Source: Geosiphon pyriformis (Eukaryota > Glomeromycota > Glomeromycetes > Archaeosporales > Geosiphonaceae). Taken from it: a DNA stretch of 64,000 bases. Both the position numbers and the translations under genes were made by a program. Shown here piece by piece: positions 1-64,000 of the stretch. The stretch spans positions 726,604 through 790,603 of the forward strand of contig JAAOMT010000226.1 in assembly GCA_016748015.1 (NCBI GenBank), written 5' to 3'. The notes under the pieces were generated by a model that was not told the DNA's origin, did no database searches, and was given only the letters and a program-made list of their open reading frames with translations. How positions within the stretch are numbered: the first letter of the stretch is position 1; each line of letters begins with the position of its first letter.

Positions 1-1847
1 ACCACCAGCTGTATTCAGTAATAACAGCAATGCTATTTTGGAACATGGAGAGTTTACCATGAATAAAAAGACTTATAGCATCATCCCAGATTTACCAAGT
101 GATGAGGCATTCGAAGTTAAAGATCGATTTACGGATGTGAGCAGTGTATACACTGTAAGATTTCGTTTTTTTATACATTATTTTCTAAAAACCACAAAAT
201 AAATTAACCTTTGAATTAATTCTATTACCATCTTGTACTCAACTTTTAGAACATTTTTGCGAGTGGTCCTAATAATTCAAAAAATAAAGCTCGTGCAAGA
301 ATTCTTTCACGACTAGGCTATTTTGCAACAGATGATAAAACATTATCGACAAGCCCTGATTTTCCATCTTTAATGCGTTCTCCATCAACTCGTGGATGGG
401 ATTTCTTGCTGGTAAGAAAATAAAAAAATTCAAAATCACATGTTTCTAAAACTTATCAACCTAAAATATGATATACAGGAAGAAGAGGAAGATGCAATCA
501 AAGAGTTGGAAAGAATAGAAATAGAAATGGAATCCCAACGTGATACACGTTCAAGAAATAAAGTTTCCAATTCTCAGGCACTTGTGAAGGTCAACGGGTC
601 TGCAAGAAAAAGACTTCATGCTGTAGCTCCAGTTCCGCCAAAGAAAAATATTCAGGTAATGCATCCCACATAGATTTCTTTGCAGCCTAGCTCGCTAACT
701 TTTTTTTTTTACAAACAAGGATCGGAATAGTGTCTTCGGAAATCAATCAAACTCATCACATGGTCAATACTCACGAGAACTGTACGCATTAAAATCGAGC
801 TTCAAAAAAATTTAGCATTCAATCCTATCATTCCCTCACTCTTTTCCTCTACAAAATTCTATAGAGGTAATTTCAAACGAGAGCCAGGAGTCCCTCTTAA
901 AATGAACCCTCCATCAATTTCCCATTCAAATTTTGATGATGGACGTATGTCACGCACCGATGACGAGATTCTTGGATTTATTGGAGTTCCTGATCACGAA
1001 GGATGGTTGAAAAAACAAGGCGAAAAGTACAAGACATGGAAAAATCGTTTCTGTATATTGAAGGGCGTGCATCTATATTATCTCAAAAGCGATAAACTGG
1101 GCAATTTTGTAGGTCAAGAAAAAGCTCAATTTTTGCTTTGGATCAACATTAATTTCAATTTGTAAATACTCAGGGGTCGAAAGATACGGGAATTAGAGGT
1201 AGAATTAACTTGACTGGTTATAAGATAATCCCGGATGAAAACATTTATCCTGGAAAATACGGATTTCGAGCCGTTCACGAAACTGAGCGAGTATACTTCT
1301 TCGCACACGATGATGCCGAGAAAACCAAAGAATGGATGAAAGCCATGATGAAAGCTACTATTACAAGAGATATGACAGGTAAGCTTTAAATTTGAACTTG
1401 GCAGGAAATTAAATATGCTAACCGAATAAATGTTTAATACTCTTATATTTGATTTCAATTTCAGCTCCAGTCATCTCTTCATGCAATATACCCACATTAC
1501 CATTAGCAGCCGCACAAAAACTGAATCCACGCCCATCATTCACACGTCCTTCTTCAGTGAGTTCCGAATACCAGCAAAATGCGGCTCGAACTTTAGGCCC
1601 ATCATCCATGGTTTATTCTCGCAGCTTATCCCCCACTGGCACCACCTATAATCATTCACTACCACCGCCATCACATCAATCAAATATGTCTTTAAACAAT
1701 TATATTTATCAATCAGAAAATCCTAATCTCCCACCCATCGCTGTGACTGATCACAGTGGTTATAATGGTACAATGCTATCATCTCATTCACCACCACATT
1801 CTCACATGGCGCCAACACCAATGGGGTATCACCAAACGTTTGTTTAA
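1..1847 (+). CDS. PH-domain protein, 5' end outside window (partial)
   Basis: Seven exons read cleanly: <1-154, 250-411, 479-655, 720-781, 865-1108, 1174-1378 and 1465-1847, all with GT-AG introns and matching phases, giving 461 residues of the C-terminal part. A pleckstrin-homology domain spans roughly residues 228-335 of this fragment: it opens with DHEGWLKKQGEKYKTWKNRF, contains the first-strand/second-strand pattern GWLxK...WKxRxxxL, and ends in a C-terminal helix with the expected Trp in EKTKEWMKAMMKA. The tail (about 125 residues) is Ser/Pro/His-rich and low-complexity, without recognisable domains. PH domains of this kind in fungi (for example the Boi1/Boi2 type) bind phosphoinositides and recruit polarity or membrane-traffic factors; assignment to a specific family is not possible because the N-terminus, where SH3 or SAM domains would lie, is missing. 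Stop is TAA-type at 1845-1847. The domain is certain, the exact family is not. Confidence 0.85.
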
Positions 1848-2371
1848 TAGTGTTTCAGTTCGCAATTTGTCGTAGTCATCCTGGTAAAACTGGTAATAGC
1901 CAAAATGATTGTCTTTTTCGTATTCACCATCAACCCAAACTAATTTTATAAATAGTATAAAAGCATTAGCAAAAATTTGTGCGATAAAAATTTCTTGTTG
2001 AGAAATTCCCAATGAATTTATAATTTCAAGGCAACAAATTTAATGTAGAGCTGTAAAATTTTTCATAACGTATTAGATATTAGATAGCATTAATTCGTTA
2101 CATTACCCTGATCTATTTAAAGGTTATCGCTTTTTAGATTTGGCATTTTAATATATCAAATCGAACATTAAAATGATGTGACAGTAACTTTTCTGTTTTT
2201 GGCCGCGTGAGCAACATCATGCAAATTAAATGGCGCTTGTGTTAACAATGGAAAACATGCAAATCCTTGGCGCAAAACCGGATTACTAATTAGATTTGAG
2301 TCTCATATTATTTCATTCGAGTGTTTAACATAATTATTATTACCAACTTCAGAATTTTTTGCAATCTCTCC
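1848..2371. other. Intergenic spacer
   Basis: About 520 bases between the PH-domain gene and PPT1. It serves as the 3' flank of the first and the promoter region of the second gene. I see no gene, repeat or RNA feature in it. Confidence 0.6.
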
Positions 2372-3890
2372 ATGATGATTGGAAAACTTATTTTATCTTT
2401 ATTTTTCGCTTCTTTGTTTCTCATCTGTCAAGCATCAGGCAAGGGTAAAAAAGTTTTCCAAATTTTCGATAGAATTTTGACTTTTTTTAATGTTTCCATA
2501 TTTAATCCCTTTTTAGCAAGTCAATTACGTCCCGTGGTCATGTGGCACGGAATGGGAGATAGCTGTTGTAACGCGGAAAGTATGGGCAAAATTAAGGAAT
2601 TTATTGAAAAATCACTTCCTGGAATATATGTCCATTCGATCAGGCTTGGTAGCGATGAAAAGGAAGATAGGAAAGCTGGATTTTTCGGAAATGCTAAGGA
2701 TCAGGTGGGCAGAAATAATAAGTCAATTTAAATGATGATGTATGAATCAAATATCTCATTAATTTCACTTTGGAAATAGGTAGAAGAGGTATGTAAAATA
2801 TTGCAGGCCGATGAAAAACTTCACCGTGGGTTTAATGCACTCGGTTTCTCTCAGGTACGTTAAACTATTATGAAAGAGTCATTTGAATGCATTAATTTTC
2901 GTATTAATGCAAATTTTTATTTTGGTAATAAAAACGAAGGGTGGATTGTTTCTTCGGTAGGTTAAAGCATGTTTTCTTTTAGCGTAAAAATTGGTCAAAA
3001 TTTTTCATTTTTCTTGTTCCGATTCAAAGTAATTATGTGCAACGTTGCAATAATCCTCCTGTTCACAATTTAATTACATTTGGCTCCCCACACCAAGGTA
3101 AAACCATCGCTATTCGATTTTTATTTTTCCTTTAACATTTGAAATTTGAAATTTTTTTATATCCCAAATTCAGGTATCTCGGATATCCCTGGATGCGAAA
3201 ATAATGATGTCTGGTGTCAACTAATGCGATCCATAGCTCGTCGTGGTGTATATTCTAACTATGCCCAAACACACGTTATACAAGCTCAATATTATAAAGA
3301 CCCAGAAAGGTTGGACCTTTATAAAGAAAGAAACGTCTATTTGCCGGATATTAATAATGAATTGGATGTCAAGAATTCGACATACAAAAAGAATCTTGCT
3401 TCTTTGAATGCTCTCGTCTTGATTCGCTTCACCCAGGATGTTACTCTCAAACCTAAGGATACTGCGGTACGCGTTTTAGCTTTTTAATAATTTTATTTAA
3501 AGAATTATAAGAAATCTCACTTCTCTAACATAATACTCTCAGTGGTTTTCATTTTATAACGAGGATGGTGATCTAGAGCCTCTTTGTGATACACCCCTTT
3601 ATAAACAAGATTGGATCGGATTAAAAATCCTTAATGAAGATGCTCGATTGGTTTTCAAGGAAATTGAAGGCGGCCATGTAAGATAGACTTAAAAATTAAT
3701 ATCTACAACAAACCTTTGAAATTAATTTTTGCAAACTTTCCATTTTTTATAGATGCAAATATCTTTGGAATATCTCTTGGAAGAAGTCATAACACCTTAT
3801 TTAAGTGATCCATTGAGCCCAGAGTTTAAATCTGGGACCAAATTGACAATTCAAATCTCCAAGCAGCATTGGGAATTCCAAATGAATTGA
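2372..3890 (+). CDS. PPT1: Palmitoyl-protein thioesterase 1
   Basis: Eight exons (2372-2444, 2517-2704, 2780-2854, 2940-2956, 3030-3097, 3174-3466, 3543-3677, 3753-3890) give a 328-residue protein, close to the usual ~306. It starts with a hydrophobic signal peptide (MMIGKLILSLFFASLF), then the family N-terminal block VVMWHGMGDSCCN. The nucleophile motif GFSQGG puts the catalytic Ser near residue 111, Asp near 229 (FTQD, followed by KDTAWFSFY) and His near 283 (EGGH), the same order and spacing as the animal enzyme. The enzyme removes thioester-linked fatty acids from cysteines of proteins during degradation in the lysosome/vacuole. All three triad residues are present, so it should be active. 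Exon 4 is only 17 bases, bridging FSQ and the second Gly of the nucleophile elbow. I am confident of both identity and gene model; start codon could be either of two adjacent ATGs. Confidence 0.95.
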
Positions 3891-4599
3891 TGTCTTAAGT
3901 TTATTTTCTTAGAGCTTTTTCAAAATTATTGTAAAGCCTTAACTTTAATTAAAATTTTTGTTTATGATTTTGAATTTGAAATTACTAAAGACATGGACCA
4001 TACTAAAGCTGATTCAACTGAATACTTATCAAGACTTTCGGAATCTTTTGTTTAAATTTTTTCTTATTCTGGAAATATTCAGATACTTGATTTGAAGTGT
4101 ATTCTCTTATTTAAGCCAATTAAAAGCAATACTGCATTGCATATTGTAAAGTCTAATTTAAACAAAGAAACTCTTCACGGTCAAAAGATAGCTTAAACAC
4201 AAAGAAGTTTGTTTTGAAAAAGTTGAATATGACGAACATCAAAATATAATAGAGTCTCACATTAAAGAGATATTTATAAACATTTTGACAGATATAAAAT
4301 ATGGAAAACAGATGTTTAATTGTACACTTTATACATGTAGTTGCAATTTCTGAAAAAAAGTTTGGTTGCAATCCAAATATTTCCTATTTATATGGCACAA
4401 TTGAGAAGCTTTTACTTTTTGCTTTTTTGTCTCTTGTTCTCGAGCTGAGATTTTCCAAGCTAGGTTCCTGTTTGCTGGATTGGCTTATGCTAACAATCTT
4501 ATTCTTCGCAGTTACATTGAAGATAATTTTCACAAAATGAACGCCAAAATTAAAAGGATATAGATTAGATATTTTAAGCTTGGGCACCAATGAAATCAC
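3891..4599. other. Intergenic, no gene seen
   Basis: AT-rich sequence between PPT1 and the decayed Tc1 element. Short open frames on both strands (for example 4153-4371 minus and 4301-4540 plus) have no recognisable motif or splice structure and look random. Confidence 0.5.
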
Positions 4600-5247
4600 A
4601 CCCTTAAATTTTAATGCGCAGGGAAAAAGAGAAGGTGAGCCATGAGCAATGCCCAGGAGAAAAGTCACAATTCCAAGATAAGCTTGGAGTTCTTTCAAGC
4701 TTGCACTTGTGAATTGGAGCATTATCTTCCTGAAATATTGCTTTTTCCGTGAACATGATTATTGGATAGACTATATTTAATATATGCTTCGCGAATAAAC
4801 CTTGTCCGCTAATACATCCCCGTACTATGATAAATTTATGTCCACTTTTAACGGTTGCCCGCATATGATCAGAGTTTTAAAGCTCACTTTTATCACATCA
4901 TACACGAAATTTTTCTATATGAATCAGTGCTTATAGAGGATTCATCCGTCCAAAGAACACGTCGCTAATCCTCTGGTTCCAATGGTTGTAGGTTTTAGCA
5001 CTTTAACCGTTTGATTCGGTTTACTTCGTTAATAATTGGTTTCTTACGCATTATCACTACTTTTTGTTAAGATCTTTTTGGCGACCCATTTGTGTATACA
5101 TTTCGAATTTTCAAGTTCTTTTAAATAATAAATCAAACAAAGACGACGAATGTCTTTTGTTATGAACAATAACCACACAAGTGCAATTTTAAGGTGGTTA
5201 GTATTACGATTTTTTGAGGAAATCCTCCTTTTTGTGTGACCCGTCTG
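4600..5247 (-). pseudogene. Decayed Tc1-like transposase with one terminal repeat
   Basis: Minus-strand fragments of a Tc1/mariner transposase in different frames. The segment around 4960-4880 reads RRVLWTDESS, the first catalytic Asp motif of the DDE domain; 4864-4604 reads SGQGLFAKHIL and IFQEDNAPIHK, the second catalytic Asp region. Stop codons and frame changes separate them and the third acidic residue is not visible. At the upstream end of the reading direction, 5233-5247 (gtgtgacccgtctg) followed by TA is the inverted-repeat end; the same end occurs in the small element at 29696-30057. The other end is not recognisable. The element is dead. Identification of the superfamily is firm, boundaries are approximate. 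Confidence 0.75.
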
Positions 5248-5480
5248 TACGTAATTTTTAGTTTTGCTGCTTCAACAATGGAATAGTAGAGAACGGAAAT
5301 GTTACACTTTACTAGCTTTTCCTGACCATTGATTGGCTCTATTACTCCCAATAAAAGAGGATATTAAAGTATGTAATCGACAGCATGTTTGATGTTTAAA
5401 TACTTATCGGAGAATTTTAACTCATTACAGAATTTAATATTTTCTCCCTCTATATACTTATTTATCTATCTATTTTCCCG

Positions 5481-8091
5481 ATGTCTGTTAAAGCGATTGC
5501 CCTTCATGATTGCACTGCGGATGACGATGCAGAACTTTCTTTTAAAAAAGGCGATCGTTTTGTTGATGGTTTGTGATCAAAGAGCAGATTTGATCTTGAT
5601 CACATTTCTTGCCAATTTTCTTTACTTATCTGAAGACGGCTCAATTTACTTTTTTCGTTTTACAGTTGTTGAAAGCGGTGAAGAGGGATGGCTCGAAGCA
5701 AAAAAAGAAGGGACGAACGAAAGAGGAGTTCTCCCAAAAAATTATGTCCAACTTATTATAGGCCAGGTATATATAATAGAAAATATCGTTTTAGTCCAAT
5801 TACTGAAGAAAACGATGTAAAATAATATATTTTGAATCCACTTAAGCCATCTCCACGCCCGATTAAGAAAACTATCACCGCAAATATTTCAAAAGAATCT
5901 CCCTCAAGTATTCGACCATCTTTGCCTCCAAAACCATCTTCAGAGTTAATTGCTATTTCAGGTGTTAATTCGAGTGCCATTATCCTTAAGTTAAATTTTG
6001 AGTTTAATATCTATTTTAAACATTTTGTAATTTCTAATTTCCTTGATATCAGCCTCTACGAATTCTGAAAAACAACCGCCTTCTATCAGTAAAAACCCAA
6101 AGAAATTACCGGCAGGTGTCTTCGCTACATTTGAAACAAACAACACAAATTCAAATTTGTTTTCACAATTTGGTAACAAACCTGCAGCATCCTTAAAGCC
6201 AAAAGAAAAGATGGGGGAAATTTTGACAGATAAACCAGAAATGGAATCTGAAGTAGAACCTGTACTGCCATCTGTCAGCGATATTCGTAAGGCACTTGAA
6301 CAAAAGTCAATCCAAAAAACTTCTGGTGTCTCGCCCTCAATACAAAATACTGTTAGACCAAAATCTGATATTAATACTAGCATCACATCAAGGTCGTCAG
6401 CTGCGCTCAAAATTTCTCCCCGGCCTGAATCCGACCCCAAAATGAAATTGCAAAGTAAATTTATGCAAGACGGTGAGGTTGACACAAACTTGGTCCAACC
6501 ATCGACAGTAAAAAGACAAAATCTTCCTTTTGTTCCTCCAAAACCTCTCATTAAACCTCCTATAATTGGTTCTAAACCGTCTCTGAATAAAAATACCTCT
6601 CAAGCAATCCCTGCAAATAAAAGTTCATTTAAGCCTCCTTCCAGCTCTAGAGAATTGGAAGATGCACAATCATCGAATTCAAATGATAAACAACCCACTG
6701 GTCCATTGAAACGTCCAATTTTGCCCCCAAGGAAACTTTCAAATTCTTCTATATCAAATGAATTTTCAGAAGGGGAAACTTCGCCTCCAAAAATACCCCC
6801 AAGACCTTCGCCTCTAGAAAAAGCTGAATCTTCCGTATTGGTCTGATTTTCTAAAGTCTTTTGTGGTCTCTACGTTTCAAGTGATATTCAGTTAACATTT
6901 TTTTATAATCATCAAAATAGCCCAATTATAACTTGAATGATCGATTAAATAAAGCCGAAACCGAAACAAAAATTAAAGTGCAAAATCAAGCAGCCGAAGG
7001 CGCGAAAAAGGGTGTCTCAGCAGGATTTAAAGAAGGACAAGGTGAAAATTGTAAATTCTTATATCCATAGAATATTTGATTAATTTTCATATATCTTTCT
7101 TTCTATCGTCGAAATTAGATAGGCTTAATACGAGCTTAGGTGGTAGGAAATTACCTGGGCAAGATAAATTGTTTGGCAAAGTAGAAAAATTTGCACAAGC
7201 CGAAGCTGAAAAGAAATCCAGAATAACAGCGGGGGATAAATTCGATGATCATTCGAAGATTTTTAAAGAGAACGCAAAATCGAACATGAATTCTTTACAA
7301 AGGGAATCAGAAAATGGAATTTCAAAAAATTCATCCCTTTCGGATCGAATTAAAGGATTGAAGCTCTCAACGGCGAACCTCAATAATAATAATAATAATA
7401 ATAATAGTAATAATAATAGCAATAATTATAACAATAACAATCTGTTAATACCGCCACCGCTACCAGTTCGTAAAAATACTGTGAACTCTTCAACAGATGT
7501 GACCAGTAGCCCCAAAACGATTCCTCCTAGGCCACCTCAGCATAATCCATTTAGTGGTGAGTATTCTTTCAGGTCAGGACTGATATTTTCGATGTTTGTT
7601 ATGCTATGAGGTTTAAATTCGAATACAATTTTTTTTTGATTTTAATTCAGAGCATAATCTTTCCAAAGGTATCCCAGCTGATGCCCGAAAACGATATGAG
7701 CAGGTATTTGAAGCGAAGCAAAACCGTGAGGGATATATTGATGGTATGACTACATGATTTATTAGATCATATTCTTTCAGCGCAATTTAACCTTGTTTTC
7801 TTGAAAAATAGGTGAGGTTGTCAAAGATATATATGTTAAAAGTCGACTTGATAGTAAAACCTTACATAAAATATGGTAACCTATTTTAAGCTTAAAATTT
7901 ATCAAATATAAATGGAAATACTTGACTAATATAGTTTGTTTTATGTTAGGAATCTTGTGGATACCAGAAAAATTGGAAAGCTTAACAAGCAAGAATTCAG
8001 CGCCGGCATGTTTCTCATTGATGAGCGTTTAAAAGGTATTCCTGTTCCCGATAATTTACCTAGAGAAACCCTCAATTTATTCCTTTGCTGA
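5481..8091 (+). CDS. SH3- and EH-domain adaptor protein
   Basis: Nine exons (5481-5568, 5666-5766, 5847-5961, 6053-6834, 6921-7041, 7119-7556, 7651-7743, 7812-7875, 7950-8091) give 647 residues. Residues 1-63 are an SH3 domain: ALHDCTADDDAELSFKKGDR, then EEGWLEAKK and GVLPKNYVQLI. The middle (about 64-550) is low-complexity and holds many PxxP motifs (PPKP, PPRKL, IPPRPSP, IPPRPP), likely SH3 ligands, plus a poly-Asn run coded by an AAT microsatellite. The C-terminus (about 556-647) is an EH domain: RYEQVFEAKQNREGYIDG, IWNLVDTRKIGKLNKQEF, FLIDERLKGIPVPDNLP. EH domains bind NPF peptides and act in endocytosis and actin organisation; a C-terminal EH also occurs in the Irs4/Tax4 phosphoinositide regulators, but those lack an SH3 domain to my knowledge. 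The 3' splice site of exon 3 and the end of exon 4 (donor at 6835) are the least certain joins. Confidence 0.88.
7381..7437 (+). repeat. AAT microsatellite coding for poly-Asn
   Basis: A run of AAT/AAC/AGT triplets inside exon 6 of the SH3-EH gene encodes an Asn-rich stretch. Triplet lengths keep frame, as expected for a tolerated coding repeat. Confidence 0.85.
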
Positions 8092-8563
8092 ATGGCTTTA
8101 TCAGTAAATTGTAATTAAGGAAAAGTCAAATTGCGAGAAAAGTTAAATGATATTTTGCTTACGATTATAATTTCTTGAATTAATTTGTAAATGCTTCTGG
8201 TTCAAGCCTTATTTTTTCCGGGAAGAAATCAAAGATACAAAAATGAAAATATTATTTTATAATGTTTCCATATCTTAACAGTTTTAAAGTTCTTATGGAT
8301 TTTGCATTGTAAGCAAATAAATATAAAATTTGCAATGGTCAATTTTACTTTATAATTTGCTTTTTTCGAATTTAATAAATAATTCTCATGAATTGACAAA
8401 AAAAGTTGTTAGCTATTCAAAAAATCTGCAAAAACATTTAAAATATTATAATTGTCACAAATTAACTTTATTTACAAGTTTTTGTTATATATATTGAAAA
8501 CAACATTTAAAGCTGACAACAGTTTGCATGTAACAACTAAAAACAAATTAATAAAATTTATTA
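8092..8563. other. Intergenic, no gene seen
   Basis: AT-rich 3' flank of the SH3-EH gene, ending at the TA target site of the pogo-like transposon. Nothing else is visible. Confidence 0.5.
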
Positions 8564-8565
8564 TA

Positions 8566-10770
8566 CAGTCAGACCTCTATAAAAGAACACAGTTGGGACA
8601 TGCAAATTATGTCAAATAAACTATATTTATTTATTTATTAAATCAATCAATTATTATTATTATTATTATTAAAATATTGATTAATTGTTACCTGTTTTTT
8701 AGAATTTTCCTTCATTTTTTCGTATTCATATAATTTTTTTCTAAGTAAATTTTGGTTTTCTATACTAAAATTTTCTTTTGCTAATTGCTCTTCAAATCTA
8801 ATTACCTTATTTAATGCTTCATATGCTTCATATGCTTCTGTAATTGTAATTAAAGCAGGTGGAGATTCTTCTAATTCTTCTTCCGAGTCATTAATTGTAT
8901 TGGTTTCAATTTGAGCATCGGCTAAAACCATATCTACAATTTCATTATTATCAAGAATATTTTCAGTTGCCAATAATTCCTCAACTGCTACAGTATAATC
9001 TTCGAGATTTTTGACCAATTGTTGTGCATTTGATGGTAAATTGTTGAATATATCCATAGCAATTGATGTTTCGGATTCTTGAATTTCTAATTCTTGATTA
9101 TAGAAAAGAATATCTGTTTTTTGCCAACAGTTTTGAATTGTAACAGGTGTTACTTGAAACCATGATTGAACAACATAATTAATTGCTTGTTTTATGTTTA
9201 ATGTATATATTATATTACTTAACTGTTCAATATTAATTTTTTGTTCAAATTGATGTAAAATATGTTGACAATATAAGTGCTTATATTTGCCTTTGAAAGA
9301 TTTGATAATGTTAGCATCTATTGGTTGCAGATGTGATATAGTATTTGGAGGAAAATAGTGCAAAGTAATATTGGTTAATTGGAATGAATCTTCTCCTATT
9401 TGAGTATGATAAGAAGTTGCATTATCAACCAAAAGTAATATATGCCGATTTTGAATTCAAAAGCCTTTATTTATATATTTGAGCCATGCTTTCCATATAT
9501 CTGAGCGCATCCATGCTTTGGAATTGAATTTGTAAATTACAGATAGGTTGGAAGTATTAATTCCTTTAAAGCATCTTGGATTTTTTGCATGTCCAATTAC
9601 TAAAGGTTGCAATTTGTGAGATCCAGTTGAATTTGTAGCAAGAAGAATTGTAATCCAAGATTTATCCTATAAAAAACCCAATTAATTTAATATAACAATA
9701 ATATATAACGATAACAATTGGTAAGTATAATATATCAATTTTTTTCCTGCATTTCAACATTTTGCAAGTGTTTGATTTGGTCCCATACGAAAAAATAATC
9801 TTGTTTCATCAGCATTATATATGTCAGCAGGATCAAATTCGGATATAATGGTTTTTAATTTTCTTCGTTCTTCTGGTAAACTTTCAGTTGATACACTTCC
9901 TGATTCACCATGAAATCGGTAAACACATAATTGGTTTCGTTTTTTGAATTTTTGAATCCATCTATTTGAGAATTGCATTTCATTTTCGTGTATACAAGAA
10001 GTTTGGCAAATTTTTTTCCTTTCTCTTTAATTAGTTGATCATTGAATTCGATAGTGGCTGCCGTTACTTGTTCTACCCAATAACTTAAAGCTTGGTCTAA
10101 TAATGGAAATTTAAAGCTTTTGTGTCAAATAGATCTTTTTGAGATTTTATCAATTTCAATATTCAACCACTTTGCATGCTCTTTGATTATCTTGGAGACA
10201 GTTGGACGAGAAATATGAAGTTCTGGATATTTATGATTGAAGTAAGCTACAATATCATCATGTTTCATGCCATAGTGATTTTTGGAATATTGACAAATTT
10301 CTTTACAAAGAGCATCATTAGCTGCTGCTCGTTTTTGTTTTTTGAATAAAGGTTCCGACATTGTGATAATTTAGCAAGTCTGTTAGAAAATGCGCCTATA
10401 ATGATAATATTAGATTTGGTTTTTGCAAGCTTGAATTGGAATACAATAGGGACTAAGTGGCTGTACGTGAAAACAGACAAGATCAAAAAGAGGAAGTCCA
10501 ATGTAAATCGATTTAAAAGAAAGTTAGGATGAAATCAATTCAATACGTTTTAACTCTTTTCCCAATTACCAATTAACATCTAACACGTGATATTTGTTCT
10601 TATATAAAGGTAAATTTCGAATAAACGTTTGATAAAATTATGTTCTTGTTCCTTTATAGATTGTTCTTATATAAAGGGAAAATTTTTAATTAATCAATTG
10701 GTTCTATAAAAAAATGTTCTTTGTAAGAGGTTGTTCTTTTATCGAGGGTTCTTTTATGGAGGTCTGACTG
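8566..10770. mobile_element. pogo/Tigger-like DNA transposon with terminal inverted repeats
   Basis: About 2.2 kb flanked by TA on both sides (8564-8565 and 10771-10772), the target duplication of Tc1/mariner/pogo elements. The left end cagtcagacctctataaaag and the right end, read on the opposite strand, match over about 23 bases with one difference (ctat versus ccat). The inside carries one transposase gene on the minus strand with all domains still readable. Nearly identical ends suggest fairly recent insertion. It sits in a spacer between two host regions and does not interrupt a gene. Confidence 0.92.
8647..10361 (-). pseudogene. pogo/Tigger-like transposase, broken by stops and a frameshift
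   Basis: Reads on the minus strand from ATG at 10361. A CENP-B-type N-terminal helix-turn-helix (ending HISRPTVSKIIKEHAKW) is followed by a second DNA-binding segment (NRWIQKFKKRN, at 9978-9930). The DDE_1 catalytic core keeps all three acidic positions: IYNADETRLFF, LLLVDNATSYH and LQPIDANIIKSFK. The C-terminus is acidic and ends in poly-Asn. Breaks: an in-frame TGA after KISKRSI near 10125, a one-base frame change at an A-run near 10010, and a TGA near 9459 just before the second catalytic Asp. A segment between 9754 and 9690 may be a short intron with acceptor TATAG before DKSW, but I do not see a clear donor. Not functional as it stands. Confidence 0.88.
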
Positions 10771-10772
10771 TA

Positions 10773-13340
10773 GTAAGCAATTATCATTTCACAATTTGTT
10801 TGTTTTAATAAAAACTTAAGTCTTAATTGTTTTGTTTTGTATTAAAGACACAAATGTAAAGATAAATTTTTTAAAGTCATATAAATAAAATTATATTAGT
10901 ATTAGTATTTTTTAAATAAAAGAAAAAATAAAGTATTGATTTTTGTAATTTTGAATTTAATAAGCATTATTAACAACTAATTAGCAAGGTCTTAAAAACT
11001 TATAAAAATATTGAAAACAATGCTTTTAAAACATAATTGAGTATAAAATTTAATTTAAGCTTGATTTTTTAATTAATACTATTTCAAATTTTTATTGTTA
11101 ATTAATATGGTTATTGTTTGTATTTTGTATTTAATAGTATATGTATATTTTCTTAGCTTTCAATTATTTTTTCACAGTTTGTTTTAATGTTTTTTATATT
11201 TACTAAGTTTTTTTTATATTAATATTAATAAATTTATGAAACAAAAAAATTGAATTGTATTTCGAATATAGTTAGTTACTTGATAATTCTTGACAAATTT
11301 GAAAAATAAAATACTTTTTTCCAATAATTATACAAGTCTATTTTTGTTAATTAAAATTAATTGTGTTTTAAATTAAATATATTTTGGCTTATAATATTTT
11401 AAAGCATGTAATAATTAATGTAACAATTACAATATGTAATCTTTGAATTAAAGATTGATTAATTTATGTTTTTTTTTAATTTATTCACTTTGACAATTAA
11501 AGAATTTTAACCCAATTGCTTTTTTTAATATTTGTAAATACAATATTTTACATTTTCTAAAAATTCATTAACAGTATTAGTTACACAAAAAAAAGAAAAT
11601 TCTTGTTTGTTTTAGCTGTATATTATTATGTAGTTGATTATTTTTAAGTTAAATTATTATTAATTAATTACATTATAACTTACTAATAGTAATATATAAA
11701 AAATTTTCTTATTAACAATTTCTTTAATTTGATCAACAATAGTTATTATATATTTTGATTCTGTTTATTTTAATAAAATTTTTCCTTTGCAACATTATTT
11801 GTTTCTTTATATTTTACAAATTCTTTGATATTATAATACTTTTTGAAACTAAATCATCATTTTAAAATTTTAAAATTTTATTAATGTTTATAAACTAAGT
11901 AAAATTATTAGTTTTTTGAGAAATTGATAGATTTATACTTTTTTTAATCTTTTTCTTCAAATTTTTGTTAAAAATGTTATATACTCGATTTTTCTATCTC
12001 AAATTAATTTTTTAATGTACTATTTAAAAGTATTAAATTGACTCTTTTGATTTGATAAAGTGTAATTTTTAAGCAAGTTTAAGAGTATTATGTTTCTGTT
12101 TTTGAACTTAAATATTTAAAATATTGTTTTGTTATATTGTTATAATTGTAATTTCTTAAATATTTAAGTCAATAAATTTAATAAAAAAAATCTATTTGTC
12201 ATCTTGATTCTAGCCAAATTATTATTTTCATTTACATTAATTGTTTACCCCTCTTTATTGTCCTGTAACAATAATAATTTAAAACTCCATTTCATCTAAA
12301 ATTCTCTGAAGGTACAATAAGTATCCCAATTATTATTTCTGCTATGAATTCAATTAAATGTTAGCAAAATATTTCTTTGAGAACAAAATTTAAAATATGA
12401 TCATTTCCGTAATATTACCATAGCCTTAAAATATAAAGAGCGTGAGATTCATTTTAAAGATCCTGGCCAACATTTAATAAGTAGTTTTTTGAATCGAAAT
12501 TATAGTTACTTTAAATTAAAAAGAGCCCTCAAATATCTGATTGTTTTAAAATAATTGTTTTAATTTTACACTGAATCTTAAGCAGACTCGTCTCAGTTTC
12601 ACCCAACTATTAATGGACGAAAATTTTAAAAGAATACGATTTATTAAAACCTTTGTGTAATTCTTGCAGGATTTTTATTCTCTATAACTTACCAACAATC
12701 AATTCATGCAGTTGGTGTACTAGACAATAAAAGAACACAGGTTCTAAAAAAACAAAATTAACAAAGGGATCATTTCTCTTAAAAATTCATAAAACGGGAA
12801 TTAAGTAATCAAGATAATAAAAGATATTTTAATACTTAGTTTATCAATGATTAACCTCAAAAGTTCATCGTTGAATTACCAAACACCAAACTACGTCTTA
12901 AATGTTATAGAAGCAGGAGAAACTAAATAAATTAGCGTAATTGTTTTAATAATAAAATGCTCAGAGTATAATGACCTTCATTGTTCAACAGTTAAGCGCC
13001 AAGAAAAGAACGGTAAACTATTAATGGAGCTTTTTTCTAAACTTTTTTATTTTATTTTTCAGTCTTTAAAATTAAAATATAATTTATCACAATTTCACAG
13101 TTATATCTGTGTACAAAATCTAAAACCCAAAAAGTGAACTTTTGATATTCCAAACCTTAGAATTTTTAAAGCAATTTCCCTTAATAAATTTTTATAAATA
13201 AGAACAGTTTTCCCAAAAAAATTATCTATTAATTTATTCTCACCAACAGAAATTCAACAAATGATTTGATTTAGAAGCTTTTTCATAAATTATATTTAAA
13301 GGAATCATAAAATTTTCTAGATTCGGGAAACTTTAATATC
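10773..13340. other. AT-rich gene-free block
   Basis: Strongly AT-rich, especially 10780-12230, with dense stop codons in all frames and very few CpG steps. No gene, RNA or repeat unit is recognisable. From about 12240 composition moves back toward the local average and serves as upstream region of the repeat-protein gene at 13341. Confidence 0.6.
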
Positions 13341-13766
13341 ATGTCTTTAAGTTTAAAAAAATTTTCATTGGCTTTTACTTTAATTCTCTTTATTATCATT
13401 TTGTCCCATGTCTCGGCGGCACCAATACCAACCAAAGAATTTTTACCCTATGATTTCGATTTGCCCATAGACCCAAACAATGTTGGTTTTGGAAATGAAG
13501 GCTATGGTAATGTCGGATACGGTAACATTGGGAACAATAATGTTGGGATTCTTAATAGTGGTAACGAGAATGTTGGCAATTATAATGGTCTATGGAGTGA
13601 AGGTATCGATAACGGCGACGCCAATATCGGAAACGAGAATGGTCAAGGAAATAAGGGTATTCACAACGGGAGTAAAAATATTGGAAGTAAAAACGGTTCT
13701 TTCAATGCTGGCTCCACAAATGGTAATAAAAATCTTGGGAACGGGAATGGGAGACTCAATGGTTGA
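13341..13766 (+). CDS. Secreted N-x-G-x-x pentapeptide-repeat protein 1
   Basis: Single-exon gene for 141 residues. A signal peptide (KKFSLAFTLILFIIILSHVS, followed by AAPIP) leads into a spacer (about residues 30-48) and then about 18 repeats of the form N-x-G-x-x, for example NVGFGNEGYGNVGYGNIG and NIGSKNGSFNAGSTNGNKNL, ending in NGRLNG. The spacing matches pentapeptide repeats of the NxGxx type known from mycobacterial PPE-MPTR proteins, which suggests a beta-helical or fibrous fold; that comparison is structural inference only. Unlike its four paralogs in this window it has no Cys before the repeats and no introns. Function unknown; the signal peptide and lack of membrane segment or GPI signal point to secretion. 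The antisense/overlapping frame at 13480-13806 is a shadow. Confidence 0.85.
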   Translation: MSLSLKKFSLAFTLILFIIILSHVSAAPIPTKEFLPYDFDLPIDPNNVGFGNEGYGNVGYGNIGNNNVGILNSGNENVGNYNGLWSEGIDNGDANIGNENGQGNKGIHNGSKNIGSKNGSFNAGSTNGNKNLGNGNGRLNG

Positions 13767-15459
13767 AATCGTTTCATGGATACAGTGCGCTTACACATAT
13801 GGGTAGAACTATATTGCATTTAAGAAACTTGATAGATGTTAAAAAGACTTTATGAAGTTTTCAATGCCGCAATCTTGGGAAACAATTAGTACAATATTTG
13901 AGATTATAAAAGTGTTTATTTTCCATTTTCAACTTTTAAAGATACAAGCTCTTTTGGAATGGATAGCTAGAATTTTTATTCATTTCTATTTATTTCTTTC
14001 ATATCTGGTGCATTGAAATTATGATCCTTGATTAGAAAAACATAATAATAGCTATGCAAGTTTTACGACCCTCTATTTTATGAATTTCATATGAGAGCAA
14101 AATAAATTTTGTATTAATAAAAACATAATTTTATTAAATTTAATCTTACGATTCCAAAGTATTGAGAATCACCATCAATTTCACATTGAAAACTATATAA
14201 TATTTGAGGGGCAACTTAAATTGTAATCTGACATGCTACCAAAATAAGGCTAAAGCATTAATTATTAAACATAAATTATTGACGTAATTACTAAATACTC
14301 TTTTCATGTTATAATATTGGTTTCCTTTAGTTTTGTGGCTTTGATGAGATACTTTACCATTCAATAATCCAATAAAACTTTAACGCTGCGTCCTAGTTTC
14401 TAATGAGAGCGTTAAATCAATAAAATAATATCCAAGTGACAGAAAAAGTGCTTTTGGTATTGTCAAAACTCATTCTAGTTTGAGTCAATAATGTTGTTAT
14501 TGAAAACTTTATTATTTTGTTTGAAACCTTGGATCTTTTAAAACGGTAATATTGGTCAAGAACTTTTTTTAATTCTTTGAAAACTTAAAATTTGAAGGGA
14601 AATTCCTAGTGGCGAAAATGTGTTGAATATTTCAATCGAGGTAAAAAAAAAGAAAATGAGCAATTTTAATTTCTGTGAATTTGTATAGAAAATATTTTAA
14701 AATTGTTTATAGCTATTCAGAATTTCTAAATACTTTCTAAATTTTCTTAAAAACATGAATGAGCTAGTTTTTAAAAATAACACTTCATTCAAAAATCTTT
14801 AATTCTCCTCTTTAAACTTCAGTTAAGATTTTAGAATTCAAAGTCCATTAGTTATTATTCTGACTTTGGACAAATTTCACTCTTAAAATTAAATTATGTT
14901 AAAAATTTGATTTATTTAAAATATCAAAAATATTAGTCTCGCAATATCATTGATCAGAAACAGTATTATCATAATTTGCTTAGTTTTCTTCTGGTAAACA
15001 TTTTAAATACCTGATAATTTGGAGCTGGAATACAGAACAGTATTGCTTTTTATTAATAAAACATTGGTTGACAATAGATCGATTACAAAATTAAAGCTCT
15101 CTGAAAAAGCAAAAAAGCCTTTTAGTATCAGTTATTAGAAAATTGTTTGAATTCTTTAATTTCTAAATCTTTCAAGAATAAATGTGATATTTTCTTCTAG
15201 CAAAAAATGTTCATGTCAAGAAGCTTGATCTTTTTTATATCTATGCAATATAAATCATTTCAAAAATACAAAAAATCTAAATTAAAGGATAGAAAATTTA
15301 TCAGAATAAAATTTCAAATTTGAATTTACTAAAACGAAGAATTTTTTCTAAAAGTTTAGTTAAAGTTTACAAACAAAAAAATGATAGAATTATGGATTGA
15401 AAAGTTTGTATTGTAAGAAAGAAAATATTTAAATCAACAGTTAAAACCATCGTCCTTTA
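13767..15459. other. Intergenic, no gene seen
   Basis: AT-rich spacer of about 1.7 kb between two convergent genes for secreted proteins. Frames are short and show no family motif. Confidence 0.5.
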
Positions 15460-16787
15460 TTAAATTATCGTCAATCCTAATACCACAATAGTCAAAATTG
15501 AAATGGCAGATCCGACTGAGTGAGCGATACCAATAGGTGCAGCAGCACTATGCTTTGTAGTAGTACTGTTTCCACTTTTATTGTCGTTATTATCAACAGT
15601 GCTATTCGTTCCGTTTTTGGATATTGGGCCGTAGGAAGGAGTGATGCTAATATCTTCAACAACATAGTTGGCAGAAGCTGGTTGATCTTTAGTTCCACAT
15701 CTATTTATAGAATAAAAAATTCAGTCTCAAGTGTTTTAAATATTCAATTTTAGCAAAAAATTTATTATGGCTCTTACTTTGAGAAATATGTGCTCGCGCA
15801 GGCTGTATTACATGCGCCTTTATCGACATTTGATACCTGAGGTATTATTATAAATGAAAGCCAATAAGAAACTGAAATGATCCGATATATTAATCAATGC
15901 ATAATAATTGAAATGATTTTAATACCCTATCACTTTGGCAAACAGCTTGACAAGCCTATAAAATTGAATGTTTTCAATGAGAGTTTCTTCAAAACCAAAA
16001 ATTTTAAGTCTCAAAAAATGGTTTTCATGAAGAATAATACTCACTTGACCTCTACCCGAACAATCTGCATAATTAATTGGCCATTCCTGTGCTTTTTGGT
16101 TAAAAAAATCCAGATAGTCAAAAACGAAGAATAATAAAAACCTGATTTTTCGAACTAAAAATATTTTTACCTTCAAAGTTGGGAATATGTTGAAGACAGC
16201 CACAGCCCCAACCTAATGTTGTGACGTTGCAAAAATTCTAAAAAGAAAATATGAAATTTTAGAATTGGGCTCAGTTCTAGCAAATGGAAAGTTGTCAAAA
16301 ATGAAATCATACTTACTCGGGGAGCCTATGAAAATTTAGTTCAAGATATTAAATTTCATTAGGTCAATATTATTATATTTTCATCGAGTTAGAAAAATCA
16401 AGATTTCGAGAGAGAAAAATTATCAGTTTTTACCTGTTTTTCATCACCACCACAAGTGGATGTACAATAGGCTTTATTAGCAGCGCAGAGAGCTTGACGC
16501 TCTGTGGTAGGCTTCATAGTAAGATTGTAAACAAAAGGAGGTATTTGATATGGTGGAGGTTCTGTCTGGCCTAAATAAAACAAGTGATGGAAATAAATTT
16601 TTATTCACGTTCAATTTTAAAATTGGAAAAGAGCCATGGGAAAGATTTCTGTCAGCGTTCATCAAAATATTAGCAGGTATAAGAATTCAAATATTTTCAA
16701 AATTCTAAAATTTCTAAGTATACCTTTGGCACTTTGGATCATAACACTAATGAGTGCCACCCAAGAAATAACAATGTATAACTTCAT
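15460..16787 (-). CDS. GPI-anchored cysteine-rich secreted protein (DUF7707-like)
   Basis: Eight minus-strand exons: 16787-16724, 16570-16434, 16325-16317, 16237-16171, 16091-16045, 15955-15926, 15836-15778 and 15700-15460; phases agree and give 217 residues. A signal peptide (KLYIVISWVALISVMIQSAKG) precedes a cysteine-rich domain (about residues 40-140) with the order RQALCAANKAYCTSTCGG, FCNVTTLGWGCGC, YADCSGRGQACQAVCQS, GACNTACASTYFSKCG. This Cys pattern and the CNVTTLxWxCxC block resemble the fungal extracellular domain I know as DUF7707; that link is from memory. A Ser/Thr/Asn-rich stalk with NGTNST follows, then a C-terminal hydrophobic tail (SAISILTIVVLGLTII) typical of a GPI-anchor signal. 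So it probably sits on the plasma membrane or cell wall. Exon 3 is only nine bases (Ala-Pro-Arg), with a clean AG before and GTAAGT after. Molecular function unknown. Confidence 0.82.
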
Positions 16788-17909
16788 ATTAAGAAAAGTA
16801 AAAACTTTAAAAGAGGATTTGATTTTAGGAATTAAGGAAAAGTGAATACTTGGTAATGAAAATTTTACAAAGGAAAACCTGCCAAAGAATTGACGTCGGT
16901 TTTTGAAATTTTTTGATGAAATTAATGAATAGGTTAGAATTTGACTTGTTATGAGGTTGAAGGTAGGAGTGAGGAAAAAGCAATGATAATAAAATCCATC
17001 GGGATGAAATCTGTCTATAAAACTTGTAGTGAATCGATATTTGTTTTCCATTTCCAATCACAGAATTAGATGTTAAATTAGTGGCACAATGATATGTAAT
17101 CACTGAAACGAAGCTGCATTTGTGTTCAATAGAAATATAACCAATACTTTACAAGGCACATCTCCTATGTTGGCAATTTTGGAAATTCTCGGTGCTCTCT
17201 GTTAATCTTTTTGATACATGCATTAAGAATTTAATTCTTCCATTATCTTCTCGAACGTTATGTACGAATTATTCGAAGTCTGAACTATTTGCACAACACC
17301 CGAGATTTTTTTTTCAAAGATAAATATATCCTTTAATCAAATTCTTGCAACCATTTTATTTATTTGTATTTCTTCGTTAAAATCTGGTTCAAAAACTAAT
17401 AGTGGTCATGGGAAATTTTCGTTCAGATTAATCTAACAATAAAAAAAGGTGCTTTAAAAAAATAAAATTCAAGTATTACGTAAGTCTATTGATAGGAGGT
17501 TTCAATTATAAATGCGCAAAAATTTATTTGATCTTAACCAATAGAAACCTAAATTTCCTCATTTTACAAAATTTTTGCTCAATCCTAAATGCAAAAAATT
17601 AAAGTTTATTACAAATTCCAAAAAAACATAATTATATTTTTAATTTAAAGACTTTTATTTACTAAAACAAAAATGTCAAAAAGAAAATTTTTATAAATAG
17701 CAGTATACTGGTTTCATAAAAATTCTCAAGTTGGAATTAAATGTTTTATTCAATTTTGGACAGAGTATTACAATCTAATAACTATTTTTAACATTTAGCA
17801 CGTTATTTTTTTATGTTTTGTATCTTAATACAAGGTAAAGATTTTGATTTCTTAAAAATTTTCAAGACTAAATTTTTAATTTTCTTATAATAAAAGATAA
17901 ATATATGCT
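16788..17909. other. Intergenic, no gene seen
   Basis: Promoter side of the GPI-anchored gene, then AT-rich sequence up to the Fanzor relic. Minus frames at 16662-17103 are open but hydrophobic and without motif; they partly read through the first intron of the GPI gene and are not credible genes. Confidence 0.5.
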
Positions 17910-18670
17910 ATGGCCTTAAAAAATAAGTGGTCTTATTTACACAAAATTATGTCCGAAAGTAAATTTAAACATCTTCAAAAAATTATTCATTTTCCTGGGT
18001 TTATGAAATGTACATTTTCTATTGATACTGGCATTTGTACACTCTTCACTTGCTATTTCCTTTTTAAAGGTTTGGACAAAGCCGACTTTGGCGACATTAG
18101 ACAAATTTCTTATTTGTGCAATTATATGGATTCTCTCATATTTTTCACTTGCAAGTTTGGTGCAATCATTATCCTGCAATTTAATGTGTTAGACATAATA
18201 ACTTAAAGGATTAAAAAAATTAAATAAAAGACTCTAGAAAATGCTTTCTTGGGTACATTACCATTCTGATTGCCAAGGATGAAGATTTGGGAGTCCAAGT
18301 TGTCATTCAAAATGAGGCATATACATTCAAGACTTGTAGTTGGTACGATAAAATAAAGATCATCGGAGGGCTCAAAGTTTGATAGTGGGAAAATCTAAAT
18401 TAAAGCTACATAAAATTTTATCTTTTTTTGAAAATCTTGACTTTCAAGATTTTGATTGATCAATTAGTTGAAAGTAAAATTTGCTGCTATTTGATGTGGA
18501 AAGGGCTCTTGGATGAGCTTCATAGAAAGATTATAAAATCTTTCTTTACTACCGGAGTCTGAACAAAATGGAGGTGTGAGTCTTTTATTTTCTGAAATTG
18601 TGCCTTCTTTTACCATTGTGATTATGACGATAGCATTTTGGTTTTGATCCCATCATAGAAATCGAGATCA
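17910..18670 (+). pseudogene. Fanzor (eukaryotic TnpB-like nuclease) relic, rearranged
   Basis: Three plus-strand pieces resemble the C-terminal half of Fanzor/TnpB proteins. Piece one (17910-18206) contains SIDTGICTLFTCYF with the RuvC-I Asp at 18024-18026, then FGDIRQISYLCNYMDSLI, the family block that follows RuvC-I. Piece two (18240-18382) reads MLSWVHY and, after a stop, NEAYTFKTCSWYDKIKIIGG, which matches the TSKTCxxCG zinc-ribbon region with the second Cys replaced by Tyr. Piece three (18499-18561) reads LLDELHRKIIKSFF, which normally lies between pieces one and two, so the copy is rearranged or two decayed copies overlap. In intact systems these are RNA-guided DNA endonucleases carried by transposons. 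No full RuvC set, no intact frame and no element ends are visible. It is dead. Confidence 0.72.
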
Positions 18671-18902
18671 ATAAAGCCATCAAGACAGAGGGAGTCACGC
18701 AGATTTTGAACTTTCGATATTAACAACCCCAATAAATCTTTATATAAGATTTTATATGCCATTCTTAAAAGTAAATTTGACTCATTTAAAAATTTAAAAA
18801 TATGCAGAAACCTAAAACGAATTTGCATGTTTAAACACTTTTAAAAATCAAGATATCAAAGGTTTGTCACTTTTTAACAAATAAACTTGACATTTGTTTA
18901 CT

Positions 18903-20097
18903 TTTTACGACTCCCCAAAATTATAATATTGTTGTGTAAGAAAAATAATACCCACTTGTAGATAGTTAAACGAAATCGAAAGGGAAGATTCTGGCATACA
19001 TGGAAACGCTAAAATCTCAAAATGCTTGTACGTTATCCCACAAGAATATGGCGCTTGATTGAGAAGTATCAAAGAACAGGAAAACGTGAAACTTACCACA
19101 TTCTAAAGGAATAGAAATTCTTAGCAACCACGAAAAAGATTTACTAGTGTGTAAAGCCAGGGAAAACGACATGCACTACTCAATGAAATTGTCAACAATT
19201 TAGGTCTAAAAATGTAGTTTGTCAACTGCCGCAAATGTACTCTACAACTCTGGACTTTGCTCACGTATCGCAGCAAAAACCTTATATCTCAGAAACACCT
19301 GCCTACACTCGTGTTAAGTGGTGTGTAAGAAAAAAAAATAAAACCGTTCACGATTAGGCAAAAGTCATCTTCTCTGATGAGACGAGTATGGAATTGGGAA
19401 GCAATCACGACAACCAAGAGTTTGGCGGCATGCTAGCGAAGAGTTTAATACTAATTCCTTAGTCCTTACTCTAAATAGTAGGCGAAAATCCATAATGGTT
19501 TGGGGGTGTTTCACGGGAGGATTCAAACGACCATTGGTATTTTGTGATGAATACAAAAAAAATGTTGAAAAATAAATGCAAATAGTTACCTTGAAGTCTT
19601 AATAGCTACCTTGAAGTCTTAATAGCCATTATATAAAATAAAATTAAAAAGCTATATGAAAGTAAAAAATCATGACAACCAAATTTTCTTCCGTTTCAGA
19701 ATGTAATTAAGTTGTTAACTGGACGCTCCCCAATTTTTCAGCAAGATAACGTACTGATTCATACTGCAAAAAATATCTAACGGAAAATAAAATTACGACT
19801 ATCACTGGCCGGTGAATTCACCAGACCTGAATCCAATTGAAGCTGTTCAAGGACAATACCCAAAAACACGAAGTATGTGGTCGAACTTAAAATTGCGCTA
19901 AAGGAGGAAGAAATTCGATACCTCTGTTCTCGATGAAGTTATTCCCTCAATGCTAAGGAAAATTGAAGGAGGATTTTGAGGGCGGACAAAGCATTAAATC
20001 ATGTATAATTTTTATTTCGTAAAAAATTAAGTAAATCGGAAAGTATCAGAATTTTTGTGTCCAATTTTGAATCGGGCGTTACTTTTTGGGGTATTGT
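18903..20097 (+). mobile_element. Decayed Tc1-like transposon
   Basis: Plus-strand fragments of a Tc1 transposase broken by stops and frame changes. About 19045-19110 reads RRIW RLIEKYQRTGKRET in the usual N-terminal position; 19308-19420 reads RVKWC, TVHD, AKVIFSDETSMELGS with the first catalytic Asp; 19733-19770 reads PIFQQDN with the second; downstream a remnant of the third-acid region (SPDLNPIE-like) is present near 19820-19850. Weak inverted ends (ttttacgactccccaaaa at 18903 and its degenerate counterpart ending near 20097) fit an element of about 1.2 kb. No intact frame remains. It is distinct in sequence from the Tc1 copies at 4.6 and 40.1 kb. Confidence 0.72.
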
Positions 20098-20154
20098 AAA
20101 ATATAGATATTCATAGGGCACATCGGCTATCGGAAAATCGTTCCACACAAATTA

Positions 20155-22598
20155 TTAAGATTCCCTTTTTAGTTTGCCTAAATAATGCCTAACATTTTCT
20201 TTTTTGGCAAATTTGGTGATCGCATATAATGCAGCTTGGGAAGTCTGAAAAATATTCATGACATTTTAGTCAAGAGAATTGAGACAATCAACTCCACAAA
20301 AACATACCACACCAATTGCTTCTTCGCTAACATTTTCCAGTGTATCACACGCCTGGTGGTAGCAAGGATCAAATGGGGCATTGGCAAATCCCCCAAACGT
20401 GTGCCTTTGGTCCTCAGTTTTTCGGCCCCCAGCTCCAGTCAATACCCCACCTAAAAGATCGATTTATAAATTGTATTGACCAAGTCAATCTCATTTCTTA
20501 GCAAATTGGGTATAAAAGAGCTCAAATGCTCGTAAATTACTAATAAAATGCATCATGCCTGATGGAATTCCATGTTCCAGGAATGGCAGAAAGTCACTGC
20601 CAGCTAACATATCAATCAGTTCATATGACTCGTGGGCAGCCTTGAAGTACTCTTCAAACACATTTTGTATTACTATCGAAGCATTTCGCACATCTGATGG
20701 CGCGTCTTCTCCCTTATGAATCTACAATATGTAACTTAAAAATTAGCAAAATATTACTTCATAAAAGTCAAAGCCAAAATCAGGGATCCTCATATACTCA
20801 CAAACGGGACGTAATTAGGACTTCCTAGCATATCAAAATTAAGATTCATAGCAATTTTTTCGTCCTCACCGCTCATCATGGCTTCTCTGATAAAATGTCG
20901 CGATCCTAAGAGTCCGATTTCTTCTGCGGCCCACCAAGCAAAAATTAAGTCATTTTTTGGCTTGAAATCAGCACGTTCGATGGCAAGCAAAATTTCTAAA
21001 AGAGTGGCCGATCCGGATGCGTTATCAACTAGACCTGCTCCAGCTGGTACAGAATCCAAGTGTGCGCCAAAAACAAGGGTATTTTCCTTTTCGGGACCAT
21101 CTCTTAGTAAGCAAATAACATTAAACGTGTCAGTCACAGTTATCTTTGTGTAAGTTTGAATGTCAACTTTTATTTCTTTTGAGAGAGCGAGCAGTTGTCC
21201 AAGTGAGTATGAGGCCGCAAGAACCGGTATTTTCATCAAAGGATCTGAAAGATATTAGCATATTTCATTAATGCATTGTTTTTAAAAAGTTCTAAATGAA
21301 ATAAATACCTCTTTCTTTCCAATCAACCAGTCGAACCCGGTTGTATAACAGCGTTCTCCGTGCTGGGGAATTATAAAAAATTACAGCAGATGCTCCTTTC
21401 TTTGAGGTTGTGAAGCAAGACGCAGATAATACGTTAATTATAGCAACCCATAAAGCAAAGACAATTAACTTGCTATACCTGTTCAGCCTTGTAAGCTGCC
21501 TTCCAAAAGTCACATTTGCCTCCTTCTTGAATCAATGCAATCTTATCTTTTACTTTGTCCCAACCATTTTCATTGCATCCAGATTCTGGTATAATCACTA
21601 CCTGCTGTTTTGAAAGTGTTGCTGACTCCCCTCCATATCTCATACCTTAATCCAGAAAAAGTATCCATTAAATAAATTTGGCATATTTAAACAAGAATTA
21701 AAAAAGCTTCTTTTTAATAACCTACTCCAGAAATCCACTCCGCCTTGATAAGTAACCGTCCCCTTTTTATGACGGTCATCATCATCATCATCATTATCCG
21801 GAAGAAAGGTGACATTTAATTCGGCTTCTTTTATTTTTTCCCAAATAGGGACTTTGAAATACTGTAATTTAACTTCACATCGTGTATTCTTCTTCAAAAG
21901 AGAGATAATGTATAGGGCAGACGCGTTATACCCAGCAGTAATGGAACGTGATGGTCTCTTAGTGGTATAGGCATAATTTTCTTCTTCATCGAATATCTCG
22001 GTAGATGCTTCGGAGATTGATGGGTTTGATTTCATTGATTTATTAAAAAATTTGATAATTTTTGATGAGTATAAAGGAATGGATGAGGTTGGAATTGTAT
22101 CGTTCTCGTAATATTGAGCAATTTTTTCAAACGCTTTCAAGTGTGCAAATATGTTCCGAGTAAGTTGTTGTGGCAGAATTATTTCTTTTTCATGCTTGCC
22201 TTCAGCTGTGAACAATTGAAAATTTTTTGAATCTCAGATAAATTGCATATTAATGTTGAAAATTCATTTTAAAACATTTTTCATTCATGACTCACGTCGA
22301 TTATGTGGCAAAAACAGAATAATACAAGTAATTGAAACTATAAAAACTAACAAGGCAACAAGACCATATGGTGCAGCTTTTACAGCTACCTCACGAGGGT
22401 TGTGTCGGTTACTTCTGTTATTTCGACGTGAAAGGAGGGGTGTTGGCGATGATTTCCGTGAGTTTTCTTCATCTACAGGATAATATTTAATTAATTTGGA
22501 GAAATTAAAGGATCAATTTAAATGCACTGTCAGATTTCACCTATAATATTGCTGCTGTTACTTCCCAGAAGTGGGGCGTTTTCCAACAAAGTAGACAT
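20155..22598 (-). CDS. M28 family zinc metallopeptidase, type II membrane protein
   Basis: Nine minus-strand exons: 22598-22541, 22472-22296, 22205-21726, 21645-21479, 21399-21309, 21244-20802, 20721-20559, 20450-20308 and 20244-20155, giving 603 residues. A basic cytosolic tail precedes one membrane segment (about 55-74, GLVALLVFIVSITCIILFL), so most of the protein faces the lumen or outside. A protease-associated region around 240-310 includes ALIQEGGKCDFWKAAYKAEQ. The M28 domain has the zinc ligands His386 (FGAHLDSV), Asp398 (DNASGS), Glu433 with catalytic Glu432 (WWAAEEIGLLGS), Asp462 (NLNFDMLGSPNY) and His558 (CYHQACD). It is therefore predicted to be an active aminopeptidase or carboxypeptidase of the vacuole or cell surface. 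The intron after exon 7 appears to use GC rather than GT as donor, because only that join restores the conserved IPSGG and TGAGG blocks. The Asp run near residue 220 is a GAT repeat. Confidence 0.9.
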
Positions 22599-22949
22599 AT
22601 GGTTGACTCGAATTAGTTTGTGCCAAAGTTAGGTGAAATTTCTTTAATTAGAACGAAATTTTATTTTTACTTTACACTTTTATTTTGTTAAGGATAAAAT
22701 AAGGTTCCGCCGCTAATTATTGTGAATTTATACGCCTGCTGCTTTTAAGGGTCACGAATTAAGCAAACATGATTATATTCGGAATAGCTCAGATCTTGAT
22801 GGAAGTTTCCACAAAAAGACTGGAAATTAATTGAAGATCTTGAACTTTACATGCACAGATCAAGGCGATCCTAATCACATCTCGAAAATATTGAATCCTA
22901 CTTTCATTTCACCCCTTAAGTGTTTTCAATTACAGAATTTTAGATATGA
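22599..22949. other. Promoter side of the M28 gene, no gene seen
   Basis: Spacer upstream of the peptidase start codon. No distinct motif can be supported. Confidence 0.45.
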
Positions 22950-23165
22950 GGCTTGCGGCAATAAATCCAGACAAAGTGAGGCTGCCTTCGGCAATTTTGG
23001 CTTTTCTTTTTTAGCACCCAGAATATAATCGCTGTTATCCCTGCTATCGCCAAGATTGCTGGGACTTCTCATTCTCTAATTGTTGCTTGGTTTGTTCTAA
23101 TTCAATCTTTAATTCTTTAGTTTTATGGCAAGCATCTTATTCTTCCATTTTTTATCAATTTTTTT
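22950..23165 (-). pseudogene. Possible relic of a coiled-coil/membrane protein gene
   Basis: On the minus strand the stretch 23165-23050 reads, with one frame change, HKTKELKIELEQTKQQLENE, a heptad-like charged coiled coil, and a little further 23045-22990 reads PAILAIAGITAIIFWVLKKK, a good membrane segment followed by positive residues. Stop codons lie between and the frame changes, and no start or splice site is evident. GC content is visibly higher than the AT-rich block next to it, which supports former coding sequence. I do not recognise the family. Confidence 0.35.
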
Positions 23166-25020
23166 AATTTCAGCTTAAGCTTCCACATTAATGACCTGAA
23201 TGATATTTTGTAAATGGTGTTTAAATTATTACGTAATCTGACAATTATTTATTTTCTTTTAGCAACATTATTTCGTATTAATTTTTAGAGTTTTATTATT
23301 TCTTCTGAAACAATTAAACATTAAAATCAGCTTTGATTTCTATTTTATTCAATTTTTCTTATACTTAACTATTATTTTTAAGATAATTATAAACTATTTT
23401 GAATTCTTAATCTTTTTTTGGTTAATTTTTTTGATTAAACAATAAAAATATTTTGTTATTTATATTTTATAGAAGAAAGCATTAGCACCTTAAATGATAA
23501 TAAATTTATTATTATTATAATTATAATTATTATTATTATAACATTAAAATTCGTTTTATTCTATATACCAAACAAATATATTTTGCAAAACTATAATAAT
23601 AATAATAATAATATATGAAAGTTTGAAATAAATAGAATACTATTTTATATAAAAATAATCGTTATTTTAACTTTAATATTATACATATTTTTAAATATTT
23701 CAATTTTTTTTTTGTATCGGAAACATAAATTAATATTTAAAAAATATATTTAATTCTTTTTTAAATGCAATTTTTACAATTGTAATATTTTTCTTTAATG
23801 AAAAAAATTTATAAAACCAATTTATTTATTTCAAAAATACATATTATAACTGTAAAAAATTTATGTAAATTCAGAATATTTTCTGACATGTTTATTATTA
23901 TAATTTAATGATCGATAAAAATAAAAATTATTAAATTTAAAAATATATTTTTCACTATATCAATCATGTTTATTTTAAAAAAAATTTTAAATTGTATTTT
24001 ATCTTAATTAAAAATATTTTAAATAACATATTTTAAAAATTCTTTTTATCAGATAAATTTATACATTAAATAAAAACATCAACGTAAATTATAATTTTTT
24101 AATAAGTATTTGTGCATTAAAAATATTTGATAGAAATTATCGTTCAAAAACCTCATCGTATATTATTAAATTCACAAAATAACGTGTGCATTTTTATCAA
24201 CAAAACATGAAATGAAACGAAATCTTAATAATTAGTTATTTGGTTTTTAATAAAAATTTTAAGCTCAAATTACTACTTAACATGTCTTGCAAATTGAGCT
24301 TATTTTTTTAATTTCTCAATCCTCTGCAATTCAAATTATCAGTATATATCTTTTATTTTTTACTTTTTCAAGATTTGGTTTCAGACTTTAAAATAGATGA
24401 TTAAACTAATTTCACCAAAAATATTATAAAATAGTAATGAAAGAAGATAGTATTGTTATGCGTACTCTTCTTAGTGATATGTCACCAGTATTTGATTCAG
24501 AAATTGTTTCAAAGGGAAAAACTTAGTTACCAATTACACTAAATGTGGTTTGAAAAACAGGAGGCAATTAGCTTTACAACTCTAAAATCATTAAAATCAA
24601 TTATATCAAAAAGACTTAATTTTCAAGTCCAATATTGTATGAGGCGCCAATTTAATATGAATTAATTTTTTTTAAGCAAAGAAAGATTTTGTTCAGATAT
24701 TTTATTTATGTTTGATTCAACAATCAATCTGCCTTCAAGTCTATTACGATTCATCAATTCAAAAACTCTCTCTGGCTGTATGCGAAAAGAAATTCATTTC
24801 ACAGAAATAGAATGTTCTTTGAGCATAGTGTGAAAGATAAGATGATTGCAAGGCATGATTTCTAATGATAAATAAGAGATATAAAAAATTGATAAACGCA
24901 AATTCCTCTAATATTTATATAGTAAATAGCAATCCCTAAAGCCACCACAAATATCCAAGTTATACATATACACCCACAAAAGAAATTCACATACTCTAAT
25001 TTATTTATCTAAATTTAGCA
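23166..25020. other. AT-rich gene-free block
   Basis: The first kilobase (about 23200-24130) is nearly pure A and T with ATT/ATA-rich runs and very few CpG steps. The rest is less extreme. No gene or RNA is recognisable. Confidence 0.6.
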
Positions 25021-25054
25021 AAGGGAAGGGGAAGGGGAAGGGGAAGGGTAAGGG
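25021..25054 (+). repeat. G-rich GGGGAA tandem tract
   Basis: Four to six G-runs of three or four separated by AA or TA (gggaaggggaaggggaagg and onward). Such spacing can form a G-quadruplex. It lies about 300 bases beyond the stop codon of the DPBB gene. The repeat unit is not a permutation of TTAGGG, so I do not call it telomeric. Confidence 0.7.
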
Positions 25055-25350
25055 TATAATTTACAAGTTTTAATAATACAAAAAAAGATACATTAATTTT
25101 AAGGGAATAAAAGACTTACTACCTAGTTTTTTTTCGGGGGGTTGAAAAAGAAAAAAAATTTGAGTGTTTAAACAATTCATTTGTGTTTGACGAAGTGTGT
25201 GTTATGTGTTTTTGTTGCACGGAAAATAATGAGATAAGAATACCTCAAAGGTGTCTGTTTTGAGGATTTTTGCAAGATTTTAAGAGCAACAATGATTTCC
25301 ATTTTCCGAGTGAAGCGTAAATTGAACTTTTGAGTTTTCCGCTTTCTATT

Positions 25351-26217
25351 TTATATGTAACTCCAAGTGATTGAGATACGACCTTTTGATGGGTCTGCAA
25401 GTTGGTTGAACACAACTGGCGCCATATCAACGTCTCCACTCTTGCATTCTGGGCATCGATCTTGGATAGTAGCAGTTGCGGATTTACCCTCATGATAAAT
25501 TCTGATTTGTTTGCCACACAGACTGTTTTTATTGGGGTTTCCATTTGGGGTAGATGGATCAAAGTCAGGTGCAGCCATGGCAACCACTGCATCATTATCG
25601 CCGTCAGTTTGACCACACGCACCAAGGCCTGGGTTATAGTAAGTACCTTCGCCTGATCTTGAACCACTACCGCCAGTTGATGAAGCCACTGGTTCTTTGG
25701 TTGGCTGTGGAGCTTCAGTTGTGGTTGGTGCTGGAGCTTTAGTTGATGAATGTGTGACAGTGGGCTCGGGAGTGGGCTCAGCAGTTGGCTCAGCAGTTGG
25801 TTGTGGAGCTTCTTGAGTTATCGTTTCGGTTTCAACAGGAGTTTCAGCAGGAACAGTCTCAACAGGAGCTTCATTAGGAACGTCTTCAGCAGGGATTTCA
25901 ACAGGTTTTGATGCTTTTGGATGACGATTCTTGGAACGATTTTTGGAATGATTATTCGGGAAAGTTGATGTTAGAGGAAAATCAAATGCTGGGAGGACCT
26001 CAGTATCTGAGAAATTAGGAATATTCAGTTGATGGCCCTTATGTTTCACTAGCTTCAAAGAACTTTTGCAATTTTTCTTGCCACCAGGACATTTTTTCGA
26101 ACTTTTGGTCGATTTTTTGGCCCTCTTTCTTTTAGGTACTGGGCTGGCAATAATGGACTCGACTATGAGAATAAGAATCGTGAATAGGAGGATGACTTTA
26201 CCGAGAGTGAACTTCAT
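25351..26217 (-). CDS. Secreted double-psi beta-barrel (RlpA/expansin-like) protein
   Basis: Single-exon gene of 288 residues. Signal peptide (GKVILLFTILILIVESIIAS), then a Lys-rich region with KKCPGGKKNC, then a long Thr/Pro/Glu-rich low-complexity linker (about 100-185) likely to be O-glycosylated. The C-terminal domain (about 190-288) is a double-psi beta-barrel: GTYYNPGLGACG, the DAVVAMAAPDFD block, CGKQIRIYHEG, ATIQDRCPECKSGDVDMA and the ending GRISITWSYI. The Asp in DRCPEC and the DMA motif match the barwin/expansin fold used by fungal loosenin-like proteins, which loosen or bind wall polysaccharides without clear hydrolysis. Fungal proteins of this layout are secreted and act on fungal or plant walls. 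The gene is complete from ATG to the WSYI end. Confidence 0.9.
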   Translation of the reverse strand: MKFTLGKVILLFTILILIVESIIASPVPKRKRAKKSTKSSKKCPGGKKNCKSSLKLVKHKGHQLNIPNFSDTEVLPAFDFPLTSTFPNNHSKNRSKNRHPKASKPVEIPAEDVPNEAPVETVPAETPVETETITQEAPQPTAEPTAEPTPEPTVTHSSTKAPAPTTTEAPQPTKEPVASSTGGSGSRSGEGTYYNPGLGACGQTDGDNDAVVAMAAPDFDPSTPNGNPNKNSLCGKQIRIYHEGKSATATIQDRCPECKSGDVDMAPVVFNQLADPSKGRISITWSYI

Positions 26218-28163
26218 CTTGAATTTGTAGGTTTGATGATTAATTGAATTATTTTTACCCGAAAAATATATAAACTAACAATTTTTTAGCTGTTTGAATG
26301 AAAATTTGGGCTCTAAAAATTAATTTTTTTCTGAAACGACACAGTCGAGATAGAAACTTTTGGAATTATCAAATGGTCTTTTTCTTTCAAGAAAGAAAAA
26401 GATTTGTTGAAGATTGTAGTAAAACGAAAAGAACTGGTCCCTTTTTTATAAGAGCAACAGAAGAATGGGCAGGTGTTTGGGACGAAAATTTAATCAGAAG
26501 ATTGACGTAATTAATTTTAAATTAATAATTTGAACACAAAAATATTACAAGAAACAAGAATGACCAATTACGCTCAGCGTTAATGGAAATATACAAACAG
26601 ATAAATAAGTTGCGAATTAAGAATTTAATACACCTACAATGAAATTAAAAACGGCAAGCCGTTTGTAGAGTGTAATTAAGAAAAAGAAAACAAAAAAAAT
26701 CAAAATCCTACAAACAAAATGTTTTGTCGGTAAAGAACGGATTTTCTGGTGAATGAGGGTGAATTGAATTCTTTTATAGAGTAATTTTCTAATGGTGTAA
26801 ATGCTCAACTGAGTACTCGATGTCGTATCACACGGGGCAACGTGTTCCAAAGGGTGAGTGAGACTCTTTCAAAAAAAAATTTGCCTGCGTTTCGTTGATT
26901 CTGCTGTGCATCCAATTGCCCAAAATTTCATAAAATTTTATGCAGATATAATATTTTGATGAATTTATTTTGGCATACATTGTTCGTTCGTTTGTTTATT
27001 TGTATAATATTATTTAACTATTAGATGCAGTAAGTCAACCGCATAGCATAATGTTTTACATTAAAAAGACTACGAAAAATAATTATATTTTCGGTACTTA
27101 TCGTTGTAAACTTTTTAAGTTGGATTATATTTTGTAGACATACACACAAAATTCAAAAGAAATCAAGAGAAATAAAAAATCACTTGACTATCTCTCGATA
27201 ATTCATTTCACCCAATTTGTATAGTTTAGATTAGATATTTCTAAATTTAGTATATCAATGAAGAATACCACGTTTTTCTAAGGGTAAGTTCTCAATTTTG
27301 AAGGTATTCCTGAAATTGATAAGATTACACGGATGACAGGGGCAAAATACTGGGTCATTTTTTTTTAGATTTTTTATTGGGAACTTTTTTTTTTCCAAGA
27401 AATCGCCAGATCAAGGAACAGAAGCGATGCCGAAAGTGGTTATATTTTGAAACGGTTGGATGCACCAAAAATCATGTAGGGCTATTCTATTCGATCAACA
27501 TGTGCATTAAGATACATTAAATAGAAATTTGGAAGAATTCTGTGTTACTTGATTTTTTCAAATTGTGATATGTCACGAATTTGTAAATGGTATTTAAAAA
27601 ACGTGAGACGTGATACACCTGAAAGATAACCTGTTTCTGAAACATTTGATATGATTCAAAAAGGAGAAAATTATATAATTTTTGGATTATACCATTCAAT
27701 TTGAATCAGAGTAGGAAGGAAGAGAAAGAGATGAAAATAAATTTTTGTAAAGTTTTCATTCTTTAGAATTACTGCAATCAGCATATTAAATTTATCGTTT
27801 CAATCAATGAAAATAGAAACTTTAACAGAACAGTTTTAAATGTCATACTTTTAGATTTTTTTTTAACTCCGATTTCAATCCGACCCATTTACCTTCTTTA
27901 CCAAAATTCTCATTGAATTATTATTATTATTATTATTATTATTATTGAAATAAAATTGCATTTAGCATTGCATTAATGAACGAATAAAATTTAAATTATC
28001 CTGTTTTCCCGATAAAGTTCAACTTACTCGATAGTTCTAGCCTTTAATAATCCTTAACAGGGTATGATTTTGACCAAAGATCTTGTTGTTTGGACACAAA
28101 ATGAATAATGACAGCAAATATTTTACATTATTTAATCGAATAAATAGTTTTTAACTAGTCAGC

Positions 28164-28195
<32 letters not shown>

Positions 28196-29693
28196 TAATT
28201 AGTTAGTTAGATAAAATAGATAGTTAATTAGTTAGATAAGATATTAATCTTACAATTACATGTTTACATCTGATACCGGGTAATTAATAAATAATAGTAC
28301 AAGTATTTCTCTCAAAGATCAAAAAGCCTAAAACTTTATTTCTTTTACAATTTTATTGCTACCAATTGTTAAATCGGTTTAAATGTTTTTTACAGTTTAA
28401 ACTAAAAAATTTTCTTTCTAAACTTTTCTATTGCAAAAAGAATATTTAATGGTTAACAGACAGGTTAAATTGTTTAACCAAGTTAGTTGGGATGGATCAT
28501 TCTGTATAATGATTGAATATTTGACAATTAGATTTTGTAAATATTTTTAAAATTCTTTTTGATTTGAGGCTAAATTTTACTAATATTTTAGTCTTAATCT
28601 CTCCTTGTTCTCTTATCCTTATCTTTGAACTCTGGGCTGTGGTGAACTCGATCTGGGAGTTTGAATTTTCCATTTTTAGTAAATCATTGGATTCTTCATA
28701 AACTCAGATTTCCAAAGTTACACATGCTAAAACTAGATTCACCGAGTTTGATATACCCCTCAAAAATGGTCATACAACATATTTTATTTTTTCAATTAGA
28801 GATCTTTGACCTTCACGGGTTCACTGTTTTATTTGTTTACCTTAAGAGTGCTTACCCGGTTTTTCTTTGGGAGCTTACAGTATAACTGTTTTCTTTTTTT
28901 TCCATGCATTTCTCTGATCAGATCATTTATCGCGTCAATTATGCACACAAATAAACTATTTTATAGTCATAGAACAAAATAATTCAAAAATAAAATGCAT
29001 TTGAATTTTCAAAATATAGGTTTTTACTAAATTTATGGATCTAAATCTAAATTCTCTTGTTAAAATATATTATATTTTCATAAAGAAAACCCTTTTCTCA
29101 TTTCAAAATTGTAAAAAAAAATTTATTTATAATAAAATTAACTTATCCCAATTCAAATTTTTTGTAAAAAAAGTTCAAAATAAAAGGGTTTTTTATATAT
29201 GTATGTATGTATGTATTTATTAATGCTATGAAATAAAAAAAAATTCAAATTAAATTATCAACAAAATAATAATTGGAAGTTTCATGTTTCAAAATCGGCT
29301 TCACTAATCAAATGACTTTACACCTTAAATGCACTGAAAAATAAAGTTTATTAAATTTTTGTTTCATTAGGTAACATAAAAATTATGTATAACCAAGTCA
29401 TCTATTAAATGTTATCCTATGGCTTAAAGAATTATGCAGGGCTTCTTTTTGCCACTAACTATTAGAGTTTCAGTTTGAACTCTGATGATTGGTTTTTAAT
29501 TAAAAATATAGTAAAACAGTGATTAAAACTATAATCTAAAGTTTACCCAATAGTTTTTAAGATTTCTTTCAGGCTTGTCTTCATATGCAGATAAGGTTTT
29601 CAGCTGAATCAAAATAAATTAAATCGTTATTTCAATAAATTAATTTACTTTTGAGGCTTAATTTTCTCATGTGTTAACCTCATAAAAGTTTTG
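26218..29693. other. Long intergenic region with microsatellites
   Basis: About 3.5 kb without a gene I can support. Contains an ATT repeat at 27917-27946, a TAGA repeat at 28164-28193, and a TATG repeat near 29199-29219. Several open frames of 60-77 codons show no family motif or splice structure. Confidence 0.5.
28164..28193. repeat. TAGA tetranucleotide microsatellite
   Basis: About seven tandem TAGA units followed by degenerate TTAG units to about 28240. Confidence 0.9.
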
Positions 29694-29695
29694 TA

Positions 29696-30057
29696 CAGAC
29701 GGTCACACGATATTAAGTCGAATTTTTCAAAATCGGAAAAAATTTTAAAGATTGCAATAATAATAATAATAATTGCGCTTGCGTGGTTATAGTTTTCATA
29801 ACAAAAAGAATCAGTTGACAATTCTAAATGTATACACAAATGGGTCACCAAAAACATCTTGGTAAAAACGAACGAACGAACGATTAGAATTATCAAAAAA
29901 TAGTTTTTATTTAAAAAGAAATCATAGTGATCGAAAATCCATTGTTGATAAACTTTCTGAACGTCGAATTCTCCGAGAAATCCCCCCCCCCCCAAAAAAA
30001 ATGCAGCAATAAGAAGATGCCAAAAAATTTGCTTACTCAATCTGTGTCACCCGTTTG
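29696..30057. mobile_element. MITE-like non-autonomous Tc1 element
   Basis: A 362-bp unit flanked by TA on both sides (29694-29695 and 30058-30059). Its ends cagacggtcacacg and, on the opposite strand, caaacgggtgacacag form a short inverted repeat. The left half, read on the minus strand, is similar to 5065-5247 next to the Tc1 relic (shared ctttttggcgacccatttgt / gtttttggtgacccatttgt and the ends), so it is probably a deletion derivative of the same family. The interior has a C12 run, an AAT repeat and a CGAA repeat. The open frame at 29645-30040 is an accident of this element. Confidence 0.72.
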
Positions 30058-30723
30058 TACAAATGATTACTAATAAATAATTCCTGAAATTTGGTTTTTT
30101 TTTTCTAACCTCAATAAGTAACAGAGGTAAATAAAGATAATTGGTTTATCTCGTTAATATTTTTCAGCTAATAAGATAATGCCAAAATGATGAGAATAAT
30201 TTTGATAAACATAATTAAAAATTATTATTATTATTATTATTATTTTGAATTCATGACATGATAATTGAGTAGCTAGATATTGGCTAATTTTTATTTTAAT
30301 TATCTCTGACAGGTTAAATGTTAAATTTTTTAATTATTAATGATATATTGCACTCAAAAATTTATTTTTTAATCTTTTTCACATTTCATTTACGCCAAAC
30401 AATCAAATGAAAATTATTTTTCTCACATCCTAAACCATATGTATGGAGAAAAATGGTTAATGAAAATTAAATTTTTCAATGAACTCTGAATTTTATGAAT
30501 TGATCAAATTTCACTCGTTCAGTTAATCATATGTATTAAATTTATTAAAAGTTTCTATAAAGGTATCATAGACTGAAAAGTGAAAAAATGCTCATATGTG
30601 TATGAAGATTATTTCCCTTAATTTCAAAAATTATGAAACGAATTATATCTCAATCATAATTAAAAATGGGTATCTATTTAATTTATAGCCTTAACCAGTA
30701 AATCAAATTGATACTTTTTATGA

Positions 30724-30755
30724 ATTTATTTATTTATTTATTTATTTATTTATTT
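30724..30755. repeat. TTTA tetranucleotide microsatellite
   Basis: Eight tandem TTTA units. Confidence 0.9.
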
Positions 30756-31197
30756 GCAATTTTTTGAGTTATTTTCTTATTTAATTTTTATACTTATGAA
30801 TCAATAATTTGTAAATTTTGATTTGTTTATATTATAAATAAATAAATAAATAATATAAAATCTTGTCCATTAAAGAATTGAATTGAAATGAAATGAAAAC
30901 ATCTATTATTATTAATATCAACCCTAATTAGATATCATAGAAAAAAAAAGTCATGTTCATACCTGCAATGTTGATATCAAAAGTGATAAAACAATGAATT
31001 TCTATTTAGAGTTCTTTTGAACATTTCGTCATACTCATCTATGCAAAAACCTACTAATTTCAGCAGCATAAGCCATTTCCATCGAAAATGTGCTCGTATA
31101 ATTAATCTGGTTTATTACCCCCCTCGAATCAGTAGCTTGCTGGTGTTTCTTCCAATTTTTTACTTTCAAAGTTTCTATTTGTGGTTTTACAATTTGA

Positions 31198-31198
<1 letters not shown>

Positions 31199-31228
<30 letters not shown>

Positions 31229-31243
31229 ATGATTATGATGATG
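31199..31243. repeat. GAT trinucleotide microsatellite
   Basis: Tandem GAT units with two interruptions, in non-coding sequence. Confidence 0.9.
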
Positions 31244-32775
31244 AAATGAACATACATTGCATATAGGTCTCATCTCTTTTCATCCCCCCTAAAGAATCCA
31301 AAAATATGTGAGCATCAACGCCATTAGCTAAATGGAACATCATCCGCGTTTACCTTACAGATTTCTTTTAAAAGTTGTTGGCGTGCGCAATTCTGATAAT
31401 CATAAAGCACTACTTATGACTTCCAGCTTGCAGTTTTGATCCAATTGAAAGCCTCAAAGGTTTCATGTTAATTTAAATGACTTTAGAGCCTTGAATGTTC
31501 TTTATTCTAAGGAGAATTGATTGTATAATGAAAACTTATTTAACCAAAGTAAATTGACATCAGTTAATGATTTCAGAACTGTAAGAAGTTGTTCACAGTC
31601 TTTTTATATTCAGTTCACATACCATATTGGCTCCAAATTTCATCCAGAAATCCAGATATAGTTATATGATCTAGTGAATTCTTTTAGAATATTCTAAAAA
31701 GTTGAAAATTTTTTTTTTCTTATAAAAAGTTGAAAGAACAAACGTTATAAATTTTTACAATGTAGATCGTGGCTAAATAATGTACAAACTTCGAAAAGCA
31801 GGAACATGAAACTTATATGATACCAAAAAAAAAACAAATTAATATTGCCAAATATGAAAAGACAATAAGTTTTTTTTTTTAAAAAAAAAGTTTGTCATTT
31901 TAGTTGCTTATTGCGGAATTGTGAGCTCTTTCAAAAAATCAGAACAAAATATATTTTAATGACCTAGTTTAAACCTATAAATTTTGTAAAAATTTGCTTT
32001 AATAATAAAAGAACAAGTAAACATTTTATCATTGAAAATTATAATATACAAAATTTTCAAAAAAAAATTCATCTAATAAAATCATTATAATATATAAAAA
32101 AATGTTTCAATGAAAAATTAAAATGATTAATCAACAAAACAATTTGAATTACATTTATTAAGTGGGATTTTTATTATTAATAACATCTCTAATTAATATA
32201 TATAATTTCATATTATTCAAATCTATTATTATAGCTAAAAAGTTTGGGAATAAGTATTTTAAATGTATAATTCCAATTAAAATTTTCGCTCCAAATATTC
32301 CTAACCCTTATTATTCAACCAAATTTTCGATCATGGAAGAAAATATTTATTTGATAGATACTAAAAATATTTTACATAATTTGAATAATTTATCGCTTAA
32401 ATAATAGTTTGCTTTCTTTAATCCTAATGCAATTTTAACAAAATAATAATATGTTAAATGTTTGAAAGCGAAAAATTTAAACGAATTTAAATTCAGATTG
32501 GCAAGAAGGTTTTAAATTAACAAGTTAACAGCGGATAACCTTTTAATTTTTCTAATCTCAATCGAAATTAATTAATTAGTTTTAGATTTAGATTTATTTT
32601 ATTTCCAAAACTGAGATAAAATTAAATAGGTTTGTTTTGTAAGATGCGTCTTTGAAAAATATGCTCATGTCTATTTTTTAAATTCTATGTTAAAATAATT
32701 GAAAATAAATAAAAACTAGTAAAGTAGCAGAGTTATAAAAAAAAATATTGTTCATCTCTGATTCAAAAGTTTTGT

Positions 32776-33441
32776 TTAATAATAAACCTTGGGGTTATGA
32801 TTGCCATTACCATTACCATTGAAATCACCATTATTATGATTACCATTGATTGAGCCTAATATTATTGTTTAAAGAGTAAGAATTATTCAACGAGCAAATA
32901 TTTTGGATAAAATTACAAATAAAACTTACCATGCCAATCACCAATATTACCATTTCCATTATTACTACCATTAGCAATACCATAATTGTATGATCCATTA
33001 TAGGAACCATTATTGCTTCCAATATTATTGTTACCGTTATTTGAACCACTTGCCGGGTCTGAACTTCCTATTCCATTATAAGAGCCATTATTGCTTCCAA
33101 TATTATGGTTGCCATTGTTTGTACCCGAGTTACTGACACCGTTGTTACTTCCTATATTTTGATTTCCTCCATTGCCATTACCGATATTACCTTTACCAGT
33201 GTTACCACCTTTAATGTGAATCAACAACAAAATATTTAAATACAGGTTTTCTATTGATACCAAATTAAGTATTTATCTAAAAATCTAACTTACATCCGAT
33301 ATCATTAAAGGTTACAGTGCATTGGCTAATATCGTAACCAGATAAATTTTTTTTTGTTTGAACAGGTGCTGCTGAAACATTTAGCAAAGCAGTAAGAGAA
33401 ATGAGAGTGATGAAGAAAAGAGTAAAATTTTTTAATGACAT
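32776..33441 (-). CDS. Secreted N-x-G-x-x pentapeptide-repeat protein 2
   Basis: Three minus-strand exons (33441-33294, 33208-32930, 32855-32776) give 168 residues. Signal peptide (LKNFTLFFITLISLTALLNV then SAAP), a short linker with one Cys (QCTVTFNDIG) and a second Cys at the repeat start (CGNTGKGNIGNGNG). The repeat body is N-x-G-x-x with NIG, NNG and SYNG variants, and a short insert GSSDPASGSNNG. It ends in a Asn/Gly/His stretch. It is the closest paralog of the gene at 43732, sharing the DPASGSNNGN insert and both intron positions. The first intron splits the Cys codon after its first base, whereas in the plus-strand paralogs it splits after the second base. Function unknown; likely secreted. 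Confidence 0.85.
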
Positions 33442-33586
33442 TTTTCCTGAATTTTGTGGTTAGGGTTTATTTGATTAATTCTTTGAGAAAATGAAATAAA
33501 TTAAAATAAAATAAACTTTTTTAAGCTAGGAAAGGTAGAATTGAAAGCGTATTTAAAGATTAAAAGACAAGTTTCTTGGTTAAATT

Positions 33587-33616
33587 GGGGGGTGGGGGGT
33601 GGGGGGAAGGGAGGGG
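33587..33616 (+). promoter_or_regulatory. G-rich tract upstream of a repeat-protein gene
   Basis: Five G-runs of four to six separated by single T, or AA/A (ggggggtggggggtgggggg and onward). It lies about 145 bases upstream of the start codon of the divergently read gene at 33441 and could form a G-quadruplex in or near its promoter. Regulatory role is inferred only from position. Confidence 0.5.
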
Positions 33617-36440
33617 TTTTTTGATGAAGGTTTTCCCTCGCATTTTTAAAAGAATTTTTTTTTTGTGGCTTAAGCTTACCGTTATTGTGAATTGAAAATT
33701 TTCAAAAAATGATACACATGATCTAATTTAAGAAACTGATGGTGGATTTTCAATAATTTTATAATTTAATCTTATACATAGATTATAATTAGCTTTCTTA
33801 TTCACAGATTTTGGTCTTGAAAGTCTAAATTCCATTTTTTCATTAATTAATTAAATGCATAAAAATTTTAAGGCTAGACAGTAAATCCAAAGAAAGATAT
33901 AATTAAAATTTATACAAAGAATTTCAAAATGAAAATTCACAAAAAGTGTTTACGCTTACATTGTTCATTAATTAATTTAAACTTCAACTTAAAATTACAA
34001 TTTTTTCTCTTTTAAAATATCATGCTTTTCGTTAAAATAGGAAGAAAGAATAGGTGGTGAGTATTACACTTTGGGTTAATGGATAAAATAATTATTCCAT
34101 AATAATAGTATATATTGTGTATCAGGCTACGTCCAATAAAAATAGAAAAAGATATTTTAATTTTAATCTATGAAAAAATTTCTTGACAATGAAATGAAAA
34201 TCTATTCTTAAAAAGTTATCATACGAGAAACTTTTTTCTATGATGAATTCTTTATTGAAAGTAATAGATTTTTTTTTAGAAAAAAAAAAACTCAGATTCA
34301 ACTCAATTAGATAATCTTTCGATTGGATTGGGTATCAGTATAGAAAAAAAATGGGTAGATAAAAAAAAAGGAATAAATAATAGGTTGGATGGAATTGAGG
34401 GAGTAAACAAAAATATGCATCAGGCTTTTTTGAAGGAAGAAGGTCGGTAACATAGTAAATTTTGGTAATAGTGTTGCCGCAATAACTTTCCCCCATAAAT
34501 GTATTATTGTAACATATAATTGCTAAAATTAGTTTTCAAAACAAATTTTTTTTAGATAGTCCAATTACCCATTGAAAATTAAAAATAAAATAAAATAAAA
34601 TATTGAAATAAAGATTATTAAATAAATCTTATATATTAGTTTAAAAATAAAACAGATTAAGGAGGAATCATTTCAGGTATACCTTAGATTATCTTTAATA
34701 TATTCCAAATTTTCCCAAGATCAAACTTTATTTCTTAATTTAAAGTGAAATTAAATAAATGAAATGAAATGCGTGAGGAAACAATATGAAATACAATCTT
34801 TTATTTTTAATTCAATGATTTCGGAATTTTTAATTCAAAATTAATCCCAAACAATTAATCTACATATCGAAAATGTGATCATATAAATATTAAATTCTCT
34901 AAAGGCATTTAGTTAGAAATTGAGCGCGGTATAACAAACATAATCTAAATCTATTTTTCATTTTAATTTAACATGTACAAAAAAAGAGCATCCATAAGAA
35001 AGCATCAAATCCCTGACTCTATACGCGGTCCCATAAGTCTTTAAGCTTTAACAGAAGACTGGGAGAATCTTTCACAAAACACAATCAACGAAACTAGAAA
35101 AATTTTTTTAAATTTAATTAAAAAAATTCAATCTTATTTCATTGATGAGAACTTCAAAAGAATCTTAAAGGCTGAGACATTTGGGCAGGTTATTCCGAGT
35201 TTTAATGTTTAATTCTCATTTTTAGATGGCTTTCTTTGATTTCACCGCTTTTAGTGATTGATTGATTGATTGATTGATATTCATAGAAAGATTCCTTTGA
35301 TCTTTTCGAAAATATCTTAAAATGCGTGCCAATGATAAACTTTTCCATCGAAAATTGTGAAAGCATACATATATTAAAAATAATTTTTTTTTTCTTTTAA
35401 AGGAAACCCGTAATCAAAAAAAATTTGACCGAAAAAATACCTCGAAACGTGAAACGGCTGATGCCCGCCGTTAAATAAGGCTAAAATTTACCAACATTTC
35501 ACATGGTATGTTCAAAGAGAATTGCAAAATAAATAATAGATTGTTCAACTCCGTCGCTATTCAAATACATGGAAATTATTATTATTATTATTATTAAAAG
35601 TTTCAGTTAAAAAAACATCATATAATAAATTCTATTGATCCCTTTATTCAGATTAATTTGGTTTTTTTATATAAAAATTACATCATCATTTTATAAAATT
35701 TGCTTGTTTATTTGTTTGTTTTTGTTTTCTTCCTATTTTCTATGATACGTATTGATATCTTGATCTCTTAAAAAAAGGTTTTTATTGTATTGTATTATAT
35801 TGTAAAAAAGTAGACGCATTGGAAATCATTCAATCTTCTTTTCTCACGCCAAAACTGGTATATTTATTGGATATCTTTGAAATTGCCTCAATTTAAATAC
35901 ATGTAATTAGTTAATAATAATAACAACTTATAAAAATGTCCTTTTTTAAAATTCTTTCAAAAAAAGGTAAAAAAATTTTATTACTAACAAAATTTATATC
36001 GTAACCTTCTAGTTTTTTAGTAATCGTTCCTTTTTTGAAGAATCAGGTTTTTCCTCCAGTTAAAAAAAGGGTCTAACATTGTAAGATTAGATTACTTCTT
36101 TAATTCAGTTAGTCCTTTTAAAAACGCTGTCGTAAAACTTAACAAAATATTGAATTTCAAGTGAAATGACGAAAAATTATTTTTGGTAAAATCGTGTTAA
36201 AAAAAATGGATCTCACCAATTATGATGAAGACGAAGGGAAAAATTTTGTAGGCAAACTAAAGAAAACAATATCTTTGGTTCTATTGATAGATATTATTCT
36301 TTCAAGGTATGTGTCTATAATAGTTATAAAAAATATACTTATAAAAGAAGTCTTATCTTTTAAAATTCCCAACAATCTCACCATAACTCAAGTTTTCTGA
36401 TTTCTTTCTTAAAAAAAACCGAAATCAGTTTTCTCAAAAA
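33617..36440. other. Intergenic with microsatellites
   Basis: AT-rich 2.8 kb. Contains a GATT repeat (35254-35278) and an ATT repeat (about 35576-35595). A 65-codon frame from ATG 36206 (MDLTNYDEDEGKNF) has no known motif; I do not call it a gene. Confidence 0.5.
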
Positions 36441-37011
36441 ATGGCACCAAAATCATTTTTCGCTTTCTTTATCTCCATCGCTCTGTTTGCATTGACCTCG
36501 ATATCGGCTGCACCAGTTCCAACTGGCTTGAGTAATTGTCATACTGAAGTGGGTGATGTTGGTTGGTAAGTAGTGTGGAAAAATTTTAAAATTTATAATC
36601 CCGAGTAAAATTCAATTTTTAAATTTTGATTCATTTCTAATATTAAATATCAACAACATCAACATCAACAGTGGTAATACTGGACAATCGAACGTAGGAA
36701 ACAACAACGGTGGAAATAATAATGTCGGTGACTATAATGGATATGCAAACACTGGAGTCGATAATGGTAGCAACAATGTTGGTAGCTATAATGGTTCATG
36801 GAATAGTGGTTCAAGTAATGGAAACAATAATATTGGATACTGGAATGGTTCATTAAACGGTGGTAGTGGTAATGGAAACAACAATAGAGGCAATTTTAAT
36901 GGTAAGCTTGTTATAGTTCCCCTTATTTATCTCTTTGAAATTATTCTTACTAAATATTTTTTCTATATTCCTATTTTCCCCAACCCTATAGGAGTAGGGA
37001 ACGGAAATTAA
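36441..37011 (+). CDS. Secreted N-x-G-x-x pentapeptide-repeat protein 3
   Basis: Three exons (36441-36565, 36672-36901, 36992-37011) give 124 residues. Signal peptide (FFAFFISIALFALTSISAAP), linker VPTGLSNCHTEVGDVG, then the second Cys at CGNTGQSNVGNNNG and repeats of the N-x-G-x-x kind (NVGDYNGYANTGVDNG, NIGYWNGSLNGG). The last exon codes only GVGNGN. The first intron splits the Cys codon TG|T; the second is phase 1 in a terminal NG, at the same place as in the genes at 43732 and 32776. The linker CHTEVGxVGC is nearly identical to that of the 43732 gene, so the two are close paralogs. Predicted secreted; role unknown. Confidence 0.87.
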
Positions 37012-38335
37012 TAAATGAGTCTCAAAAATTCATAAGACCAGTTTCCCCCTGATAAAATTAGCATAGACGATCTTCTAACATTGTTTTGCAAACTTTTTTT
37101 TTTCTTCTTTCGATTCTTGACTTTGTGTAACATTTATTTTGAAACCCTTTTTAAAAATTTCCTTAATCCGAAACTGGATTAAATAAAAAAAATCTTTTAA
37201 CAACGATTTTCTCTTGCAAGTTATATCATTTCCAAAAAAAAATTCTCTTTTTGAAAATTGACCCACCCTTTTACTTATTGTTGTATACAAACAAAACAAA
37301 ACAAAACAAAACAAAAAACAAAACTTTAATAAAAAATTTGTGAAACCAGTTTTGACTCTTTGAAAATTTTAAATTTTTTATTGGGACAAATGTTTTGTTT
37401 CTAAACGTAAAAAGCACCTTTACAATTCAAAATATCTCTGATAAATTTGTCGAACGTAGATATTTTATTTCATGATTCTCTACTTCAATTATGAAAGCAC
37501 ACGGAATCTTATTCTCACAAAATAGAGTTTACCAATCACTTGCATAAATATCAAAGATAGTTTCTAAGTTTTCAAAGGAAACCTGAATTTTTTGTAATTT
37601 ATCAAGTTTTTCTTTTCTATCAACTTGAAAATTCCACAGAGTTCAAATTGATAAAAAGATTTTTAGATTTTCAGAAGAAAAGTGTGTAAAATCGATCTTG
37701 AAAAATAATGATTATCTCATAGCCCATCCAGGAACCTGTTGGATGAGAGGCTGATTTTTTAATCAACCAACCAACTTTCTTTTTCATTTTACGTGGCAAA
37801 GTCTGGACTCTTATTTCCAAGATTTCGATGAACAGAAGGAATATACTAATGGCTTAGAGTTAGAACCTCAATCAGAATTTTTTGCACTTTGAAAGAAGTT
37901 GACCAACATTTAGGATTCCAGAGTTCAAAAATCGGCAATAAAAGGTCATAAGAATAGGTGAAATATTTATAAAAAATAAAAATAAAAATAAAAAAAAGAA
38001 AAAGAAAAAGAAAATAAAAATAAAGAGAAACGAATTTCACGTTCAAAACTTTATCCAATTTTTTTTTTCAACAAATGAAATTCACAAAGCTACATAACGG
38101 TCATGAAAAATTAATTAACCTTCTAATAAACTAACCAATTATGACAATCCTACCAACAGTGCCTTATCCTAAAGTGAAATTCTCGCTTCTTTTTTAAAGG
38201 CTTAGTTTGACACAGGTAAGAGATTATACAATAATTTTTCTATAAAAACAAGGCCTCTCGAGTTTTTCCAAGGACACTCAAGCAATTTGTTTATATTCAT
38301 TTGCATTCCATATTTTTTAAACTCGCAACAAAAAA
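37012..38335. other. Intergenic, no gene seen
   Basis: AT-rich spacer with a CAAAA repeat near 37290-37315. A short open stretch near 37785-37890 reads FTWQSLDSYFQDFDEQKEY on the plus strand and might be a gene relic, but nothing confirms it. Confidence 0.45.
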
Positions 38336-38653
38336 ATGTCACGAACCATTTTCACATTTTTCCTTCTTGCTTTCATTGCTCTTGCCGCTTTTTCTTCGGT
38401 CTCTGCGGCTCCATATTTAGTTAAACGTACTTGTTCAGCGGACGCGAACAGTATTGGCTGTGGTAATACCGGTAAAGGCAACATCGGGAATAATAATGCA
38501 GGAAACAATAATATCGGCTTAAATAATGGTTTTGGGAGCACCGGATTCAATAACGGAAATACCAATATTGGCAATAACAATGGTAGGTATAACGCTGGGG
38601 ATAACAATGGAAACAAAAATCTTGGTAACAACAATGGATCCTTTAATGGTTGA
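38336..38653 (+). CDS. Secreted N-x-G-x-x pentapeptide-repeat protein 4
   Basis: Single-exon gene of 105 residues. Signal peptide (TIFTFFLLAFIALAAFSSVS then AAP), a Lys-Arg site (YLVKR), linker TCSADANSIG, then CGNTGKGNIGNNNAGNNNIG and further N-x-G-x-x repeats to the end NNNGSFNG. The two Cys flanking the linker match paralogs 2, 3 and 5. The KR pair just after the signal peptide could be a Kex2-type processing site, which would leave the Cys at the mature N-terminus. It lacks both introns present in paralogs 2, 3 and 5. Function unknown; secretion predicted. The antisense frame (38317-38634) is a shadow of the repeat. Confidence 0.87.
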   Translation: MSRTIFTFFLLAFIALAAFSSVSAAPYLVKRTCSADANSIGCGNTGKGNIGNNNAGNNNIGLNNGFGSTGFNNGNTNIGNNNGRYNAGDNNGNKNLGNNNGSFNG

Positions 38654-40125
38654 AAGGTAAAAGTTTAATAAACCTTTTTCCAAAGAATAATTGGCATCTT
38701 CCGTCTCATGATTAATAACTTACTAATATTATCTAATGAATGTTACATTAAAATATTTTTATTCAAAGAATTAGCCCTAGTTGTTGAATTTTTTCCTTTA
38801 TAAATAAGTAAGATTAATTTAAAGATTATAGCTGATTTAAATTTTCCACGTGTGAATATCCTTTTTACTTCTTTCCCAACATAAGAAATTATTCATATTT
38901 AAAATGAAGATAGTTTTTGAATGATCAACTAAAACATGTAAATAAATTCTCTTTGGTAAATGGTAAAAAAAAAAATAAAGTTTGGAATTTCCCCCATCCT
39001 GAATTGCGTTTAAATCATGTATATCATTCAAAATTTATGCTAACCCAAAAACTAAGATATTTAAGGATATTCTATATAAGGAGAGAAAATTTTTTTTTCA
39101 TAAAATCTAGTAAAAATTATTATAAATTTGACTTCAATAGGTAGGCATTGTACTTTGTAAAATATAAAACCTGAGATAGGAATATATTCTCATATATAGT
39201 TTTCTTTAGGATACTTTTTTAATGAGCCTAGAAAACAGTACATTTTATCGATTAGAACTAAAATTAATATCGATTAGAAGTAAAATTAAAATTGACATTG
39301 ACAAATATTTGAATTTGTACGCATCAAAAATTTAGAAATTTCCCGTTTTTTAGGATAGCTGATAAAAGATTTTAATTAGATAAGGGATTAATAATAACAT
39401 TAAGTATTTTTATTTAATAGCTTATTCAGCTCTGTGGGTATTAGTGATTTAGATTTTTTTTGTTCTTTTATTAGTGCATTAATCATGTTCCAGCTTAATT
39501 TTTTTTCTTTTTTGATAGTGTAAATTTATTTAATAAAGGAGATAATTTTTTTCATAAAAGCCTCTCAAAACGAATCTACCAAAAAGTTTTTTTATTGCTA
39601 ATATTAGAAAGTCTATTTCAGATAGAACATAAAAAGTTGAATATTTTTTTGTAAATAATAAGCAATATTTATTAACTTTGCTCATTTAGAAAACAAATAC
39701 ATTAATTGATTCTATTAAGTAGTGAAGTGTGTTTGTTTGTCTTAGCAAAGGATTATGATCTAAAAATATAAATAAAGATTATGGCATTAAAAAAAGGTTG
39801 AGATTATTTGGATGTTAAAACTGTCCAAGCTTGATTTCATTTTTGGAAAAGTTACCAATCTATCTAACTGACACTTACAAACTATGAAGATTTAGTTCTC
39901 AGAACAGTTATAAAATTCTTGTTATTTGTAATCTAATAAAACATACAAGATTTAAGCAAAAAAATTAATATTTGCATTGATAAAATAATTCTCCAAATCT
40001 CTCTAGACGAAGTTTTTGAAAGCGTAAGGTTAGCATTGCATTATTTTGAAGACAAAATAAAGATTGCTAAAATATTAAAAATTTTATTAAAGCTTTATGG
40101 GTGCAAATATTTTCTTATTATTATA
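38654..40125. other. Intergenic, no gene seen
   Basis: AT-rich spacer up to the TA target site of the Tc1 element. No family motif in any frame. Confidence 0.5.
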
Positions 40126-40127
40126 TA

Positions 40128-41160
40128 CAGGGGGGTATAAAAAGTATTGGACACTTAATATAATATATAAAAAAGGCTATATATAGTAATACCATTATCA
40201 ATTTAAGCCATAATTTTTTTTATAATTACTTATAGTTATAATCTACAAATCAACATAAATCGCGTCCTTGTAAAACACAACAGTGGATCATACGCGTATA
40301 TATAAAATATCAAACATTCTTGTTGTGAAAAAATTTACCGCATCAAATGTGTCTTGGAAAAGAACTTTCTGAATACCAAAAAAGAGGGATTATTTCAGCA
40401 ATAAAGTTAGGACATACAAACAGTGAGATTTCCACGACTATTGGATGTTCACGTTCTTCTGTAATACGTGTATGGAAGTCATACGAACTAAAAAAACTTC
40501 CTAAAAAACGAACGGGCCGACCACAAATTCTTGACAAACGCGCACGTGAACAACTCAAATATTCAATAATGGAGAATAAAGAAACCCGCTGCCAAACTCT
40601 TTCTCAAATACGATTGAATTTTATTAAAGATACCAACAAATCTATTTCTATACAAACTATTCGAATTGGTTTAGCTCAAGAAGGACTTCGCTCGTGCATT
40701 CCTCGTCTCAAGCCATTAATTTCCAAATCAAATAAAGAAAAACATTTACAATGGGCTTGTACTTATGAAAATTGGACAGTAGAANNNNNNNNNNNNNNNN
40801 NNNNCTTACCTCTTCAAATGTTGAATTACTTCCTTGGCCAGCACAAAGTCCTGATATTACTCCAATAGAAAATCTTTGATCATATATTGAAGTTAAAATT
40901 CGTCAATGTAATTCACAACCCTCAAATATTGTACAATTGGAATGGTGGGTTAAGGAAGAATGGGATGCGATACCTGTAAATTACTATCGTAATTTGATCA
41001 AGTCTATGCCATGTCGAGTTCAAGCTATTCTTGAAGCAAATGGGGGTCAAACAAAATACTAACATGTATTTTAATATAATAATAAAAAATTAACGAATTA
41101 TAAGTTAGTTCTTTTATATAACATATTATAAAAGTGTCCAATACTTTTTATACCCCCCTG
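40128..41160 (+). mobile_element. Tc1-like transposon with perfect inverted repeats and an internal assembly gap
   Basis: Flanked by TA (40126-40127 and 41161-41162). The left end caggggggtataaaaagtat and onward to ggacac is repeated in inverted form at the right end, 27 bases without a mismatch. The inside holds a transposase in two parts separated by 20 N at 40785-40804. As drawn it is 1,033 bp, shorter than intact Tc1 elements (about 1.3-1.7 kb), so the N run almost certainly stands for several hundred missing bases. Perfect ends suggest recent movement, and multiple copies may be why the assembly failed there. Confidence 0.95.
40347..41062 (+). pseudogene. Tc1 transposase, interrupted by gap and one stop
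   Basis: The first part (146 residues before the N run) has the helix-turn-helix DNA-binding region: ISTTIGCSRSSVIRVWKSYE, a GRP(Q)-type linker (RTGRPQILD) and the second helical domain, ending WACTYENWTVE just before the expected first catalytic Asp. After the gap LLPWPAQSPDITPIENL carries the third acidic motif and the C-terminus runs to TAA at 41062. The first two catalytic Asp motifs lie in the gap. Directly after IENL the conserved Trp codon TGG is replaced by TGA, a G-to-A change that would stop translation. So this copy is probably inactive even if the gap were filled. Confidence 0.88.
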
Positions 41161-41162
41161 TA

Positions 41163-41926
41163 CATATTGGTTTCTTGCCTGATTATTTCATTTGGAAATA
41201 CTTAGATCACACTGGTATTATTTATGAAATGTTTGTGCCTTTTAAAGGATTATAAGTGTTTTTAAAGTTTTGAGATCACAATTTTCAATGGGTCAAGGTA
41301 ATGTGATTCTCCTGTGTTGGTGTGTATCAAAATTTCTCCTTTTTAAGGTATACTTGCATATTGTTTTATTTGTTTTGTGGAAATTCTGGTTTCATTTCTT
41401 GTATATTGACAGAAATTTTTTTATTTTGTACACATGGAATATAAAAAATGCTCAAGTGATTTGGAAGTTTTTATAAAGAAAACTGTTTTTAATGTTATTT
41501 ATTGGTGATAGTGCAAACTTTTTACAATGCAAAAAATATTTACGCCAAAAAAAGCTGCAGTGATATTTGAAGTGATTTAATACAAAAACTTTAAAAGGAG
41601 AAAGTTCAAAATAGCAATAATTTTTGTAGTTTAGGGAAAATATTATGGGAATTGGTAACAGCAAGAAAATTCATCGAATCCTCTCAAAATTGTTTAATTT
41701 AAAAGTATCTTTATTGATCAGTTTTTTTATTTAATTGATATTAAAAACTTTTATGTAAGCCAGAACTCTCTTTGACTACCAAGTCACTGAAATTATATTC
41801 TCCTGCTTGAGGTAAGAAGCCAAAAAAGGGTAACCAAAATTTATTAATTTCTTAACATTAAAATCAATCAATTCGCTTGAATAAAAATTATAAGAAAAAT
41901 CTCTTCAATATATTAAATTTTAGGCT
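41163..41926. other. Intergenic, no gene seen
   Basis: AT-rich spacer between the Tc1 element and the 3' end of a Myb-like gene. No credible frame. Confidence 0.5.
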
Positions 41927-42475
41927 TCATTCCTCTTTTACACCTTCAGCTTTTATCTTTTCAGTACTTTTCTCCGGAGCTTTCTCCATGCGACGAAGCA
42001 AGGTTAACCATCTACCCCTGCATCCTTGTCGATTCCTAGAAGGGAAATACTGGTTGGCAATCTCAGCCCAATTTACGTCTTTTGCAATGGCGTGAAATAG
42101 GATTTTATCTTCTTCTAACGTCCAAGGTGTAGCCTTTGATCGTTCTTTTATAATTTCTAATCCCTTTTTGGGTGATTGATTCTTAGGCTTTCCAATCAGT
42201 TTGCGTGTTTTTTCTTTGGCTAGTCTTTTACGCTTTTTTGTTGGTGACTTTTCAGGCTGATTAAAAAATTATTAATATTTGGAACAGCAAAGGGAACCCT
42301 CAACTTATTTAATATAAAATATTTTTACCTTGTTTACCCAACTATCTGTTTCGTTGCACTTTTCTATCTTAACCTTGCTGGGTGCAGCCTCGTCTGAGCC
42401 ATAGTTTTCAAATTCCTCTTGACTTTCTGCTTTCTCTTCGACTTCAATATTTCGTCCCTCATCGTTGTATGGCAT
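41927..42475 (-). CDS. Myb/SANT-like DNA-binding protein A
   Basis: Two minus-strand exons (42475-42329 and 42256-41927) give 158 residues. The N-terminus is acidic (VEEKAESQEEFENYGSDEAA). A strongly basic stretch (KSPTKKRKRLAKEKTRK) that could be a nuclear localisation signal follows. The C-terminal domain (about 90-140) is a single Myb/SANT-like repeat: PWTLEEDKILFHAIAKDVNW, EIANQYFPSRNRQGCRGRW. The first Trp, the acidic EED, the hydrophobic core and the RNRQGCRxRW recognition helix match the two related genes at 46197 and 60151. Members of this fold bind DNA, often as regulators or domesticated transposon proteins. Specific target unknown. An AG at 42504 and open frame LRNCRRNL upstream of the ATG leave open an extra 5' exon. 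Confidence 0.82.
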
Positions 42476-43731
42476 TAGATTTCTACGACAATTCCGTAAT
42501 GCTGAAAAAGATATTAGACAGAAAAAATAATTTTTCTAATAATTTTCCTTTTTAATTTTAGTACTAAAGTAGGGTAATTATTTAAACCAAAAACAAAATA
42601 TACTTCCTAATTAAACTTTTTATTTAGCTGACTTTCTTTTAATCGCTCATATCAATCTCTTTGAATAATATTCTGATATTTTGTTGTTTTAGCACTCGAA
42701 ATTATTTTAAAATGGCACTTTTTTATTAAGCAAAATTTTTCTTCGCCATGTTTGATCTATATTTTATAACAGTGAATCCCACTGCGTTAATATTTTGATA
42801 AATTTTATTCTGAAATCAATCAGCCCACGAGATTTTTACATGGGCAACTGTTGATTGCTTTAAAACCTTTAACAAATTAACTCTTTTTTTCTATTTTATC
42901 ACTCTAAGATAAGTTTTAAAAATAATTAGACGAAATTTAGGGGTATGAGATGATAGTTTGTTCATTGAAAATCCCAACCTAAAGTTAAAAGAAACTTTTA
43001 ATTTAACACAACAACAAAATTTTAATTCTTTGTTGTCAATATTTCTTCTTAATAAACCATCTGGTAAAATACAGCCTATTTCGCTGCCTTAATTAAGGAC
43101 TGTAGGAAATTTTTTAACGGCGGTCTTGTTCAGAATTTTAGAAAAGTTCATTATTTCGCTGTTGCTTAGAAAAAAAAATGCGTCCTGATTAGTATACAGT
43201 TAGGCGAAATTCAAATATCAATTATCGATTTTAGAAAAGCTGATTATTTTGTAGAATAATCGTTTTACTAATTATATTTGAGGTCACAATGGACAAGTCT
43301 AGATTTGGTAACAAAAGCCACCCAATTTAATTTCTTGTATTTTCTTCATCGCCACAAAAATTTAGTGGGTAAAATTCTTGATTTGGGCTTGGCGTTAATT
43401 ACTTTTAAAATCATTTTATGGTTAGCACTGCCACAAATTTGGTATTAGAAATGGAGATGGCTATGAAGATTATGGTAGGATTCAATGACGAGCTTTAATA
43501 CAAGATTGGATAAAGCCTGATCATTCAATAAGGATTCTTTGTAAATAACATAAAAGGCATTGTCATAGGTAAGCCTCAATATACATAGCAAAAGTTTCTT
43601 TTAAAAGTGGTATGAGTGAAGCCGTCTTTTCTACTTTTTTTCTATTAACAAACTATTCAAAAATCATAATTCTCTTTCAATTCATCAAGAATTTCCAACA
43701 TTATTCAAAACTTTGATTCATTTTTACAGAA
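42476..43731. other. Intergenic, no gene seen
   Basis: Shared upstream region of the minus-strand Myb-like gene and the plus-strand repeat-protein gene. No motif I can support. Confidence 0.5.
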
Positions 43732-44414
43732 ATGGCCTCAAAATTTTTTTCCTTTGCTTTAATAGCTTCAATGATGTTTGCATTATTAGCTATCGTCTCG
43801 GCAGCACCACTTCCTATTAACAAACGGGGCGAAAAAATCTTTGGAAAATATGATCCCAGTGAATGTCACACAGAGGTTGGCAATGTTGGCTGGTAAATAC
43901 AATTTGACGTAGCATCAGCAGTTTTTATACTCATCTTTTCAACTCACTTCTCATATTTTTCTTTCTCCTAATTAGCGGTAACACAGGAACATGGAACGTC
44001 GGCAATGGCAACGGTGGTAGCAGCAATGTAGGCAGTGATAACGGAGCTGGAAACTCGGGTACTAATAATGGAAACCATAATATCGGTAGTGGAAATGGAT
44101 CTTGGAATGGTGTTGGCAGCAAAGATCCAGCCAGTGGATCAAATAACGGAAATTACAATATTGGAAGCTATAACGGTTCATGGAACGGTTCCAACAATGG
44201 TGGGGTTGCAAATGGTAGCAACAATGGTAATTGGAATTTTGGTAGCTGGAACGGTATGTCAAATAAATTCTAATTATTTACATAAGTGATAGCTAACCAT
44301 ATTCAACAAACTCACTAAATTCTATTTTTCTAATCTTTTTTTTTTCTTATACTATTTATTGCCTCTTATTTCACAGGGTCACTCAATGGTAACAACAACA
44401 GGCCCAAGCCTTAA
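43732..44414 (+). CDS. Secreted N-x-G-x-x pentapeptide-repeat protein 5
   Basis: Three exons (43732-43892, 43976-44253, 44377-44414) give 158 residues. Signal peptide (FFSFALIASMMFALLAIVSA then AP), a Lys-Arg site (PINKR), linker ECHTEVGNVG, then CGNTGTWNVGNGNGG and a body of N-x-G-x-x repeats including NIGSGNGSWNGVGSKDPASG and NIGSYNGSWNGSNNG. The last exon adds GSLNGNNNRPKP. Intron one splits the Cys codon TG|C, intron two is phase 1 in a terminal NG; both positions recur in paralogs 2 and 3. Trp occurs in many NGSWNG and NWNFGSWNG units, unlike paralog 4. Predicted secreted. The overlapping frames at 44035-44289 and 44062-44262 are shadows. Confidence 0.88.
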
Positions 44415-44890
44415 TGACAAAATCAACAGAATTTTCAATGGTTGAATTTAAAAAATATATAGCGGCAAAACACGAATTATAGAATTTCATGTAGCATATT
44501 TCTAGTGTTCATTTTTAAATTTGTAATTTCACATTTCACAATTGGTATCTTATTAATCCTGTTCAAATAAAATTTTCTGATATTATATCATTCCACATGG
44601 ATTTGACAATGTCTCGAAAAACTTTCATTTCAGCTGTAACCTAATTAATCCAAAAACAACGTCTTAAATTATGGATTACCAAAATTTGTAAAATTCTGAG
44701 TTACCAATCAGCCCCAGAAAGTCCACAAGTAGTTTAAGCCATTATTTTCTGACTTTTATGACCAAATTTTCTTAGTAAATTTTTAAGTTTCATGCTCAAT
44801 AAAAGTAGTAACTAGTTCTATTTTAACTTTATCTCTTTCCATGTAACTGTTCCCGCAATATCCCCTTTTTCCCGAACTAAACTCTCAAGA
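44415..44890. other. Intergenic, no gene seen
   Basis: AT-rich 3' flank of repeat-protein gene 5. Confidence 0.45.
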
Positions 44891-45415
44891 TGCTACCGCC
44901 ACCTTCCGCTACCAAGAAAGCTTGCCTCGATGCCCATATCTTTAGCGTCAAGCAAAATAGGTACTCGGGTGACAAAAAACAGCTTCTCTCTCAATTTCCA
45001 ACCTACAAACATCTTAACGACATCCGTTCAGGTGTCAACTTCAAATAACCGGCAGTCAAGGCCCTATTAGAACGGAGTTGTCTCAGAAGTTGTGATTACC
45101 AATCACGACTGTCTCTCCCACTTTGTCTTCGACCTCCTCTAATATATTTTCTCGCTCTATTTTGTAAAATTTGTGATTTTCTTCGACAGTGAAACCTCTA
45201 ATGAGCACGAACTTTCCCAAGATATTTTTGTTATCAACACTGTCTTTATCTGCAGAAGGCAAGGACGGCAGCAACTAAATACAGAAGAGAGCGCCAGAGC
45301 AAGAAAAAGCGAAATATTAAAAATAATGCGCAGCGATGACAGGAATCGTTTTCATACTTCGTCAAAGGGTGCTTATGCAGATAAATATTTTAATTTCTTA
45401 AAAGAAAATTTCTAG
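44891..45415 (+). other. Possible small two-exon gene or gene relic
   Basis: Visibly richer in G and C than its surroundings. From ATG 44891 the frame reads MLPPPSATKKACLDAHIFSV and on to TYKHLNDIRSG, where a GT (gtgtcaac) could start an intron. After an AG near 45264-45270 a second open part reads QLNTEESARARKSEILKIMR and ends KYFNFLKENF at TAG 45413-45415. The joined protein would be about 100 residues, charged, without a known domain. An overlapping minus frame (45274-45083) with acidic residues (ILEEVEDKVGETVVIGNHNF) is equally open, so strand is uncertain. I do not recognise either product. Confidence 0.35.
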
Positions 45416-45499
45416 AATTTTATTTTTTATTTTATTTGAGAATAAAATATAAGCCTTTTCACTTTTAAGCTAATCAGAAAAACAATAAGTGTCCATGTC

Positions 45500-45745
45500 C
45501 CCAAAAGTTTATATCTAATGGCAATCTCATATATTCTCAAAAAATCAATGAATGAGAATTTTCCTGGGTCTATGAGATGCAAAAATAAGTCCACGAATCC
45601 CAAGTAGACAGTTCTATCCCATACATTTCTATTGATTCTGGTGTTCGTACACCTTCACTTGGTTAGAATAGACTCTGGTGACATTGAACGAATTGTTTGT
45701 TTGGGCAAGCATATAGATTATCTTATTTCAAAAAAGTTAAGTTTG
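45500..45745 (+). pseudogene. Fanzor (TnpB-like nuclease) relic, second copy
   Basis: The plus strand reads SIDSGVRTPSLG with the RuvC-I Asp at 45634-45636; DSGVRT is close to the family consensus DPGVRT. After a stop and frame change comes GDIERIVCLGKHIDYLISKK, the block that follows RuvC-I in Fanzors. The region is similar in nucleotide sequence to 17970-18150 (shared ttttcctgggt, acatttctattgat, gacattgaacgaatt-type strings), so both relics derive from one family. No C-terminal zinc ribbon or element ends are found here. Not functional. Confidence 0.68.
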
Positions 45746-46196
45746 CTGTTTCTACTTCATAACGTAAGAAAGGCAAGTCTTGGTGTGTTCTAATTCATCC
45801 GTTTCTCCTATGTTGTTGATTAAACAAATGGATGCTAGTTTCCATAGAAATCTCACATGATATCTTAAAGTATTTAATCATACATGAAATTGATGATAAT
45901 ACTTAATATTCTTTCATTTCTTACTTGCATTCAATTGAGACATTAACCTCAAAAAGTGGAGATTTACATTTGTTTACATTTGCAAATCCAAAATTTCATG
46001 ACTAAAATTTTAAGGATCAGTCCATATTGAGAAATCATGACATAATCTATTATCTTAAAAAAGATTTCGCTTAAATAACATTGATCAAGATAAACATTTG
46101 AAACCCTTCGCTAAAGCTTTTTTTATTAGAAAATAAATTCATTAAACCCTATAATTTTGAACTTTCCACAAATGTAATTTGTGTGTTACTCTTGAA

Positions 46197-46787
46197 ATGC
46201 GATCTATCACGATGTTATCTTCTGAAGAAGAGTTTGACGAGCTTTGGGCTGATTACCGTGAAACAGAGCCAAAACGAGAAGCGAAAAGAAATATCAAAGC
46301 GGGATTAAGAATAGTATAGTTTTCTGATTTATATGACCCTTATTTGATTATGAAACATTTACTTTTGATATTCATACCTAATATATCACTTTTACTATTA
46401 ATGAAAAAGCAAAACTCCATTGAAAAAAAGATTAAAGAGTGTGAAAACAAGCAAAACTCAGTTGAAATAAAACTCGAAGATTTCGAGAATCAGCAAATTG
46501 ATAAAGATATTCAACATTCAAAAAAAGGAAAAGAGAAAGGGAAAGGAGGGCAAATCAAAACAGAACTATCACCGAGTTCTAAGGAAGTTAAACCTGAATT
46601 GGTCAAATCAACGGGATCGAGAAAACGATGGACTCCAGATGAAGATAAGCTCCTACTAGAAGCGGTTGCTAAACAAATTAAATTTTCTTTCATTGCCCAG
46701 GAAAAGTTTCCTAATAGAAATCGACAAGGGTGTCGTTCACGCTGGAATATACTTGCCGCAAAAATGAAAAAAGGCTCTACTGAATGA
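46197..46787 (+). CDS. Myb/SANT-like DNA-binding protein B
   Basis: Two exons (46197-46313 and 46410-46787) give 164 residues. The start MRSITMLSSEEEFDELWADY is followed by a charged Lys/Glu-rich region (KKIKECENKQNSVEIKLEDF, then KKGKEKGKGG) and a C-terminal single Myb/SANT-like repeat (about 107-155): RWTPDEDKLLLEAVAKQIKF, IAQEKFPNRNRQGCRSRWNI. It is clearly paralogous to the genes at 41927 and 60151. Here the Trp of the second helix is Phe (KFSFIAQ versus NWAEIAN). The 3' splice site (aatgaaaaag) has little pyrimidine tract, so the exon 2 boundary is tentative; without it an in-frame ATG at 46401 would start a shorter protein. Role presumably in DNA binding in the nucleus. Confidence 0.75.
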
Positions 46788-49700
46788 CAATTGATTACTT
46801 GAGTACGGAAGTCGTTCATTATATTTTTGGAATCCATATATTTTAAGGATCTACACTCGCATCCATTTGCAAGATAAACCGTTTTATCATTGATTAAATC
46901 AGTAAATCAACTTCCCATTTCAATTGCGTAAAATTAGAATTGTTAAAAATTTACTTTTATGATATCAAGGCTTATTTATAAAACTACACACTTTTCCTTT
47001 GTTTTCAAACCTCGTTTCTCATGCTGCTTAAGCAATTTACAGTCTAGCCTAAACTTATAAATCGAAGTGAAACTGAGGTAAATATTATCGTGGCAAAGTT
47101 GACTATTTTTTTCAATTCAAACCATAATCTTTCTCATCATACTCAGGATCCAAAATCGGTTTTTCAATTCGAATGCAATAATTTCCTTTCGACTCTAGAA
47201 GTAAAAGGGGGCAATTCAAAATGTTTTAACCAAATGAATTTTGAAAATTTTGAAATAAGGTCGTAAGAGGGGTATAAAAAATCTTTGAAATTCTATAAAA
47301 ACAGCAAATTAACAAGCATTAAGATTATAAAATTAGTATTTTTTAAAAAAATTGCGAATATAATTGTTAAAATATGAATATGTTATTAAGATAAATTAAC
47401 AGAAATTTGGTTAGAAATAAAAATATATAATAATAATAATAATAACATCTTATATGTAACTTGATATTAAATTATATTATAATTAACTAAAAAATAGTTT
47501 CTAGAAATAAAGCTTTTGGTTTGTTTATACATTTTGTATAATTAGTGAGAGTATCAGTAAGTTTTTAAAAGGATTTATTAATATTATATACTAAATTAAA
47601 TAAAAAAAAGAAATCTTTTTCTTTTTCTTACTTTATGACCACAACCAAAGCAAAAAAAGTCTTCTCGATTGTAGAGACAGTTAAACAAAACATCAATACA
47701 GTGTCTCTTTCAAATATTTTTAAAGCAAAGTAATTTTTAACTATTTTAAAAAGATTTTATTTGGTTTTGGCTAGAATTTTATTTGAAATAACACACCAAA
47801 ACTAATTTTATGTTGTTATTACTTTTTTAAAAAGCTCAAAAGTCTTTAATAACAAACCAATAACCAAGTTACTGTTTTTTTTCAATTTTTATTGCTATTC
47901 AAATAATTTAAAAAGCCAAAACAATAAAAATTTAATCTTTTTCTTTCTTACCAATATTGTTACAAACTCTTTTAGTATTTTTACTAGTTTTATTTAACAA
48001 AAAATTTAAAGGTAAAGAAATAGTTTATACTGTTAACAAAAGATAACACAATTATTATAATTATATATCTTATGTTAATACTCTTATAATTTAATGACAG
48101 ATATTGTTTGTATTTTTTAGTAAGTGTTTATTCAATATATTTTACAAAAGCTAACAATATACAAATCAAAAAAAAATAGTAAAAGAATAAAATTGTTGGT
48201 GAAAAATTGTTATATAAACTTAATTAATAAATAAGTTTTGTTTATATATTCTTAAAAAAGAATCAATAATGAAATTAGTGATTATATCAGTAATTATATT
48301 AATAATTAGATTAATGATTAAGTCAATAACTAAGTTAATAATTATGTTAATAATCAAATTATTAATTCTAAAAATAAGATGGTTAATATATAATTAAATA
48401 TAATTAAATTATTAAATAAATTAAAAAATAAAGAATTCAACCATAATACTGATTTTAAACGCAAACATATTATAATATTACCTAATATTATTAATTGGAG
48501 TAATAATATGGGTATTTAATATAGTTTTATTAATGTTAAGTTAGTTACCAAAAACATAATTAAACTTTTTTATATAATGTTTGTATTTAGATTTTCTTAA
48601 ATATTATTTTAAAAATTAAGTTAACTAAATCTTTTTTCTTGAATACTTTTAAGATTATAAAATCTGTTATGATTTCGGTTTTATTTATATTTTTACTGTT
48701 GTTGCTTTTTATAATATTTTTTCTAATAATATTAAGAATACTCTTACAATGTTTGATAAAGTTTTTGCTATTAAATTAAAGTTTATAAGTTTGTAATAAT
48801 ATATTGTTATTTATTTTAAAGCTTTTAAATTTGTTAAAACTGCTTTTGCTTTTTGGTAAAAAAACAGTGGTTGAATTTTTTTTCTAAATCAAAAAAATTA
48901 TTATTATAAAAAATGTTTTTAAAACTAAGTTAGTTAACTTTTTTTGGCTGTATAGTATTTGAAATTAATAATATAATTTTTCAAGTATATGATTAAGCAT
49001 GCTTTAGTTTTTAGTTGTATAACGCCAATTATTATTTTTAAATTTCAAAAAAATTAAACTTAACAATTATCAAATCTGGTATTTTAAAAAAAACAAAATC
49101 TAATAAAAAATTTTAAAGCACTAATACTATTACAAATATCAATGTTTAAATTATTTGGCTTTAAATATAAAGTTGTTTTATTTTATGAGTTTGAATAAGA
49201 ATGTTAAATTAAAATTGGTTTTTTTAAAATCTTGGATGTTAAATCTAACTTATTTATCTGAATTAATGATAAAATTCATTGAAGTTTGGTTTTTAAGTTT
49301 TTTTATTGGCTAGTAAAAACAAATTTAAAATAAATACTAAAAGTAATTTTTTTTTATTTAAAACTAAATTACGACTTTTGCTAACATGTTTTCTAATTTT
49401 GTTAGATGTTTGGCTAAGCTTTAAGTAAAAATTAACTTGCATATTAAAAATAATAATATAGACTGTAATAAATTAATTATTATTATTAAAATATATTTAA
49501 ATGTTTAGTAACATTGTAAAATTTATTTTATTTTAGTATTAAGTCTAATGTAAAGAAAACCAGAGTATAAATAAACGATTTTGTATTAAATAATAAAGAT
49601 TTAAATTATTTTCTATGTAGAATATGTGATCAAAAACTCTTTTTACCCTTTAAAACAGCATAATGTAGTTTTTTATAAGCTCCGTTAAAACCACATAATA

Positions 49701-52700
49701 TATGTCCATAGTTAATTTTAGCATTGCAACTTATGTAAATAATAGAAAAATCTTACTTTGTTAAAGTAATAATAAAAAATATAATAATAGAATTTTGAAT
49801 TTTGAAATAATTGTATAAATATATAATTTTAGTAAAATAGATTATAAATTTTGAAATTAATTTCTTTATTTATTTTATATAATTCACAAATGCAGAATTT
49901 ATTGATTGTATAAAACTTTGTATCAAATTAAAAATAATATTTATTTAATAAAGCATGTATTGAGTTGCTATATACAAATTTTGACACGTGTAAAAATTTT
50001 GAACTGTATATTTTAAATGTTATTTGAAAATTTAGTTAATTATTTAATTTATTAATTAATTTGTAAGTCAAAAAAAATTAATATCAAGTATTAGTTAAAC
50101 GAGAGAGATAGACAGGATTAAATTGATAAAATGCTTAATGTATATTTGAAGAAGTCTTTTTGCATATATTTAAAATTGCTAAAATTTATATTAATTCTCT
50201 AGTTAATAACCTGAAATTTTATGAACACTTTTATGAAGAATTAATATAAAATATATACTTATTTAAAACTAAGATTTTTCAGCAACAAAAATATTATGAT
50301 TTATATTTTCATGTGAAATCTTATGGAACTAATATGTATTTTTATTATGAAAATCTTTTGAATTTTGAAAATGATAACAAAATCGTTTTTTTTATGTTTT
50401 AAATACAATTTGTGTAATAAGTAAACAGTTTAAATACTTTTTGTAATTTTCAAATAATCTTTTATAATTATTGGGTTAGTTTCTTGAACACGCATTTTTG
50501 ATGAAGCTTTACCAAGTTTTTCTTATTAAAAAAATAAATATGATAATTGTGCATCAAACAGTCGCTTACATTTAATTTTGTCAAGCCAAATTTTGATTTT
50601 ACAATAACTTATTAGTTGCTGTTTTTTATAAATACTTAGTATCGTGGTAAAACTAAAACAATTGGGCAAATTATTTTTAATCGCACATTTGAGAATTGTC
50701 TTTAAAATCTCAGAGCAGTTAAATTTACATTGGAGTACATATAATTAGCAAGTTCTTTATAAAGACTTTAATTTTAACATATTATTTTTGACTTAATTTT
50801 TTGTTTATGTCAATTTGAATTCGGATTTTGATTTAATCTTCGAAAATAGTTTTGTTTACATATAAAGTTTTGACTTGGTTTTAGCTCTTGATTTAGCTAA
50901 TATATTGACAAGTCAAAAATTCACAAAGCAATATTTATTTAATTTACCTCCGTTTTTACATAATTGTTTGGTTTCTATATAGACAATTATTAAAATTCAG
51001 ATTATGTAACATAAATTTATAACATGCCACAAATAATTATAATAATAATAATAGTAATCATATTATTATAAAATATTAAATTTGTTGTATAACATTTAAT
51101 AGTAGTGTCTTTTTGTTCTTCATAACATATAATGGCTTTATACCTTAAATTCAAACTTTAAATAATTGTCAATTTGAATTTATTAATGACACAATATTAT
51201 ATTTCATAATATTCATATTTATCTTATAGCAATTTATTTTTAGGCTTGAACTAATCATAATTATTTTAAAAGTTTGTTAAATTATTAGAATTTTTTCATT
51301 GTTGAAGTGTATTAAAAACTGATAGGTTTTCAATAATATTTATTTATAAAATCAAGTAAAAAAACTTGTAATTGATTTAATTTTAATAATGTTGATTGCT
51401 TTTTTGTTTCAAAATTTAGTTTATTTACAATTTTTAAAATTTTTTTATTGTTTCAAAATGCCAAGGATTTCATTACTATTATTAATTATAATATTCTCAT
51501 GATCGGAATTTTATAGTAATTTAATAATCTGTTAAATAAGTATTTTTAATTAATTTTCAATTGTTCAACTATAATTAATAAATTTACAATTATTAATTAT
51601 TAATATTATATAAACTTTTTTTCTGACTAAAAACCAATTAATTTAACATTTCAATTCTTGATATTTTAAATTTTTATAATAATATTATTAAATCAAATTT
51701 TTAAAAAATATAATTTTAATATTTGAAACTAAAGCCAGATGTAAACTTATTAATTTATTATATATTTAAAATGTTATTTTATTTGAATAAATATTTATTG
51801 TAGAAGAAAATAGCTATTCAATTTTTTTGGTATTATATTGTATATAAAATATTAGAAAAAGATTTTTAAAAATTTAAAAATTATAATATTTATATAAATA
51901 AACAAAATAACAAAATAATTGTTTTTATGATTGTTAAAAATTTATATTTTAAATACTGTATCATATTAATTAATATAATAATGCATGTATTTTACATTTC
52001 GATAAAATTTAACATAATAAACAATTATACTCTAATTCCTAATATAAGCATATAAATATAGATATAACAATACAATAATAATTAATAACTTCTAAAAAAA
52101 ATACTGAATTTTTTGTTTATATTCAAATTTTCAAAATTCAATTTTAAATAAAACTGATTTTTTATTTTATTTTTTATAATAATCGTGCCAATTTAATGCT
52201 TATACCAATACCAGTAAGTTTTCAACAAAGCATTATAACAATATTATTGTAATTTAAAGCTTTGAGAATTTATAATTGTATCTTAAAATTGTTGTCAATA
52301 CTTTTTATTTGGTATATTTTAATAATTGTTTACAGTATATATATGCTAATTGTTAAATCTGATTATTTATTATTTATTAGACATAAAAAAAGCAAGTTTT
52401 TAAAAAAATTATGTTAGTATAAATAATGCAAAAGTGAGTAATGAGATTGAATATGAAAAGTTTAACAATTTATTATTTTTTACATATGTAAAATATAACT
52501 GTGAGTTTGCTGAGTTTTGCTAAATAAAACTGTTTATGTGAACATAAAATAATTATTTAGACAATAGTTATTGATAGCCAATTTGTTTACTTGTTTTTAA
52601 TTAAAGGTATTTGGATCAGATTTATGATTAAAAATTTAAATACAAGTTTGCAATTACATATCAGTATCTAATTTTTTATTAAACAATCAAATAACAAAAA

Positions 52701-54275
52701 TTTATTGTAAGATAAAACAGTTAGTAAATAACTTTTAAAATATTTTCTTGAAAAATAACATTAATTAATTTGCTGAATGCTTGAAACTATTTTTATTGGA
52801 ACATACTTTAATAAAAAAACTAAAAATATACTTTGAAAAGAAATTTCGATTTTCTAACATAAAAGCTATTTGGTAAAAAAGTTATAAATTTTTGACATTG
52901 AATGTTAGTTCAGCTTAATTTATGAGTTTTATTTTGAATTTGTAATACTTTTATTATTGGAATTTAAAAAAACTTTAATTTTAAAACTATTTAAATTCCT
53001 AATTCTTAAATTAAAATTTTGATATTTTTAACTAATCTTTTTACAAATAAATAAATTTTGTTAATGTATCATAAAATTAGGTATGAATTTAATGTAATCA
53101 ATTTTTTAAGTAAATAGTTGTTTAATTTAACTTTGAGTTTTGAAATATCAAAAAAATTGATTTATAATACATTTTTGTTAAATGCAATTTGTTTAAAATA
53201 CTGCATTCTAATATCTTTTTTGAAGCCAATTTTTTGCTGTTTTATTATTTTGCTCAGTCTTAATTATTAGTGTTTGTCAAAACCCAAGTATAATGAAATA
53301 TTGTTAAGACATATATATACAACTTTCTGTAATTTTGAATTTTTTAAAATACAATACTCAAAATCAATAGTCTAATTCTAATGATAATTAGTTATTACAA
53401 AATTAATTACAACTTTAGTAATTGAAAATTTTTTATTCTTTTCAAATCAATTGATAAAGCTCGGTTGCATTTTGATAAAAACTACTATGAAGTACTCAGT
53501 GAAATAAGCAGAAAAATTTTTGTTCTAATTGTAGTTCGATTTTGGAGATTCGTGAATCAGGCTTAAGATATACCCTGATTCTCTTTTATGATAAAGCTCA
53601 TATTAATTCATTTAGCGCAGTAATTTGGTTCATAAGCCCTCTCTTTAAACCTATGTCGTATTAAGGATAACGACATTAATACGGGCGAACAATGTCTGCC
53701 TTCGATTGATTCAAAAATTTTAATGTCTCCGTCTTTGGTTAAGCTTTTTAAACCATGTTTCCTATCATATATAGGTAATAAAATAGAATTAGAAAATTTG
53801 GCTGTTAGTAACCCATCGTGCCTAATAGGACATTTCCATAATTGGTAAAGGAATTTTGCAAAATTTCATGCAATTAATACGAATTGTGAAATAAACCAAA
53901 AAAAACAATCTTTCAAATATAATTTTTCTCAATTTTTCAAAAACAAAAACCTCGGCAAGCTATAGCCAAATAAAGCAAAGGAGCGTTGCTTAGAACTGAA
54001 AAAGCCTAAGCAGCCTGATGCCACACATCTTTTTGATGTAAGGAATTCATAAATACGTTTTTATCAAAAAAAAACTTTTCTCGCTTCTTGTAAAACTCCT
54101 CAACTATCTTTGAACTTGGAAAATATTTCTTTCAAATTTACACGAGATGATACCTTTCACATAAAGTTTGAAACTCTGTTGGGGGCTCCTCGAAAACATT
54201 GTGCAATTCTCCGATCTCAATAAATTATCAAAATTTTGTCGAATTTTACTGTGGTAAACATTTCGAGATCAATTT
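46788..54275. other. Very large AT-rich, gene-free block
   Basis: About 7.5 kb without a gene. From about 47300 to 53450 the sequence is almost entirely A and T, dense with stops in all frames and sparse in CpG; edges at 46.8-47.3 and 53.5-54.3 kb return to the local average. No open frame of note, no inverted-repeat ends and no RNA gene is recognisable. It could be a mutated transposon graveyard or a structural AT-rich isochore. Confidence 0.65.
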
Positions 54276-55214
54276 TCAAGCAACCACATTTGTAAATCCA
54301 ATGACTTTTAAAATCTCAGCCACCATTTCGACAGGAGCCGATGATCCATAAAGATCAGGACTTACTATCAGCTCATCCTCCATTTCATCGTTTTCTTCTT
54401 CTCTTTGACTCCTTTGACTAACTTTCTCATGTTCCTCGAGCTGATCATAATCAACCATATTATAATCAATTGACTCAATGAAAGATTTAAAATTAGGACC
54501 TTTATCTTCATAATTTACTAATTGCTCGTAATCACTCTTACTCACATCTGGGGGCTGGTACCCGATTCTGTTTTCTGGCTTCTGTTTCACGAATTGGGAC
54601 ATTAGATAGCGATTTGTGACCGATTCTAACGCCAATGAAGTTTTGTATCGAGTCAAATCAACATGATAATGGCCTACATTTGGGATACGGAGCGTATCAG
54701 TGCCATAGGTCTTCATCATAAATTTGTTAAATTCACTTCTTAATGGTCTGGATGGTGTAGGCGATGAAGAGGACTCTGAACCATCTTCAGAATCTTGTTT
54801 ATTGTCATCACCATAATCTTCTTCTTCTTCTTCAGGAATTTTAAAATGATAATTTTTTCCTCGAAGAAATGGTTGCACGATATGAAAAGTTTCTAGAAAA
54901 GTCTTGAGCACGTTGGATCGAGTTATGAGTGCTGGACGAAATTTAATATATAGTTGGGGTTGTCGTGCATAAGTTTCTTCTCCATAAATTTCTTCGATTG
55001 ATAGAAATTTTCGAAGAGAAGGGGTGGGAGAAGTGGATGAAAAAGAAATATATGATTTGGAAAGGAAAGAGGCGAGCAAGGTATTTGTTAGCAGCTGGGT
55101 GTCTGATTGACCAGCCATGAGTTTTAAATGGGATGGAAAAGTCCCAAGAACTTGGCAGAATTTATATAGCTTGCAGAAAAATCTTTGTGTACCCTTCGTT
55201 GAAGAACGTAGCAA
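54276..55214 (-). CDS. Unrecognised acidic protein
   Basis: A 300-residue open frame on the minus strand, far too long for chance in this AT-rich DNA. The first ATG in frame is at 55119 (MAGQSDTQLLTNTLLASFLS), giving about 281 residues; the frame is open further upstream to about 55242 and reads LIITEDHILLRSSTKGTQRF, which looks coding, so the true start is probably in an upstream exon or behind a frame change (a nearby ATG at 55275 opens MSQSFNVIVELN in another frame). The middle has an acidic low-complexity stretch (EEEEEDYGDDNKQDSEDGSE). The C-terminus is acidic and ends IGFTNVVA. No signal peptide or membrane segment. I do not recognise the family and assign no function. Confidence 0.7.
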   Translation of the reverse strand: MLRSSTKGTQRFFCKLYKFCQVLGTFPSHLKLMAGQSDTQLLTNTLLASFLSKSYISFSSTSPTPSLRKFLSIEEIYGEETYARQPQLYIKFRPALITRSNVLKTFLETFHIVQPFLRGKNYHFKIPEEEEEDYGDDNKQDSEDGSESSSSPTPSRPLRSEFNKFMMKTYGTDTLRIPNVGHYHVDLTRYKTSLALESVTNRYLMSQFVKQKPENRIGYQPPDVSKSDYEQLVNYEDKGPNFKSFIESIDYNMVDYDQLEEHEKVSQRSQREEENDEMEDELIVSPDLYGSSAPVEMVAEILKVIGFTNVVA

Positions 55215-55242
55215 AATATGGTCTTCTGTGATGATTAATTTA

Positions 55243-56813
55243 GTTCAACAATGACGTTAAAGGATTGACTCATATGATGAACATTTGATGATACTGATAA
55301 GAAAAAAAATAAAATGACGTTTGATTAGCTTCCATTTTTTTACAGATCTAGTACGACGATTTGTGTTTACCCTAGAATTGCTACATGGGATATAAAGAGA
55401 TTATAATTACCGGATTAACATATAATTCTTGCCAATTTCAAATAACTTGTATACAAATGCAATTCAAAATTTTTTGAACTTTAAGGTTTAATTTTGCGTC
55501 AAATATGACGAATTCACGTAATCGTAAAGTTTTCCAGGGATTTTATTTCAAAATTTCTGAAAACCTTGGATAAGAAAATGGTATGTGAATTTTATAGTCA
55601 CATAGATTGCGTATATATAGCTGTTTTTGAATTTGGGCAACTCGAAATTGGTGTTTGTTTCGGCGATTACTACCATTTAGCTGCAGGCGGTAAGTACGAC
55701 ATTGTAGTTTTATCATCCTTCATGACTACATAGTTTCACTCACAATTTTGGTCATACACTTTATAATAGATTCTACTAAAATATAGTCAAGACCAATTCT
55801 ATTAGGGCATTTTCTGAACGGCTATTTTAAATGTCGTATTTCCAAAAATCCTCAGAAATGCCGATCGGAAAGTTATAAGTGATATTAATAAAAATGATCC
55901 CTCATATTAGCATTATCGTCGAAAATCCAATTCCACCAAGTGTTGTTCCACTTCATAGACATTGATGTGATCTAAAGTCATTATGATATTGTCCTCTGCT
56001 TTTTTGATACCATATGCCCTTCTTTACAATCTAATTCTTGAAATCATATTCAAAAGGTGAACCAATTACTTACAGACTTGAATTATAAGAATATTCATGT
56101 TTTCATTGCCGAAATCCATAAAATACCAGAAAAATCTTTGCAGTGCAGAGTTTTTTTTGTTCTGTGTATAGAAGGCTTAGGTTTCTCTCAATATTTTAAT
56201 GTATAACATTAATTACTGGAGTTATGAACTTGGGCATTTAACAAATAAAATATAGCGTTTTGTGTTGGCAGAGATTAATGGCTACTAGAAAACTTTTGCC
56301 TTTGTTCAATTTTTAATAAATTATCCTTTACTCTGCAATGGTTTTAATGATATTGCAATTTTTGGGTTTTAAAATAAATCTTATGAAATTAGTTTCATAC
56401 ACAGTGTGTTAAGAAAAAATTAAAAATTCTTGTATAGAACAAAAGTTAGCATACAATATGTAAAAAAAAACAAACAGAAATATGAATGAAAATGCAAATG
56501 CATTTCTTTAATGTGATCTATAATACATAAAGTAAAAATTTATAATAAATTTAATATTATTAACAGCACTGTTTTAGTTTTTGAATTTTTTATAGAATAA
56601 AAGCATTTATATTGCCAAAAAAATTACATGCATAAACAAATGTTTTTCTTACTAGAATCGATGACAATGTAAAAAATTGGAATAGTAAATCATGTACAAG
56701 GTAATTTTAGGCCAAAAAATTACTGGCAATTCTTTCAAGACTATTTGACAATACAATATTTTCCGTACGATCCAACATTGAAAGAAGCTGATTTTAGTTT
56801 GCAACAAAAAGTT
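55243..56813. other. Intergenic, no gene established
   Basis: Promoter side of the acidic protein gene, then AT-rich spacer. A plus-strand stretch near 56058-56150 reads VNQLLTDLNYKNIHVFIAEI and may be a gene relic, but no family is evident. Confidence 0.45.
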
Positions 56814-58115
56814 TCAAAGAAAGATTGAAGGTGATGAAAGTTTTACAAACTGGATTGCATTAATTCTCACCATTCTGCCTTTCATGTAAGTGTTCTCGAT
56901 TAAATGAATTACGAGTTTAGCAAATTCTATTTGTGTATAGCAAAAGAAATCTTTTGACCTAAAAAGAAACCAGAATGCTAAAGAGTTTGGCAGATTGGTA
57001 ATTACCTGATGCTTTTCTCAATGTCTGAGGAAATTCCAACATATTCATAAATTTAACCAGCGTTTGACTCGGAAGTTTTTTTTGACATAGGTGTATTTGA
57101 AGTAAGTGAAAAAAAATTTTGGAAACCGAATTGGTAAATGAAAATAAAGCTGTAAATTTTAAACTGGGTGCGATGGCGAGGACCCTAATTCCGTATATAT
57201 AAAGGTCACGTGTCATTTGAACTTTAGGGAACAGAATTTTTGGATATTAGAATTATCAAAGTGTTTATTATTTCAATTTTAAAAACCAAACGAAAGATCC
57301 TAATGCTCATGCATAATTCAGACAATTCCACCCTTTGATGCAGAGTATTCAACTAGAACAGGTTCCCCTTCAATATATGCAATTTAGAAAAAGTTAATTA
57401 TAGCACCCATTCACCTTTGCGAGAAGAGAATACTTAAATAAAATTCCAGATAAACCGGAATTTAACAAGTGGGTGAAAGATCTTTTAAAAACTATCCTCT
57501 TCTTCAGGTTCTTGTTTGATTATAAGAGCTGCTACTTGACTTACAACATTAATTGTCCCAATCTAGGGAAGCAAAATTTCTCTTTATTTCAGTTTAAAAA
57601 GCTTAACGATTAAACAAAGAACCAATACTTACCAAATTTATATAACTATTTTTTTGACCTACTCTAAATATATTGCCATTCCATCGAATTCACAGTCTAT
57701 TTCATGACAAAAACAATATAAATGAGAACTAAAGGAAGCTTATTTCTTCACTATTTAATACAAAGAAGGATAGGGACTTTCTTCAAACTCAATATCTCAC
57801 TGCAGTTGATCACTCCGCAACTTCTTCGATTGCTTTTTGAACTTGGTTTTTTGAATACAAATTTCTCTAAGAAATTACTGATCAGCATTTTTTATATAAA
57901 AATATAGAATGCTTATTTACCTTAGAATTAATATCAGCCTTAAGATGTAAGATCTGTGATTTGAAGATTAATACAATCAAGTTTGAAGTTAGTATATCTT
58001 GCCAAAAAGTAAACTTTACACACTCAGAGCTTGGAATATTTTCTAGAATCTGACCACTATGTTTGCCTCAAGTTTCAAAAGCACGATCACAGTGGCTTCG
58101 CCTAACCCACTTGAT
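56814..58115 (-). pseudogene. Short-chain dehydrogenase (HSD17B10-like) pseudogene
   Basis: Minus-strand pieces line up in order with mitochondrial type II 3-hydroxyacyl-CoA dehydrogenase of the SDR family. 58115-58050: SSGLGEATVIVLLKLEANIV, the Rossmann nucleotide-binding motif. After a one-base frame change: LENIPSSECVKF, then (57890-57840) KNQVQKAIEEVAE. 57660-57487: YINL|IGTINVVSQVAALIIKQEPEEED with an intact GT-AG intron. Near 57375-57340: VEYSASKGGIV, the catalytic YxxxK. 57216-57000: RDLYIYGIRVLAIAPSLKFT. 56935-56814: EFAKLVIHLIENTYMKGRMV and the end of the fold. Splice sites between several pieces are still good, but stops (for example after GGIV and EEVAE) and frameshifts break the gene, and conserved glycines are lost. 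The intact gene would oxidise 3-hydroxyacyl-CoA or hydroxysteroids with NAD. Confidence 0.8.
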
Positions 58116-60150
58116 CTGCATAGATAACAATGTAAAAAGTTACAAAATGATAATTCCGGAAAATATGTCCAAAAAGGGAAACAAACAAGACTTTAGATGG
58201 ATAAGAAAAATCGAAATTTAAATTTCTTACCCTCCTGTAATGAAAAAGGCTTTCCTTTTGAAAAATCAAGTTTTTAAGGCAAGATTGTTGAAGAAGTAAA
58301 CATCAAGAGTCGTTATTTTGTTGGGATTTTTAACTGTTTTCATAGATGCGTAGTTTGCATCGAGATCTCGTAGTAGAATTGGCAAAAAATCTCTTAGCCT
58401 GGAATATAGCTAAAAATCTCTGAAATTCTCGAAGCTTAAAATTCTAGTTTTTGTTTGAATTGTATTTTATCAACCAAAGATCCCGAAGAAGTAAAGATAA
58501 ATTTGGCTATTTTTTAAAAAATTTATAAGATTTGATTAATTACTCATTTGGATGGCAAGGGTTAGAGGGAAAAATTTTGCTCTATTTTTAATAATTTAGA
58601 ACATCTTATAAAACCATTAAGAGTAATTTACTTGTGTTTTCACGAAAAATCTCAATTAGAAAACATTTGATCTTATGAAAAACATCTTATCTTGCGAATT
58701 TATTCTTATATATGAAGGTCAATATATCACTAGCTACATTCCTGCTTTGAAAATTGCACTGGAAATTTGGAGTTTTAAACACATGCTTCAGCACACTCAG
58801 TAAAGTACTCCTGAAATTTTTATCTTTGAATATGCTTGATTGCATGATATAAATTTTGTGGAAGACAAATACATTTTCTTAGATATTATCCAATTGGACT
58901 GATTTTCGAAACCAATACTTGCCAGTTTTTAAATCTTCCGCAATACTAATGCCAGTGATATAGAACAACGGTCTGAAGAAAATTAGCAGGACAAAATTTT
59001 TTGCTATCAAAGTTTATGAGCTGCACCAAATTTTTATAAAAGATCAATCTCAAGACAATTCAAAAATAACCTCAAGTTGTAAAATAATATTTTTTATTAA
59101 AAATAGTAATTAAGTAATGAATGCACAAATTTGTTATAGGGTTTTTAAATATTTTAGATAAAATCACACTTTTTGTGTTATTTACCAAGAATAATAATTT
59201 AATAGTTTATATGTAATATAAATAACTTTTTATAATTTTTATGTATTAATATATATTTAAAATATATAAAATATATAAAGGTAATACTCTATATTTTCTG
59301 TAAAATTGATACATAATATATTAGTAATCTTAATCAAAAATTATTGTTTCAAGATTGCTAATGTTTAGATTTATAAACTGGCTAAGAAAATTGTACAAAA
59401 GTTTCAAAGGTTAATAATTTTATTGAATATATGTAATAAAACAATAATAAAATTATTATTAAAATAAGACTAAAAAGCAAAAATTTCATAATATAATGAA
59501 TAATTTGTCATGCAATAAGAAATTTCATCAACCTATATAGATTTATATTAATTTAGTTATTTAGTCAAATATGAATAATAATGCATTTGTTCTAAGATTT
59601 CACAAGTAATATGTTGCATTTTCACAAGATATCAGCAATCATGATGTCAGAAAGTTACTTGCACAGAAAACGATCCAGTTTAGACGTCGATTCCTTTGTA
59701 AAATTTGCATATTACATAAATTGGACTTACATAATAATATGGAGTTTATGTAAGAATGTGTAGGCTTTAATGTAGGCGTTTACCAAAGTTGAATATTTTC
59801 AAAAATTCTTGTAAAATAGCCTCTATTTTTGATGTTATTTCATTCAATCACAGCATTTAGACCATTTGACAATCTGAATTTTGTTACTTTCAAGCTTAGC
59901 CAACTAAAGCAATAAATTTTCCTTTTGAAAGAAACAATTAAAAAAATCTCTTTTAAAGATTCTTTACTTCAGAGTACAATTGTAAAAATGGCACTTCACC
60001 AAATTTTCATTATGAAAATTATTAAATAGATTATTGGAAATTTAAAAATAACAAATTTATGGATCACAGAAAAAATATCCATGAATAACTGAATACCAAT
60101 ATATAAGTAAAATTCAAAACACCCATAGAAAAGCTATCTTTCACAATTAA
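58116..60150. other. Intergenic, partly AT-rich
   Basis: About 2 kb. The 5' part of the dehydrogenase pseudogene, if ever present, is not recognisable. 59080-59560 is a small AT-rich, CpG-poor block like the larger ones. No gene is supported. Confidence 0.5.
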
Positions 60151-60856
60151 TTAGTTTAGTCCATTATCAACTGTTGCCGGCTTCTCACCTGTTTTAGGCT
60201 TCTCCCCTGTTGTAGGCTTCTCACCTGTTGTCAACTTCTCGATCTTTCTGATAAGCGTCATATATCGAGCACGACACGCTTGACGATTTCTTGACGGAAA
60301 ATTATCAGTCGCAATATGCGCCCAATTAACCTCCTTGGCAATGGTTTCGAGAAGGAGTTTATCTTCTTCTAGAGTCCAATGGGCGGGCTTAGCTCGCTCG
60401 CCAGCGCCCTCGGCAGAAGACTTCTCGCTTTTCTCTTTTTTCTCTTTTTTCTCCTTGTTCGTCGTCGAATTTGTTTTCGCCAACTTGTGATCGTCAACAA
60501 CCTTCTGTGACTGTTTTTTGTCTAAAGGAGCTTTAGTTTTCTGACCCTTATCAGATATTTGTTTTTTGGCCTTTGCGCCAGTTTCCTTCTTAGGTTTTTT
60601 CGTAGGTCTGTCTTCCTCTAACTAAATTTTTGTAAAAGATTTGAATTACTTTGTTGTTTGGTTTTCAAATATTTTTGATTTCAACTTTTACCTCAACTGG
60701 TGTTGGAGGTAGTTCATCCTCGGTTTTTCCTTTATTTCTAGGCGACTGACCTTCTGCTGTGTCCGTATTATCTTCTTTTTTGAGAGAGCGATTGTTTAAT
60801 GTCTTTTCGTCATGATTTTGCTCACTATCAGATTGAGATTCGCTATTATCGGTCAT
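60151..60856 (-). CDS. Myb/SANT-like DNA-binding protein C
   Basis: Two minus-strand exons (60856-60692 and 60621-60151) give 211 residues. The N-terminus is acidic and Ser/Asn-rich (MTDNSESQSDSEQNHDEK). A long Lys-rich region (PTKKPKKETGAKAKKQ, NKEKKEKKEKSEKSS) suggests nuclear location. The Myb/SANT-like repeat (about 135-185) reads HWTLEEDKLLLETIAKEVNW, HIATDNFPSRNRQACRARYM. It ends in a TGEKP repeat (four units of TTGEKP, TTGEKP, KTGEKP, ...), reminiscent of zinc-finger linkers but without any Cys/His finger. The domain is clearly homologous to genes at 41927 and 46197. It lies upstream of, and divergent from, the methyltransferase gene, 790 bases away. Specific DNA target unknown. Confidence 0.88.
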
Positions 60857-61647
60857 TTTCTTTCAGCTTGTGTGTGGAATAAAATAAGAATATCGGCTCA
60901 TTTTTATGATAAAATTCTGGCCTTTTATGCTGAGAAGTTTTCTAATGCTGTCACTATGAGATCATCCTTACTAAAAGTGCAGCCAATTTGTGTATAACTT
61001 ACACTTCATTCAAATGATTGACTTATACATTATTCAATTTCTGAGGCTTTAGCCTGACCTCACAAATTTCTTGATTTAGGAAAATTGATTTTATTAGCTG
61101 ACACTAAAAATCAACGTAGAGTATTCTAAAAAGGCTTCTCTTGAAAAATTTTATTTATCGATTTATGAAAAGTTTGTCCATTATCATTTGAAAAAAAAAC
61201 TGCGCAACCTGCAAATCCGCTAAGATGCTAGCAATCTAATTCGTTCCTTGACGGGTGGTTAATCTTTCCAAAATCTTTGGGCATTTGGGTTTTAAGCTTT
61301 AAACCGGATAACGATTAAAAGCGAGATTTTAAGAAAATTATTGCTTTCTCGACAACCTGGGAGAAATCTAAAATTTTATAAAATTTGAATATATCAATAC
61401 TTCCGATTTTTGATTCATAAAATGTTTTGGATGTTAGATAAAAAATGGCTCAAAAAGTTGGCGCCTTTAACTGATTAAGAAAAATGAGAGTTTATATATG
61501 GCACCTCTGATTTGAGAAGCAAAAAATACAACCGGTCATCTTAATCGAATTACATGGCAAAATGGTAAAATTTTTGAAATTTATTATTTATGAATTAAAC
61601 CACTTGCTCAGTTATGTTTTTCTTTAAATGGAAGTAGTCGTCATCCA
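60857..61647. other. Intergenic between divergent genes
   Basis: About 790 bases between the start of Myb-like protein C and the start region of the methyltransferase. It should contain both promoters. No particular motif can be supported. Confidence 0.5.
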
Positions 61648-62986
61648 ATGGCAAAAATTTGGCAAAAATTTTTGTTGGGGACCTCTTCTGTGGTTGTGGT
61701 GGCCTTAGCTTAGGAGCAAAACAAGCTGGGTTCTCCTTGAAATGGGCTATTGATATTGACCATAATGCGTGCTTGACATATAAACATAACCATCCCGAGT
61801 CTTTTGTATTCGAGGAACCGATTGAAAATTTTCTTAACCGTTTGGACGACCAATGGTTCAATGTGGAAGTGCTTTTGGCTGCACCTCCATGCCAGGGTTT
61901 CTCCAACGCAAATACTCGGGGAACTAGAGAAGGCCGGAAAGAAAAAAACATGCTTCTTTTTAATGTTAGTGATGCGGTACGTATTTTACGCCCGAAAATA
62001 CTTTTAATGGAAAATGTCGTAGGGTTTCATAGTCGAAAAGAAAGCCAAGGGTTAACGGCAGAGTTTTATTCGCGGTTGACAAATATGGAGTAAGAGAAAA
62101 TTAGTGATGAATTAAACGGTTTTTTTTCAATAAAAATACCAATGAAAATGTTTTTGCTGCATCTTTCAATTCAAAAGATATACCTTCGAAACAACAATAC
62201 TGTCTTCTGCCAATTTTGGGGCGCCTCAAAAGCGCAAACGTTTCTTTTTATTGGCTGCTTTTCAAGGTCAGCCTATCCCGAGATGGCCAAAGGTAACCCA
62301 CTTTGTTTGGGAAGATTTAAAACCCAACGAGAGGGAAGAATGGTTGAGCAAAGGATACTGCGAAACTCCAACTGTACGGGAAGCATTTCAAGGTAAGAAA
62401 ATCTTAGTTTTAATTTGCTAAGCACCGAATGTTAAACTCTTTAATTATTAACTTTTGGCAAAAGGTTTGCCCGTCACGATTGATACTCTGAATCGTGCAA
62501 GGCGACATATCAGCTCTACAGGACCGCAAAGAATATCACAAATCCCAAATGTTGAAGATTTTAATCAGAATTCGCCAGATTATTTTATGCGCCTTGAATA
62601 TAATAAGATCGCATCCACAGTTCTTGCTTCACCCAATCCTGGATGGAAATGCATCCACCCATCCGTATGGAGATGGATCACAGTTCGAGAGTGTGCCCGT
62701 CTCCAGGGATTTCCAGATTCATTTGAAATTCTAAGCGAGAACCAAAGCGTTCCCTCGAAGTATAGACAAGGTCAGCAACGAATTCAAATTTAAGTTCCAT
62801 ATTTATCATATTTTAACAATTCTTTCATTGATAGTTGGCAACGCTGTGTCACCCCCGTTAGCGAAAGCAATTTTATTGGAGATTATGAAGAGTCTCTTGC
62901 AATTAAACAATAAAAATAGAGTAACAGGAAGTAAAATATCCCAGGGTTTTATACGGGCACAAGAAATTATTGTAATAGATGATTGA
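61648..62986 (+). CDS. DNA (cytosine-5) methyltransferase, stand-alone catalytic type
   Basis: Four exons: ~61648-62089, 62178-62392, 62465-62770, 62835-62986, all joins in phase, about 367 residues. C5-methyltransferase motifs occur in canonical order: I DLFCGCGGLSLGAKQAGF (SAM binding), IV PPCQGFSNAN with the catalytic Cys, VI MENV, VIII QKRKRFFLL, IX TVRECARLQGFPDSF, X VGNAVSPPLAKAI. A target-recognition region of about 150 residues lies between VIII and IX. There is no BAH, RFTS, CXXC or chromodomain, unlike DNMT1 or fungal Masc/DIM-2 types; size and motif spacing are those of bacterial C5 enzymes, yet three introns show it is nuclear. Odd point: the ATG at 61648 is out of frame with motif I because ggcaaaaattt is duplicated in tandem (61650-61660, 61661-61671); with one copy the frame would run directly from ATG. 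An unseen upstream exon or a non-ATG start could also serve. Function: cytosine methylation of DNA, target unknown. Confidence 0.88.
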
Positions 62987-63159
62987 GGGAAATCGTTTCT
63001 CAACCATTAATGATGTACTTGACTCTACCAGGAAAGCTCACGTGATTATTTGAGATTTGTATTTAGCCGACAAATGATATGCTACGGAGCTGGAATTATC
63101 AATCAATATATTCTAACCTGATATTTTGAATACCAACGTTTTTTTTCTTTTATTATAAG

Positions 63160-64000
63160 GAATACATCGAAAAAAAAAGAAAGTGAGGCTTTACTTAACA
63201 CAATCTTATCTGAAAAACCACCGAAGAAATCACGAAATGGACAACTAAATAATCAAAGTGTTATAACTCATTATTATTTTCATACTTTAAACAGTTCTTC
63301 ACATTGGAGTATTGAGTTTTGGAGCACTTTGTATAACATTTTGGCACAAATATGCAGAACAATTTTCTTTTTTTTACTAGTGCCAATACTCCAAGTGCTC
63401 ATAATATTAAGCATCAACAATATGTTGATACTTTCTGGTTGTCACCACAGCAATCATTTTAACCAGTTTTTCAAGAAAAATGTTGCATCACCACTCAACA
63501 AACTCATTGGATGACTTGAATTAAGAAATTCTAAACAAGAAATTGGTTAGAGTTTTTGCAATTCCGTCACAAATCTGACTTCACCTCCCGCCAGAACGAG
63601 CAGGAGCATTTAAATGGTTATATAAGCGAATTATTGACCAGGCAGCTGACAAAACATGGTCTCAAAAGGCTGTTAATGCATTCAAAGATTTTGAGGTTTG
63701 TATATTCTATTTATTTATAAGTGATTATACGCTTTATACATTACAATAATATTCTTTCTCAATTAACCATCACAATCAACCAATTTTGGACTAAGCTCAA
63801 GTCTACTAATCCACAAAAGGTTGGTATACAATTTTCTGCTGCATATTTCTTTATTACTGTGAAATCTAATTTTATTATTTTATAGAAAATGCAAAAGAGA
63901 AAATATTTCAACTGCTCTTTTGAACTCTCCAAAATTGCATCAATCTTTAAGGAAATAAAAACGAAATTCATTCCTCATACATTATCTAATAATGATAATT
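63160..64000 (+). other. Possible unidentified gene, running off the window
   Basis: Two plus-strand stretches look coding. 63160-63360 is open and reads SKKKESEALLNTILSEKPPK, then HWSIEFWSTLYNILAQICRT. 63590-63696 reads LPPERAGAFKWLYKRIIDQA, then KTWSQKAVNAFKDFE, ended by GTTTGT that could be a splice donor; small AG/GT-bounded pieces follow to the window end. Frames between are interrupted and I cannot build a consistent model. No family recognised. It could be the 5' half of a gene continuing beyond 64000 or a relic. Confidence 0.35.

Follow-up and report, generated by a model that had tools for sequence, protein, structure and literature searches.

The closest described systems are the GN-rich secreted proteins reported as "IDPs" in Ambispora leptoticha and Paraglomus brasilianum, together with GpRIC1-3 of Geosiphon pyriformis (PMC8786786, citing Hoffrichter 2018); among the literature matches listed, this paper alone stood out as relevant. 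According to the sections of it considered here, these proteins are found only in Glomeromycotina, are described as disordered and carry few or imperfect tandem repeats. Asn accounts for 12–38% of most A. leptoticha proteins and 33–39% in P. brasilianum, proline is low, and the GpRIC proteins bear a KR dibasic site. The same sections describe RiAGL, secreted repeat proteins of Glomeromycotina whose genes are co-located and which are rich in proline, glycine and alanine and carry GPI signals. The part of PMC8778642 considered holds nothing on pentapeptides or Geosiphon. A more distant comparison, drawn by a first-pass annotation of the DNA analysed here, is with mycobacterial PPE-MPTR proteins.

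The window (the whole stretch of 64,000 nucleotides that was analysed) is part of contig C318 in a genome of 124.7 Mb and 406 contigs, and has a mean G+C content of about 28.6% (over 32 blocks). It contains five real genes coding for secreted-looking Asn/Gly repeat proteins (Table 1). The first-pass annotation had located them correctly to the base, with 32776 marking the 3′ end of the gene on the minus strand.

Table 1. Repeat-protein genes of the window, with positions counted from its first nucleotide
Gene	Position	Strand	Protein (aa)	Introns	Characteristics
G1	13341..13766	+	141	none	...HVSAAP signal peptide; Cys 0; N-terminal pentads then 5+4 repeats
G2	32776..33441	-	168	33209-33293, 32856-32929	mixed 5+4 / 4+5+4 repeats
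G3	36441..37011	+	124	36566-36671, 36902-36991	9-residue body, most regular of the set
G4	38336..38653	+	105	none	Lys-Arg (Kex2-type) site directly past signal peptide
G5	43732..44414	+	158	43893-43975, 44254-44376	Lys-Arg past signal peptide; mixed 5+4 / 4+5+4 repeats

The six introns, two in each of the three split genes, are of the GT-AG type and 74–123 bases long, and the spliced frames are open. Their positions are common to G2, G3 and G5: intron 1 lies inside the codon of the second Cys (in GCGNTG) and intron 2 inside one for Gly in the later part of the repeat. Judged by eye on the alignment, all five proteins have a signal peptide ending in [VI]SAAP, as initially proposed, and the general order is M...[VI]SAAP, a short linker, C-x8-C-G-N-T-G and then the repeat. 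The two-Cys linker with GCGNTG, which had been attributed to most of the copies, is present in four of five and missing from G1. The mature proteins consist of 25–34% N, 22–26% G and 1.2–4.5% P, with one to five N-x-S/T sequons each. Their C-termini (...RLNG, ...KVYY, ...GNGN, ...SFNG and ...RPKP) show no visible hydrophobic tail, which makes a GPI anchor unlikely and leaves a route of wall attachment without a visible basis; in this, and in their low proline, they differ from the RiAGL proteins. They are like the GN-rich IDPs and GpRIC proteins, as these are described in the sections considered, in being secreted (by prediction), G- and N-rich, P-poor and grouped in small families, and the two properties compared, composition and predicted secretion, point to proteins of the same kind.

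The repeat body is built of two bricks, NxGxx (five residues) and NGxx (four residues), which follow a short run of NxGxx pentads. In G1, G3 and G4 the bricks alternate in a 5+4 layout of 9 residues with a period of 18, and in G2 and G5 this is mixed with a 4+5+4 layout of 13 residues with a period of 26. Autocorrelation agrees with this, being strongest at lag 18 in the first three proteins and at lag 26 in the other two, with lag 5 close to the best in G1 (0.36 vs 0.40). In the five window proteins, 0.24–0.74 of the body lies in pairs of consecutive NxGxxNGxx units; 11 proteins were tested against 2000 composition-preserving shuffles each, and in no case did a shuffle equal the observed coverage by 9-residue units. 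Coverage by the 5+4 layout exceeds that by 4+5+4 in G1, G3, G4 and both genes of contig C234; the reverse holds for G2 (0.49 vs 0.35) and G5 (0.54 vs 0.24) and for the genes on contigs C359, C308, C283 and C227. A description in 9-residue units alone is thus incomplete, since G2 and G5 are better covered by 4+5+4. Individual positions are also specific. Among 19 non-overlapping 18-mers, position 2 is I or V in all 19 (the search pattern permitted I, V, L and F) and N occupies position 17 in 16 of them, whereas at position 8, the equivalent of position 17 nine residues before, Ser and Val are commonest and N is absent among the 17 of 19 residues displayed. Together with the coverage data, these 18-mers indicate two bricks joined in register, which the term "pentapeptide repeat" does not adequately describe. 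The body had been described at first pass as made of N-x-G-x-x repeats. Its Asn/Gly repeats are indeed present and pentads occur above chance at the start, but three pentads in a row span only 0.15–0.30 of the body (a value reached by 0 to 11 of 2000 shuffles), and the Gly spacing, which in some members begins as 5,5,5, is mostly 5,4,5,4 in the body.

This layout bears directly on the suggested kinship with the PPE-MPTR proteins. Both have NxGxx pentads, which in the window proteins stand where the repeat bodies begin on the N-terminal side, and the MPTR-type family PF01469 (Pentapeptide_2) touches G1 with an E value of 0.0011. In a Pfam scan of G1, G3 and G4, however, no family reached its threshold: PF01469 scored 19.3 bits in G1 against a gathering cut-off of 26.4 and was not listed for the other two, G3 had no match at all, G4 had other sub-threshold models only, and the PPE domain was found in none of the three. 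The window proteins further differ in their introns, in their eukaryotic signal peptide and in mixing 5- and 4-residue bricks as 5+4 or 4+5+4 with no uniform five-residue period. We therefore consider a kinship with PPE-MPTR proteins hardly credible, and the earlier likening is not upheld.

The five genes are not confined to a local family, as had been thought, but belong to a genome-wide set. Searches of the genome gave 25 matches with G5 as the query, 8 with a C234 protein and 14 with G4, and when these were merged by hand they defined 12 places carrying the linker family: the five window genes, two inverted neighbours on C234, and one each on C283, C108, C359, C308 and C227. The C108 copy is seemingly disrupted, having an in-frame stop and no in-frame start, and was taken for description only. 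An intron lies at the place of intron 2 in C283, C359 and C308, and intron 1 is at a slightly shifted place in C359 and C308. A degenerate DNA pattern for the linker occurred at 14 places in the genome (0 for the reversed control), eight of which belong to the linker family and four to two closely alike loci on C242; the two others, on C117 and C330, have no repeat frame and were taken as chance occurrences.

The C242 loci belong to a larger class. Of the 25 matches of G5, 13 belong to the linker family. The remaining 12 lie outside it; the match on C369, weak and with several stops, was left aside, and the other 11 lead to proteins that look secreted and show a 13-residue unit, NGxx-NxGxx-NGxx, with lags of 13 and 26. 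A search with one protein of this class gave at least 57 matches, merged by hand into at least 38 places on 22 contigs. One of these is the linker-family gene of C283, several contain stop codons and some match the signal peptide only, so that, the counts being lower bounds, a figure of about 37 places is only an indication. Lag 13 was among the three strongest at the 23 distinct places checked, and a hydrophobic start was found at all 23; over all 44 listed segments such a start was seen in 31, the remaining 13 including exons and cut frames. The longest frames are those on C367 (960 aa) and C277 (1075 aa).

The five copies had also been taken as a sign of an expanding family. For the ten pairs of window genes, pS is 0.69–0.83 (saturated) and pN 0.24–0.36, with pN below pS in every pair, and Asn and Gly are encoded by a synonymous mix of codons inside each gene. 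A recent expansion is thereby rejected for the window: saturated silent sites and conserved proteins indicate old paralogues that have been kept for their protein. The most recent pair is that of the C234 genes (dS 0.14, dN 0.09, dN/dS 0.63), where constraint is weak; C359 and C308 differ by a dS of 0.46 and a dN of 0.16. In a tree of 11 proteins, the window label needs three changes (154 of 500 shuffles do as well), none of 200 bootstrap trees (0%) unites the five window proteins and six of eight inner branches are open, so poor a resolution that a single origin of the five would still be compatible with it.

Structure prediction was applied to G1. A first AlphaFold run (six alignment rows) gave a pLDDT of 49.9 and a pTM of 0.27, with strands at residues 76–78, 94–96, 112–114 and 130–132, exactly 18 apart. 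A second run, on the repeat body with 11 rows, gave a pLDDT of 56.7 and a pTM of 0.45 (the five models ranging from 31.3 to 56.7); its short strands are spaced by 10 residues in the pentads and by 18 thereafter (42–44 and 60–62). Foldseek found no match in the PDB at E<=10, and nine in BFVD at E<=10, none of them at E<=0.001. We read the predicted strand spacing as a hint of a beta-solenoid, in two models of low confidence that fit a disordered chain equally well.

We propose, with a probability of about 0.4, that these are secreted solenoid proteins, some of them trimmed by Kex2, which coat or cross-link the fungal surface. This reading builds on the genes and their structure, the repeat layout, the genome-wide family and the constraint on the proteins. 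The signal peptide would be removed on secretion and, in members such as G4 and G5, a Kex2-like protease would cut off a short pro-piece at Lys-Arg. The two Cys could close a small cap through a disulphide. The Asn/Gly body would fold into a slender beta-solenoid whose coils take up about 10 residues in the pentads, 18 in the 5+4 and 26 in the 4+5+4 layout; the conserved Asn and Gly would occupy the turns, the Ile or Val of N[IV]G would face inwards, and the variable residues (often Ser, Asn, Tyr, Trp and Phe) would lie on the solenoid faces. Many different members, perhaps assembled side by side, may then provide a coat or cross-links at the fungal wall or at the interface with the host. A role in the wall or in interaction is our best guess for this secreted, repeat-built family.

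The same proteins might instead be disordered, elastic or amyloid-forming at the surface, with repeats that act through flexibility or aggregation rather than through one fold, a view put forward for the AGL/GN-rich IDPs of Glomeromycotina. We regard this as possible, if rather doubtful. The low pLDDT values fit it, and the high N and G content speaks for it and against a solenoid, since the published work, in the sections considered, treats proteins of such composition as disordered (PMC8786786). A 9/18 or 13/26 register with position-specific residues, kept despite the saturation of silent sites, nevertheless exceeds what composition alone would need. In addition, an extra loop of 7–8 residues is inserted at a single site of the alignment, in five of 11 rows, and we count this in favour of the solenoid because loops in solenoids behave in this way.

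Their small size and secreted appearance would also suit apoplastic effectors, or signalling peptides released by Kex2, acting on a plant or symbiont. Lys-Arg past the signal peptide occurs in four of ten proteins checked (G4, G5 and both C234 genes), a relative on C242 has ten dibasic sites between its NG blocks, and R. irregularis is reported, in the part of PMC6339444 considered, to have repeat proteins that are processed by Kex2 (KEPs). G1, G2 and G3, however, have neither a Lys-Arg nor an Arg-Arg site, and unlike KEPs the window proteins have at most one such site, before the repeats, and none separating them. Cleavage at the single site of G4 or G5 would therefore release the entire repeat body and not short peptides, and we think this explanation unlikely.

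Flat, regular solenoids are a known route to ice binding, and the solenoid proteins proposed here might accordingly bind ice or minerals or retain water. No regular Thr ladder is present, however, and the residues at the x positions are highly varied, which makes such a function very improbable.

Similar repeats were also sought outside the fungus. In prokaryote collections, scans A3 and A4 gave 23 and 587 stretches, none of which tblastn confirmed, and a phage NG protein had no tblastn match among phages and plasmids; these negatives are weak because low-complexity filtering may mask NG repeats. In viral contigs, one of 149 stretches from a first scan was confirmed. Two exact patterns gave 57 and 23 stretches, corresponding to 75 distinct loci, 38 of them with an NG-dense frame; among these 38, arrays of NG ORFs that look secreted lie on three contigs (L064, L086 and L041/L103), a single short NG ORF lies on each of two others (L058 and L109), and the rest appear by eye to be other NG-rich proteins. 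The arrays resemble the fungal long class in their short, adjoining, secreted-looking ORFs and in the 13-residue register NGxxNxGxxNGxx, but they are of bacterial type, lack the GCGNTG linker and are mostly NGNG. The resemblance is likely to be convergent. A much broader proposal can be framed, in which roughly 35 to 50 secreted proteins make up a hitherto unrecognised beta-solenoid superfamily and form a major coat on the surface of a mycorrhiza-type fungus from an early-branching lineage, with NxGxx and NGxx bricks interchangeable, joined as 5+4 or 4+5+4, and the same 4+5+4 grammar in phage-borne bacterial arrays by convergence or transfer; we consider it improbable as a whole.

We infer from several features that the genome is probably that of a member of the Glomeromycotina or a close lineage. 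For the Glomeromycota, a mean G+C content of 27% and, for arbuscular mycorrhizal fungi, loss of fatty-acid synthesis genes are reported in the part of PMC11134847 considered. The FAS domain PF08354 had no match in the genome (in the control set it matched one of 14 genomes, Corynebacterium). The 18S gene (L131) fits primer NS31 without a mismatch and AML1, AML2 and AMDGR with one each, but differs from AMV4.5NF at two positions and from the four family primers and PARA1313 at three to six (with assumed primer sequences). The low G+C, the absence of a fungal type I FAS domain match and the published compositional match point to Glomeromycotina, and hence to a kind of protein that is partly described. 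The claim of an undescribed system must be narrowed to this extent, GN-rich secreted proteins having already been reported; the 9/18 or 13/26 brick layouts, the C-x8-C GCGNTG linker, the intron positions and the genome-wide count are, however, neither in the sections of PMC8786786 considered nor among the literature matches listed.

The surface proteins of Glomeromycotina are little known, in part because repeats defeat assembly and annotation. With the simple grammar described here (bricks of five and four residues, periods of 9/18 and 13/26, a linker motif and recurring intron positions), members of the family can be found and counted in any genome, and whether such proteins are disordered or folded becomes a question that can be put directly to the test with proteins that are short and easy to express.

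In addition to the five genes for secreted Asn/Gly-repeat proteins, the window carries several other protein-coding stretches, including transposase-like sequences (see table). The reading frame lying between the fourth and fifth of these genes (G4 and G5) resembles, by eye, a Tc1-like transposase in its N-terminal portion. The DPBB_1 domain of the predicted secreted protein scores 28.9 bits against a cut-off of 28.8. Elsewhere in the genome, the DNA query returned a single 18S place, which may be a degenerate copy since it departs from the universal sequence at sites that are usually invariant.

Coordinates of the features described in this section
Feature	Location	Strand	Remarks
Palmitoyl-protein thioesterase, piece	window 2300-2728	plus	
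DDE_1 endonuclease (transposase-like), piece	window 8650-9456	minus	
M28-family peptidase exon	window 20793-21236	minus	104 bits
Predicted secreted protein	window 25351-26214	minus	Pro/Thr/Glu-rich middle, C-terminal DPBB_1 domain
ORF between G4 and G5	window 40347-40868	plus	broken by masked bases
C-5 cytosine DNA methylase, piece	window 61638-62090	plus	
18S rRNA gene	L131 321-2137	minus	contig C320, ~2 kb from contig end
NG-repeat ORF array	L041 2368-4125		L041 and L103 are one contig
NG-repeat ORFs	L064 5013-6329 and 8543-9124		positions on reverse complement
NG-repeat ORF array	L086 496-1937		positions on reverse complement

Short ORFs with Asn/Gly (NG) repeats and bacterial-type signal peptides also occur on three contigs of the viral collection, three or four on each. 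Many follow the 13-residue register (NGxx-NxGxx-NGxx), and the three ORFs searched against Pfam gave no match at E<=1.

Two near-alike copies of an NG-repeat protein (L046 and L048, the latter masked in parts) are found on fungal contig C242, separated by about 54.7 kb. With its ten or eleven dibasic sites, this protein resembles a Kex2-processed precursor. On contig C234, a linker-family gene is duplicated in inverted orientation, with the copies (L011 and L009) on opposite strands about 1.3 kb apart. This duplication is recent (dS 0.14) and the repeat length is already unequal between the two copies (177 vs 144 aa).
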